64,000 bases of DNA from Branchiostoma floridae (Eukaryota; Chordata; Leptocardii; Amphioxiformes; Branchiostomatidae), in assembly GCF_000003815.2 (NCBI RefSeq), contig NC_049997.1, positions 15,929,503 to 15,993,502 on the forward strand, in the 5' to 3' direction. Both the position numbers and the translations under genes were made by a program. The notes below the pieces were generated by a model that was given only the letters and a program-made list of their open reading frames with translations, was not told the DNA's origin and did no database searches. Of this stretch, positions 1 to 64,000 are shown piece after piece. The first letter of the stretch is position 1, and every line of letters begins with the position of its first letter.

Positions 1-105
1 AGTTGTTGTTTCCAACTGCGTATACCCCAGCTAGAAATCATGTAGGTTGTCGGTACCTGACGTTGGTCACTGTTAGAGTCGGGTAAAGTAGATCTTAAAG
101 AAGCC
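1..105 (+). promoter_or_regulatory. Promoter/5' UTR of BRICHOS copy 1 (partial)
   Basis: The sequence directly before the copy 1 start codon matches the blocks before copies 2 (about 9225-9327) and 3 (about 16605-16711): a GTTGTTGTT..CCAACTGCG stretch, then GTTAGAGTCGGG and an AAGAAGCC just before ATG. The window cuts off the upstream part that in copies 2 and 3 carries a TGACGTCA element. Conservation next to the start suggests shared 5' UTR or core promoter. No TATA box is evident. Confidence 0.5.
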
Positions 106-3100
106 ATGGGCCAGAAACCTGAAGTCAAAGTAAGTAATGTACTTTATTTTTTGATAGAGTCACGTGTAACAGTTAACCTTCGTCCTCACAATGGTGGTGT
201 ATAATCATAGCCTGATAGTACCATCGTATTCGGTTTACTACGGACCCATACCTACTATAGTGGCGTAAGCCCTGGTAAAATGAATAGGATGGCAACAGAG
301 ACAGCAGAATCACGGTGAAGACACCCTCCCACACAGGGTTGACTATCGCTATCACCCCTGACAATTTAGTCACAGAAAACGGGTATTAGGGGCGTGGCTT
401 CTAACCAACTGTCAGCCCATCGGAGACATGGCTTTTTGTTGTCCAAAGGCGCCATATAAGGCAATATATTCAAGAGCAAGATGACAATACCGGCATAACG
501 TTTCACAGTTCTTTCAGCGTCAGACGTCTTTATCAGGTACTAAATTTAAGATTTGTCTGTTCTGTGGGTATAGGGTAACCACGGGATACGAAATAAACAT
601 TATCATCACGCAAAAAATAAACAGATCTTTGTGCACGCCGGGTCGTACGCTGTTTGTTCGAAACTTGCAATCCGGCCGCTGATTGGCCTGCGACAAATCA
701 GATAAGCTCATTAATATTCATAAGTAAGGAATTGTCAGGGCATTGCCGCGATAGTCAACCCTGAGTGGGAGGGTGGTCGAAGATTACACATTCTTTATCT
801 AGCAATCTAGTCCTACCAAATGTAGAGTGGGAAGGTATTCTAAAAGATCATAAAGCCACGAGGTATTCATTACCACCAACGTAAGGTTAAAAGTTGAAAA
901 GTTGACATACTCATACATATATACATCTATGCAGAAAAGAAACCTCATTATAACAACTTAATATTGTATACATTGTCATAGTAATGTATATACTAGAAGA
1001 TAAGATCATCGCTGTGTCTCCTCTCAATCATGTTGTTTATATATTCAAATGGAGCCTGAATGTAGTATGTATAAGATTTATGTTATTAGCAAGTAGTCTG
1101 TAGCAACATTCTAGATTTGTTTCACATTGTACACTGTGTTTGTTCGAATAGTGCATATCCATCATCTACTGTTGCTAGCTTAATTCTGCCACTAGTATAT
1201 TGCTAGTGTTATTGCAATATAATGTATCATAAGTTTGCTTTACATTGTACCCGTTCTACAAATGTTGTGCAATAAACTTTGACTTGACTATATGCATGTC
1301 ATTTTGTCAAATTATGTCTTTCTTTATAAATTATACGGTAGATAAGATTATCGGAATGACTATGCGCTGACTGTAATCTAAATCTAAGTTTAAAAGACTC
1401 TTAGGACTCGATTTTACAAATTCAAATTATTGTAGCGTTTTTCTTCAATGTTATGTCTGTGAAGTTTGTCTGATTGCAATTTACCCCAGACCTTGAAAGA
1501 AGTAAAAAAAAAGTAGTTTGACCTGAAGCATACAATATACAGAGCTAGTATTTGAGAATAAACTCTTTCCTCTGTGACTAAGATAGACAAAAGAGCCCGG
1601 TTTACAGACATTAATGACTGCCATTGTTACACTGCCGTCGACAGATAGACCCTGAGGACAACAAAACCGGAAAGACACGGTTCCAGCCTCGTTTCAGGAT
1701 CGCGCTGGGATTGGCTGTGGCATTGCTGCTTGTGACATGCGCAGTGGCTGCAGCTGGGCTGATGACGTACTTCCGGGGAAAATGCGGAAACAACCGGGTG
1801 TGGCTTTTTGTTTCTTTTGGGGGGGGATGGAGTGGGGAGGGCGGTGTGTGTGCGAAGGGGGGGGGTGCTCACTGCCAAAACAGCAACAGATAACAATTAG
1901 CTTTCAAGTATGTCTCTGTTAAGATGCACTCTCACTGCACTTGTGTCAAGCTTGTGTCACTGTTTTGTTATTTTCTCCAATTTGGTATAATTTGATATTG
2001 TGTTATACGTAAAAGTATGTCACAGAGGACGACAAAATACACCAAAAGGAAGAAAATCCGTTCTTTATCTCCGAAATCCGTTAAGTGTCTTTCGAACCCC
2101 GCAGTGACGCAAGCTTGACACAAGTGCAGTGAGATTACACCTATAGGTGTCCGGACGGTAAAAGTCCACATTTGTTGATCCAGTTTGCTTCTTTGTTGTT
2201 GTTGTTGTTGTTGTTACACAGTTCACCATTAAGGCCTGCGTGAATGGTCAGACGTTCACAGAGGAGGTAGAAGTGGACCGGGAGAACGGCATGGTGGTGT
2301 ACCGTGATGACGTCAGCAATGAACACGGGGAGATCGTGCAAACCAAAGAGGTAGGGCGAAAAAGGACTCAAGTTGAATTAATTAATTTTCTTTCTGTGGT
2401 AAACGCCTGGTTAGTGCAAAAATTTTTACCGATCAAATTTATAACTGTTTTTGGAAAGTTTGAAATAGCTACTGACTGCTTGTTTTAAAACACACGACGA
2501 TTTTTTAGCAATGCAATACCAGTATGCCATGATTTTTAATATGGATATTCTAATCTGACTCTTGTTTCTTTGTAAAAATCCATTCTTTACAGGGACTGAC
2601 TGTGCTTTACTACGGAGGTAACTGTTACGTTTTGGAGGACGAAAGTAACAATCAGACAGATGGCTTTGACTTTGATGCGGTGGAAGCTTCGATGGAGTTC
2701 TTGGCTGTAAGTCCACTGAATATTAAACTATTTACCTTTATATGAATAAATCAGTAAAGTGATAAAGCCTTTATTTTACATTTTGCACACGTGCAAATTA
2801 CAACTAAGACAAGTTTTACAAACATACACATGTTGAACTAGAGTTCCACGACCCCATAACTTCCCCAAATAATCCTAACCTTTACAACTGCTCTATAATT
2901 TTGTGTCATTAATTATGCAAATATGTTGTCATTTGCGTAATTATATTACTTGATCATCTTCACCAACAAACAACAAACGTACACAATCTATGTTATGAAA
3001 AAGGCTTTTATCTCATTTTCTAATAATTTATGCAAATCAGGACCTCATTTGCATAATCATTCAACCCCTACCTGAGTTATTTCCTTACAAAGTCTGACAC

Positions 3101-5469
3101 TAAACCTGCCCTGCAGTTCCAAAACAAGCAGCTATGTGGCCAAAACCAACATCTCTTACTCTCGGCATTCAGAGCTGTCTACCAATCAAAAATCATATAG
3201 CCGCAGCATGTTCAGAACTCGAGATATCAAACCAGGAAGNNNNNNNNNNNNNNNNNNNNNNNNNNNNNNNNNNNNNNNNNNNNNNNNNNNNNNNNNNNNN
3301 NNNNNNNNNNNNNNNNNNNNNNNNNNNNNNNNNNNNNNNNNNNNNNNNNNNNNNNNNNNNNNNNNNNNNNNNNNNNNNNNNNNNNNNNNNNNNNNNNNNN
3401 NNNNNNNNNNNNNNNNNNNNNNNNNNNNNNNNNNNNNNNNNNNNNNNNNNNNNNNNNNNNNNNNNNNNNNNNNNNNNNNNNNNNNNNNNNNNNNNNNNNN
3501 NNNNNNNNNNNNNNNNNNNNNNNNNNNTATGGATGTTTAAAGTTTACTGGTACCCTATTGTCGCTTTATCAAAACGCCTGAAGGATTACTAATTTCTAAT
3601 ACTAGTTAGATATCTCAACTGGCGAAACTCACGTTCTAAAAACTATAAAGTATATTCATATAATTAGCATTAATGCATAGTCTACTACATTTCTGGTACA
3701 TATTTGACAAACTGTTTGCTCTTAGGTTAGAAATTACGGTTGTGCCTTTCTGGTTCAATTTGCAATTGGTAACAGGTTCTTTGTATACAATGTTATGGTT
3801 GATAATTGGCGTTCTTAATCTTTGTTTGCTTGTTTACTTGCTATCTAGAATATTACTTACGGCCGTTGAAAACTCTAATGTGGTATTTTTTTACGACAGT
3901 ATAGCAGTGAGGTGCCACGTTTTGACGTTGACCAAGTCGTGTTCCTGAACCGGTCAGTTCCGGTAAGCCCTGAAGATGACGTCATCCTACGATCACAGCT
4001 GCCACCTGTGTGTCATGACGTCACTTTGTACCGGGTCCAAAAGGGGAAAGCTCGAGGTAAAACTGTTACACCAATCACATCTTGTCTATTATGCACCAAA
4101 TGGATCCCATGAGTCATTTGCTTTGTAGTGTCATAGCAAAATCAGTTAATTTTGCGACAATGGGATTGGCTGACGGATAAAAAGTTTAAGCTGGCTAGTG
4201 CCCTGTCCATGACATTTGTACCAGACAACCCCCTCGAAATAAAAGAAATAAAAAATATAACGTTATTATGGATGCCAGGAGACACATTTCCGGTCGCACG
4301 ACATTGACGTACGTCAAAGTCGTCCGTCTCCGACATACGTTTTTTGTGCTTTGTGTGAACAGAACTCGCGCCGTCGGCGACAGGTATTTTATGGCCCGGT
4401 CGTACGTAGTACGTTAACCTCATAGTGGACGTACGACTGCCCTCGACCGCCCGACGGTAGGTCTGCGACGCTATTTTCCTTGTGTGAAAAGAACCGAGTC
4501 GCAGGTCGCTTCTCGGCACCGGTTTGTCGGCTGCAGGAGGTGATGGGAAATTCGCAAAGCAATAACTCAGTTTAGGATCAGTAGCCATAAATTGAATATT
4601 GANNNNNNNNNNNNNNNNNNNNNNNNNNNNNNNNNNNNNNNNNNNNNNNNNNNNNNNNNNNNNNNNNNNNNNNNNNNNNNNNNNNNNNNNNNNNNNNNNN
4701 NNNNNNNNNNNNNNNNNNNNNNNNNNNNNNNNNNNNNNNNNNNNNNNNNNNNNNNNNNNNNNNNNNNNNNNNNNNNNNNNNNNNNNNNNNNNNNNNNNNN
4801 NNNNNNNNNNNNNNNNNNNNNNNNNNNNNNNNNNNNNNNNNNNNNNNNNNNNNNNNNNNNNNNNNNNNNNNNNNNNNNNNNNNNNNNNNNNNNNNNNNNN
4901 NNNNNNNNNNNNNNNNNNNNNNNNNNNNNNNNNNNNNNNNNNNNNNNNNNNNNNNNNNNNNNNNNNNNNNNNNNNNNNNNNNNNNNNNNNNNNNNNNNNN
5001 NNNNNNNNNNNNNNNNNNNNNNNNNNNNNNNNNNNNNNNNNNNNNNNNNNNNNNNNNNNNNNNNNNNNNNNNNNNNNNNNNNNNNNNNNNNNNNNNNNNN
5101 NNNGCTACCTCTGCCAAACTGGTTTGTCTTCCCAGTATTTGTTTGTTCTGTTTGCTTTTATCTTTTGGTTCTTCTTACTTTTTTTAGGTTGGTAAAACGT
5201 AAAGAACGTGCAATAACTGCAACTCATTCGGAATTTCAGACCAGGGTTTGGACACCGAGCAGACGGAAGAGCGATCTCACCATCGCGCCAGGCGGGGCGA
5301 TCAGGATAATCCATACTACGACCCATATATGTTTCCCGACCACAACCTAATCGGTAGAGTTGATATGGTTCTTTATAGCGGACCATGTGAAGACCAGTAC
5401 CAATGCTTTAGTGTCTGGGGGTTCTATCAATCATCGCCCGAAGGGATGAAAAAGTATGGGTACCATTGA
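106..5469 (+). CDS. BRICHOS-domain type II membrane precursor, copy 1
   Basis: Six coding exons: 106-129, 1645-1797, 2222-2350, 2593-2706, 3900-4056 and 5240-5469, all with GT/AG borders, giving 268 residues. Residues 1-26 are a basic cytoplasmic stub and 27-51 a membrane segment with no cleavable signal. Residues 60-192 form the BRICHOS domain, with its family cysteine pair at about C113 (GNCY) and C178 (LPPVC) and an N-glycosylation site NRS. A RARR site ends at residue 211 and leaves a 57-residue C-terminal peptide that is acidic and tyrosine-rich with only two cysteines. BRICHOS domains act in the secretory pathway as chaperones for a hydrophobic C-terminal segment. Unlike its sisters this copy has an extra cysteine early in the domain (IKACV). 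Introns 4 and 5 contain assembly gaps, so a hidden exon cannot be excluded, although phases join cleanly. The BRICHOS call is firm; the role of the released peptide is unknown. Confidence 0.85.
310..785. repeat. Foldback element with ~50 bp inverted arms in intron 1
   Basis: The arm at about 312-366 is the imperfect reverse complement of the arm at about 730-785; both hold GCGATAGTCAACCCTG and GTGGGAGGGTG. The spacing and palindromic ends suggest a non-autonomous DNA transposon or a solo foldback. No target-site duplication was identified. Confidence 0.5.
880..1300. repeat. AT-rich possible retroelement tail
   Basis: The stretch ends in TGCAATAAACTTTGACTTGAC, which resembles a common 3' terminus of dispersed retroelements in amphioxus and fish. 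No open frame is present. The assignment rests on pattern memory only. Confidence 0.3.
1923..2141. mobile_element. MITE, TCTCACTGCACTTG family, copy A
   Basis: Terminal inverted repeats of about 30 bp: the left end reads TCTCACTGCACTTGTGTCAA from 1930, and the right end reads its reverse complement to about 2134. The interior is AT-rich and non-coding. A related copy with the same ends is at 26919-27165. It lies in intron 2 of BRICHOS copy 1 and is absent from the matching introns of copies 2 and 3, so it inserted after duplication. Confidence 0.7.
2820..3239. repeat. Dispersed repeat fragment before assembly gap
   Basis: The segment around 3205-3235 (TTCAGAACTCGAGATATCAAA) recurs at about 52300-52325 and, weaker, near 12165 and 36010. 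It appears to be a dispersed repeat, possibly the untranslated tail of a non-LTR retrotransposon. No coding potential is seen. Confidence 0.4.
3240..3527. other. Assembly gap (N)
   Basis: Run of 288 N within intron 4 of BRICHOS copy 1. Confidence 1.
4603..5103. other. Assembly gap (N)
   Basis: Run of 501 N within intron 5 of BRICHOS copy 1, about 135 bp upstream of the exon that carries the variable C-terminal peptide. Confidence 1.
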
Positions 5470-5872
5470 AGTACGCTACGTACAAACCAAACCCCCAAAA
5501 AGAAGAGGTTATAAAATCTATTAAACTACTACTAACGTTCACATTATTGCACACAACTTCTGCTTCACTGTAAAACCATTAAAAGGTATACAATAGTTAG
5601 CTGCACAGCATCACCGCAAACAACAAAAACCTAGCTGCCGTCCCCCAATCAAACGTTTTCATGCATCAAGTAAAACTACACGTGCACGAACAGTACCGGT
5701 CGTCTGATGCTCATAGAGTATTTGTTCTATTATGAACGGCATAACGTCGCTATTGCAGCTACTGTGAACCGGACGCTGAAGTGTACTGCAATTTCGGATC
5801 GGTAGGCGGAGCTTTTTTAAAAATGTAATAGAGCACGTTAAAAAAATTATTAGGCTTCATAACACACAAGAC

Positions 5873-6492
5873 ACCGGGCTGAAGTTAGCAGCCCTTTTAG
5901 CAGCCGATTTTAGCAGCCGATTTTAGCAGCCGATTTTGACCTAGAGGAAAGGTAGCATCCGATTCGACTACAAGTATTTTTATTTTTTTTTTACGATTTA
6001 GCCCAATTGAACACATTTTTCAACGTTAGCGTTGACAAAAGTTATAAAATAGTATTTTTCCAACAATTAGAGTTTGTTATCGTTAAGTTGCAATTCTTAG
6101 TTTAGCAAATAACAGCAAAATTAAAAAAAACTCCAGCAGCGACACCTACCGGAGTGAGTGTACTTACGTAAAATCGGCTGCTATACGGCTAGTAGACCGA
6201 TATGCTACTTATCTAAACGTGGCCCGTGAACTTGTGAGGCCAATTTAGATAAATTATACCCTAACGTATTCAATACAAGTATCAAATCTTACGGGCCGGG
6301 TTTAATTAATGAACTAGAGTGGAACTATTGTCAACTTTAACGTTGAAAAATGTGTTCAATTGGGCTAAATCGCAAAAAAAAATAAAAATATATGTAGTCG
6401 AATCGGATGCTACCTTTCCTCTAAGTCAAAATCGGCTGCTAAAATCGGCTGCTAAAATCGGCTGCTAAATGGGCTGCTAACTTCAGCCCGGT
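5873..6492. mobile_element. 620-bp palindromic MITE with 8-bp target duplication
   Basis: Both ends read ACCGGGCTGAAGTTAGCAG inward as inverted repeats, and the long arms continue for about 150 bp, including three tandem TTTTAGCAGCCGA units in each arm and a shared GCCCAATTGAACACATTTTTCAACG block. CACAAGAC flanks the element on both sides (5865-5872 and 6493-6500), an 8-bp target-site duplication as for hAT or P-type transposases. No open frame, so non-autonomous. It lies about 400 bp downstream of BRICHOS copy 1. Confidence 0.85.
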
Positions 6493-7035
6493 CACAAGAC
6501 GATATCGCATTGTAAGAACTGGCAGTGCCCCTTGGGCAGTCCATTCTTTCCGGGGGGGGGGGGGGTGACTTTTTCAAATCCATTTTTGAACCGGTCAATT
6601 ATCACTGTCAACAGGCAAACACTTACTACATTCGTGCAGCTTTTTGACGTTGAAAACAAACGCAATGTGCTATATCTATATCTGGACTTTCGTATCTTTG
6701 TTTACTTTTACGGGAATCATTATACTATTTACAGTTTTATTCACCTTTTTTTCTTTACATGGCCTTTCTGGGGAACATATAGTTAATTACCGTGGAATAA
6801 AGTTATAAAACAAAAGTATTGATGACTGTTTTCTCATAAATCACTGCTGTAAACATCAAAATAAAAAGCAGTTACTCAAGCACTTGGTTCAGACGTTTCA
6901 TGTAGTATCCACTAGTTTTAGTCAGTTACACCGAGGAAACCGAGTGTCACTCACTTAAGAGGTAAATGCAAGAGGGCACCGTATATTCATTGAAAACAAC
7001 AACGACTGCCAGACAAAGCAATTGTGTAGGTTTCA

Positions 7036-7258
7036 TACACACACACGAAAACACAAGTACACACATACAAGCACACGCAAACACATACACACACACATAA
7101 ACCCACACACACGCACAAACATACACAAGTACACACACACACACACACACATACACACAGAACACACACAATTTTTTTTAAACACACACACACATAAACA
7201 CACACAGACACACACACACACACATAAACACACAGACACACACACACATAAACACACA

Positions 7259-7295
<37 letters not shown>

Positions 7296-7312
7296 AAACA
7301 TCCACACACACA
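7036..7312. repeat. (CA)n microsatellite with ACAC/TAAA interruptions
   Basis: About 275 bp of near-continuous CA dinucleotides with periodic ATAAACACAGACAC variants. Long frames across it on both strands are artefacts of the repeat. Confidence 0.95.
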
Positions 7313-7399
7313 CAACTTTGATTTCACGTGGAAATTCTTAAAAACTTTCGCTATATACCCTTCGAGTACGTTTACACTTCGTTGGGTTATTAGCTTCGC

Positions 7400-8110
7400 C
7401 AAGAAGATTATGTTTTTGCCTGACTTGGGTCTGTATGTAGGTCAACAGGATATAACTCGAGAAATTGTGGATGGAACTTTTTTATTTTTTGCAGGTGTGT
7501 AGCGGTTGTTGAAAGGCATGCCTAGTTCGAAAATGGGTTACCTGGCGTTTTCCTATGGTACATTAGCGAGCTTGGTATTTTTTTGGTGTTTTTTCGGGAA
7601 GCATAAGTCAAAATTTAGCTGGGCGATTTCCACGATATTTGGCAGGTGTGTAGCGGTTGTGGAAATGATTGTCATGTGCAAGAATGGTTTAGCTACCTTT
7701 TACCTATGGTGCTGTAGCTGGCTTTGTATGTAAGTGCGTTTGTCTGTATGCAAGATAACTCGAGATGTTCTTGATGGATGCTAATGATATTTGGTTGATA
7801 GGTAGGGGACACAGAAAGGAAGGTCAAGTTCGATAATGGGCCTCCTGGCGACTTGTGTTGGTACTGCAAGTGAGCATCAAAGTTTGCGCCTAAATTTTCC
7901 AGAAGTGCCAGGTTCATGATTTTTTAATGGTGGATAGATGTTGGTACTAGGAGTCAATGGTCTAATTTTGGGCCCCCTAGCAGCTTGTTTGGAACTGCAG
8001 TGGGTCTTATAGTTTGTAGCTTTTAAGAAGGATAACTGCAGAGGAGATTGATGGATATTTTTTTTGTTTTTGGTAGCTAGGTACTTTGGTTGATTATCAA
8101 CATCTATTTG
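7400..8110. repeat. Dispersed repeat with recurring AACTCGAGA and GGCAGGTGTGTAG blocks
   Basis: Several imperfect internal repeats (ATAACTCGAGA; GCAGGTGTGTAGCGGTTGT at about 7492 and 7643; TTTACCTATGGT-like blocks) resemble the tail of a retroelement. No gene is seen. The following stretch to about 8640 shows nothing recognisable. Confidence 0.45.
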
Positions 8111-8639
8111 ATATAATTACTTAGGGAAAGTTATGCAATTAACAGAAATAAACAGTGTTTTCTATATACAGATGCATCTCATTTTGACCTATATTTAAGG
8201 ACACACGTACAGCTGTTTGCCAGATGTTTTGCCTGAGAAGCCTTGTGACCTGGACGCCCTACCACTGTGAAAATCCTCTTGACAAGCATGAAATTCTGAT
8301 TGACCGGGGATGCTACCACTGAGGTCATCTTTGGTCACAGTCCAATGCCCCCTATCATCAATGCTATTCGGCCAGGCTGGAGTCTGGTAGAGACTACATG
8401 ATTTTAATAAAGCACTATGATTATGAAAGTTGCGCTAGAAAGTATCACAACAGTGTACATAATTCCATTGTCACCAGTTGGCCAAGAAAGTTATCTTTGG
8501 TAGCATTTGTGGGTATGTAAGGAACACAAGTTCATGCAGTCATTTGCTATTGGGGTAGGTACTATTTAGTAATACATGAAAAAGACCTTAAAGTATTAAT
8601 AAAGGCATGATTATTTGGCGAAGGGATGTGTTCGATGAA

Positions 8640-9327
8640 CTCTAGTTCGAATTAAATCTAGGATAACAAGTGTGTTTACATCTTTCGCTTCAGTGCTTTC
8701 ATAGGTTGAATGCGTGATACTCGTGCAAACCTGTAATTTGTTTACGTTAATGTCTGTCTCTTTCTTAGGGAAGTGTTACAGTATAGTTTTTCATAATCAA
8801 GTAGGTGGACATTGTGGCGACTTGTCTTAATCTTTATGTCATTTGAAAACACCTTTTCTTTGGTAATGAGGTACCATCACACAATGACCTTTGTAGAGGT
8901 CAAAAAAGGACGCATGGGTCACGGTTCGGTAAGTTGTCATTTTCAACTTAGGAAACAAAAAGTGTAACTTGTTGTTATGTTCTGTAATGCGGGTCCAGAT
9001 GTCGTGAATTGCTCATTTAAATTGTCGCGAATTGTTCATCAAAGTCATTTAAATTTCTCAGAACAACCTTACATAATCATGACGTCAACGTAGGTCAAGA
9101 GTAAAATTAAAGGTCATTGTATCCTAGCAACAAGCTCGGGGCTATCACAGTCTTTGATCCCCAAAACAAAGAGGTTGTCAGTTTTTCAATCAACTGGAAT
9201 GATTATTCAAAACTAAAGGTGGTGTTGTTGTTCCCAACTGCGCATACCCAAGCTAGAATCCGTGCAGACGGTCTGTTTGTGAAGTTTGTCGCTGTTAGAG
9301 TCGGGTACAGAAGATTTGAAAGAAGCC
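8640..9327 (+). promoter_or_regulatory. Upstream region and promoter of BRICHOS copy 2
   Basis: From about 9075 the sequence is nearly colinear with the block before copy 3 (16455-16711): CATAATCATGACGTCAACG, then TAGGTCAAGAG, TATCCTAGCAACAAGCTCGG and a shared 5' UTR. It holds a perfect TGACGTCA (CRE-type) site and an AGGTCA half-site. The segment 8690-8930 also resembles the two tandem blocks upstream of copy 3. The regulatory role is inferred from conservation between paralogues. Confidence 0.55.
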
Positions 9328-10575
9328 ATGGACCAGAAACCTGAAGTCAAAGTAAGTAAATAATTTACGTTTAGGTCAGGGTTTGAAGATAGTTTGTCTC
9401 AAAGCCTTTTAAAGACAGTTAAGGGGCAGTGGGTTGTTTTCCACTGTGCCTAGGGCATGGTATTGGGAGACGAAGCCGTTCTACCGCCTTTTACCTCTCC
9501 AACCGAAGTCAGGTGCCCATTTTTACACCTGGGCGGTGTAAGGAAAGTCGTATTACATGCAACTGCTTTTCTAGAGGACAAAAATTCGGTAGCATAACGG
9601 GATTCGAACCAAGGACCTGTGGAATCTGTACCATACATTTTGCAGTTACCCAAAACGACCCCGGTGAGAGGGTACTACGTCACAATCTGGCGCTCAGTAT
9701 ACACGTTCGCCTTTTACGTCCGTGGTGCAATCTTAGCCTGATATACACTCTGTAAAATTTATCGTGGCCCCTATTACTGCACACCTAGTATAAGGACCCT
9801 GGTAAGCTAGAAAGGATGGCACCCAAGACAGCAGACGACTACACAATGTCTGCCTAGCAGGCTAGTGACATATTTGCTCGACACAACGAAGACAGGGGAG
9901 TTAACGTTAGTTATAGAAAAAGTTCAAGCAACTACCTTACACCGTCAACGTAGCACTAGAAGTTTAAAAGATGGCACACTCTTCCACAATGTGCATACGG
10001 GTAGCATTGTTTATGTTATTATGTAGACTCATTTCTTTATAATATTCTGTCTAAGTCTTTAGTACTTGTTTTCCTCAACAATAATAAAAAGGGGCGTGTA
10101 CAGCTATTCACGGGGCCTTTTGTTACACTGCCGTTTTGACAGATAGAACCCGAGGACAAGAAAACCGGAAAGACCAGGTCCCAGCCTCGTTTCAAGATCG
10201 CGTTGGGATTGGCTGTAGGCTTGCTGTTTGTGACTTGCGCAGTGGCGGCTGGTGGGCTGATGACGTATTTCCGGGGAAAATGCCAACATAAGAAGGTGTG
10301 ACTGTTTATTTGTTTTTCTCAGAGGTTTTGTCCAAACAGGAACAGCTAATCATTGGCATACTTGAATTCTGAGTCATGTTTATGAGTAAATATTTGATGC
10401 TAATCTCAATACATTTAAATTTGAAAATTAAATTATGAAAGTGTTTTCCATTACAACCGCGAAAAATGGTATTGCTAGTGTGTTTGTGCGTCTTTGTGTG
10501 TCTTTGTGCGTGTGTGTTTGTGTGTTTTCCGTGTGTTTTTAGTGTGTACATGTGGTTTTGATGTGTGTTTGTGTT

Positions 10576-10622
<47 letters not shown>

Positions 10623-13600
10623 GTGTGCGGGCGGCCGTGTGTGCGTGTATATCCTTGTTTCTGAATATTTGAAGTCACCATAACTTACCATCCTTTGCAT
10701 CCATCAAATTATTACTTGTTGTGTGGGTAGGCAATAAAAAAACGAAGTTCAAGATTGATATTTGCCCCCAGGTCCATAGTTTGTGGCCTTATTTCATTGC
10801 TTGTGTTGTTTCTGTACACACAGTTCACCATCAAGGCCTCCGTAGGCGGTCAGACGTTCACAGAGGAGGTAGAAGTGGACCGTGAAAACGGCATGGTGGT
10901 GTACCGTGATGACAGCAACACTGAAGATGGAGAGATCATCCAAACCAAAGATGTAAAATCTCTTAATTTCGTGTGGACTTAATTAAGCTGTAAAAATGGG
11001 ACTAAGGTTTTAGCTTTTTTTACGTGGATTACAAAATCCTGAAGCAAAAACACACAAACGTGGTTTGATGATTAGTGATTTATCGATAACAGGGGAAATA
11101 TTATAAAAACCACCAATTCTGCATGATATACAGTTGGAAATAAACATAACGTTATCTTAGTAGTTAAACCAGTGACACTAGCCTTTTACACGTTGAATCC
11201 TTTAGCATGCAAGCGAAATGATTGAGCCAGCGGTCACTACAGAGTGGTACTCGTGCTATGGAAACAGCCTATGGACAAAATTTTGTAGAACCAGGCAATT
11301 GTATCAACACAATAGCAATGATGTTTTGACCAGGTTGGTTTTGTTCCACAGGGTTTGTCAGTGCTCTACCAGAGAGGCAACTGTTACCTGTTGGAGGACA
11401 GAAACAACGACCAGACGAGCGACTTTGACATTGATGAGGTGGAAGCTGCAATGGAATCTTTAACTGTAAGTATTATGATAGAAATTCTTTGTGTTCATTG
11501 ATTTATGATCTACATATCAAATAATTTTGAGCAAAGAGAGATGCTGCTTTATTGATATTCATAGTATCATAAGATTCTTTCTCTTTGGACTGTTTTGACA
11601 AAAATGTCCCTGCTTTTTGAAAAGTAAATGCTGGGGGGGGGGGGAGGGGCGATCTTGTCCTGAGCAAAAGCTATCTGCTTCTATTATCCTATATTGTTTA
11701 ATTAGTAAAAAAAAAGATCCTATATTGTTTACTTAGTAGAATTTTAAGATCTATTCTGCATTCCTTCTTTTTTTGTAGTTTATAGTTGACCATACAAAAG
11801 TTACTGTACTATTTTTGTCGTGTCAATGAAGCTTCAATATCAATATCATATCGTAGATCTATGAGGTACAAGAGATATGTTGAAAAACTGCTATGATAAA
11901 ACATTCTCAATAATGATGCAACTTTCCTCATATTTTGTATGATTTGTATTCTATTTCGACATCTTTGTCTAAGCAACCTACATACCAATAATCATGAAAA
12001 TCCGTTATTCCTTTTTTGATTATATAATTATTCTGTTCGGAAATTTTTGAAATTAATTCTCCAGCAACTCTAAAGCTAGCGGCTAGGGGACTTCAAGTTA
12101 TGTCATTTTTTGCTGAAAACGAGCAATCAAATAGCCAAAAAAAATCGTGACCATAGCTTGTCCAGAACGCAAGATTTCAAACAAGTTCCGCTGCAGTACC
12201 ATGTAAAGCCCCTAGGGATGCCATAATCTAATCATTTCCAAATTTCATTGCAAACCACTAACACACCACATGAAGTTGACTCATATAGCCCTTTGTTACC
12301 ACCAAGACAGACAGCAGACACACAAACGCTAGTGAAAATACGAAGTGATAAGTTTCTTGCTATGGGTTTTCATTGTCGTAATCACTGGCAACGTAATATG
12401 CCCAAAGCAGTTTAGAAAAATCAAATATTGCTTGAGTTACGGTTTTACAAAGTCCCAAAAGCGAAGAGTCAATGAGTAGGGATAATAGCATCTATTTAAT
12501 ATTAACATTCTTTACGACAGGATGCCAGTGACGGACCGAGCTTTGACGTTGACCAAGTCATATTTCTGAACCGGTCAGTTCCGGTTAGCTCTGAAGATGA
12601 CATCATCTTGCGATCACAGCTGCCACCTGTGTGTCGTGACGTCACGTTGTACCGGGTCCAAGAGGAGAACGCTCGAGGTAAGTCTATAAACTGACCCTGT
12701 TCTAGTCTCAATAGCTGTTCTAAAGTATAGTGTAAGCTCTTTCGCAGATTTTACTACGCATGTGCAGGTGCCAGAAATCCTGGGTAATACCTACAAGGTG
12801 AAGGCCGGTCAAACGAAACAGTCTCGTCTTGACCATTGTTTTGATCTGCGTGATCTGAAATGAATGTCTGGAACGTAATTGCGCTTGCAAAATGGTGAAA
12901 TGTTTACGTTCACGGGGCCTTTACCCTTGACTTTTTTACCCAGGACTCTTGACGGCAGCATATGCGTAGTGAACTCAAATTGTAATATAAAAAGAGATTA
13001 AGTTAAATTCCGAATGCTGTCTTATGGGGCTAAAGACCAGCAGTTTCCGTTTCCTTTTTAACCACGTGCACGATTTGTCTTGAATGTACCCAGAAGTTGA
13101 AGTTAAACTATAAAGGGATTGGCAGATCGCCATGATCATATAAGCGATATTTAATACACATAGATGTGAAATATGTAAATTGACATTTAATTTGCATAGC
13201 TAATGACGAAAGTTTATAAACCCACTTCATTATAGGACTATTCCAACATGTGACGTTTTGTAACCGAGAAATAGAATAATATGGATATCATGCAAAAGAA
13301 AATCCAAGTTGCATAACTAGCGAGGAAATTCTATAACTCCATTGTAAAATGAATAACGGGAATGTCATCCTTCCATGAGGAACTCATTTGCATAAATTAT
13401 CAGAAAATACAAATAGCCGTCTTTCTTAGATAGATTGTGTACGTCTGTTGTTTTGGTGGAGGTGATGATCAACTGATAAAATCTATGCAAATTTATCTTA
13501 TTTACATCATACGAGATGATAAAAACACATAACAAATGAGTTGAAATCATTTGAGGAAGGTATTGGCTTATGGCAACTTAATATGGAACTTGTTGGAAAA

Positions 13601-13986
13601 TGTTTTGTAGGAACATAAAATAACTCTGTCAATCGTACGGAATTTCAGATTATTTGGAACAGGACATCAGCGATGGAGTGGAGACGGACACGTTCTACAA
13701 TCGTGTCAGGCGGTCTGTTGGAGATAGGTCCGGTTTTAGAGGAATAACAATTATTATTCTGTATGTGGGGCGTTGTTCTAGGTCCTGGGGGTGGCCCCGA
13801 TGTACATGTAGATTTATGTGTTGGCGCTGCAATTGCTATAAAGTAGTGATTTATTGGGGGCGGCCTTCGGTGGTGCCCCCGGAGGGAGATATCTGCTGTA
13901 ATGGTGAATTGCAGGCCATTCGTGAGCATGTTTTGGACAATGTAGGAGCATTTCAGAACCAACAAGAAATCTTACCAGAACAATAA
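9328..13986 (+). CDS. BRICHOS-domain type II membrane precursor, copy 2
   Basis: Exons 9328-9351, 10143-10295, 10824-10952, 11352-11465, 12521-12677 and 13649-13986 (24, 153, 129, 114, 157, 338 nt) encode 304 residues. Order: short basic N terminus, membrane segment about residues 27-51, BRICHOS domain 60-192 with cysteines about 113 and 178, then an RVRR furin-like site ending at residue 214. The released 90-residue peptide starts with a hydrophobic strand (ITIIILYVGRC), goes on with a cysteine-dense core of pattern C-x8-C-x-C-x3-C-x2-C-x-C, a second strand (YKVVIYW), a CC pair and a glutamine-rich tail; eight cysteines in all. Exon sizes and phases equal those of copies 1 and 3, apart from the last exon. 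A conserved 3' UTR with AATAAA follows. Chaperoned release of a disulfide-rich secreted peptide is inferred from the family layout; antimicrobial or growth-regulatory activity is speculative. Confidence 0.9.
9430..9670 (-). mobile_element. tRNA-derived SINE in intron 1 of copy 2
   Basis: On the minus strand a tRNA-like head with a box B (GGTTCGAATCC) is followed by a body containing CACCCAGGTGTAAAAATGGG-like and CTTCGGTTGGAGAGGTAAAA-like blocks. The same insertion sits at the same place in copy 3 (16800-17060) and is missing from copy 1. Related body fragments are near 30650 and 33200. Confidence 0.65.
10480..10645. repeat. (GT)n microsatellite in intron 2 of copy 2
   Basis: GT-rich stretch with a pure (GT) core at about 10581-10627. 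Copy 3 has a related GT-rich tract at the same intron position (17900-18036), consistent with common descent. Confidence 0.9.
12040..12345. repeat. Dispersed repeat, shared with 52890-53180
   Basis: Blocks such as AACTCTAAAGCTAGCGGCTAG, CTGCAGTACC, ACTAACACACCA and a closing run of CAGACAGCAGACACACAAACG recur in the same order near 52900-53170. This suggests copies of one retroelement tail. It lies in intron 4 of BRICHOS copy 2. Confidence 0.5.
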
Positions 13987-14540
13987 GATATCGACTAAGA
14001 TAATTCACCGTGTTTTAAAACAGACCACCTACGCACAGTGGTATGACACTCCGCATCTTGAATACAAATATTTGTGAATTAGACTCAATCCCAAACGACC
14101 TGGTATGTTTGGAACCCAGATGCCACAAGAAAACTTAATACAACAGTCGTTCAGAACATGCCTTTGTTTGTCAGATGTTGAATCTTGCATTAACTTGTGC
14201 CGATGTGTTCTAAACATGCATGCCTTACTTGCAGAATAGATGATTTAGCATGTACACAAGCCGACTTCGTAACTAATAATCTTGGTTGGTAGAAGTTTCA
14301 ACAATTATCCAAAAGGCATGGTCGTTTAGTTACTCGTTGACTTCATGATTGAACCGGGCTTAAAATCGGGCCAAATTACAAAATGTATCTCTATTCTTTC
14401 CTTTGTTCGATTTATTCTGTTTAAAGTTGCTGCTTGTGTATTGTTTGTGTAATTTTCGTTCAAATTTAGTGAAAATACATTGGGTTGATATAATACTTTG
14501 TCGTAAAATAATTGAAATAAAGGTACAAACCCAAAGTCCA
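13987..14540 (+). other. 3' UTR of BRICHOS copy 2
   Basis: An AATAAA signal at 14516-14521 sits in a stretch (CTTTGTCGTA..AATTGAAATAAA) that matches the 3' end of copy 3 near 21160-21182. The mRNA end is therefore likely just past 14530. Confidence 0.6.
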
Positions 14541-14613
14541 GGAATTTTCTTATTCCTGGTATCATTCTACAATTAGGAAACAGGTGATAACAACAACACG
14601 AATGTGTGTTTAG

Positions 14614-14615
<2 letters not shown>

Positions 14616-14663
<48 letters not shown>

Positions 14664-15003
14664 ACACCAATATCTATATATACAACACCAATATCTATAT
14701 ACAACAACAATGTATATCTATATGTATGTATATATATATATCTATATATCTATATATCCATTTCTATATATCTATATATACGTATCTCTCTCTCTCTCTT
14801 AACATATATATATATATATATATTATATATTATATAAAATATATATATATATATATATATATATGGCGTGTGACGTGTGGCTGGATGGGTGATGTGTGTC
14901 GGTGTGTGCGTGTGTCTGTGCGTGCTGTGTGTGTCGGTGAGTGCGTGTACGTGTGTTTGGTGTTGCGTGTGCTGTGTATGTGTACGCGCGTGCGCGTGTG
15001 TGT
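14616..15003. repeat. (TA)n, TATC and (GT)n microsatellite cluster
   Basis: Pure TA runs at about 14616-14660 and 14804-14866, with CTATATAT and TCTC variants between them and a GT-rich stretch from 14870. No gene. Confidence 0.95.
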
Positions 15004-15429
15004 GTTGAAGACAGAGCATACTCCTTCTTAAACATAAAGTTATTGCTGATCTTAACTTGTTGTGTGTCGAGCACAATACCTCCGGAGGTAAATATATGGT
15101 ACTGTTGATGTCCAAAATGTATTTGTTCAGTCAAGCGCTAAAAGCATCGCGGGGGCCTTGTTACTGCAACTGTGTACAGGACGCCATGCACATGTGTAAC
15201 ACAGATTCAATTTTTAACGAATGTGCTTAACTCCTGTTTACAGTATCTTGATCAAAAGATTATATGTTATCTTTGAACTTAATTCTCCTCTCACGACAAA
15301 CAACGTCTTACGATATATCACAGGAATCTTACAATATATTATTCTACCTTATTGATACATTTTAAAATAATGGAATGTTACACATCTAGATTGCACTAGG
15401 AAAAGGACTGAGAGTGACATACCCTGCGT

Positions 15430-16030
15430 TGTAACTAAATATAATATACATTTAGAACACGTTAAGACTTCGATGGGTTTATAAACAAGCAATCTTGAGT
15501 TATAAGCTTCAGTGCATTCACGAGTTAACGTGTAATTCTTCTGACACCTGTACTGTATAAATATCTGATTTGTTCACATTAGTTTCTGACTCTTATCTAG
15601 GGGAGAGTTTTTTTTCATAATTAAGGAGATGAACAATTTGTCTATATTTTCATGTCTTGAACCATTTGAAAATACCTTGTTTCAATTAATGAGCTACCAT
15701 TAAAAGAAGACATTGTAGAGGTCAACATTGTTCTTAGTTTCCTCAGTTTCTTATCAATTATTATTCATCATTTGACAAATTTTATCAAAATTCGTTAAAA
15801 CTGGGTTTACAAACAGCCAATCTTGGATTAAAAGTTTGTTTACAATTTCTGCTTCAGTGCTTTAATAATCGAGTTAACATATAATGCTTACAACACCTGT
15901 GCTCTGTAAATGTCTGACTTTTTCACGTTAGTATCTGACTATCATCTTTGAGTGTTATCTTTTTCATAATCAAAGAGACGACCAATTTGACGATTTGTCT
16001 ATATTTTGATGTCTTGAACCAATTGAAAAT
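15430..16030. repeat. Two ~315-bp tandem upstream blocks before BRICHOS copy 3
   Basis: The blocks at about 15470-15740 and 15785-16030 share ordered motifs: aacaagcaatcttg/aaacagccaatcttgg, GAGTTAACGT or GAGTTAACAT, ACACCTGT, TTCACRTTAGT, TTTTTTCATAAT, TTTGTCTATATTTT and TGTCTTGAACCA. A single related block lies upstream of copy 2 (8690-8930). The duplication is specific to the copy 3 flank. Confidence 0.6.
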
Positions 16031-16236
16031 ACTGTAAATGCAAAAAAAAGTTCCCGGAGATTTAATTTCGCGGTAGCGGGAAAATGAACTTTTCGAGGTG
16101 GTTTAATTTCGCGGTAGCACCATGCACTGTCTTACTTTTATGAAAAATGTTCGCGGTGGTTTTAAATTCGCGGTAAAGCGGCCGACGCGAAAACCGCGAA
16201 CACTAAACCACTGCTAACGTTTCTGCATTTACAGTA
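16030..16236. mobile_element. MITE with TACTGTAAATGC termini, copy A
   Basis: Starts TACTGTAAATGC and ends GCATTTACAGTA, an inverted repeat, with an interior rich in TTCGCGG and CGCGGTAG motifs. A second copy lies at 58680-58891. The terminal TA could be a TA target duplication as for Tc1/mariner-type elements. It separates the duplicated upstream blocks from the copy 3 promoter. Confidence 0.75.
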
Positions 16237-16454
16237 CCTTGTTTCACATATAATGAGCTACTATCAAAAGAAGATCTTTCTAGAGGTCAAAATTGGAATC
16301 TTTAGGTCATGGCGTTTTAGCAACAAGTTCTGGTACATTGACGTTTCTAACCAAGAAGACAGAGTGACTTCCTTGTTGTCATGTTATGTAATGCTATGTC
16401 CTAATATCACGTATTGTTCTCGTCTAGTTATCAAATTTAATCTTATCAACCTCA

Positions 16455-16711
16455 CATAATCATGACGTCAACGTAGGTCAAGAGTAAAATTAGAAGGTCA
16501 CGGTATCCTAGCAACAAGCTCGGGGCTATCGAAGTCTTTGGTACACAAAACAAAGAGGATGTCACTTTTTCAATCAAGTGGAATAATTATTCAAATCTAA
16601 AGGTGTAGTTGTTGTTCCCAACTGCGCATACCCCAGCTATAGCCCGTGACGACGGTCGGTACTTGAAGTTTGTCGCTGTTAGAGTCGGGCACAGAAGATC
16701 TGAAAGAAGCA
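16455..16711 (+). promoter_or_regulatory. Promoter/5' UTR of BRICHOS copy 3
   Basis: Colinear with 9075-9327 of copy 2. It contains the same TGACGTCAACG site, TAGGTCAAGAG, TATCCTAGCAAC and GTTAGAGTCGGG blocks up to the start codon. No TATA box is seen. Confidence 0.55.
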
Positions 16712-19700
16712 ATGGACAAGAAACCTGAAGTCAAAGTAAGTAAATAATTTACGTGTAGGTCAGGGTGTGAATTTAATTAGTCTCAAAGCCTTTTAGAGAC
16801 AGTAAAGGGACAGTGGGTTGTTTTCCACTGTGTCAAGGGCACGGCATTGGGAGGCAGAGACCATTTCTGTTCTTCCACCGCCTTTTACCTCTCCAACCGA
16901 AGTCTGGTACCCATTTTTTACACCTGGGTGGTGTAAGGAAAGTCGTATTACATGTAATTGCTTTTCTAGAGGACAAAAATTCGGTAGCATAACATGATTC
17001 AAACCAAGGACCTGTGGAATCTGTACCATATACTTTGCAGTTACCCAAAACGACCCCGGTGAGAGGGTACTACGTCACAATCTTACGCTCAGTATACACG
17101 TTCGCCTTTTACGTCCGTGGTGCAATCTTTGCCTGATATACACTCTGTAAAATTTATCATGGCCCCTATTACTGCACACCTAGTATAAGGACCCTGGTAA
17201 GCTAGAAAGGATGGCACCCAAGACAGCAGACGACTACACAATGTCTGCCTAGCAGGCTAGCGACATATTTGCTCGACACAACGAAGACAGGGGAGTTAAC
17301 GTTAGTTATAGAAAAAGTTCAAGCAACTACCTTACACCGTCAACGTAGCACGGGAAGTTTAAAGGATGACACACTCTTCCACAATGTGCATACGGGTAGC
17401 ATTGTTTATGTTATTATGTAGACTCATGTCTTTATAATATTCTGTCTAAGTCTTTAGTACTTGTTTTCCTCAACAATACTAAAAAGGGGCGTGTACAGCT
17501 ATTCACAGGGCCATTTGTTCCACTGTCGTTGACAGATAGAACCCGAGGACAAGAAAACCGGAAAGACCAGGTCCCAGCCTCGTTTCAAGATCGCGCTGGG
17601 ATTGGCTGTAGCCTTGCTGCTTGTGACTTGCGCAGTGGCGGCTGGTGGGCTGATGACGTATTATCGGGGGAAATGCCAACATAAAAGGGTGTGACTGTCT
17701 GTGTGTTTGTTTTTCTTAGAGACACTGTCAAACCAGAACAAATAATAATTAGCTGACTTGAAATGTGAGTGGCGCTTAGGGGTAAATACTTGATTTTTCG
17801 ATATGCTGTTTAGAAATAGAATTGAATACGAAAAAGTTATTAGATAATAATGAAGTTGTTTTTCATCACCTCCATGAACAATGATTTAATTGTTAACTGT
17901 GTTTTTGTGTGTGCGTGTGTGTTTGTGCGTGTTTTTTGTGTTTTGGGACGTGTTTGTGTGTACGGGCATGTGTGTTTGTGTGTGTGCGTTTGTGTCTGTC
18001 TGTCTGTATGTGTGTGCCTGTCTATCTATCTGTGTTTCCGAATACTTGGAGTCACCTTAACTCTGCATTGATTAAACTGTTACTTGTCTTGTAGGGAGGC
18101 GATGGGAAGACGAAGGCCAATGCAATTTCGATATTTACCCCTCCCCCCGTACAAAGTGTGAAGCCTTGTTTCATTACTTTTTTTTCTGTACATACAGTTC
18201 ACCATTAAGGCCTCCGTAGGCGGTCAAACATTCACAGAGGAGGTAGAAGTGGACCGTGAAAACGGCATGGTGGTGTACCGTGATGACGTTAGCACTGAAG
18301 AGGGAGAGATCATACAAACTAAAGAGGTAGAAACTGTTTTTTTTTCGTCTGGACTGGATAATGCGATAAAGATGAAAAAAAAACTTTCACCTTCGTGAAC
18401 AAAACAATACTTTATGGCGGTTGCATGATTTCGCGATTGAGAAGTATCGCGAAAACTGGGAAAATGAAACCGCCAGTATTTCATGATTTCAGTACTGCAT
18501 ATTCACTAGTCAAATCCCATTAAAGACACTAATCTTTACAAACTATGTCCCTAAACTTCAATTTTTCACCGCTTATAAAAGCCCATAACAAACAAGATGA
18601 TATGTGATTTGAAAAGTCCTGTGGACAAACTTGTGTAGAACCAGGTTATTGTGTCAACACAATAGGAATGCTGTTCTCACCAGGTGGTTTTGTTCCACAG
18701 GGTTTGTCAGTGCTGTACCAGAGAGGCAACTGTTACCTGTTGGAGGACAAAAATAACGACCAGACGAGCGACTTTAACATCGATGAGGTGGAAGCTGCAA
18801 TGGAATCTTTAACTGTAGGTATTATGATATAAATGATTTGTGTCTATTGATCCACATACGTTTAAGCAAAGAAAGATACTACTCCATTGATAGTAATAAT
18901 ATTATTTTGAATGATAACGTTTTAAAAAAATCTTCTGCATTTCCAAAATTAAATTGGAACGGGCCTACCTTACCTTGTACTAACCAAAGGCCATTATCTG
19001 CAGATCACATATCAATACCATATCGTATCAGCTATATACGTTGCAAAGCTGCTATGATAGAATAGCCTCACTCATTATGCAGATTTCCTCATATTTTGCA
19101 TGATTTGTATCTAATGTCGATATACCTGGTCCAATAATCATGATAATCATGAAGTCTCTTCGGAAATATTTCAAATTAATTATCCAGCAATCCCAAAACT
19201 AACCGCTAGGAGACCCAAAGTTGTGTCAATTCTTTCCGAGAACAAAAGCTAACTAGAAAGGCAACATTTTCACGTAAATGCAGAAGTCTTCCCCGTGGTC
19301 TTTTTTTAAGCTAGTCACATACTATAGTGTACCAATATTAACTAGAAAAGCCACATTTTCTAAGACAATGCAGGATGTTTCCGAACAAAAAAGAAAAAAA
19401 GCGCAAAAAAGAAACAAACAAAAAAAATGTGAGGGGAGCAAGCCGGAAAAAAAGTCCCGACCACTACTATATCTCCGCGACCCAACCTCTGCTTGGAGAA
19501 GCGCTAAGTATAATCATATCCCTGTATTTTGCAACAGAACCGATATACGTTTACGACATATTTGTCAATTTGCGGCATGAACACCCCCCTCCCCACATGG
19601 ACCGCCCCGCTTTTCGAAAGTTCTAAGAGTAAGAGCCAGAGTCAACGAGTAAGAATGATATCATCTACTTATTAATGACATTCTTTACGACAGGATACTA

Positions 19701-20662
19701 ATGACATACCGAGCTTTGACGTTGACCGAGTGATCTTCCTGAACCGGTCAGTTCCGGTTAGCCCTGAAGATGACGTCATCCTACGATCGCAACTGCCACC
19801 TTTGTGTCGTGACGTCACACTGTACCGTGTCCAAGAGGAAAACGCTCGAGGTAAATCTATCACACTAAAACGATGAGGAAAAACTATGCGGTAAGACTAC
19901 TACACTATTACAGTTAAACTTGCTCTAGACTCCAAGCAAATCTTGGATATAGTATTGGTTTCAATACAATTCAAACTATGAATTCAGAAATGGGATGATT
20001 TTGAGACAATAATACCCACTCCCCAAACAGAGGTTAGGCTCCGGCTGTTTTTCGACGTTTTTAGGTGTTTTTATCGGGCTTTCTATTTTGTACCGTGTTG
20101 TTGATGTCATGCCTAACCTCTGCTTGGAGAGCACTGACTACCATGCTCTTGTGCTGAGACCCTGCGTATTTTTCACTTCCTCTTTAACCACGTTTTATCC
20201 TAACTCCAATTAGATGTAGGAAAGGAAAATTACCGTAACTTAGTCCCTGGTCGGCAGACTATTGGGTCTTTTCGCTGCCAAATCTGGAGTTGAAGAAAAG
20301 TAACAATTCTAATGTTATCAATTTCTGCTTGGAGAGTTGTTTTTTAAATATTTTTTCCTGCGTCATTTTGTTGTACCGTTAGAAATTGGAAAATGTTGTG
20401 TAAGCACATACAATGACTTCGTAAATTGTTCGGATTTGCAGATTATTTGCAACAGAAAAACGACGATGGAATAGGGACGGAAATGTCCCACAATCGTGTC
20501 AGGCGGTCTGAAGGATGGTGCCGAGGAGGGATGAAAATCAGGCTTTTGTACGCGGGACAATGTTTGTGGCACCCCCCGTGTAGATGTGAATATCAGTGCA
20601 GGCGGGGATGCCATTGTATTAAGATGGAGTTTTCGTGTGGTGGGGGTGAATATAGTGGGTAG
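16712..20662 (+). CDS. BRICHOS-domain type II membrane precursor, copy 3
   Basis: Exons 16712-16735, 17536-17688, 18198-18326, 18701-18814, 19694-19850 and 20442-20662 encode 265 residues. The N terminus, membrane segment (about 27-51) and BRICHOS domain (60-192, cysteines about 113 and 178) differ from copy 2 at few positions. An RVRR site ends at residue 214 and leaves a 51-residue peptide with eight cysteines and a net basic core: a strand MKIRLLYAGQC, then C-x5-C-x-C-x3-C-x3-C-x-C, then a strand IKMEFSC and a glycine-rich end. The framework matches the copy 2 peptide (hydrophobic strand, LY-x-G-x-C, C-x-C-x3-C, C-x-C) while most other residues differ. The last exon is 117 nt shorter than in copy 2. 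A CRE-type promoter and AATAAA-containing 3' UTR are conserved with copy 2. Its precursor role is inferred from the family; the biological target is unknown. Confidence 0.9.
16800..17060 (-). mobile_element. tRNA-derived SINE in intron 1 of copy 3
   Basis: Same SINE at the same site as 9430-9670 in copy 2, with colinear flanks on both sides for several hundred bases. It predates the copy 2/copy 3 duplication. The box B has decayed (GGTTTGAATC on the minus strand). Confidence 0.65.
17900..18036. repeat. (GT)n-rich tract
   Basis: Degenerate GTGTGTTT and GTCTGTCT runs in intron 2 of BRICHOS copy 3, matching the tract in copy 2. Confidence 0.85.
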
Positions 20663-21200
20663 ATTGCATTTATAACTTGTCTCCTCTGTGTGTTTTCTAT
20701 TTATTCTTGGTTTCCTTTTTTTGATTATGAATAATATGATTCATCAATATTTTGACACGCAGGCCTGACATGGTCATATACATTTTGTCTTGTTGATAAT
20801 TGTATACTGACATCATTGTCATTGTCATGATTATCGGGTGATGAAAACTTGATATATTTTGGTTGATTTTAGAAAGGACAAAATGTCACAGGAATTTAAA
20901 AACCAATTTCTTTGTTATATCATAATAAACATGTCATGCACTGTATGTCATGTTTAATATAGATCTAGTGTCTAGTTTTTCTGTTAGCTAAAAGTTAAAA
21001 GATATTAAAGAATTGTTTGTAATAGCCATACCTGTATTTACATCTGTTTGTCTTGTGTGTTTTTTGGTAGCCTTTTTGTTATTTGGGATACATTTTGATT
21101 TTTGTTAACGTTGCGTTTTTTTTTAAGTTACGATAGTACATTGGTGGACATATGCAGCTTTGTCGTAGAAAATTGAAATAAATGTGCAGACCCTGCCCAA
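20663..21200 (+). other. 3' UTR of BRICHOS copy 3
   Basis: AATAAA at 21177-21182 in a block conserved with copy 2. A short GT-rich tract follows at about 21283-21340. Confidence 0.6.
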
Positions 21201-22191
21201 ATCGAGTGATTTGCAGTTATTCTTGTAGCACTCCACAATTAGAAAACATGTGATAACAAAAACACTAAATTTGAACGTGTTCGTGTGTGTTGTGTGTGTG
21301 TGATGAGTGTGTGTGTATGTGTGGTATGTATATGTGTTTACCGAGGTATAATACTTAGTCACCAATTACTACTAGCTGTCCAAAGCCTGACGTAATTCGT
21401 CATTAAGATTTTTTCCAGAATTTACTAGTCGAAATCTGAAAGTCATCTCTCAATTGCTGGGTTTCATGCAAAACTTTTATGAGAAAACACATAAAGATTG
21501 AATACAACGCGTTTCAAGAAGGAAAATGTTACCAGAACTATCAGTGTCTTCATAAAACAAAGTAATTGAGACTATATCAATTTCAATTTTTATTTTTATT
21601 TCATTTTACATGGCCACAGAAGTGAAGTATGTAGAATATCTTGGAACAATCAACAGCAAAGGCATATAGTGCATTGTTGACAGATCTTAGGATATAGCGC
21701 AGTACCCTCCAACCACAATAGGTATGTGTAGTTAACATGGCCATTACACGTCTAGCCACACTACATTACTAAGTAGATATGTAATGTTTTATCCCTTTTA
21801 CAGTTTTATTATTTGTATTACCCACAAGAGAGTCATCGTTTTCTTTCTTGTGCCCATAAAACCTTTGTATTAACCTAGAGTGAAGTTGAAATCTCTTTAG
21901 ACCAACTTTTCAGGATTCGAGATGTATGTGGCCTGGCAATATGTACTTAGTAGACGATATTACACTAATTTGACCTCCCTTAGCTCCCACAATACTGTCC
22001 TCTGGTGCTCTTCTTGACTGGTACAAAGTATAGTCAAGCCTCTCATACCATTTCCATAACAAACCAATACATATGTGTTAGTCTACCAGCAAAGGATAAA
22101 CTATGGAGTCAGCGTGGCGAGGGAAGGTCGTCCATATTTGTTTGTACCAGCAAATTCTGTGACGACCCAACGCCACCAGAAGAAAACCAAG
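21200..22191. other. Intergenic, no gene seen
   Basis: AT-rich sequence between the BRICHOS cluster and the next gene. No convincing exon, repeat or RNA was found. Confidence 0.5.
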
Positions 22192-25100
22192 ATGGCGGAC
22201 CCCGTGACTGACTTGTTCGTGCTGTTCATTGTGTTGTTTCTCTTGATTGTTCTCGTTCTTTCCGTGACGTCAGCGGTTGTCCTGATAGGTTGGATGGGGG
22301 TCAAGGTCTTTTGGCCTGGTCGCAAGGAAAAGGTAAGTGTTCTTGGAGTTACAAATTTGTAGCATACGTCACCTAAAGATGGCGGTGGTTGCTAGAATAT
22401 ACGACCGACCTAATAGAAGGACATGTCTAATGTGTAACATTATATAAATAGCATTTTCGGGTGATCTGTTGTTACATATTATTTGGTATGATTTATCTAC
22501 ATTCTGTAGTTTTGCGTGGCAAAATAGCAAAGCGCTCATGATTACCTAAATGGCATACTATAAGAATATTGACAGGCTTGAAATGCCACATAGTCGGTGC
22601 TAACACATTTGGAAGTTGGTATTCGTACGACTGAAATGGTCATTGTGGTCCATAATATGTCTGTATCCAAGTTTCATCGCTAGAAATGTTTAACACAGAA
22701 TACGTATTAACAGGACTCTGCTCATTTTATAGCGTTGTTATCTCCGGAAACAAGCACCTGCTCACAGTTTTATGTAGTAAAAGTATGGCAAATTGTGGCA
22801 ACAGTATATTTGGCAACGCTTTAATTTCATATATAACGATTTTTGGCAGCAATTTTTAAGGAAATCTGTACTGTATAGGACGCGAACCATACTACAAAAT
22901 CTACCTTAACAATTATTTATGACGATATCTGTCAAGTATCAACAGTTTTCTTCCGATTTTTGAGAATGTGTGTAAATGTGTGTATAGAGATAGAGAAGTT
23001 GTATTAATACAACAGCAACTTTCATGACGTATCTGAAAATCTACAAGAAAATTAAGATTCTATGCATTAAAATCATATGTTATTATACAGTAATGTACTG
23101 AACATTTTTTTCATAGAAAGAAGATGAAAATGACGAAGAATCCGACTGGGAAGTCGAAAACGATATAAACGACCAGTCAGCTGAGAACGACACCAACACG
23201 ATCATAAGCATCGTCAAAAACATCGAGGGAACAGTGGAAGTCACAGAAAACAAAGATGGCGTACTTGAGAACAACGCTGAAAAAACGGAAGAAGATACTT
23301 CAGAGCAATGCGCTACTACCAATCGTGTGACTGTCTTACAATTCCCTGTGACGCAAACATCAATTGACCAATCGGAGCGGTCCACCAGCAAAAGTAGCGA
23401 GGCCGGAAGTGTGGAACCGGAACCGGAAGTCGAACTGGAATATGGGGACCTGTTGGGGCCGCCATCAACACCGGAAGTTGAGGAGGAAAAGGAGGGAGAA
23501 GATGGTGAGGAAAAAACGAACGCAGAAGAATATGAAGAGGACGATCTCGTGTTTGAGATCCCGGAAGAATTGAGGTTTTCGCGGTATCAGTACCTGTTCA
23601 GACGAGGAGACTTCGACTCGAGTGACGAAGACCGAGGATACATGTCGAGCGAGGACGAACTCGACCGATGGGTGCGTCGGCGACCCGAAGAGTACCGAGC
23701 GGCTCCGGGGCAAGACGTTCGGCACCGACTGACTCCGATTCCGTCAGCCGAGAACGAGGACATCGCCGAAGATGCAAAAGATGAGATTGAGGAAGAAGAC
23801 GGCGATGAACTTTTGCCGTTTGCAAACGACATTGACGACGAGGTTGTTACCATCTTAGCCGCTGTTTCTGAATGGAAACAAAATGGTGACAAGAAAACTC
23901 AACCAGACCCAAACCCAAACTCTATCACAACAGAAGTGACAGAAGAAAGCAAGTCACCAGCTACCACTTTGAAAGAATCCCTTCTTGACACCACATATGA
24001 GAAAGAAGATGGCACAAGTTGGAAAAGTCGAAGCCCGAGTCCGCGACCAGACTTTACCTCTGGTTCGCGGATGGTGGCGCCAGGAGATCAAATGGCTTCA
24101 AAAGAAATGCAAAACAAACAGCAAGACAAAGGCAAAATAGCGCAGGAAAGAATGCCTACATTTCTTACATTTGCGCCAAGCGAAATGACAAAACCAAGAA
24201 GCCCGAGTGCTAGCTTAAAACCTACAATACAAGAAACAAAAGCTTCCGGAATAGAAAGAAAGCAGTCTCAATTGAACACACTGTCAACGTGGATTCCAAC
24301 TCAAACGTTAAGCCCAGTTGCTAAGCAAGCTCACAGAAAAGATAGCAACGTGCAAACCTTTCCGACTGTTTCTGAGCCTAAGAGCCTAGCTCAGCATATG
24401 TTTGAACCTGAGTCAAGCGACGAAGACGAAGATGACGACTTTATATTGTCGTACAGTGGACGACAATTGTCTACTCCCACCCCCACTCCTGTCTTTGACA
24501 GAAAATCGCCTGAAGTTCCTGTCAATCTAGGCAACGTCCGAAGTGGGGCGGGAAATAAACTAAGTGTGGATGCGGCTGTGGGGATCAGCAATTTTAAAGG
24601 CCCACCATCTACAGATATTGAGAAAATCAAAGAAGAGAAGCGAGAAAAAGAACAGCATGCAAGAGTGTCCCGTTTCAAAGAGATGCTAAAACCAGCCGTT
24701 AGCGTTACTAAGGAACAGCCAGAGATTAATATCATAAAAGATGAAACCGAAGAAAATTGTTTCGAGAAGTCTCAAGAGGTACCACGCCCTGCAGCTCAAC
24801 TAAAACCAACCCCCAAGGTTCCACAATCTATCAAAGAGTCCACCATGTTCTCTTCGTCAAATGTGTGGAGGAAGGTCGACGCTTCACGCCCAATTGGGGA
24901 AGGTCAACTGCAAGTTGACAAGAAGGGTCAAGGTCATCAGCTGACCTCATCAGCGAGAACTGGCGAGATCGGGCGAGATTCGTCCGGATTGTCAGTCAAG
25001 AAGCATCTTGGGATATTCGAGGCAATGTCGGAGCTACGACCAGTCTCATCCAGTCGGCCTCCTTCTCCTAGGACCAAGCCGGTGGGTACATCTAAGATGT

Positions 25101-25228
25101 ACCGTTCGATGCCCGATTTAGTCATAATGTGGAAGGAACTGGAAACAAAAAGCGGGGTTCCGAAACCTTTTCCAACCATAGCATTTGTGCCTCCGGAATG
25201 GAAAGCGCGAAAGGATCTCGATACGTAA
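22192..25228 (+). CDS. Single-pass membrane protein with long acidic tail, family unknown
   Basis: Two exons: 22192-22332 (47 codons, phase 0, GTAAGT donor) and 23117-25228 (TTTTTTTCATAG acceptor), giving 750 residues. The start has a good context (AAGATGG). Residues about 8-35 are a strongly hydrophobic membrane segment, followed by a basic WPGRKEK stop-transfer stretch, so the long remainder is probably cytosolic. The tail is acidic and low-complexity. It has Glu/Asp clusters, a conserved-looking patch RYQYLFRRGDFDSSDEDRGY near residue 205, a second acidic patch ESSDEDEDDDF, and Ser/Pro-rich segments (SPSPRPDF, SRPPSPRTKP) that look like phosphorylation sites. The C-terminal part holds SMPDLVIMWKELE, a possible short helix. 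No enzymatic or known adhesion domain is visible. The very long uninterrupted 3' coding exon is unusual for this window. The coding call is firm; function is unknown. Confidence 0.85.
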
Positions 25229-26600
25229 GATTGTACCTCATTTTGAAGCGGATAATCGTTAGATGGCTTGTGGAATCAGTTCAGAACTAATAGAAGATGA
25301 ATATCATTTTATCGTTGCTTGTTCCGATTATTCTGATACCGGTAAGTCACAATTTTAATGACTTAAATCTTATATGCCAGGATTTCTAGCAATGGATTTC
25401 AGTATCAAATTCAAATTCAAGTACATATTGAAATGTAAAAAATGCTTTATTTCACATTAGATAATATATAAAGGTGCCTAAGCTTGAGGACTGTTCATGC
25501 ATATAATAGCACACATTCACCCCTTACTAGATATTGTGGGTAATAATATTATTGGTTGTTATATATATTATGTAGCAGAAGATGCTAAACGTTGCCCCTT
25601 GCACAACTGCTGTGTATGTACCGAAATGTCTTAAACTTATAGAACGCTTTTCATATTAAGATCAATAGTTTTTCATGGAATATTTTGTTAGCGTTGTAAT
25701 TAGCACAACAGACTATTATAATACCTGTTATTAATGTTAATACTTAAACAACCATCAGGTATGTAGCATACAATATATGCGGGAGAAAAAATTCTACTAT
25801 GGATCATTACCTTCGTCTCATCTATGTGTGGGTACCACGGGAAAAGCCTATTCTTTTTTTTTCTTTTTTTTTAGTTTTGGGCTTGTCTATTTCAAATTAG
25901 ATACAAACTATAAACAAGGGTCCTCGTATGGGGGGAATACTTGTTTTTATGATTATTTATCGAACTATCATTTTTTTTTGCGTGGAGAATGAGATACTGA
26001 TAGTGAAATGTGCTGTATTTTCTCGCCTGTCTAGTACTTCTGTCGGGTGCTTATATGAATCGAAGGTAACGTTATGTTGATTTGACGTCGCATGAATAAA
26101 TTTCAAAATGGACAAGTCATTGACTTGATCATATGTTTTGACTGTAAGTGGAGAACACTTCGTGATAATTGTTGTAGAATATATCGATGAAGGTAAGACA
26201 TCTTGTTAATGAGATACGCGAAAAGAACAACTACTCAAGCAACTGGATACATGATTTTTTAAACGTTTCAGACAGCATCTGAATGCTATCAGACGTTTCA
26301 AATAGCATTTGGATGCTGTCTGAAACGTCTGACCGTTTCAAAAATCATATCCATCTGCTTGTCTAATGAGTAGGTGTGTTTTTGTGTATTATGTAGGATA
26401 TGTTTATATCTTTTGCGTGTTGTCATTGTAATTTCGTATGGTCGTATAGTCAAGGTGTTTTCCTTTAAACTTTATAAGCGTGGTAACGCTACTCAAATTT
26501 ACTGTCTTACTGCTACAGGTTGTTAGCTATCAAAGACACAGTAGCTGGTCTCAAGACCTAATCCTTTCCGCTGGTTCCGCTGACGTAGGTGAAAAAGTTA
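25229..26600. other. Probable 3' UTR and intergenic sequence
   Basis: AT-rich. An AATAAA at about 26095 may end the transcript of the gene above. No other exon is supported. Confidence 0.35.
26225..26375. repeat. Small foldback repeat (GTTTCAGACAGCATC family)
   Basis: CAACTGGATACATGATTTTT..AAACGTTTCAGACAGC pairs with GCTGTCTGAAACGTCTGACCGTTTC..AAAATCATATCCATCTG. Related fragments (ACTCAAGCAACTGGAT, CAGACGTTTCA) occur near 6880, 36200 and 60115, so this is a dispersed family. Confidence 0.55.
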
Positions 26601-26893
26601 AAAAGTGAAACCCTTCCCGCGCCAAGGGCAGTGCCCATTTCTGGCGCATAGGACGGTGCCCATCTCTGTTTCGTTAGCCCTGGGCCACACACAACGCAAT
26701 CACTACAGCCGGGGGCTAGTCCACTGGTAGTGGTGTGTGTTCAACTTCCATACTCTTTCCCGAATGCTGAGTGCTAAGCAGAGAAAGCAGCATGTACCAT
26801 TTTTATAGTCTTTGGTATGACTCGGCCGGGATCGAACTCACGACCTACCGAATGCAAGGCGAACACTCTACCCATTAGGCCATTGCACCGGCT
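26600..26893 (-). mobile_element. tRNA-derived SINE, full head and body
   Basis: On the minus strand the head at about 26893-26820 carries box A-like TGGCCTAATGGGTAGAG and box B GAGTTCGATCCC. The body continues with a CTGCTTTCTCTGCTTAGCA block and a GGCCCAGGGCTAACG block. Body fragments recur at 28020-28165 and 31193-31325. There is no matching acceptor stem, so this is not a functional tRNA gene. Confidence 0.7.
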
Positions 26894-26918
26894 ACCGTAG
26901 CTGAAAAAACCCACGGCT

Positions 26919-27165
26919 AAAGGTGGACTCTCACTGCACCTGGGACACAGATGCGGCACTGCGGGGTTGGTAGATGACTCGACGAATTTCAGAGATAAAG
27001 AACGAGTTTTCTTCCGTTTTGTTCATTTTCTTGTCTTCTAATTCAAACGTTACGTATTACGCAATATCTAAATGATCAAAATCGCGAAAATAACAAAACA
27101 GTGCCGCAGTGAACGAACTCCGCAGTGCCGCACCGGCGCCCCAAGTGCAGTGAGATACCACCTTA
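26919..27165. mobile_element. MITE, TCTCACTGCACTTG family, copy B
   Basis: Ends AAGGTGGACTCTCACTGCAC and its near-perfect inverse GTGCAGTGAGATACCACCTT. Same family as 1923-2141. Interior has CGCAGTGCCGCA motifs in both arms and no coding frame. Confidence 0.7.
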
Positions 27166-27289
27166 ACAGCCCCTATCTGTCAAAACATTTTCAACAATGT
27201 CAAAACATTCTCCACTCAACAGTTCACGGTAGAAACTTTTCCTTTCAATGTTTAACAATAATGTTTGTTTAGTTGTAGCTGATTGACTG

Positions 27290-27500
27290 CTAAATGAAGC
27301 ACTTGTACCAAGAAGGAAATGAAGTTGAACTACATACATAAAGGGTATGCACACAAAGACTAGATCCCAATAATTGGCAAGAAGGGTTAGAAGGGATGAT
27401 TTAGAAGAAACGTGAGGAATCGACATTACCTATATAAGACTTATGTATGCGTTTTCACGCGTCAAACATCAATAGCAACACACCTACCAAATTTGCTGAG
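27290..27500 (-). repeat. Relic promoter block of the thyroglobulin-type-1 array
   Basis: Contains TTTTCACGCGTCAAACATCAATAG-like sequence and a TTCACGGTAGAAAC block that recur upstream of each array gene (near 29500, 32650, 33010, 35125 and 35440). It marks the outer end of an array that once had more units. Confidence 0.5.
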
Positions 27501-27505
27501 TTTTT

Positions 27506-27507
<2 letters not shown>

Positions 27508-27557
<50 letters not shown>

Positions 27558-27600
27558 ACACACACACACACACACACAGAAAATAAAACACACACAGACA
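27508..27600. repeat. (CA)n microsatellite
   Basis: Pure CA run of about 46 bp followed by CA with CAGA interruptions. Confidence 0.95.
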
Positions 27601-27664
27601 CACTGCTACCCTAAGAGACGTGCAGCACGACGAGAAAGAAGCACACATGTTGATGCTCTGACTA

Positions 27665-27850
27665 CATTTATTTCTTTTGTCACCAGTTAAAAGTGGCAAA
27701 GGAACAACAATTGTAATTGCAAATCAAAGAAGTAACTCTTGGCCAAAAGCGCCTTATACATCACTTCAGCATTTTTTTCTACTTTGCTATTGACACGTCC
27801 TCATCAGCGAGGCCTTAGGGAGTCCATCCATCCTAATGGTCCGGACTTGG
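27665..27850 (-). other. 3' UTR exon of thyroglobulin-type-1 gene 1
   Basis: The stop codon at 28965-28967 is followed closely by a donor (AAG then GTAGGG). A good acceptor (CTTTTCACAG) ends just before 27850, and an AATAAA lies at about 27666-27671. The same acceptor and AATAAA recur in unit 2 (31014, about 30825) and, diverged, in unit 3 (33709, about 33615). This supports a spliced non-coding last exon. Confidence 0.6.
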
Positions 27851-28019
27851 CTGTGAAAAGAAAGCAGAGTGTTTATAACGTCGGTGAAGATTAGACAACG
27901 ACGTCATGGTAAGCACGCAAGATAATGGTAGCTTACAATCATATATAAACAGGTACTAGGTCAGTCGAAGCGTCCACTACCTCTCGTGAGGTAAGGTAAT
28001 TTAGACTACCCGTACATCT

Positions 28020-28165
28020 GTAACAGATGCTTAGGGATGGCGCCCATCTCTTTTGTAGCCCTTGGGCCACACATTTGTGCAAGCCAATACAGCAGGGTCT
28101 ACTGGTAGTGGTCTGTGTTTCACATACACTCTGTCTTAATTGTCCTGAGCAGAGAAAACCCAAAA
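28020..28165 (-). mobile_element. SINE body fragment, unit 1
   Basis: Matches the body of the SINE at 26600-26893 (GGGCCACACA, CTACTGGTAGTGG, AGCAGAGAAA blocks) but lacks the tRNA head. Copied with the duplication at 31193-31325. Confidence 0.55.
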
Positions 28166-28764
28166 CTGATGCGACCGCGCTTACAGAAAATTTTGTAAAA
28201 AAAGTTGCCTTCACTAGAAACAAATACATGCGATGAGGAAGTTACACGGTGAAAGTTAAACAAATGGCATTATATATATACATGTGTGATGCGCTGAACA
28301 ATATATTCTTCATTTTTTTCATACTACCAGCTTTGTCTTTGGAATACACAACAATATCCGCGATCTACAACATAAATATACATCTTCCGATATTTGTTTT
28401 CAACATCCGGCATACATTGTCTAATTTTGTACCTCATTTATACGATCAACAGTTTTGTCGATTTATTCTTATTTGGAAACGGACGCGTTTGCGAAAGTCT
28501 TCTATAATCAAATCAATATGGACTTGAAACACAAAACACTTGAAATTTGGACAAAATAAACATTAATGTATTATGAGCATTAGTTTGTTGTACACATCAC
28601 CATGAAGTTGATCATATAAGTCAAGTTAGGAGAAAGATGAATACTTGCATACTTGTGTGTGAATATATGATTTTAGACTAGAAAGGCAACATTTTCGGGA
28701 TAATGCAGAATGTCTTCCCCGTGGCCTTTCGTCAAGTCAACATTGCCTTATTGTTGCAAAAATG

Positions 28765-28923
28765 TAGTCTCCAAGCAGATCCTGCGGTGCCTTAGAGATA
28801 GTATCAAAGCTGTCCAAGGAGTATAGCCGGCAACAGTGCCCGTTTGACTCCATTTGGCCGGCTTTACTCCTTGGACAGCTTTGATACTATCTCTAAGGCA
28901 CCGTAGGGTCTGCTTGGAGACTA
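28765..28923. mobile_element. Near-perfect hairpin MITE (TAGTCTCCAAGCAGA ends), unit 1
   Basis: Two arms of about 70 bp (TAGTCTCCAAGCAGATCCTG.. and ..GGGTCTGCTTGGAGACTA) around a short loop. Flanks GCAAAAATG and ACAAAAATG suggest a 9-bp target duplication with one mismatch, as for Mutator-like elements. It lies in the intron of the 3' UTR of gene 1. CTCCAAGCAGA-type ends also occur near 20120, 20330 and 58065. Confidence 0.75.
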
Positions 28924-28964
28924 ACAAAAATGATCTGATTGAATATTTTGATTTCCCTACCTTG

Positions 28965-29432
28965 TTAGCGACCACCACCGCCACCATGGCCACCACCACC
29001 CCAGTTTACACCAGCATCGTCCATAGCCTCGTACTGGTCACAGTCGAGCGGTCCGCGCATGCCTGTCTCATGGTACGACTTCCCGGTCTCTGGGTTGACG
29101 CAGTAGCACAACCCCTCGGCGTTACACTGCTCTTTTTTGAAAGATCCATCCGCCTCGCACTCTTTGATGAAACCTCCTGGCAGGATCTTTGGGTTGTGGG
29201 AGTTCCTCTGTTTTTCACAGGGAGTGCGTTCGTCTGCAGGAAGATCAAATAAACATCAGAGCTTAGCCCGATATGGAATTAACAAACAATAAAGGAAATC
29301 ATCATCATCATTAACGTCTTTGAAACAACGACAATACTTACCCCTCTCAGACTTGTCAGGCCAACATCCTTCAACAAAAGGCTGCGGCACCAAGAAAACG
29401 AACAAGAAAACAAGAGCGCGGTGCACTGCCAT
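28965..29432 (-). CDS. Secreted single thyroglobulin type-1 domain protein, gene 1
   Basis: Coding exons on the minus strand: 29342-29432 and 28965-29233, 119 residues. A signal peptide (VHRALVFLFVFLVPQ, cleavage likely after VEG) is followed by one thyroglobulin type-1 domain. The hallmarks in order are TPCEKQR, a central ADGSFKKEQC, CYCV in place of the usual CWCV, TGKSY and a last PLDC; six cysteines in the domain, plus one just after the signal peptide. The chain ends in a glycine/histidine-rich tail. A TATATATA box lies about 50 bp upstream of the start. Single-domain proteins of this type often act as secreted inhibitors of papain-like proteases (thyropins); that role is inferred. Start choice: the only ATG giving a signal peptide, conserved in all three copies. 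Confidence 0.85.
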
Positions 29433-29479
29433 CTTTCTGGTTCAAGAAAACAGCTTGCTCTAACTTACACAGCAACGGT

Positions 29480-29493
29480 TTGTATATATACGT
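29480..29493 (-). promoter_or_regulatory. TATA box of thyroglobulin-type-1 gene 1
   Basis: TGTATATATACG on the forward strand reads as a TATATATA box on the minus strand about 50 bp before the ATG. It is followed upstream by a TGACGCATGAAAACG block conserved in gene 2 and in the relic blocks. Confidence 0.6.
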
Positions 29494-29659
29494 TTTCATG
29501 CGTCACACATCAATAGCAACGCTCCCAAATTCGCTGAGTTTTTATAGCCAAAGTACCTTTATCCAAACACCCTTGCCTCAATAGTTCACGGTAGAAACCT
29601 CCCTTTAAAGATGACACGAATATTCGTTAAGTGATGGCTAATTGATTTTAAGTGTCAAG

Positions 29660-29960
29660 AGGAAGTGAAGTTCAACTTAATACGCAAAAGTATACGCAAA
29701 AATCACACAAAAAGTTGCGGCACCACAAAGACAAACAAGAGAATGGGAGCGCGGTGCACTGCCATCCTTCTGGTCCAAGAAAACAGCAATAGATCTGCTC
29801 TTACATACACAGCAACGGCTTGTATATATACGTTTTCACGCGTCAATATTAATAGTAACACTCCTACTGAGTTTGCCGAGTTTTTTTAGCGTGACTAACT
29901 TTATCCAAACACCCTGAACTCAACTGTTCCTTTTTTTTTAGTTTAATGATGGCTGCTTGA
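29660..29960 (-). pseudogene. Relic first exon and promoter of the array, upstream of gene 1
   Basis: Contains a decayed first exon (GCGGCACCACAAAGAC.., GCGCGGTGCACTGCCATCC), its leader, a TATATATA box with the CACGCGTCA block and the GAGTTTTTTTAGC block. The signal-peptide frame is broken by internal deletion. Counterpart in unit 2 at 32850-33130. Confidence 0.6.
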
Positions 29961-29999
29961 CAGCTTAAAGAGCCTTGAATGTCTGGTCCTTGATTCTCA

Positions 30000-30800
30000 T
30001 AAAGTACCATGAAGAAGTGAACTTAAACTCTTGAGAGTGGCGACGGTGACATGGACCACAGCGATCCAATCACAGTCACGTGATCAATACTATTGAATGA
30101 CGTCATCGGGTCAAGTGACTCTCAGCTACTTGTCGGAGACATTCCGAGTGCCTTTAGGGAGTCTAGATACCCTCTTTTCAGTGCATTTACATATTGGCAT
30201 CCCTTTACCTGATACAGAGGTCTGCGTCTAAAAAATTCTCTTTTTACAAAGACGGAGTTTTCTAGACAGTACCGATTTGTTAGACTGCAGTCTTTTTATC
30301 TTAAGGTCTCTATTCTTTCACTGCTTGCTTTTAATGTTTGAGAACTAGTCACTTCATAAAAGATGTATTATATTTATTTGTTTACCAATAATATTTCTGC
30401 TCTCATTTTAGGCTTGACTTGTAGATAAGATAATATAAGGTAGGTACTGCCGAGAATGCAGATTTTGATTTCACGGCAATAATATGTAAATATTTGACAA
30501 TGTATGTACTGTATGTATGTGATTGTTGTTTGTAAGAAAGTTGTTCGTCGAGAAGTCCAGGAAGATTAGTGTTGTACCCTCGGGCACGGCAGTAAAAATA
30601 TTCAATCAAAAATTCAAAGTCTTCAAGTGGGTCGTTATTCACTGGAAGGAGTCTCCATCCCCTTCAATTTACCCCCCCCCCCTCAACCGCAGTCAGGTCA
30701 TGTTTAAAGCTAGGAGGAGTGAACATTTCACTTCCCCATCATATACACGCTGCCACTCTAGGAGACGAGTAGCCATGACGAAAAAGAAGCACACAGCCAT
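30000..30800. other. Intergenic, SINE body fragment only
   Basis: Nothing gene-like. A CCTCAACCGCAGTCAGGT stretch near 30680 resembles the body of the SINE in the BRICHOS introns. Confidence 0.4.
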
Positions 30801-30821
30801 GTACATGTTGATGATCTGACT

Positions 30822-31014
30822 ACATTTATTTTTTTCCCACACCACGTAGATTAAAAGTGGCAAAGGAACAAGACATGTAATCGCAAATCAAAGAGAAAAC
30901 TCTTGGCCAAAAGCGCCTTATACATTACTTCAGCCTTTTTTTCTACTTTGCTATTGACGCGCCCTTTTTAGCGAGGCCTTAGGGAGTCCATCCATCCCAA
31001 TGGTCCGGACTTGG
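30822..31014 (-). other. 3' UTR exon of thyroglobulin-type-1 gene 2
   Basis: Counterpart of 27665-27850, with the same acceptor and AATAAA signal. Confidence 0.55.
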
Positions 31015-31192
31015 CTGTGAAAAGAAAGCAGAGTGTTTATAACGTCGGTGAAGATTAGACAACGACGTTATGGTTAACACGCAAGATAATGATAGCTTAA
31101 AATCTTATATAAACAGGTACTAGGTCAGTTGAAGCGTACACTACCTCTCGTGAGTTAAGGTAATTTAGGTTGCCCGTACATCTGTAACAAAT

Positions 31193-31325
31193 GCTTAGGG
31201 ATGGCTCCTATCTCTTCTGTAGCCCTTGGGCCACACATGTGTGCAAGCCAATACAGCAGGGTCTACTGGTTGTGGTCTGTGTTTCACATACACTCTTTCT
31301 TAATTGTCCTGAGCAGAGAACCCCA
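31193..31325 (-). mobile_element. SINE body fragment, unit 2
   Basis: Duplicate of 28020-28165, carried by the segmental duplication. Confidence 0.55.
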
Positions 31326-31927
31326 AAACTGATGCGACCGCGCTAACAAAAAAGTTTGTCAAAAAAGTTGCCTTCACTAGAAACAAATACATGCGATGAG
31401 GAAGTTACACGGTGAAAGTTAAACAAATGACATTATATATATATATACATGTGTGATGCGCCGAACAATATATTCTTCATTTTTTTCATACTACCAGCTT
31501 TGTCTTTGGAATCCACAACAATATCCGCGATCTACAACATAAATATACATCTTCCGATATTTGTTTTCAACTTCCGACATACATTGTCTAATTTTGTACC
31601 TCATTTATACGATCAACAGTTTGGTCGATTTATTCTTATTTGGAAACGGACGCGTTTGCGAAAGTCTTCTATGTAAGCAAATCAATAAGGACTTGAAACA
31701 CAAAACACTTGGAATTTGGACAAAATAAACATTGATGTATTATGAGCATTAGTTTGTTGTACACATGAAGTTGATTATATAAGTCAAGTTAGGAGAAAGA
31801 TGAATACTTGCATACTTGTGAGTGAATATGTGATTTTAGACTAGAAAGGCAACATTTTCGAGATAATGCAGAATGTCTTCCCGTGGCCTTTTTTTCAAGT
31901 CAACATGGCCTTATCTTGCAAAAATGT

Positions 31928-32085
31928 AGTCTCCAAGCAGACCCTGTGGTGCCTTAGAGATAGCATTAAAGCTGCCCAAGGAGTATAGCGGCACCAGGTG
32001 CCCGTTTGACTCCATTTGGTCGGTTATACTCCTTGGTCAGCTTTGATACTATCTCTAAGGCACCGTAGGGTCTGCTTGGAGACTA
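31928..32085. mobile_element. Hairpin MITE, unit 2 copy
   Basis: Duplicate of 28765-28923 with the same ends. The right flank reads GCAAAAATG and the left flank has one extra A. The insertion therefore predates the duplication. Confidence 0.75.
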
Positions 32086-32129
32086 GCAAAAATGTGGATC
32101 TGATTGAATATTTTAATTTCCCTACCTTG

Positions 32130-32588
32130 TTAGCGACCACCACCATGGCCAATTCCACCCCAGTTTACACCAGCATCGTCCATAGCCTCGTATTGGTCAC
32201 AGTTGAGCGGTCCGCGCATGCCTGTCTCATGGTACGACTTCCCGGTCTCTGGGTTGACGCAGTAGCACAACCCCTCGGCGTCGCACTGCTCTTTACGGAA
32301 AGATCCATCCGCCTCGCACTCTTTGATGAAACCTCCTGGCAGGATCTTTGGGTTCTGGGAGTTCCTCTGTTTTTCACAGGGAGTGCGTTCGTCTGTGGGA
32401 AGATCAAATAAACATCAGTGCTTAGCCCGATATGGAATTAACATACAATAAAGGAAATCATCATCATTAACGTCTTTGAAACAATGACAATACTTACCCC
32501 TCTGAGACTTGCCAGGCCAGCATCCTTCAACAAAAAGCTGCGGCACCAAGAAAACGAACAAGAAAACAAGAGCGCGGTGCACTGCCAT
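32130..32588 (-). CDS. Secreted single thyroglobulin type-1 domain protein, gene 2
   Basis: Exons 32498-32588 and 32130-32392 on the minus strand, 117 residues. It has the same layout as gene 1: signal peptide, CWPGKS, then one domain with TPCEKQR, ADGSFRKEQC, CYCV, TGKSY and PLNC, and a shorter tail (NWGGIGHGGGR). Few substitutions separate it from gene 1 and both frames are intact, so both copies are probably functional. A TATA box (TATATATACG, about 32638-32648) and the CACGCGTCA block lie upstream as in gene 1. An inhibitor role against cysteine proteases is inferred from the family. Confidence 0.85.
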
Positions 32589-32849
32589 CTTTCTGGTTCA
32601 AGAAAACAGCTCTGCTTTAACTTACACAGCAACTGCTTGTATATATACGTTTTCACGCGTCACGCATCAATAGAAACACTCCTACTGAGTTCGCTGAGTT
32701 TTTATAGCCTAAGTACCTTTATCCAAACACCCTTGCCCTTAGTTCACGGTAGAAACCTCTCTTTAAAGATGACACGAATATTCGTTAAGTGGTGGCTAAT
32801 TGATTCTAAGTGTCAAGAGGAAGGGAAGTTCAACTTAATACGCAAAAGT

Positions 32850-33130
32850 ATACGAAAAAATCACACAAAAAGCTGCGGCACCACAAAGACAAACAAGAGA
32901 ATGGGAGCGCGGTGCACTGCCATCCTTCAGAAGTTCTGGTCCAAGAAAACAGCATTAGATCTGCTCTTACATACACAGCAATGGCTTGTATATATATACG
33001 TTTTCACGCGTCACAGATCAATAGCAACACTCCTGACAAATGCACTGAGCTTTTTATAGCATAAGTACGTCAATCCAACCACCCTTAGCTCAACAGTTCG
33101 CGGTAGAAACACATCTTTACAGGGTGACAC
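32850..33130 (-). pseudogene. Relic first exon and promoter upstream of gene 2
   Basis: Near-copy of 29660-29960: decayed leader exon, GCGCGGTGCACTGCCATCC, TATATATA box, CACGCGTCACAGATCAATAG block. Confidence 0.6.
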
Positions 33131-33189
33131 GAATAGTCGTTTAATGACAGCTGCTTGACCGCTTAAAGAGCCTTTAATGGCCAGTTCTC

Positions 33190-33320
33190 TTCCTCAACCG
33201 CTTTTTACCTCCCACAACCGAAGTCAGGAACCCATTTCAAAACCTAGGAGAATAGAGCATGAGAAAACTTGATTTTTCCAAGGACACAACTTTTGGTCTG
33301 GAACGCCGGCAATATAACCC
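33190..33320 (-). repeat. SINE body fragment
   Basis: CTTTTTACCTCCCACAACCG and AGTCAGGAACCCATTT match the body of the SINE at 9430-9670. No head seen. Confidence 0.4.
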
Positions 33321-34409
33321 GTGACCTCTCCATCTATATATTGTCCGCTAGCCCGATCTATCATTAAATTACACGTAGACAACTTGTGTACATCTTGATA
33401 ACACGTGATATCGATAAATTACTGACTTTACGCCTTGATTATAACGTAATATCTAGTTTCACACTTTTTGTTTTTTCACGACTTCGGAGATCACTTTTCT
33501 TATGATGATATATCATTTTTCTTCATTATCACAAACACGCTGATACTCTAAGAAACGATGAGCCACGGCAAGAACGAAAAAGCAGCAACATAAATTATTT
33601 ACTCCGACTACGTTTATTCTTTACGTCACCACTGAATATTAAAAGTGATTTGCCTTGTCCTCTTCAGTGAGGCCGAGGGTGTCTACGTATTACAGGTGTC
33701 TAGAATAGACTGAGAAAAGAAAACAGTATGTTTATGACGTCGATGAAGGTTAGACAACATGACAGTAACACGAGCAAGGTAACAGTTACTCAACAAGCGT
33801 CCTTTTACCTCTTGCCTGTAACCGTACAATATATTAAGTTCACAAGGTTTTCAAGGCTTATCGTGCGACGATTGTTGTTGCATTTCCACATATACGCTTT
33901 AGTGGTGATAAGAAAATGCAGATTGAAATTATTCCTTTCGGAATAGGACGACGAGTGTTTTTTTTTTTTTTACTTGTCATTAGGCCATGTTGATTCGATT
34001 ACACAACATATGGATGACATCCTCCGGAAACCCCCAAACCGATGCGAGCGTGCTAATAAAAAAACTTTGGACAAAAAAATGTTGCCTTTATTATAAAATC
34101 CTAGACATAGAGTATGGTGAACCAATCAATATATTTTTCTGTCATACATTCATCTTTGTCTTTGGAATCAACATCAATATCCGCGATATATAAAACGTCA
34201 ATATTGGTATTACGATATTTTTTGCAACTTACAGCACATATTTACCCATTTTGCTGCTGGTTTATACGATTTACAGTATGATGAAAAAGCTTCTTTAATT
34301 CAGAAACGGACGAAAATTGATGAGGATGTCATCCATTTGATCGACATTGTCATAGTGTTAGTAAATGCATTTCTCTGGTATTTGTATGAGAAAATAATTT
34401 CTTACCCCT

Positions 34410-34867
34410 TTAGCGACCACTCCAGTTTATACCAGCATCGTCCATAGCCTCGTATTGGTCACAGTTGAGCGGTCCGCGCATGCCTGTCTCATGGTACGAC
34501 TTCCCGGTCTCGGGGTTGACGCAGTAGCACAACCCCTCGGCGTTGCACTGCTCTTTTTTGAAAGATCCATATTCGCCTCGCACTCTTTGATGAAACCTCC
34601 TGGCAGGATCTTTGGGTTCTGGGAGTTCCTCTGTTTTTCACAGGGAGTGCGTTCGTCTGTAGGAAGATCAAATAAACATCAGTGCTTAGCCTGATATGGA
34701 ATTAACATACAATAAAGGAAATCATCATCATCATTAACGTCTTTGAAACAAAGACAAAACTTACCCCTCTCAGACTTGCCAGGCCAGCATCCTTCAACAA
34801 AAAGCTGCGGCACTGCCATCGATATCAAAAAAACGAACAGGAAAACAAGAGCGCGGTGCACTGCCAT
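34410..34867 (-). pseudogene. Thyroglobulin type-1 protein, copy 3, frameshifted
   Basis: First exon 34765-34867 is intact (signal peptide with a four-residue insertion, then CWPGKS). The second exon (34410-34656) matches genes 1 and 2, but two extra bases at about 34569-34572 shift the frame after ECEA. The CYCV motif and the last cysteine are lost from the frame, which stops early. The glycine/histidine tail is also missing from the sequence, and the TATATATA box is reduced to a CTATAAG-like stretch. The shift could be an assembly error, but the promoter change points to a decaying copy. Confidence 0.75.
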
Positions 34868-34959
34868 CTTTCTGGTTCAAGAAAACAGCTCTGCTCTAAC
34901 TTACACAGCAACGGCTTGTCTATAAGTTATTAAGTAAGTCAAGTTCAACTACTTAATAC

Positions 34960-35460
34960 GCAAAAGTGTACGCACAAATCACACAGAAAACTGCGGCAAC
35001 AGGAAGCTTCGAAGACAAACGGGAAAACAAGAGCTCGTTGAACTTGTCCAAGAAAACATCTCTGCTCTTTTATATGCACAGCAACCTCTTGTTTATAAAC
35101 CTCAAGTATGCCATTTCACGCGTCAAACGTTAAACATCAATAGCAACACTGCTGCCAAGTTTGCTGCGTTTTCATAGCAAAAATGCCTTTATCCAAGCTC
35201 TAAAATTCATGGTAGAATCATTCCTTTCAAAGTGACACGAATAATCGTTTAGTGTTAGCTATTTGACCACCAAATGATCCTGGAATATTAGTCTTTGATT
35301 CTCATAAATTACCACGAAGAAGTGAAGTTCAAGTACTTTTAAGTAGTAAAGTATGAAAGTATACGCACAAATCACACAACAAGCTGCGGCTTCAGGAAGA
35401 CAAACGGGAAAACAAGACCGCGTTGCACGTTTTTACGCGTCACACAACAATAGCAACACA
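34960..35460 (-). pseudogene. Further relic promoter/first-exon blocks
   Basis: Two more degenerate copies, near 34975-35170 and 35360-35470, show GCTGCGGC.., AACAAGACCGCGTTGCAC, ACGCGTCA and CAATAGCAACAC blocks in array order. Each lacks a usable second exon. Confidence 0.5.
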
Positions 35461-36430
35461 TCTACCAAATTTGCTAATTTTTTATAGCCTAAATAACTTT
35501 ATCCAAACTCTTACACTTCACGGTTGAAACGTTCCTTTAAAAAGTGACACGAATAGTCGTTTAGTGTTACGTTAGCTGCTTGACCGCTCAATGAGCCTTG
35601 AATGTCCAGTCCTTGATTCTCATAAAGTACCACGAAGAAGTGAGATGGAATTTCTCGATACGCAAAGTATATGCATGCGCAGAAAACCGTACATCTCACG
35701 TATTGAGTTCAGATTGGGAGAAATATTTAAGAAGAAACATCTAGATCTAGAACCGGCAATTTCTAGTCCAAATCAATGGCAGCTATTTACGCAACTAATT
35801 ATAATATACTTCATTGGTGAGACATCCAGGAAATGAAATGCTCAAAAGTTTCTCTATTAATTTACAAATACATGTCAAAAACATGACGATCATTCAACAC
35901 CTTATTGGGCAATTCTCGTCCAACGTTTGAAACAAGTCGGCGCCAAAGCTTAGTCTCTAACGCATAATCCAAGTACTGCCTACTACTAAAAAGCACGACC
36001 AAGCATGTCCGGAACTCAAGATGTCAAAAACGGAAAATGTGCTTCATTACCTTAGAAAACCACTAGGTGCCGTTGTCAAATTTGACCTTTCTTTTCCCGT
36101 CTTACCCACCTATGAAGTATACTCAGGAGGCTATATATATTCAAGGCTTCTCTAGTTATACTGTTCACAGACACACAAACCTTGAAAGTAGAAAAAGAAA
36201 ACTAGTTACTTGAGCAACGCGTTTCATACTGAGTAAACGTTTGAACTCTCATAACCTCTTCAATCATTGGCTAAATAGCGTCACATATCTTTGCCCGGAA
36301 ATGGCGAAAAGATGTCGAAACCCCGGCGCTCCCATACGGAGAGCCTAAGACCAATAAGGCGAACCCCTTATCCCGACCCTCTAGTGTGTCATTTCTCCTC
36401 TATGTTAGACTTTTCCAGACCGATCGTGTT

Positions 36431-36748
36431 ATGGCCTGTGCAGTTTGTGTCGATTTTGACTCCAATGCGATCTCTTCGGAACAAACGGCCTCAGACACCC
36501 TAAAACAGTCAGTTGAAGACTCCTCGCCTCCTCCTTCTCCTTTACTGAGGAAGAACTCGCTGGAGCTTGATCAGCCTGTCCTACAGAGTAGACGTCGGAG
36601 ACTCCGTTGGCTCTGGAGTCGAACAGGGAAGCGTGAAGACTGCCGAACGCCTACAGACGAAATTCTCTCACCGGGAGAGCTAGAGAGAAGGTTCTTAGCA
36701 AGATACGAAGATAGGATTCCGTCTTCGGCATCTCCTTCGCCGTCAAGG
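36431..36748 (+). CDS. Possible first exon, Ser/Pro- and Arg-rich product
   Basis: An open stretch of 106 codons from an ATG in TTATGG context to a perfect GTAAGT donor in phase 0. It encodes Ser/Pro segments (SSPPPSPLLRKNSLEL) and a basic patch (SRRRRLRWLW). A TATATATA at about 36133 could serve as a distant promoter. Phase 0 fits the AG directly before the ATG at 39858, so it could be an alternative N terminus of the ankyrin gene downstream. It could also be a separate gene whose later exons are not recognised. An in-frame upstream ATG at 36386 is possible. No domain is seen. Confidence 0.45.
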
Positions 36749-36749
36749 G

Positions 36750-39700
36750 TAAGTGTTACGAAATAATGTCCTAAGAAATGCACACGAAAACATATCGCTT
36801 ACAAAAGATGATTCATCAAACGTAATTGACATCGCAAGTGGCAGTGACATGTGAAAGGAAATTTAATTTTCTGAGTAAAGTTGCAGTAACAAAGCACTAT
36901 TTCGAATTCGTGACAAAAATGTACTTTTGGTGATGACTTTGATAATAGTTTTATGAATTGGAGTATAATTTTGCTAGTATAATACTAGAATGGGATTGAT
37001 ATTTAGCATGATGCATTGCGCATGACGAATAGATGACGTAATGCATATTTAATATTTACGTCATCGGCACAGGAATTTTCGATCATGTGATTTCTACATA
37101 AGACATATTATATAGAATTATGTGAACGACAAAAAAATTGACATTGAACAATCTAGATAATCATTTAACATTTTACGAAATTTGCTGCAAATCACAAAAG
37201 CTACATTTAGAGTATATTTCAGCTGAGGCATTCACACTACAAACTTTATAAGCCATAACTTATTTTCCGGGCCAACTTGCAGCGTATCTTCTAGTCCATA
37301 ATTTCATTCCTAAATCATATCAAATGTGAACTAACGTGCCATGTCTTGTTTTGTTCTCTTTTCTAACTGAGCTAGGTTGTCGTGTATGATAATGAATGTG
37401 TCTCTACCACAATTTAAAGCTAAGAGGTCTACATAAAACATGCTATTTCCTTTTTGTACGTCACTAGAAAGCATCCATGATACATCCTTGTGGAAGCCGT
37501 AAATCGTCACAGTTATCGTAAATACGTGTGGTGATTTACGACAATTGCATGTAGCCTTACGATTATAGTATCTATATTGAAGACCATCATCAAGTAAAGT
37601 TTTGCTTGTTTCATTCGATATAATTCAAGATAGGTAATTCCGATTCGTCTTCCAATCACGAGTTTTCATTATGAATTGTATTTTGTGATCATCATTTTTC
37701 AAATTCAAAGTGCTAACTTGGAACAATCCACCTTCAAAGACCATTGTCACGAGAGAAAGCTTGATAATATAAAGTAATTCCAACATGGCATTAGCTGTAA
37801 CAGAAAATTTATCGTAATTTTATGAAACTCAATGGAATGATTGATGAAAGATGTAAACCCAAAACCTCCAAATACTAGCGAATAAGCATCTCTAACATGT
37901 ACAGGACAACAGGGAACAAAACAACATTATTGTGAATATTGAACACCGTCACCCCCCTCCCCCCTCCGTATATGTCAAAAAGCAAAACCAAAGCCAAACA
38001 TATATGTGTTTGCTTTGAACGACTGCCTTGGTGGTCCATCTGTTTTCATATATTGTTGCATAGACAACAAAAATACACTTTGCACCTGGTAAAGTTCTTC
38101 TCTTTGAGAAGAATCTATGAGGAAACAGCGAAAAACATACGATGTATAATAGCTTAAAGAAGGAAACTAAAAAAATAAACATCTTACAAGCATTTCAATA
38201 ACAAAATGATTTTCACATCTGGATATGTTTTTATCTTTGATGATGGACCTAAATTAACATGCACACGTGACTTGACCGTTTATGGCGGGAAATTTTAACG
38301 ATGTTTTTGTAAGAAATTTGATCGGAGTTGTCATGAATACTCTACCATCGGGCGGCGCTATTTTCAGCAACAATATGGGGGGGGCGTCTACCTAAAGATA
38401 GAAATTTTGGAAACATGACAACCAGGGATTCTATGTCAGCATAGGCAACGGTACGTACCCTCTCTACTATAAACTCTTATAATTCATAGCCAAATTTCTC
38501 AACCCCTTACTGAAACGCTTAGCTATAATTTTTAGAAATTTGCTACAAGAAATTTGATTGACATATGACCGAATTTGGGGGTTGTTTGACAATAGAATAG
38601 GGCATTTCTGAGAGAAAGTGTTCTAGGGCCTATCCGCAAAACGCGCTATCCGTACCAGTACCACTAAACAATAGATTACCTCGTGTGTTATAGGTAAATT
38701 ATATTGACTCAAACTCATGATTGTAGAATTAGTTATTGTAATTCTGCTTCTTTTCTTTTTTCTGTCTTTTGTTTGAAAAAAAAAGATTGTGTGGATTTTA
38801 TGTTCAATTTTGAAACGATCGATTTTTGGACCATCTGCGCTGTCAGTTTCCCAGTCCCTAGGGAATGCAAGGAACGTGGTGTCGGGATACCATGTGTACG
38901 TGTATCATGTTCAACTAGTGTACAGCCGTGTTCTGTACTAATATTGTAATGCCACTGTCTAACACAAAGGATCTTTAAAGCCTTAAAAAACTGACAACGT
39001 TCATCGCTGGTATATAAAGAGGGAGAGTTTCTAGACAAGGGTATTCAGAGGGCGTATATTGCTGGTATTTTCGCAACATCGGGCCTGGTTTCCGTATCGG
39101 GTATCGGGCGTATACGGATGGGGGCCGAGGCGTGGTGAGTGCACCACAGGAGGGGGCCGTATGGTATTTCTAAATTTATGCAAAACAAACTATTTAATGT
39201 CATTCGGGCAAACTACTTTCCGGGACACAAGATTTAGTCTTTAAATACTAAGGAATATACCACGTTGTTTTCAAACACGTTTCGAAAGATTCTAACCGAA
39301 ATTGGGCTATGTACCTTACATCTAATAGCTGCGTTTCAATCTTTCTTAAATCTTTATTTATGAATTAAGCAACAGGATGATTGTTTTTGTATTTCTGTGT
39401 TTCTGATAAATGGTTTCATTCATATATATTTGTTAAAACATAATCATTTACGATAGAACAGTGTTGTATTATGCTTACTTGTATATTGCAGGGCAGAAAC
39501 TCCGGATTTCTTAAGTTTCGGCTTTTAGAATGTACGCATGCATCTAATCATTATGACATTCAGTTTGGTGATTGTAGACACATTATTAATGGGTACAGGA
39601 AGTCAGTTTTTGTGAAGTCAAGGTTATATTATTTTCACGTGAGTGACTCGCGTCATTTGCGGTAACTAGCAGGCAGCATTGAACAGAGACCATACTTCAG

Positions 39701-39857
39701 CCGATGTCAGATTAAACAGAATTTTCATTCTTTATATTTTGACAGATTTGCCTGCTTGCTACTACATTCATTATGTAGAATGTTTTGTTTTATACTTTAT
39801 AGATATCTTTGAAGCTTACAACATGTATTTTCTTCCCTCTATTATTTTCGAAACAAG
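36750..39857. other. Intron or intergenic, no gene seen
   Basis: AT-rich, with no supported exon or RNA. The reading frames present are short and lack splice context. Confidence 0.4.
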
Positions 39858-42800
39858 ATGGCGGACGAAGAGGACGAGTTGGAGTTCGAAGAGTTCGGCG
39901 GTTGGGGAGCGGATGCGCCGGTCAACCGTCCCACGGCTCCGGGGCCGGAGCGGCCTCACGCCCCGGAACCAGGCATGTCTCCCTCGCCCGAACCCGTCTC
40001 CGCTTTCGGTCCTCCTCGGCCCGAGCCTCCACCTCCCATGGAGATCGACGGCATGCCTGAACCCACACAGGTCCCGGAGGTAGCACAGGCCCCGGATGTT
40101 GCACAGGCCCCGGATGAAGCACAGGTCCCGGATGAAGCACCCAGTACACCTGCTGAGACCGAGGCTCCAGCTGAAACACCCCCAGCACCTGCTGAAGAAC
40201 CTTCTCCACCAGTATCGGAGGAATCACCTGTACCTGAAGACACTAGACCCCCTCCTCTTGAGGAACAGCCTGCCGAAGAGCCGGAAAAGAAGGAAGAGAA
40301 GGATGAAGAGATGGAGGAGATGGACGAGGTCGCAGGAATCTATGAGGCTAAACAAAAAGAAGAGGAGGAGAAAAGGAGAAAGGAGGAAGAAGAAAAGGGA
40401 GAAGACAAGCTGTGGAAGACCAGGGTTTGCATTCTTCTATTCCACCTACACTCGTACTCTTTCGTACACATCACTTTAAAAGAAAAACTGCTGACAAAGA
40501 TAATCAAAAAGTTATAGTAATGTTATTAACATGTTGTGAGGTAATGTATATTTCATGTTTCGGTAATCAGCTGGATGTAGCGTTTATGCATTGATGACAT
40601 GTTATCGATGAATAACCAAACACAAAATTACATATTCTTATATTTCGTTTGAATACAAGTATGCTACAAATATGGTCACGTCCGATAGAAATACTGTTAC
40701 TGATTGTGTTTGTCTGTTCGCACCTGTAATGATAACTCATGATAAGTTTGTGATAGATTTGTATAAATTTGGTCTGTGTATCTATTGTTCTGTACATGCC
40801 ATGGTCTTGATATTTTGATGGAAGATAGGCTTTGATGTATAGAAGAAGTTGTTAGGTCCCTAGACTAGTAGTTTATCATGCATTTTCTCAACAGGAGGAC
40901 TTGAAGATGGAACTGCTTGAGGCCGCAGTTACCGGAGACATCATGACTGTGAAGGACATCGTACAGCGGGGGATAGACATCAACGGTGGAGACGAGGTAA
41001 GAGATACTTTGTTCGTGTGTATGTTTGTTTATTTGTTTGTAAATTGTCTCTTGATGTCACACACCAGGTCTGTACTGATGAGTACAAGCTGCATATCTCA
41101 ACAGATTTATTTGATCCACTCAGACCAGGATGAACCCTATGTGTGATCCAACACATACGAAATTTCAGCACCTCTTGAAATATCACCATAGAACATACTA
41201 TAATTGAAGCAAGGAATAACTAATTTCCTTTCAAAGAATATGTTTGATGTACATGTAAAACTTGTAATGGTGATGAAATATAAACGATGCTACACTGATC
41301 AACAATCGGAAAACATCAGTGATGCTTGAAATTTTCAAGACTAGCCTTGCCTACTTGACACATCACCGTGTGCTAAATAGATTGAAGACGTAATATATGA
41401 TCCAAATTGCAGAAATACTTTCTATCGCATTAGCTTGCACTTTAATTTTGCGATTATTTTAATGAGCCTTGATTGTTTCAATGGTTTATAACTGTGTTTT
41501 CTTCTTGATCATTACAATGCTTCATTGTTGATTGTCTGTTACATTTACTCCTTTAGTTTCCAAACGAATGTCTTCTGATTATTTATGACTATTATCCCCA
41601 CAGAGGTTACGACCATCTAACGGCTATTCGGCTCGTAAATGATGCAACAGGGGCTTATGTATTGCAAGGCATTTAAGCTGCCTAAGTCTTTTATTTGCTT
41701 TGCAATCGGGTTAATGTTTTTAACTATAATGATATTTTGTTTTTTTTTTTTTTATGTAGCCTTCCTTTTTCATTATTTTAGCGTACAGAATTTATCATGC
41801 TTGAGGCGGTTACAGCAACATAAGTTCTATGTAGTCGCTTTGCTTATGCGACGATCGGGAAATCATGCAAGCGCTTCGTTGTTTAAGTCGCTTCAATGCT
41901 TCAAAGTTTTGTTACCGCGTTCTTGCGTGGCTCTTATGCCTTAAGTGTGCTAACGCTTTGCAATTTTCATAGTGCCTTTTAATGACGCTTCGACGTCAAG
42001 TATTTGCACGTGGGCAGCGCTATGAATATTTAAATTGAGCTAAAATGCTGACTCAAAAAACTTGTTATATAAACTTTGCGAAAAAAAATAGATGCAAAGA
42101 TTGACATGTCAACACTAAACATTTCCAACGTTTTCTGACCGCGTTCGTTCACGGCCTCATCTCTAGTTCCAAAGGAATGCCCTGCATAGGTCGGCCTGCG
42201 AGGGACATATGCGAATCGTCAAGCATTTGATAGTCAGCGGCGCCAACGTTGATACAAAGGATAAGGTAAGCTGCGCGAAGCGCTACTGCGTAGGGTATAG
42301 TTAGTAAGCAGTAACCAACCAGCAGGCGCAATGAGGAATATGTTAACACAAGCCTATGACGTCATTCCTCTGACGCAAGACAATTTTAACAGACCTCATT
42401 AAAATCATAGCCGCCATTTTGAATTTTTCAAGTTGTGTCCCTGTTTGCATCAAAACGAGGCTAAAGTTGGTACTCCTTCTCTTGAGTTTGTATAGAAACT
42501 ACACGTAGTAAAAACTGAATTGTAATGATGAAAAAACAAGAAATTCCGAAATCGAGTCGTGTGAAATTTTCGTTCAAAGGAATGACGTCAAGTCTTGTGA
42601 ATCTCTAACGACTTATTTTGATTCTCCATGGCAACAGTCACGTGACGATGGCATCACAACGCAACCGTAAGTATCAGTATAGGATGTTGTACTGAATTAG
42701 GTGGCTTTCGCTAAGTGCTTTGCTTGCTTTTGCCGTGCACAGTTCAACAGGAACGCCCTACACAGGGCATCTTGCGAGGGACACGTTCGCATCGTCAAAC

Positions 42801-45800
42801 ATCTCGTCAGCAACGGCATCAAGCTGGATAGTTCAGACAAGGTGAGGTTCTGACGGCAAACTAACCTCGCTGCCCGCTTTGCAATATCCACTAATCCAAA
42901 TGAAAATAACATATATTGAATCCGTGAATAGTTACAATAGATAATTTCTCCTTCAAATACTTCTAGAAGCACTGGCTTTCATTTTTGAAAGGGGTGCTAA
43001 TTTGCAATTCTTAACATTGGCTTAGGTTTGTAGTCAGCGTGCATGCGCAAAACTTCAATTCCTGGCATTAGAAAACCTTAGCCGGTGGCTCCATGTTTAA
43101 AATCGAGAATTACCTCCCCCCCCCCCCCTAAAACAGCCAGTGCTACTAGAAGTCTGCGAAGGAGGTTACACTCGATTAGTGTATTAGTGGGTGCCAACTT
43201 GAAGGTTCTTTGTGTACAACAAGCAAAATTCACTTGCAAACGGTAGCCAACTGGGGAACTATATATGTTAAAGAACCTGCTTCTGAAGCAGAAGCTGGTT
43301 CAAATTATACATGTTGTTGATAGAATTTTTTAACAGTGAAGTATTTTTTATTCAAACACATACTTCCAAATTTTCGATGACCATCTTGTTAGTCCATCTT
43401 GTTCACTTCGTACCCCTACTCCGTAAGGAGGCGGGGTGAGGGGCAGAAGATCCATGCAAGTCTCGACCTACTAGTAGTTCTCGCAACTCTCGCGAGAACT
43501 AGGTCACTCCGTGAACAAGAAGGACCGCATCATGATAGTCATCGAAAATTTGTAGGTACGTGTTTCACCTTTAAAAATACGTCACTGTTAGTAGAAAAAT
43601 TCTATTAACTGTGCTCATACGTGACTAATGAATCTCTTCAACGATATACATGTTGTGTTATTATGGGCCAAGCAACAGCTTATTTCTACTTCACGTAAGT
43701 AACATATGATGTCTGTATTCATGTCAATTAAGTTTGAAGTTTTATGCATTTTATTATTGGCAAACTTAAAGCAGATTCTATGCAGTGTAATGTTGACAAA
43801 AATGTGTTCCAACGAAGCTCCTTGCTTTCCTAGTATGTCTTTTTAGTGAGGACAAGAACATGAGTCTAACATCATTCTAACAAATTTGTTTAACATAAAC
43901 AAACTTTAAATAAGTTTACACATCTCATTGTAACGGATATGAATACAGGACATCGTTAGTATTTCCCTTTCAAAAAAGTCTCATGCACTAAATTTATGTG
44001 TTTAAAAATCTCTAGCTTGGAAGCAGCGCTCTTCACTGGGCTACCAGGTTCGGCCGTCACGCCATCGTGGACTACCTTATCGACAATGGCGCTAAGATCA
44101 ACGCCAAGGACAGGGTAAGGCAGACAGAAAAAATAATATAGATTTTTAGTATGGTAAGCTAGATTTCTTCAAAATGACACAATGCTCATTTAGATTTACA
44201 TAAGACGTTCTGAAGTTGCACACTAAATGTACTTTAAGCCTCACAATTAAATGTTGTTACAAAGCTTAAAGTAATCAAAGACCCATCTTGTTCAGTTTTC
44301 ATGGAAATACAGAAATATGTGTATGTCTTCGCGTAAAACTGAAGGTTGATAAACAGTAGTGACGATATTGCATGAATTTAAATTTATAAAAACATTTCCT
44401 AGATGAAAAAGTATTTACACTCCAGGATTTAGTAAATATATCAGCTTTTCTTGTATCATGCAGAATTTGGTGTTATGTTGCACTGATCTAGGAGTGCATT
44501 ATATTGAGGGGGTCCTTTCACTCATCCACTCTGTACCAAAGATAAGCATAAAATGAACACCTACATCTACTTACTGATGCACGTTTCTATTTTATGTCAG
44601 AGCGGTGCCACACCGTTGCACGTGGCCGTCCGTGTGGGCTGGTGGCCTGACATGGTGGAGAAGCTGTTGGACCGTGGGGCGGACATCAACTGTAAAGACT
44701 GGGTAATCGTTGTTTACTTATCGTTTGTCAACCAAGGATTACCTACGTACATAGTCCCTCGACCTCCAGGTCGTTGAGGGGAAAAGGTAGCAGTTAGTGG
44801 TAGGTATAGTGCGTACCTAAAGCCCAGACTTGGAATTGGACCTAAAAATGTTTAGCTCTAAGTACCTAAGTCCAAAAAAAACTTAATGTCCAGAGCCAAG
44901 TCCGGACTTACAAAAATCTATCTGTCAGTTATATTCCTTTATTGTTCTAAAGCATCTAAAACCTTCCATAGACAGTGAAATTTGCACTGGAAAAAAGACA
45001 AAAAACACTTCGTGTTACACTGGCTGTATATAATTTGCATGTATTTTCCACATTGCATTTCATTTCATGCAATTATAGATGCATCATCCCCCCTCAAAAA
45101 AGAAAACTTTCTAGCGCACATAATATGCAATGATGGGTTCATGCTTGACTGTCCCTTGCCAGGGTCAGTGTTTCTTGCAGGGTGAGGCATAACTGTTCAG
45201 CAATGTTGTCCTGCCAAGGTTTCCGCTGTCGTCCACGCCGACAGCATTTCTACTATATTGAAACTTATATTAATTGAGAGAATACTGACGTGAGTTTGTA
45301 AGGTGGAAACATTCACTTGAGCACAAAGATATCACACGGGCTAGACTTGCGAATAGTTGGGTAGTTAACACTACAGATATATCATAGTCAGGGATTTGGT
45401 GAACCGCTTAACCCATTTTCTGCACGTTTGCTGTAACAGGAAGGAGACACGCCCACCCACGACGCAGCAAGAATGGGCAGAAACAACATCCTGCGGATCC
45501 TCATCAAAAGAGGGGCTGATATCAATCAGAAAAACTTTGTGAGTGAATGTTCCATGTTATTCTTTTTGCTTGCTTACTGTAAGGTTTCTTTACAACAACA
45601 AAAATGAAATTTGAAAATTCAACGAAGTGGAATTCATACGGAGAGGAAAAAAATCAACTTCTTTCCAACAAAACACAAAATTAATGTTTTGCATGAGATT
45701 TTCCCAGTTTTGTAGTCTTCTTCAGGATAACTCAGATTTAGATAGCTCAAAACACGTGACCTTACGTAATTGTGACGTGAGCAATGAATCAAAGGTTGAA

Positions 45801-46128
45801 GAAAGTCGGTATCGACCTCCGCACCGTCCAGATTCGATACAGATCGGTTTAACGGATGAAGATTTTCTCCTCGGGATACAAATGTTATGTTTTACCCCAG
45901 GAAAATGGGCGCTGCCATGTTGACTTTGACGTAATTGGTCGGCCATCTTGTTTCTTCATTTTTGTGAGCGTTTTTATTGTCGTTTTACAGGACAAAAGCC
46001 AGCCGTTTGACATGACAAAGGAGTGGCAGCTGGAGACAAGGGACTGTCTGACAACAGCGATGGAGGTCGGCAAGCTCAAGGAGCTGATGGCAAGGAAGGA
46101 TAAGGAGTTGTCTTTGAACCAACGCTGA
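39858..46128 (+). CDS. ANKRD1/2/23-like: Muscle ankyrin repeat protein (MARP) homologue
   Basis: Eight exons: 39858-40424, 40895-40996, 42167-42265, 42743-42841, 44016-44114, 44601-44702, 45440-45538 and 45991-46128, all phase 0, giving 434 residues. The first 189 residues are Pro/Glu-rich and PEST-like, ending in a charged EEEEKRRKEEEEK helix. Then come ankyrin repeats, one per 99- or 102-nt exon (NALHRSACEGH, NALHRASCEGH, SALHWATRFGR, TPLHVAVRVGW, TPTHDAARMGR), and a C-terminal cap (QPFDMTKEW). The order ALHRA..EGH, ALHWA, LHVAVR, EGDTPxHDA matches vertebrate ANKRD1/ANKRD2/ANKRD23, which sit on titin and act as stress-responsive cofactors in muscle. The protein is longer than vertebrate members because of its N terminus and one duplicated repeat. 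The first donor (GTTTGC) is weak; all others are good. AATAAA at about 46986 may end the mRNA. Confidence 0.85.
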
Positions 46129-47327
46129 GAAATATTTGAAAAAAATGACAAGCTTCCTCACAGGTCAAGCTCGGCAGGGTATTGTGGGTAAGGTCAGAGG
46201 TTATGGCTCTTCCACGTGGCCAGACCGTCTTGAAAATTGGCTAGGTGCCATAAACTTTGACCTTAGACCAGAATGCATCACGACTACATGCTCACTCGGA
46301 ACTGTGAGGTGACATACACAGTATGAAATTCCCAGCATGCTTTAAACTAAATTTACTGGTGCTGGCCAATAGTGGTTTTTACAACAAATCACACATTCTT
46401 TACTTTGCTCGGTGTCCGAATGAAAGGGAACTTGTAAAAGAATATCATAAACGGACGCAGTACTGTACAACTAAGATGTTTTATCATCTTCGTCCTGAGA
46501 TAGCATTTATGTAAAATGTGTTACATATTTGCCAAAAGGCCATTGAAATTCAAGTAAAATGAGCATTCAAGCCGATAGGCCACATATTTCCACAATCCCT
46601 GGAAATTATTTTAGTTTTTGTAACATTTAAGAAGTACTTAGTACTGTAAAACACCAAACACCAAAGAGAATGTTTTAAGATGAAGATAGAAGGTTTGTCC
46701 CTTGCTACATTGAAAGATATGCCTCTAAAGAAAGTGTCTCATTCAAACCATTTGAAGTAATGTCCAATGCAAGCGGTATCACTACAAAGAAAATGCAACT
46801 TTTGTTTTAAAATGTATCACGATAATTTGATTTTCGATTTATGATGTTTTGAAGCATGGAAGAGGAAGTTTTTGTCGACAGTCCAAATGCATTCAGATTA
46901 GAGGTACTAAATGTATAATTTACTTTTGATGCACGATTCTTACCAAGAAGCCACAAAGCCAACAATGTGTCACTTTAAACTCGACAATAAATGCCATTGT
47001 CATGAAGTATTTAATTGCAATGTTTTTATAAATTCTGCTTTGCAAATACATAACCTCCACATTTACAATTACATTGTATTAGTTTTATTGCACAAAGAAC
47101 AAGTATCAATAATATTTAAATATAGATTTAGTTTATATGAGGATCTATGAGATTATAGATTGTTCAGCACCTGTCATCTAGAAACAGGATTGTAATTTGG
47201 ATTTCATTGCATTTTTCATTCAGACACAATTGAATCTTGCCGCCATTTTGTTTAGCATCACTAACAACTTTCTGACTGACCGCATCCAACCGCTATACCT
47301 GCAGTTTGGATCTGAATTTTCTGAGTC

Positions 47328-47926
47328 CTACAATTTGGCCTGCTCATTCTGATGCTGTAGAAGAGATCGATTGATGTCCTTGATTTCCTTACAGCCTGAA
47401 AAAAAGGAAGAATGCATTAATTTTAAACATTTTCTTTGGTGAAGAATCAAAAGTTCGACCAAAAGGCATAAGTACGATATTGGACCCACCTGACAGAGCC
47501 ATGGCAAGACTTAGCTCGTCTTTTAGAATCTGTAGAACATGGCGGACACCTTCTTCCCCCTATACAATGCAGTCAAAGATAAGTTGTTTAATTGTCAGGA
47601 TTCTTTGTACTATTCTATATATTATTGAAGAAAGATAATGGCGGTTACAAATTATACTGTTCAAAATGATAAAATACAATGTCTAAAACTCAGCCTTAAG
47701 CTACAGCAACAAAAATTATTATATCCCAATACTTAAAGTAGGGATTTTACATAAAGAGATACCAGCTAGAGATCGCTTTAATAGAGACTGTAGTACGTCC
47801 AAACCTTTAACAAATTTCTCAATTCTTTTGGTGAGTGCCCAATTTAGTTGGCACATTAGTTTTACCAAGGACATTTGGATATCATTTAGTAACGTTATAG
47901 TGTTAAAGTGTCTCAGATATACATAC

Positions 47927-47969
<43 letters not shown>

Positions 47970-48003
47970 TGAGTGTAATTTTTCTTGGTGTGTGTGTGTG
48001 TGT

Positions 48004-48050
<47 letters not shown>

Positions 48051-51000
48051 CGTGTGTGTGCGTGTTAAAAGAGACAGATATACATGAAGATAAAACGAGT
48101 AAAGTACGAAGAGGGGCGCAGACTTCACTACACTTGAAACTCACGCTGTGCGCCAGTCCCCAAATTGGCGGCCTCCCCAGGAACACAGCCCGAGCCCCTA
48201 GAGCCAGAGCCTTCATGACGTCAGTGCCCTGTCTGACCCCTCCGTCCATGTACACCTCCACACGGCCCCGGACCGCTCGGACTACTTCTGGTAGAACCTC
48301 AATCTGAGATCGGGAATAGTCACAGGTTGCTATATCATTTAGAATACTTTAAATGGGGGGAATGTTCGTGGTGTCCTTTTGCTTCATCATTTTCTCACTT
48401 ACCCCGTCACAAGCTCACTCAATCACTCACTCAGGCATTCACTCTTTCATCCTATCGTTCAATATATCACTCACTCTGCTAGTAACTGGAAATTCTGCTG
48501 TAGTTTCAGCACTCGGTTTCCAGTGCTGACAGGAGAGTTTCTAGTGCTTAGCCGGCCTCAGCACTGGACATACAGTACTGATGATCACTTCAGCATTGGT
48601 ATTTCCGTGCTGAGAGAGGATGCCACTACTTTTGAGTTTTGTATATTTGCCTTACTAGCTCACTCACTCTCTCAAGCACACTGCCCCACTCACTGTCTCT
48701 CACTCGGTCACTACCTTACTCATTCACTCGCTCACATACACCCACAAATCAATCAATCAATCAATCAATCAATCAACCAACCAACCAATCAACCAACCAG
48801 TTGTTATTAAATGAAATATCAATCAAAATTCTTTCCCGAAGCTCACCGCGGCAGGTACACTATCCAGCTGCCTGCCTCCGTGGTTCGACACCCAGACAGC
48901 CTGGACGCCATGTTGGACCGCCAGCTCCGCGTCCTCTGACGTCATGATGCCCTTCAACACGATAGGCATGCTGGTCACGGACTGGAACCACTTGATGTCT
49001 TTCCACGACAGTGATTCGTCGGTTGCATTGGCCGGAAAGGCGTACTTTCTCTGGTCACAACATCAACAATAACAGGTATTATTAATGACATAATTTTTTC
49101 AAGCTTTATTGAAAATAAAAATAAAAACTTAACAATTACACACATGGTGACATCTCCATGTATAGCCTCAAGACTACATCTCAGACTACCGCAGATATGT
49201 AGCTATAAAACTTTGCACTTGGCTCTCGAAATCCTGGACGTTGTTACATTTACAATTACATGTATAGCTTCATGACTACTTCTCCGACTGCAACAGATAT
49301 ATAACTATATGTATAAAGCTTTACAATTGGTTCTTGAATTCCTAGACATTTACATCACTTTGTTATCACTAACACTACCTTACGTTAAGCATACTCTATT
49401 AGTCTATGTTTTACGGCATGGAACGTGGGGTAGGCATCGCTAATGGCGGTGCAGAACAGGTAATATTTGGACTGTAGGATACACCTGTTCAATGTTTTAT
49501 GGTTTTGAAGGTGGGATAAATGACCATAAATAATTTCATCATTGGTGAGACCTGCGGGATGCTGATTTTCTTTTTTCCACCACTCAGTAAACTCTTTCCA
49601 GAATGTTTTGACGGTGTGGCATTCCGCGAATAGATGTACTATCGTCTGCTTTTCTTCGCAATATGAGCATTGGTCAGAGTCTTTAATTTTTAATGTTTTT
49701 TAAATATGCATTGGTGGTTAAGAACCTGTGTATAACTCTGTATTGAAAATACTGCATTTTGGTTTCTTGTGAGTATATGTATGGTAGCATATAGACTTTT
49801 TTATGTCCTCTTCATCATGTAAACATCGCGTAAGTTCGTCTTGCGTTGAAGGTGGTTTCACTATTTTATTTACAAAGAGCTGATACAATTCTTTGCATTT
49901 ATAGCTGGGTGACGATCGGACATCGGGTTTACTAATTAAGGGGTTTATTAACGCTCTCTTCCACCCGGGAGGTATTGAGGAGCAAAGACCATAATATCTT
50001 AGGATGTCGGACGCATAGAACTCAAATCCGAATCACAAAAGTTGTGAGTGTGGCAAATCATGAGCCATAAAAGTGAAAGAGATATATAGATATGGGAACA
50101 AGAAGAAGTATATTGATACATAGAAAGATGAATCTATAGATAGAAGGGTAGAATAAATGAGAGACACATCTACCGAGAGAGATAGTTGCGTACCCCCCCC
50201 CCCCAGAAACTAAAAGAAGGTAAAGAAGATAGACTGAAAGAAGAACAGACAGATAGATAAGTACAGAGATAAAGAGAGACATGTACAGAGAGAACTACAA
50301 AGAGTCATATACCCTTATACACACGTACGCGCGCACACACACAGCAACACACCCACTCACTCACTCACTCCCCCCCCCCCCCCCACACACACATATACAC
50401 ACAGGATATAGATATAAATAAATAGAAAGAAGACAAAGAGGGTAAGAGAAAGAGAAACTGTGTTGCAAAGCAACATAATACACACTACATACACGACTTG
50501 ATGGAAAAGTTCTTTAGAAATTTGATGTGTTTTGTGGTAAAAAGAAAATGACTCCAACTTACCCTTAGTTCCTCTGGAAAATTGGACACCTTGAGATGTG
50601 GAGGCACTTTGAAACCGTCCCGTGTCATGGGTCGTCTGTTACCCGTGAAAGGAACATCTATGGTGATGACCAGTGCCTTGTAGCCAAGTGTCTCTACATG
50701 CTGTATTAGGCTAACATGAAAAATAAACAGGTAACAACGCTTTATTTTATCAACAGCATCATGATAAACTAAACAGTGTACGAAATATAAGAAATTTCTT
50801 TTAGTGTAGAATAAAGAGAAAAAAATGTCTTTCATATAATGCGTCGTTACGTGCCAGTCATATTTGGCAAAACAGTTATCTCATTAGAAATACATTAGGT
50901 GTAATCTTAAGATTGCTTCTTTAGAATTATGCCTCTCAAACTATCACAGTACAATTGTCTAATTATAGATTGGGACGTGGCCAAGGTGATAGAAATAGAT

Positions 51001-53356
51001 GACGATAGATGCATTCGTTGGACTGTATGGATCAGGGCTTCAGTCATAACCCGTAATGAGGGGGATATAAACTTAGCCACGTTTGGGACCGCATTCTATA
51101 CCCTGCAAAAGCGACACCTAGCAGGACCCAATGAGTATTTCCTTGAAAAATATGGCAGAAAAAATTACTTTGTATATTAAGAACTAACTTTGTTATACAT
51201 GTCGGGTTACTGTGGATGATGGTATTACCGTTTCATGAATTCCCTCTCGGGCGTGACGTACAACTGGAACCACTTAAGGGCCGACGGCGCGACGTCAACC
51301 AACTCTTTGGGCGTCGACGTTGCGAACGTCGGTAGCGTCATACAGACGTTCATAGAAGCAGCGGCTACGCGAAGTAGTGATCAAAACAAAGACAATTATG
51401 TTAGTTGTAAAGTCGCATTCTTCGGTTATGCTATATGCTAAAGTCATTGACATTAAACTTGCTGCAATACACGACAAATGTGGTAGATGTCGCTATGAAC
51501 ATCATGTCATAGAACCAACAGCTACGAGAATAGTGACCCAAACAAATACGGTACATTGTAGTTGTAATGAAGAATTATGCGATATCCCTAATTTCTGTGC
51601 AGACATTTGGAGGAAAATTCGTGACTGTTTCTTAACTTTTAGTTTATGCTACAAACTGCATTCTAGACCGAAAGAGGACCATCACGACTTGCCAAACATC
51701 GTCTGCTTTGAAATTAGTACAATGTATATTTCTGTTCCCCTTTCTATGCTGTTAAACGCCTTTGACATTATACCTGCTGCAATGCACGGAAAATACGTTA
51801 GGTGTCCCCAATGGCATACCATTTATTGTCCCGCCCACATCCGTCAAAACGTAGAAATATAGACTAAAAACATTAAAAAATGTAAATTTGTGACGAACAT
51901 GAAGCCACTCTCTCATTGGTCGAAACCCTTACTGCCATGCTACGATTGGTTGAACTACTAATTATGATGGACAGTACCCATGAAAATGATACAATGAGAG
52001 TACGTTATGTACCTTTCATCATACATAGAGACCCATCTTGCCAGGCGAGTCCATGTAGGCCGGTGGGGCTGATACCGATGGGCATGTCTACCTTCTCCCC
52101 CAGTATCGTAGTGGTTAGGTCCCTCGTCGACACATCACGTAGAAGCCGTGGTCGTAGCCGGATACTATTAAGTTTTCATACAATAATAAGCATAAAGAAT
52201 CCATACAAATAATAATTTTATATCATAATTATTACACTTATACAGTGTGTCAGCTTTTTGATTGCCAAAGTACCACTTAAAAATCTTGACCAAAACATGT
52301 CCTGAACTCGAGATATCAAACCCAGAAAGTCCACTGTAGTACCGTAACAAGACACTAGGTACCCCAAATCGAAAGATTCCAGGTCTCATCAAGACCTACC
52401 TACATGTCAAATATCAATACAATGCAGTTAGGCGTTCTGGAGTTATGCTGTTTTTCTACACAGAAACACACACACAAACCGAAAATGTAACCCTTTGGGC
52501 GAAAGTATTTTTTCCAAAGCTATGCGTTTGCTACACTTACTCAGTCTTGTTGTTCTGTGAAAGAAGTTTGCAATGTTTTCTATTACAAATGTCAGTTCCT
52601 ATCAGTTGGGTTTACTCTTAATAGAGGTGTTTCAAGTTCATTGATGTTTGGTATGAATGTGCCCATGGCGAATGTATACTCAACTTTACTCTTAGGTCTC
52701 TGTACACTCCAACGATATAGTTGTTATGCATAATATGTGGGTTTGAATTCGTATTTATATCCCTGTGTAAAATTACAAGATATATGCATAGTTGTCTTAT
52801 TTTGTACAACATTGTCTATGGTACCTACATACCAAAATCATCAAAATCCATTGTTTCCTTCTTGTCATGAGTTATGGTCTTCAGACGTTTTTGACAGATA
52901 TACCCCTGCTATCCCAAAACTAGCTGCTAGGGGGCTCAAACATATCATTTATTTCTGAGCCCAAGAGCTATCTCACACCCCAAAATTGTGACAATGGCTT
53001 GTTCAGAACACGAGGTAGCAAAGCTTCGCTGCAGTAGCCGCTAGAGAGCCCAAAACTCCAAGCTTTCATCACACACTACCAACACACCAAGTATAAAACT
53101 AATCCACCCAGCCGTTCTTCAGTTATAATCATCTTGTTGACACCCAGACCGGCAGACAAATAAACGCATGGTAAAATATAACCTTGATGTCATTTCATGG
53201 AGACAAAAATACTTACCGTCGAAAGGCGGCTTGATTTTCTCTCAGCGTCAGTTCGTCGTCGGCACCTGAGGAAAAATAGTCCCAGGCGCTTTTCGACAGA
53301 TGCTTCCGCGCATAGTCTTCGTAGTCCTGAACACAGACCAATTTTCCGGCGGCCAT
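47328..53356 (-). CDS. HAO2-like: Peroxisomal FMN-dependent 2-hydroxyacid oxidase
   Basis: Eight exons on the minus strand: 53217-53356, 52013-52164, 51229-51364, 50563-50710, 48847-49050, 48145-48303, 47490-47559 and 47328-47395. Phases join throughout to give 358 residues, close to the family's ~350-370. It oxidises 2-hydroxy acids to 2-oxo acids with O2, yielding H2O2. Residues equivalent to the glycolate oxidase active site are present: Tyr27 (WDYF), Tyr133 (FQLYV), Asp161 (TIDVP), Lys225 (VLKG), His249 and Arg252 (SNHGGRQLD). The FMN phosphate motifs DGGVRQGTD and GRPPIWGL are also present. The chain ends in AKL, a type 1 peroxisomal targeting signal. [11 protein letters not shown] and [11 protein letters not shown] look more like HAO2 than HAO1, from memory of the families. 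It converges on the ankyrin gene; forward TTTATT near 47081 could be its polyadenylation signal. Confidence 0.92.
47935..48065. repeat. (GA)n and (GT)n microsatellites in a hydroxyacid oxidase intron
   Basis: GAGA run at about 47932-47966 and GTGT run at about 47990-48064, only about 80 bp from the sixth coding exon. Confidence 0.95.
48370..48800. repeat. TCAC-rich low-complexity tract with (AATC)n and CAGCACTGG palindromes
   Basis: CACTCACT-type repeats flank a set of CAGCACT/AGTGCTG inverted units at 48509-48616. A pure (ATCA)n/(ACCA)n run lies at about 48747-48800. Confidence 0.8.
49093..50020 (-). pseudogene. 5'-truncated LINE fragment (reverse transcriptase C-terminal region)
   Basis: On the minus strand the translation contains a zinc-binding C-terminal motif typical of non-LTR retrotransposon ORF2: [17 protein letters not shown] then FWKEFTEWW. 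It has a stop at 49385-49387 and an A-rich 3' end at about 49093. A frameshift near 49700-49740 and missing upstream domains show it is dead. It sits in an intron of the hydroxyacid oxidase, same strand. Confidence 0.75.
50080..50470. repeat. GATA/AGAA-rich and CACA, C-run simple repeats
   Basis: ATAGATAG-like stretch from 50090, poly-C near 50192 and 50370, and CA repeats at 50320-50402. No gene. Confidence 0.85.
51400..51800 (-). pseudogene. Decayed tandem copies of hydroxyacid oxidase exon 3 region
   Basis: The block AACAGCTACGAGAATAGTGA at about 51518 parallels AGCGGCTACGCGAAGTAGTGA at the exon 3 border (about 51357). GTCATTGACATTAAACTTGC at about 51442 recurs as CCTTTGACATTATACCTGC at about 51761. 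The copies have lost their coding frame, so they look like remnants of an exon duplication upstream (in transcript order) of exon 3. Confidence 0.45.
52240..53185. repeat. Dispersed retroelement-tail-like repeats
   Basis: Two segments (about 52250-52500 and 52890-53180) share motifs with intron sequence of the BRICHOS genes: GAACTCGAGATATCAAA; GCTAGCTGCTAGGGGGCTCA-like; ACACACTACCAACACACCA. Each ends in a run of ACAGACA/CACACAAAC-like sequence. No coding potential. Confidence 0.5.
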
Positions 53357-53359
53357 CTT

Positions 53360-54300
53360 GTTTCAGACGACAACTTGTTCCAAAGAATAGCTTAGAAGTC
53401 TGTGCCTGGGTGCAAAGGTTTCTTTTTCAGCATTATTCCCCAGTGAAGGTACACCACAAAAACAGGCCGAAACGATTAACTGACAAGGCTCTGAAAGACA
53501 ATTTGCGTTGCATGAGTCTGTGCCTAAAATACTAGAGCTAGCCAGCGGAATGTTTGCTTGTCCTCTTGTTGAACTTTGACCCACTGACCGGGAGGACGTA
53601 TTTAGTTATCCATTAATCAAACGATTGTTGGGACGAGGGAGATGCGCAAGCAACATATCGCTTTGCCAAGCCAAATTCTAACTTGTTGGACCTGTTGATT
53701 ATAAAATGTAAAAGAAAATGCTAGTTTACGTCGGATTTTAACCAATGTCGAAACATGAATCATAGACAAATGCATGTTTTCCATTTGTATGTATTTATTG
53801 TTTTAATGTGAGATATCCAGCTGGACTAAACCACACACAATCGCCGAATTTCATAGTTCTTCCCCACACACCTAGTTACCTAAAATAAATATATCTAAGA
53901 CTACATATGTTTACGGCCTAAGAAAACGATTTCTAGTTCGATGACTATGCAGGTTATTCGTGGAAAATTACCACCAATTTTGGTTTAACCTACTAGTTGT
54001 TCTTATGGTGCGAAATTCAAGACCAAATTCTATTTTAAGCCAATATATGGGTGCGCGCACCAATTTTCGACGATTTAAAAAAGTTTTCGACCACACTATA
54101 TATAATCGCTCGTTATCTTCTTGGCACGGTAAGCCCCCAAACGCCTGCAAATACAGTTGGTGACTGATATGGTGTATCCACAGCTAGCCTTGTGGTATAT
54201 ATATAGTATTTTGTGCGAAAAGCTTGGAAAAAAGTTTAAAGGGAAAGCATCATGAATTTTCTCGAAAACTTTGCCTAGTTGTAGAATTCTAGAATTATTC
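53360..54300. other. Intergenic; bears hydroxyacid oxidase promoter region
   Basis: The start codon of the oxidase (53354-53356) reads away from this region. No TATA box or other gene is evident. Confidence 0.4.
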
Positions 54301-54335
54301 TTATGATAGTCCAATTGGGGATGACAATGAACACC

Positions 54336-54449
54336 AAAAGTGCCGGATGGCGTCAGTGGGTCGCAAGGGGTGCGGGATTCGAACCCGCATTTGACAGAAC
54401 AAATTGTAACCAACGAGTTTACGAAGTACCCACACGACAAAGCCAGCAC
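54336..54449 (-). ncRNA. Vault RNA gene 1
   Basis: On the minus strand the RNA begins GTGCTGGCTTTG.. and reads TCGTGTGGGTACTTCG, close in order and sequence to the 5' end and box A of vertebrate vault RNAs (GGCTGGCTTT..GGTTACTTCG). A perfect box B (GGTTCGAATCC) follows. The 3' end reads GCCATCCGGCAC, pairing with GTGCTGGC, then a TTTT polymerase III terminator. A TATATAAGC element lies 22-30 bp upstream (54471-54479). About 114 nt. The T-stem alone looks tRNA-like, but no acceptor stem fits, which argues against a tRNA. Vault RNAs bind the vault ribonucleoprotein; the identification is from recall of the family, not a search. Confidence 0.8.
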
Positions 54450-54609
54450 ACAATGAGCAGCGACACATGGGCTTATATACCACCATCGATTGTAACGAAG
54501 ATGATGTAATAATGATCTGCGTTGTGCAATTAGTAAAATCAGAATTAGTGCCCACCCCTTGAAACAGAAAAAGGGCATATTAAGTTACCCGTGTGCGAAA
54601 GAACTTGTA

Positions 54610-54860
54610 AATAATGTACGTTAGATATGGTAGAAGACGAAACACATTTTATCTCAAACTGCCCCTTCTATGATCAAGAGAGAAAGGGGCTCTTAATTAA
54701 AAGAAGCCACATAAATTCTGTCCTAATATCTCCACGTTTACAGACAAAAAGAAAACTACTCTCCTTTTAACGTCGCAAAACCCACACATTACAGAAAAAG
54801 TGGGATCTTTCGTCTTCCACTGTCTCAGAAAAAAGAAGTCAAACCCGATAAGTTATTTAC
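54610..54860 (+). pseudogene. LINE ORF2 C-terminal remnant
   Basis: The frame VEDETHFISNCPFYDQERKG followed, after a frameshift, by LLLTSQNPHITEKVGSFVF matches the usual C-terminal end of non-LTR retrotransposon reverse transcriptases (VEDExHFLxxCPxY). It is short and broken. Confidence 0.65.
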
Positions 54861-55437
54861 ATCTTTAACTAGTTTAAGTTAGGATAGACGCTTACTATGC
54901 TGTTTCGATTATTTGTCTGTCATTTTTGTCACTTGCAATTAGCCCTCGGGCAAGAATTTGCAATAAACTTATTATCAATAATAAATAATGTTGAAATACG
55001 TGTTTACGTGGGCGCGTTTATAAAACTACAGTGTTCAAGTTTATTGATATCATCCATTCTCTGTTCAGCACATTTACTCCCCATCATGGATTAAATTCCC
55101 AACAACGTCTAGACACACAGTCCTTAGAGCTCTTTTTTTATGACAATTAGAAAAAAGACTGTAGCAACCCACGCAGCATTACAGACATTTTTTAGCTGCT
55201 ACCAGTCGACCACAAAACTAAGAACCCAGGACTGTGTACAGGTGGTCTTCGACGTAGCGCGCGGTTATCGAACATTGCCTGCTAATTTTATCAGTTACAT
55301 TACAAACTTTCATTAATCTGACGTTTGAGATCAGTTAGGCTGGCTAAAAGGGAATGTCTCACCGCTAAAAACATACGTCCATGCAGCACTTGAACGTAGT
55401 TTTTGGGTCGGAACTCTTTTAGGGTAACCACTCGAAG

Positions 55438-55532
55438 TTATGCGTCAATGAGACCTTAAGGGGTGTCGCATAAACAGTGCAAATTGTAACTATTGTAACT
55501 ATAACGAAGTACCCACACGACAAAACCAGCAC
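55438..55532 (-). pseudogene. Degenerate vault RNA copy
   Basis: Keeps GTGCTGGTTTTGTCGTG and GTACTTCG at the 5' end and a GGTATATTATT element about 23-33 bp upstream. The box B is lost (TTATGCGACACC) and there is no closing CCAGCAC or T-run. Probably an inactive copy. Confidence 0.65.
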
Positions 55533-55771
55533 GCAATGATCAGCAATGCATGGAATAATATACCTCCGCCCTAGGCTATCACTTAGGCATACGTCATGAG
55601 GGCAAAGGTGACCAAGATGATGTAATGGTTGGTGTGTCTTCGTAAGCCACCCGGAAGTTGGTGCAGCCTTCATGTTTTGTTTTTTTTTTGGTTGGTATAT
55701 CAATTATGATTCAATTCTCGAACGTTTTTACAATAGGATAGTGAAATATATGATAACAGTGGACACTATAT

Positions 55772-55900
55772 AAAAAGTGCTGGATGGCGTCAGTGGGTCT
55801 AAAGGGGTGCGGGGTTCGAACCCGCGTCCTTTGCATGAGCGCTAGCAGTGCAAATTGTTACCAACAGGTTTACGAAGTACCCACACGACAAAGCCAGCAC
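55772..55900 (-). ncRNA. Vault RNA gene 2
   Basis: Same architecture as gene 1: GTGCTGGC start, TTTGTCGTGTGGGTACTTCG box A region, box B GGTTCGAACCC, closing GCCATCCAGCAC and a TTTTT terminator; about 129 nt. TATATAAGCC lies at 55921-55930. The middle carries a longer variable hairpin (CAATTTGCACTGCTAGCGC..). Terminal pairing GTGCTGG/CCAGCAC is perfect. Upstream on the minus strand are ATGACGT and an ETS-like site. Confidence 0.82.
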
Positions 55901-56111
55901 GCCATGACAAGCCACACATGGGCTTATATACCTACTGCCCACTGCAGCATACGTCATGAGGGCAAAGATCACTAACATGATGTAATGTAGTGTGTCTTCG
56001 TAAGCCACCCGGAAGTTGGTGCAGACTTCATATTTTTTGGTATCTCAATTATGATCCAATTCTCGAACGTTTTACAATAATATAGTGAAATATATGATAA
56101 CAGTGGACACT

Positions 56112-56232
56112 AAAAAGTGCTGGATGGCGTCAGTGGGTCTAAAGGGGTGCGGGAATCGAACCCGCGTCCTTTGCATGAGCAGTGCAAATTGTAACCATTG
56201 TGTACGAAGTACCCACACGACAAAGCCAGCAC
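56112..56232 (-). ncRNA. Vault RNA gene 3
   Basis: GTGCTGGC start, TTTGTCGTGTGGGTACTTCG box A region, box B with one variant base (GGTTCGATTCC), perfect terminal pairing GTGCTGG/CCAGCAC, TTTTT terminator; about 121 nt. The TATA element is the weaker TATTTAAGG at about 56254-56262, and a full TGACGTCA lies further upstream (about 56281-56290 on the forward strand). Confidence 0.8.
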
Positions 56233-56985
56233 GCCACTGGCAGCTATACAAGGCCTTAAATAGCTACCGCCCTGCCAATACGTGACGTCATGCGGGCAAA
56301 GGTCAAAAGATATGATGCAATGTTTAGGGCGTTGCCACCTGGCGGCAGGAGAAGATATTGCAAGTCTAATGTTTTGTTCAAGTAAATTATCGTTGTGATA
56401 CTCTTTAGTTTTTCGTGCTTAGTGCAATTTTATGTTTGGGCTCTAAATGTTATTTATGATCAAATAAGCCTTTGTGTGTGGTTTCCCTATAGCATATATC
56501 GTATGTGGATTAAGTGGGAATTAAATCATAGATACTACGTACATATTCAAAGTATCCAAGTGACTTAGCCAGCGGTGAACCAAGCTTTTGTCGCTAGGCA
56601 ACAATTACACCTGACTTAACGTGGATAATGAAATGTTTACGCTGTAGCCACCTTGCGGTGAGCGAAAATACTGCAAGTTTCTCAATCATATATAGTTGCA
56701 ATTCGTTGGGAGCGATTGCGTCAGATATCGCAGTCCCATGGAATAACTATGGGGGTGGTATATGAAAAAAAAAATTTGCTTAAAAGTTGTTTAAAGCCAA
56801 TCAAAGGTACACATTGTAGATATTTGCTCCTGTGTTGTCAATTGAATGTATAACATGTGTAATAGATTCCAAATGAATAGAGAAATTAGTTTTAATTTTT
56901 TTTTCTAGTCAAGATTTTCACCCCCCACCCCATGATGGTACTTTCCTACAGCACATATAGAAGGCGTTTTGCTCATGGGGTTTTC

Positions 56986-57130
56986 GTGCTGGCTATGTCG
57001 TGTGGGTACATCGAACACATGGCTCCAAACCCTCCGACTGTTTGCCAATCAGTCGACCCGGGTTCGATTCCCGATAGGGACTTCGGGTTTCGTTCCCACT
57101 CATCACCCACTGACGCAATCCAGCACTTTT
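56986..57130 (+). ncRNA. Vault RNA gene 4, opposite strand, divergent
   Basis: GTGCTGGCTATGTCGTGTG then GGTACATCG, box B GGTTCGATTCC, closing CAATCCAGCAC and a TTTT terminator; about 145 nt. The ends pair as in the other three, but the middle is longer with CTCCAAACCCTCCGACTG and CGGGTTTCGTTCCCACTC segments. A weak CATATAG stands about 28 bp upstream. It is the only copy on the plus strand, so it arose by an inverted duplication or is a distinct paralogue. Confidence 0.7.
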
Positions 57131-57189
57131 ATACCTTGTTTTATTTTTACTATTTTTATTATTTATAAGTTTTGAAACGGTTTGAACTT

Positions 57190-57810
57190 ATTGTGTTTAA
57201 CCCACCACCCATGGGCGCAGCCATGTTGAATAATGGCCTAAAATATAAATGGTACCAAAAATATCAGAGGTAGTGGCAGGGTGCTTTGAGCTTACCCATT
57301 TTGATCTTGCCTCTCTTCTCTTGGTGGATGTTTAAAGGGCTTTTTCATCATTATGATAGTTGTTATCATAGCACAACGCTAAACTTTCTTCTAACACAAA
57401 GAAACCCACCAGTCATGGGGGCAGCCATGTTGAATAATGAATCGGCCATCTTGTAATCTACTTAAAACATCAGAATTAGTGCCATCAGTTGACCTAGATT
57501 GATCTTATTCCTCTTCTTTTGTGAATGCTTTCAGAGTTTCTTGTGTTTAATATATATTTTGCAAACTCCACAATGGCGCATACAAATGTAAGATATCCTC
57601 ATACGTGTGTCTGCTTATACACTTTCTTGTACCCTCCTGTTCAATGCCTACTGTTGCTTTCCTCGCTGCTGTTTATAGTGTTAATTATAATGATAACTTA
57701 CTTATTTCACAGTGACAAAAACGTACTAACAATATGGAAGCTCATCTGTGTTGGTAGTAATCATAGTACAATGCTAAACGTTCTTCCAACACAAAGGTAT
57801 TCACAGATCA
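57190..57810. repeat. Degenerate ~200-bp tandem repeat
   Basis: CCCACCACCCATGGGCGCAG..CCATGTTGAATAATG at 57200 recurs at 57407. TTGATCTTGCCTCTCTTCTC at 57301 recurs near 57499. ATCATAGCACAACGCTAAAC at 57366 recurs near 57758. Confidence 0.6.
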
Positions 57811-57950
57811 ATTTTTTCTCGCAATTTTACGTTCGAAAGTGATTGGTCCTGAAGAAGGTGACAGTGGTCGTTGAAAATTTGATCCGTATATACCTTTTTG
57901 TTGAAAACAAAAGTTCAGTATTGTACACCGTACTAACTACTGTTTATAAC

Positions 57951-58081
57951 ATAATCTCTAAGCAGATGTTTGGAGCTTCTTTTGCAGTCAGTAGAGAGTA
58001 TTTTCTGACAGCAACAACCGCAGAAAATTTGGTTATCAGAAAATGTTTCGATTTTCTACCCAAAATCTGCTTGGAGATTAC
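57951..58081. mobile_element. Short foldback with TAATCTCTAAGCAGA ends
   Basis: TAATCTCTAAGCAGATGTTT at 57952 pairs with AAAATCTGCTTGGAGATTA at 58062. The ends resemble those of the hairpin MITE at 28765-28923. Confidence 0.45.
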
Positions 58082-58679
58082 GTCAATGCACAATTCATGA
58101 AAATAAGACTCGAAGAGAGTATTTTTGCACAAGATGGTGGCTTTTATTATATTTTTGCAGAGAGCTGTGAGAAGTACGACGATAATACTGTGAAAATGAC
58201 AAAGAAACACAAAAGGGGATATATACTGTCACATAAGTTGAATACTGTAATGTAGGGTTTTGTTAACATCGACATTTGAGAACATTTACGACAAAGGCTT
58301 TGTACAGCGCACCTTGCGGTTCAGATTGGTATGTCATCATATTCACCGAAATACATGCGGCCAAACTTTGAATTACAACACTGTTATTTTTCATGACAAC
58401 CAAAATTGGAAACTAAACAACGATTTTATAATCTGCAAAGTACAAATGCAACAATAAAATTGTGTAGAGGTGTCAATGGCTTTATATTATTGTTATTAAC
58501 TTCATTAAATGTTGATTGGAATGTTGTATTCTTATGTTTAGAAACATTTATTAACTCGATTTAAAGTAAATTTATTTCAAAATTTCATTGAATTTGTTTC
58601 TTCACATTTCACAAGTAATACCATTGTCACCTACCCACCCATAATACTTGAGTTCTTCAAACAATAAAATATTCAAAGA

Positions 58680-58891
58680 TACTGTAAATGCAGAAATGTT
58701 CGCGGTGGATTAATGTTCGCGGTTTTCGCGGTGACCACTTCACCGCGAACTTAAAGCCACCGCGAACATTTTTGTATTATGGTTTTAGACTGAAGTCTAT
58801 GGTGTTAGCGCGAACTTAAATCCACCGCGAAAAGTCCCTTTTCCCGCTACCGCGAAATTAAATCCCCGCAAACTTAAATGCATTTACAGTA
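58680..58891. mobile_element. MITE with TACTGTAAATGC termini, copy B
   Basis: Starts TACTGTAAATGC and ends GCATTTACAGTA; interior repeats of TTCGCGGTGG and its inverse CCACCGCGAA. Same family as 16030-16236 in the opposite orientation. Confidence 0.75.
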
Positions 58892-58894
58892 ATA

Positions 58895-59900
58895 AAATCT
58901 GAAAAAGAAATGTAACTTTTTAAATTTCATTCAGGCTATTTTCAAGAATTATTTGTGGCGAATGTTATATATTTGCCTAGGAAAGAGATATTTATTAATA
59001 CTTACTTGATTAAGTATTGTAAATGCCTATATTACAGATAATTTTATATGACTGGGATACAAAACGTTTCAATACTTAAGACATTGTCAGTTGTGTCTTA
59101 TATTCATCTTAATCAACACTTTTCTTACAATCGATGATTTTCCAAACAATTTTTAAACACCTTTTATATCGAAATGACAAAACGTAGCATTTTTCTTATA
59201 AAACTGACATAACAAAAAGTTTGAATTTCCCCAGAAAAGAACGTTCAATTTTGTCATGTACATACTGCAATATTTTAAATATTTTACAAGTATCTTTCCC
59301 TGACATCCACATTTTCGTTTTCTAAGTTAACCAAATATGTGCACTAATAATAATAAAAAAGATACTTAGTTGTGTATATAGGTGATATAATTCATTTTTC
59401 ATTCTTAACTGTTGTCGATAAGTAAATAAAGTCTATGTTTAGAGTGCTATCAATAATTCTATCATTGTGTCTGAAATTTGCCTTAAGCTTTTTTTTTTCT
59501 AAAATACTAAAATTTTCACCTTCAGCAATCATCTTTTCACCATACTTTGCGATTCTCCACACTTTTGCCTCATTCATCACATCTAGAAGTTCAGATTTTT
59601 AACTGTTAAACTTTAAGGCGTTAGTGTTCTTGAAATCTGATTGGACAGAAAAAAACACAATCAATGGGAGTTACAGGCTTTTTGACTGTTGGTAAAAAGA
59701 AAGTTTCTCATTGGTCAGTTTTCTTTAAAATCAAAGTTTAAACTAGAAGGTGTTTAAATAGTAGTAGTTGTAAATTTTTCCATGAGAATAGGCCTTGTGA
59801 AGCTACAGAGGATACTGATTGGTTGGTTCATTGATTAATTGATTGATTGATTGATTGGTTTGGGAAAAGTGTGGAGAATTCGGCAGTTCACCAGTCCAAC
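58895..59900. other. AT-rich, no gene seen
   Basis: Likely the 3' flank of the midkine-like gene on the minus strand. A short ATTGATTG run lies near 59834. Confidence 0.4.
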
Positions 59901-59903
59901 AGC

Positions 59904-62900
59904 CTAGTTCTTGCAGCGCTTGGTCTTGGTGGCCTTGGCTGCGCATGCGCCCTGGTCTCCGGTCTGGATGGGGCGGGTCTTAGTCTTCACACCCTCAACA
60001 CAGTCACCGAACTCTCCCCATGGTCCGAACGTGCACTTGGCTTTAAAAACAGATAACCAAAAGATACGTCGATGTAAATTAGACATCAAGGTAATAAGAT
60101 ACACCCAAAAGTAATTACTCTAGCAACTGGATATGGTTTTGGAAACAGTCAGACGTTTCAACTGGAATCCACCAGTTTTCGTCAGTGACACTGAAGTGAT
60201 CTGGAAGAAGCAGGTCTTTTTAATACTCTAACTATGAATGAAGACAATTTCAGATGCCCAATAGGAAACGTTGTAAGATAACCAAAATGAATGATTAGAT
60301 CATCATTACGTTATTTTTGTACACAAGCTTACTGACAAGCTTTGACTATAAAGATGTCTATTTGTTATCATGTTCAAATGACCTGAAGCTTCTGTCACGT
60401 GATCTGGATGGAAGTATGACGTCAGCAACGAGTCAAAGGCGTTTGGTAGTTGGTATCGATCCCCGTTCCGGTTGAGTAATGGTATTGTTCTGTTAGATAT
60501 TTCGTTCTGTACAAAATGGACAAAATAATGCAGAGGTGGAAGCCTTCTGCCATCATAGTTTTAGTACTCGAAATCCGTCTATCCTGATATGCAGATGTTA
60601 AGTTAATATATTTTTGTGACCACTGACAAAGGCTAGGGTTCCACTCACGGGCTTTTGCCCTGCAGTCCCTGGTCCTGGACTTGGCCTCGCATCCGGGGTC
60701 ACTTCCTTCCGTAGGCTGGCGGGTCACCGTGCGCTTTCCTTCAACACAGGGGGAGATGGTCGGCCTCTGGAACTGGCAATCCAGTTCTGAAAAATGGCAT
60801 TTAGAATAATCTGTATCTGTATCTATATAGCCGGTATAACCGCCGTTCGGCCTAACACACCAGCTTTGCAGGCACGCGGCGCGGCAGCAGCTGATTATAT
60901 TACACCGAACGACTCGTTACCCCTAACTTTTGCACATCTATCTGCAAGCGTTCTTTAAAACTACCAAGAGAAGATGCCCCTACTGTACTTGGTGATAACA
61001 AGTTCCACTCTACGATAGTTCTGGGAAAGTACGAATTTTTGAGACCCGTCGCTACAACTTGGGTGAGACAATTCTACAGGGCAGCAACTCTGGAAAGAGG
61101 GCGACGCCGTGGGCGGTAGTGGAAGACTTGGAAGACAACTGGGCATCCCTCAACCTGCAGGAAAGACTGACTGTAGCAAGAGACAGACGGGCCTGAGACA
61201 ACTCTCCATCTTCCTGTCTACTTTGTCCCCCAACGACCAGGAGGTCAAGGGACTAGGTAATTAGGTAGAATTAAATCTAAATGCTCCATTTTCGGGATAT
61301 TTCTGCAATCACCTGGACCAAGGAGCTTTATCAGAAATTGAGATGATGGTTCATCGTCGGACCATCAGCTGCACTGCCGTCGNNNNNNNNNNNNNNNNNN
61401 NNNNNNNNNNNNNNNNNNNNNNNNNNNNNNNNNNNNNNNNNNNNNNNNNNNNNNNNNNNNNNNNNNNNNNNNNNNNNNNNNNTGGTTCATCATCGCAAAA
61501 TTTAACAATAATAACCCTACACGCTAAGAGCAAGCACATAGGGCGCCGAAACCTACATAATTTTTTCTAATATCAAAAGCTATGTTCCACTAAAATATCA
61601 TGACTATTAAAAAATTGAACTTTTCGCTGCAATGCCATAGCATAAGCTTAAAAACATACTTGACTTTTTTCTTAATTTTGCTGAAAGCTATATATGGTGG
61701 ACATACAGGTGATCTAACGCCACGTTAATGATATGTGACATGTGGACTTACTGGGCCTGCATCGCTTTTCCATTGTCTTCGTCTCGCACGTTTCGGGTTG
61801 TCCTTCCTTCGGGGCCTTCGTTATAGTCATCCTCTTGGTGGTGGGATCACAGTCACCCCTGGTGACGTCATACTGGCATTTCACGCGCTTTCCTGAGGGG
61901 ACGATCATAAAACATATACGCAAATGAGTTGCAACCTCTATTGCGCTATTGAGGTTAAGGGCATAATGCTACAAGTCGCCAGGAGGCGCAATTTCACCGT
62001 ACACCTATGAACACACGCCCACTTATATCTAAATCTGTTTCATATTCATTTTCTAAACAGATTTTTAAAACATGAATTCTAGACATGAATCTTTTCAAGA
62101 AGAGAATGATAATATAAAGATTATCCGAAGATTTGCTCGGAGATATTTGAAACATGTATATGTAAGGACCTTGTGACCATGGATTGATACATTGTTTTGA
62201 AGCCCACTTGCACCCTTTTCTGCCATATGTAAAGAAAATACGTAGTCCCAACTTTGTCCCACTCCTACCTAATCACTGTTCTTTCTGTATACATATTATT
62301 AGTGCCATCAATTCCCCTTGCAATCTAGTCCAAGCGAGATTTTTTTTTTCATTTACAGCAAGGCTTTACTACATTTCATCTGTACGCTAACCGACTTTTA
62401 AACAAATCCGGGCTAGTCGTAGGTCTGTAGCCGTTTAACCTATTACGTCGCTAGCTTTTAATGTCAACAGCTTTATATAAATGTTTAAGTGTTTAAAGAT
62501 TGAGCAATTTTTCCGGTCGTGGTTTAAGCATCTTTGTTGTTATTTTGTTATCCAGGTTGTGACATTTTGGTGTACTATGCAATAGGCTAAATGGATGTTC
62601 CAAATGTCACAGTGCCATAAGTTAGAAAGCCCCCTTAATAGAATTAAGTCCCCAGGTATTGCTGTCCATTATGTGGATTTTGTTCATCTTTAGATACTAA
62701 TATAAACGCTGTAAAACAAACATATGCTCTTTTGAGTTTAAGCAACTTATTCGGCCGTGGTTTAACATCTTTGTTTTTTTTTTGTTGTTATCCAGGTTGT
62801 GACATTTTGGTGTACTATGCAATAGGTTAAATAGATGTTCCAAATGTCACAGTACCATGAGTCACAAAGCTCCCTTAACAGAATTAAACCCCTGTGTATT

Positions 62901-63816
62901 GCAGCGCATTAAGTAGATCTTTTCAGTTTTAGATACCGATATGAACGCCATAAAACAAAGGTTGTTTCTCAGAAGGCTTTAGTTATTATCCTTCTTACCT
63001 CTTAAGAAAAGGTCATTCTTAAGAAAAGACCGCTAGTCGGATATCGGGTGCTCAAAAAGATCTTCAGGACTTCTAGCTTTTAAGACATAAAACAAAGATG
63101 AATTCTCAGAAGGCTTTAGTTCTTATCCTTCTGACATCTTTAGAAAAGGTCACTTGGACCGCTGGTTGGGGATTGGGTGCTCGAAAAGATCTTCAGGACT
63201 TCTAGCTTTTAAGACATAAAACAAAGATGGATTCTTAGAAGGCTTTAGTTATTATCCTTCTGACATCTTTAGAAAAAGGTCACTTGGACTGCTAGTGGGA
63301 TTTCGGGTGCTCAAAAATATCTTCAGGATTTCAATCATAGCTTTTAAGATAGACCCCTGCATTTTCAAATATTGAGGAGGGAGAGAGGAACTCCATTGGG
63401 TCCATATATAGTATGGAACAGACTTCCTGAGTGATGCGGCCAGGCCTTTCTGCGGCAAAAACGGACTCGAGCGGCTGTCGGGTACTCGCAGTTTGAAATT
63501 CGGTAACAATCGTTGATTACGCTTAACTTGGTTGACATTTTTTTTATTGCCTAACGTCAAGTGTGCTTTCAACGAAAGCAAAACGTATTCAGATATAGTC
63601 AAGTGTATCTTTTACAATAGATTTCAGTAGAACGGTGAATTGGGATTTCGCAGGTATAAAAGGTTCGCATTTTACCATAGCTTTCAGTAGAACGGTGAAA
63701 TGCAGGAATGAGACGTTCAGGTCAACCTTACCTCCTCCACCTCGCTTTGGTCCGGCCAATGACGGCTGACACACCGCCAGGAGAATCACAAGGGAAAACA
63801 GGAACAGATGACGCAT
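59904..63816 (-). CDS. Secreted midkine/pleiotrophin-like cysteine-rich protein
   Basis: Four coding exons on the minus strand: 63732-63816, 61752-61892, 60649-60786 and 59904-60040, all phase 1, giving 166 residues, near the 140-170 of midkine and pleiotrophin. Residues 1-21 are a signal peptide (LFLFSLVILLAVC). Each further exon encodes one module with four cysteines: CQYDVTRGDC..ETC..KRC, CQFQRPTISPC..PGC..RDC, and CTFGPWGEFGDC..GAC..KRC. The WGEFGDC and KTKTR..GAC..TKTKRC motifs resemble the thrombospondin-like fold of midkine/pleiotrophin, secreted heparin-binding growth factors. The chain is rich in Lys and Arg, fitting heparin binding. It differs from vertebrate members in having three modules and 12 cysteines rather than two modules and 10. 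One acceptor (TTTTTAAAG) is slightly weak. A ~100-bp assembly gap lies in intron 2. Confidence 0.75.
60795..61270. repeat. Dispersed repeat in intron 2 of the midkine-like gene
   Basis: Includes blocks such as AAGTTCCACTCTACGATAGT and GGAAAGTACGAATTTTTGAG, which resemble a frequent amphioxus retroelement segment. Frames are broken. Assignment from pattern memory. Confidence 0.35.
61383..61482. other. Assembly gap (100 N)
   Basis: Exactly 100 N, the usual placeholder for a gap of unknown length. Both flanks carry TGGTTCATC, so a repeat may underlie the gap. Confidence 1.
62500..62975. repeat. Two-copy ~240-bp tandem repeat in intron 1 of the midkine-like gene
   Basis: ATCCAGGTTGTGACATTTTG at about 62550 recurs at about 62790, followed by the same ordered GTGTACTATGCAATAGG, GATGTTCCAAATGTCACAG and AGAATTAA blocks. 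Confidence 0.8.
62945..63355. repeat. Three-copy ~131-137-bp tandem repeat
   Basis: CATAAAACAAAG starts units at about 62950, 63087 and 63218. Each continues with TCAGAAGGCTTTAGT (or TTAGAAGG), TTATCCTTCTGACATC, AAAAGGTCA and GGTGCTCAAAAAGATCTTCA variants. Confidence 0.8.
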
Positions 63817-63934
63817 CTTTCTACAGAAAACAAACAAACAAACAAACAAACAAAAATAAAGTTTAGTTCCTTAGAACTATAAGATATCAACAATAGCTCA
63901 GGTACCATGATTGTAGAAGTCGCCACGAATCACA

Positions 63935-64000
63935 TCGCGTGGCGCAATCGGTAGCGCTTTCGGCTCAGGCTTAAGATGTCCCGAAACCTGCCGTGTCACT
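63935..64000 (+). mobile_element. Head of a tRNA-derived SINE, cut by the window end
   Basis: GCGTGGCGCAATCGGTAGCGC is a typical box A region. The box B and body would lie beyond base 64000, so a true tRNA gene cannot be excluded, but the 5' stem context favours a SINE. Confidence 0.5.

What the first reader, a model, noticed from the sequence alone, without database searches (positions are those of the whole stretch)
106..20662. Three tandem BRICHOS precursors with conserved chaperone half and swapped C-terminal peptides
Seen: residues 1-192 (membrane anchor plus BRICHOS) are almost the same in the three genes, with equal exon sizes and phases. The last exon keeps only a dibasic cleavage site and then encodes 57, 90 or 51 very different residues. 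Known: BRICHOS precursors of this layout release a C-terminal peptide, such as chondromodulin in vertebrates or arenicin-type antimicrobial peptides in annelids. Inference: a small chordate family in which the peptide evolves quickly under a constant chaperone, as expected for host defence or signalling peptides.
Basis: partly seen in the sequence, partly recalled or inferred. Interest (0 to 1): 0.88.

Follow-up and report, generated by a model that had tools for sequence, protein, structure and literature searches.

The report
Furin-cut peptide precursors in amphioxus
Three neighbouring genes in what looks like an amphioxus genome encode membrane-anchored precursors whose folding-helper half stays much the same while the small peptide cut from the end changes fast, an arrangement known from worm antimicrobial peptides; what these peptides do is untested.

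Summary
The three genes are real: six exons each, the first five of equal size and phase, 268/304/265 aa, at the stated coordinates. They belong to a wider family: a gapped copy upstream, six-exon copies on two other contigs, a pseudogene and fragments. All six last exons found carry R-x-K/R-R. The domain is not found by Pfam BRICHOS, although five recalled human BRICHOS segments are. Profile comparison supports remote BRICHOS homology (E 1.7e-4; 0 of 200 column shuffles; both cysteines aligned), leaning on chondromodulin. The near-universal BRICHOS Asp is absent in this alignment.

The last exons do not look swapped. Genes 2 and 3, the upstream copy and the C9 copy share a C-x-C-x3-C-x(2-3)-C-x-C core; gene 1 shares the exon start up to the cleavage site but hardly the peptide. 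Positive selection is not shown, and high identity at the 5' ends of genes 2 and 3 looks like recent homogenisation. Best reading: remote BRICHOS-type precursors releasing fast-diverging cysteine-rich peptides; host defence is possible, weak for the acidic gene 1 peptide. Known kind (annelids), new variant.

The parts
106..129 (+). gene 1 exon 1 (start codon, 8 aa, presumed cytosolic)
   Evidence: ATG then GT donor; near-identical in genes 2/3
1645..1797 (+). gene 1 exon 2; likely transmembrane anchor about 1699-1770 (by eye)
   Evidence: hydrophobic run ALGLAVALLLVTCAVAAAGLMTY flanked by R/K read from the sequence
2222..2350 (+). gene 1 exon 3, BRICHOS-like domain part 1
   Evidence: profile match
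2593..2706 (+). gene 1 exon 4, BRICHOS-like domain part 2 (first conserved Cys)
3900..4056 (+). gene 1 exon 5, BRICHOS-like domain part 3 (second conserved Cys)
5240..5469 (+). gene 1 exon 6: acidic linker, RARR site 5284-5295, peptide 5296-5466 (57 aa, net charge -5, 2 Cys), stop
   Evidence: single match in the assembly
9328..9351 (+). gene 2 exon 1
10143..10295 (+). gene 2 exon 2; likely transmembrane anchor about 10197-10268 (by eye)
10824..10952 (+). gene 2 exon 3, BRICHOS-like part 1
11352..11465 (+). gene 2 exon 4, BRICHOS-like part 2
12521..12677 (+). gene 2 exon 5, BRICHOS-like part 3
13649..13986 (+). gene 2 exon 6: acidic linker, RVRR site 13702-13713, peptide 13714-13983 (90 aa, 8 Cys, core CTCRFMCWRCNC), stop
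16712..16735 (+). gene 3 exon 1
17536..17688 (+). gene 3 exon 2; likely transmembrane anchor about 17590-17661 (by eye)
18198..18326 (+). gene 3 exon 3, BRICHOS-like part 1
18701..18814 (+). gene 3 exon 4, BRICHOS-like part 2
19694..19850 (+). gene 3 exon 5, BRICHOS-like part 3
20442..20662 (+). gene 3 exon 6: acidic linker, RVRR site 20495-20506, peptide 20507-20659 (51 aa, 8 Cys, core CRCEYQCRRGCHC), stop

Best explanation
This is a tandem part of a chordate precursor family of BRICHOS type. Each gene makes a membrane protein, probably type II. A divergent BRICHOS-like domain in the secretory pathway would shield a cysteine-rich C-terminal peptide until furin-like enzymes cut at R-x-K/R-R and the disulphide-bonded peptide is released. 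The anchor and domain are under purifying selection and, at the 5' end of genes 2/3, recently homogenised. The peptide keeps a cysteine scaffold (C-x-C-x3-C-x(2-3)-C-x-C, whose outer and inner Cys pairs could nest in a hairpin) and otherwise diverges; gene 1 has lost or replaced the scaffold. Shown here: gene structure, family, cleavage motif, the two-cysteine domain, the scaffold in four copies. Inferred: transcription, membrane topology, cleavage, disulphides, chaperone action. Guess: the released peptides act in defence at body surfaces (about 0.45) rather than as signals or matrix factors (about 0.35).
For: Gene models with conserved splice frame. Six last exons found in the assembly (3 in the window, 1 gapped copy upstream, C9, C13), and 6 of 6 carry R-x-K/R-R. 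Two cysteines and one N-glycosylation sequon (N-R/K-S) are conserved in 5 of 5 domains. hhalign of 5 amphioxus against 5 human BRICHOS domains (human letters recalled, each confirmed by PF04089): E 1.7e-4, score 30.1, 117 columns, both cysteines aligned; 0 of 200 column shuffles reach it (max 20.4), reversed profile 13.05; 68 decoy open frames (single sequences) reach at most 14.4, the 5 amphioxus domains taken singly 17.2-22.5. Peptides: the 6 pairs among genes 2, 3, upstream and C9 copies beat nearly all shuffles (0 of 2000 in five pairs, 4 of 2000 in one). The linkers before the basic site are acidic in 6 of 6. Annelid precedent: 13 BRICHOS precursors in one worm with peptides of 18-91 residues, five of them membrane-anchored, two peptides with 11 Cys and no pronounced positive charge (PMC10745061, section 2.1 read).
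Against: Pfam finds no BRICHOS. A profile search of the PDB does not bring up the ITM2B BRICHOS chain at E<=10, though that chain is held. hhalign probability is only 49, and drops to 2.3 (score 18.8 over 20 columns, below the best column shuffle of 20.4) when chondromodulin is left out. Of the five human domains scored against the other four, only ITM2B (28.0) is as low as the amphioxus family; the other four score 50-78. The conserved BRICHOS Asp falls at Thr/Ala or a gap. No structure could be predicted. Beta-strand clustering beyond composition is clear only in the gene 2 peptide (25 of 2000 shuffles) and borderline in C13 (92 of 2000); not in the other four. Gene 1 and C13 peptides do not resemble the rest, except for a weak gene 1-gene 3 match (15 of 2000). 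No expression data were available.
Confidence: 0.68

Rival explanations
1. Chondromodulin-like matrix or signalling factor: the released Cys-rich peptide acts on the animal's own cells or matrix, not on microbes.
For: Of five human BRICHOS domains, chondromodulin alone gives a full-length match to the amphioxus profile as a single sequence (score 22.5, 117 columns, 20% identity; the others 1-23 columns) and its removal weakens the match most. Two of six peptides are acidic (gene 1 -5, upstream copy -2). Anchor and furin-type site fit.
Against: The human chondromodulin BRICHOS segment finds nothing of this family in the assembly (one hit, E 3.0, on C11). The vertebrate C-terminal cysteine pattern, recalled and not tested, differs from C-x-C-x3-C-x(2-3)-C-x-C. 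PMC2751770 speaks of well conserved LECT1 and TNMD C-termini in its passages, though its table gives mean identities of 48% and 32%, so this point is soft.
Confidence: 0.3
2. Relaxed paralogues: after duplication the C-terminal peptide lost function in some copies and drifts; the domain is what matters.
For: No reliable dN/dS above 1 in the peptide. Gene 1 has only 2 Cys and net charge -5. A pseudogene and fragments show birth and death: the copy at C19:15844742-15846924 has an AT acceptor and a stop.
Against: The cysteine scaffold is kept in four copies on two contigs although genes 2/3 show no nucleotide similarity above shuffles there (706 of 2000; each is still similar to the upstream copy, 0 of 2000), and the cleavage site is kept in 6 of 6: both suggest selection on a released peptide.
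Confidence: 0.2
3. Not BRICHOS: an unrelated two-cysteine lumenal domain, lineage-specific, with the same precursor logic by convergence.
For: No Pfam BRICHOS hit, no PDB BRICHOS hit, Asp absent, hhalign support hangs on one human family, and four of five true members score far higher.
Against: Full-length co-linear profile match with both cysteines in register, above shuffles and decoys, plus matching order of anchor, domain, furin site and peptide.
Confidence: 0.2
4. Exon swapping: the last exons were exchanged between genes or captured from elsewhere.
For: The gene 1 and C13 peptides resemble none of the others except gene 1-gene 3 weakly (15 of 2000 shuffles); in gene 1 the similarity at nucleotide level stops about at the cleavage site.
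Against: Acceptor and linker of gene 1 are homologous to genes 2, 3 and the upstream copy (0, 6 and 8 of 2000 shuffles). Whole-genome searches with three of the last exons (C9, upstream copy, gene 1) find only family members; gene 1's finds only itself, so no donor is seen in this assembly.
Confidence: 0.07

Closest known systems
Annelid BRICHOS-related antimicrobial peptide precursors (arenicin, alvinellacin, capitellacin, nicomicin, HfBRI peptides)
   Same: Anchor or signal, BRICHOS-type domain, basic cleavage site, variable C-terminal peptide; several precursors in one animal with different peptides (PMC10745061 section 2.1)
   Different: Presumed chordate, domain beyond Pfam reach, peptides weakly cationic or acidic. 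In Alvinella the reverse pattern is reported: identical peptide, diversifying BRICHOS (PMC5431198, abstract and first part of the discussion)
Chondromodulin / tenomodulin (LECT1, TNMD)
   Same: Membrane-anchored precursor, best single profile match among five human BRICHOS, Cys-rich C-terminal part (recalled)
   Different: Different cysteine spacing (recalled); Asp present in human chondromodulin and not here. Tenomodulin itself was not compared
OAF
   Same: A BRICHOS member recognised by structure and profile methods, with a long Cys-stabilised mature part after a furin-type site (PMC9714404 passages)
   Different: OAF has a signal peptide, a sequence 48% identical between human and fly, and keeps the Asp
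Hedlund 2009 'divergent group' with echinoderm and amphioxus sequences
   Same: Amphioxus BRICHOS sequences had been seen before (PMC2751770, one sentence)

Membership tests
BRICHOS superfamily | match to Pfam PF04089 over its cut-off | tested here: not met
   0 BRICHOS hits in 3 whole proteins (E<=1) and 3 domain segments (E<=10; only noise families at E about 0.1); 5 of 5 human controls hit
BRICHOS superfamily | remote profile homology over the whole domain | tested here: met
   E 1.7e-4, probability 49, 0 of 200 column shuffles; weak without chondromodulin, and four of five true members score higher
BRICHOS superfamily | two conserved cysteines (helix 2 to strand 4 disulphide) | tested here: met
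   5 of 5 domains, in register with human in hhalign; the bond itself is untested
BRICHOS superfamily | conserved Asp at the end of strand 2 (97% of single BRICHOS, PMC9627735) | tested here: not met
   Alignment places Thr (Ala in C9) or a gap there; the alignment is uncertain at this spot
BRICHOS superfamily | N-terminal transmembrane anchor or signal | tested here: met
   Hydrophobic run of about 24 residues in 5 of 5 full-length proteins, read by eye; no topology program was run
BRICHOS superfamily | proprotein convertase site before the mature part | tested here: met
   R-x-K/R-R in 6 of 6 last exons; the motif only, not cleavage
BRICHOS superfamily | mature part of two antiparallel strands with nested cysteines | tested here: inconclusive
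   Near-symmetric Cys spacing in 4 of 6 peptides; no structure
BRICHOS superfamily | BRICHOS fold | not testable with these tools
BRICHOS-related antimicrobial peptides | cationic C-terminal peptide | tested here: inconclusive
   Net charge positive (+2 or +3) in 4 of 6, negative in 2 of 6
BRICHOS-related antimicrobial peptides | antimicrobial activity | not testable with these tools
   needs peptide and assay
Chondromodulin/tenomodulin | vertebrate-type C-terminal cysteine domain | not tested
   pattern recalled only

The most novel reading that the evidence does not exclude
A cephalochordate host-defence peptide system built on a BRICHOS chaperone that lacks the otherwise near-universal Asp: one scaffold and chaperone module reused to present fast-changing Cys-rich peptides, the opposite of the Alvinella pattern and a chordate counterpart of annelid BRICHOS antimicrobials.
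Probability: 0.3. Interest if true: 0.72.

Novelty: new variant of a known kind. Interest (0 to 1): 0.48.

Why it matters
If right, chaperone-guided peptide precursors like those of marine worms also diversified in a basal chordate. It would give a natural test of what the conserved BRICHOS Asp is for, and show that domain-model searches for BRICHOS peptides can miss whole families. A 2025 review states that a single antimicrobial peptide has been identified in amphioxus (PMC11767717 passages), so candidates are of use.

Tried and rejected
Rejected: swapped last exons (homologous acceptor and linker; no donor found). Rejected as unproven: positive selection on the peptide (the only finite ratios above 1 are 7.3 and 1.65, both in the linker of 22 codons, the first resting on 0.5 synonymous changes; several pairs have saturated dS and give no ratio). 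Rejected: that the high identity of genes 2/3 is due to selection alone (introns 1-5 are 94, 72, 60, 55 and 45% identical, shuffled control mean 44%, max 48%).

Led nowhere: PF04089 search of the assembly rang nowhere, controls included, so it says nothing. PDB profile search gave 9 chains, none a BRICHOS. The last exon of the pseudogene at C19:15844742-15846924 was not found by tblastn. Human chondromodulin against the assembly found no relative; the same for ITM2B did not complete. Paper searches: BRICHOS with amphioxus (5 papers), BRICHOS with Branchiostoma (5 papers), two of BRICHOS/lancelet/cephalochordate (347 papers, 10 listed, those 10 without BRICHOS, so papers with BRICHOS and one of the other words may be unseen), chondromodulin with amphioxus (3 papers). 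From listings and the passages read, none is about this family; only open-licence papers are in that library. Papers seen only as listings are not cited as read.

Analysis choices that could bias: pairwise codon alignments in the peptide are forced through low similarity, so its dS and dN are rough; the cleavage site was located by its own pattern; C13 exons 1-2 are assigned by eye; decoys are single sequences, the family is a profile; intron identities are from forced alignments.
Full report
What is there. The window holds three tandem genes on the + strand. A script built each as six exons; exons 1-5 are 24, 153, 129, 114 and 157 nt in all three, the introns are GT..AG, and the proteins have 268, 304 and 265 residues. 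Over exons 1-5, genes 2 and 3 agree at 174 of 192 residues; gene 1 agrees with them at 146 and 148. AATAAA signals lie within 1,600 bases downstream of all three, which is weak support.

The family. A protein search of the window's own assembly (513 Mb, 431 contigs) with gene 3 gave 31 exon-level matches at E<=10. Sorting them gives: the three window genes; an upstream copy on the same contig cut by an N stretch, with part of exon 5 and a full last exon (C19:15916301-15917697); a six-exon gene with open frame on C9 (3973991-3983626, 273 aa); a divergent six-exon gene with open frame on C13 (22222410-22225537, 259 aa); a pseudogene on C19 (15844742-15846924: AT instead of AG before exon 4, a stop in exon 5, no last exon found); and fragments (C9 exons 1-2 on the minus strand, part of exon 3 at C19:15879040 on the minus strand, isolated exon 1 copies at C19:15902423 and C19:4033597, with a piece like exon 3 at C19:4032733). 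Queries with the C13 protein and with the last exons of C9, the upstream copy and gene 1 found no further members. Counts are lower bounds: the tool says so, and an 11,390-base N stretch ends at the base before the window.

The cleavage site and the peptides. All six last exons carry a furin-type R-x-K/R-R (RARR, RVRR, RVRR, RVRR, RDRR, RNKR), preceded by an acidic linker (net -2 to -6). After it, the peptides of genes 2 and 3, the upstream copy and the C9 copy resemble each other beyond chance (0 of 2000 shuffles in five of six pairs, 4 of 2000 in the sixth). With cysteine matches scored zero, three of these pairs still stand out (0, 0 and 2 of 2000) and three are weaker (27, 94 and 159 of 2000). 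So much of the likeness is the cysteine scaffold: C-x-C-x3-C-x(2-3)-C-x-C with a further Cys 6-9 positions before it. The spacing is symmetric for the outer and inner pairs, which could nest as in a disulphide-laddered hairpin; this is inference. The gene 1 and C13 peptides do not join this group; gene 1 against gene 3 is weak (15 of 2000).

Not swapped. Forty bases before the last exon plus the linker of gene 1 match gene 2 (0 of 2000 shuffles), gene 3 (6) and the upstream copy (8); against C9 and C13 they do not (769 and 714). After the cleavage site gene 1 matches genes 2, 3 and the upstream copy not at all or weakly (1286, 30 and 981 of 2000). Gene 1's last exon has no second match in the assembly. 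The exon is the same exon; the peptide part diverged or was overwritten within it.

Rates. Genes 2 and 3 differ at 0.045 of non-synonymous and 0.193 of synonymous sites in exons 1-5, but at 0.388 and 0.576 in the peptide. The rise in both classes, with dN/dS 0.50 and dS about 1.1, shows fast divergence and no proven positive selection. Introns 1-5 of genes 2/3 are 94, 72, 60, 55 and 45% identical, against a mean of 44% (max 48%) for ten shuffles of intron 5. Synonymous differences in exons 1-5 are 0.00, 0.11, 0.22, 0.13 and 0.31, so the trend along the exons is uneven. I read this as recent homogenisation of the 5' ends, by gene conversion or partial duplication, in an older pair; part of the 'constant' half is due to that. 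The domain itself is still constrained: C9 and gene 3 agree at 91 of 133 residues, C13 and gene 3 at 71 of 129.

Is it BRICHOS? Pfam does not say so, while five recalled human BRICHOS segments all hit PF04089. A PDB profile search did not bring up the ITM2B BRICHOS chain. Profile against profile, the five amphioxus domains match the five human ones over 117 columns, E 1.7e-4, probability 49, both conserved cysteines in register. None of 200 column-shuffled profiles reached it (max 20.4 against 30.1), and 68 decoy open frames reached at most 14.4. Each human domain scored against the other four gives 28.0 (ITM2B) to 77.7; four of the five lie at 50 or above, well over the amphioxus family. Removing chondromodulin drops the match to 18.8 over 20 columns, so the link leans on that family. 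The Asp present in 97% of single BRICHOS domains (PMC9627735, passages) is Thr, Ala or a gap here. Of the five features used to admit OAF to the family (PMC9714404, passages), anchor, furin site and cysteine pair are met as sequence features, the nested-cysteine hairpin is plausible in four of six peptides, and the Asp is not met. I call it a remote BRICHOS-type domain, not a certified BRICHOS.

How it likely works. A membrane-anchored protein enters the secretory pathway; the lumenal domain holds the cysteine-rich tail until it folds; a furin-like protease cuts; a disulphide-bonded peptide leaves. Annelids offer the model: one worm has 13 such precursors with peptides of 18-91 residues, five of them membrane-anchored, and two peptides with 11 cysteines and no pronounced positive charge (PMC10745061 section 2.1). 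In Alvinella the selection runs the other way, with one fixed peptide and a diversifying BRICHOS (PMC5431198, abstract and first part of the discussion); [quoted passage not shown] Whether the amphioxus peptides kill microbes is open; the charge of gene 1 (-5) and of the upstream copy (-2) speaks against a uniform cationic antimicrobial role.

Novelty. The layout is a known kind. New here, as far as the searches reach, are the family in this presumed chordate, its distance from the Pfam model, the missing Asp, and the pattern of a kept cysteine scaffold with changing peptides. One earlier survey mentions amphioxus BRICHOS sequences in a divergent group (PMC2751770); these may or may not be the same genes.

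Noticed in passing
directly upstream of window base 1 (C19:15918113-15929502): An 11,390-base N stretch ends at the base before the window, between the gapped upstream copy and gene 1; more copies may be hidden there.
   Followed up: no
window 48148-50880, minus strand: Open frames matching FMN-dependent dehydrogenase (PF01070), with a stretch at 49385-49699 weakly like a reverse transcriptase zinc-binding part, below its cut-off, lying between them.
   Followed up: no
window 23117-25228, plus strand: A 703-residue open frame rich in acidic residues with no Pfam family at E<=0.001.
   Followed up: no
C19:15902423 and C19:4033597: Exon 1 of the family with its donor site, without mismatch over 30 bases, apparently stands alone in the fetched stretches; at C19:4032733 a piece like exon 3 lies nearby in the wrong order.
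   Followed up: partly
window 5873-6492: Two inverted arms of 119 nt, 97% complementary and 382 nt apart, about 400 bases 3' of gene 1's stop; looks like a small mobile element.
   Followed up: partly
C9:3775328-3776132, minus strand: Exons 1 and 2 of a further copy, with GTG in place of the start codon and no later exons found by tblastn in the fetched 40 kb.
   Followed up: partly
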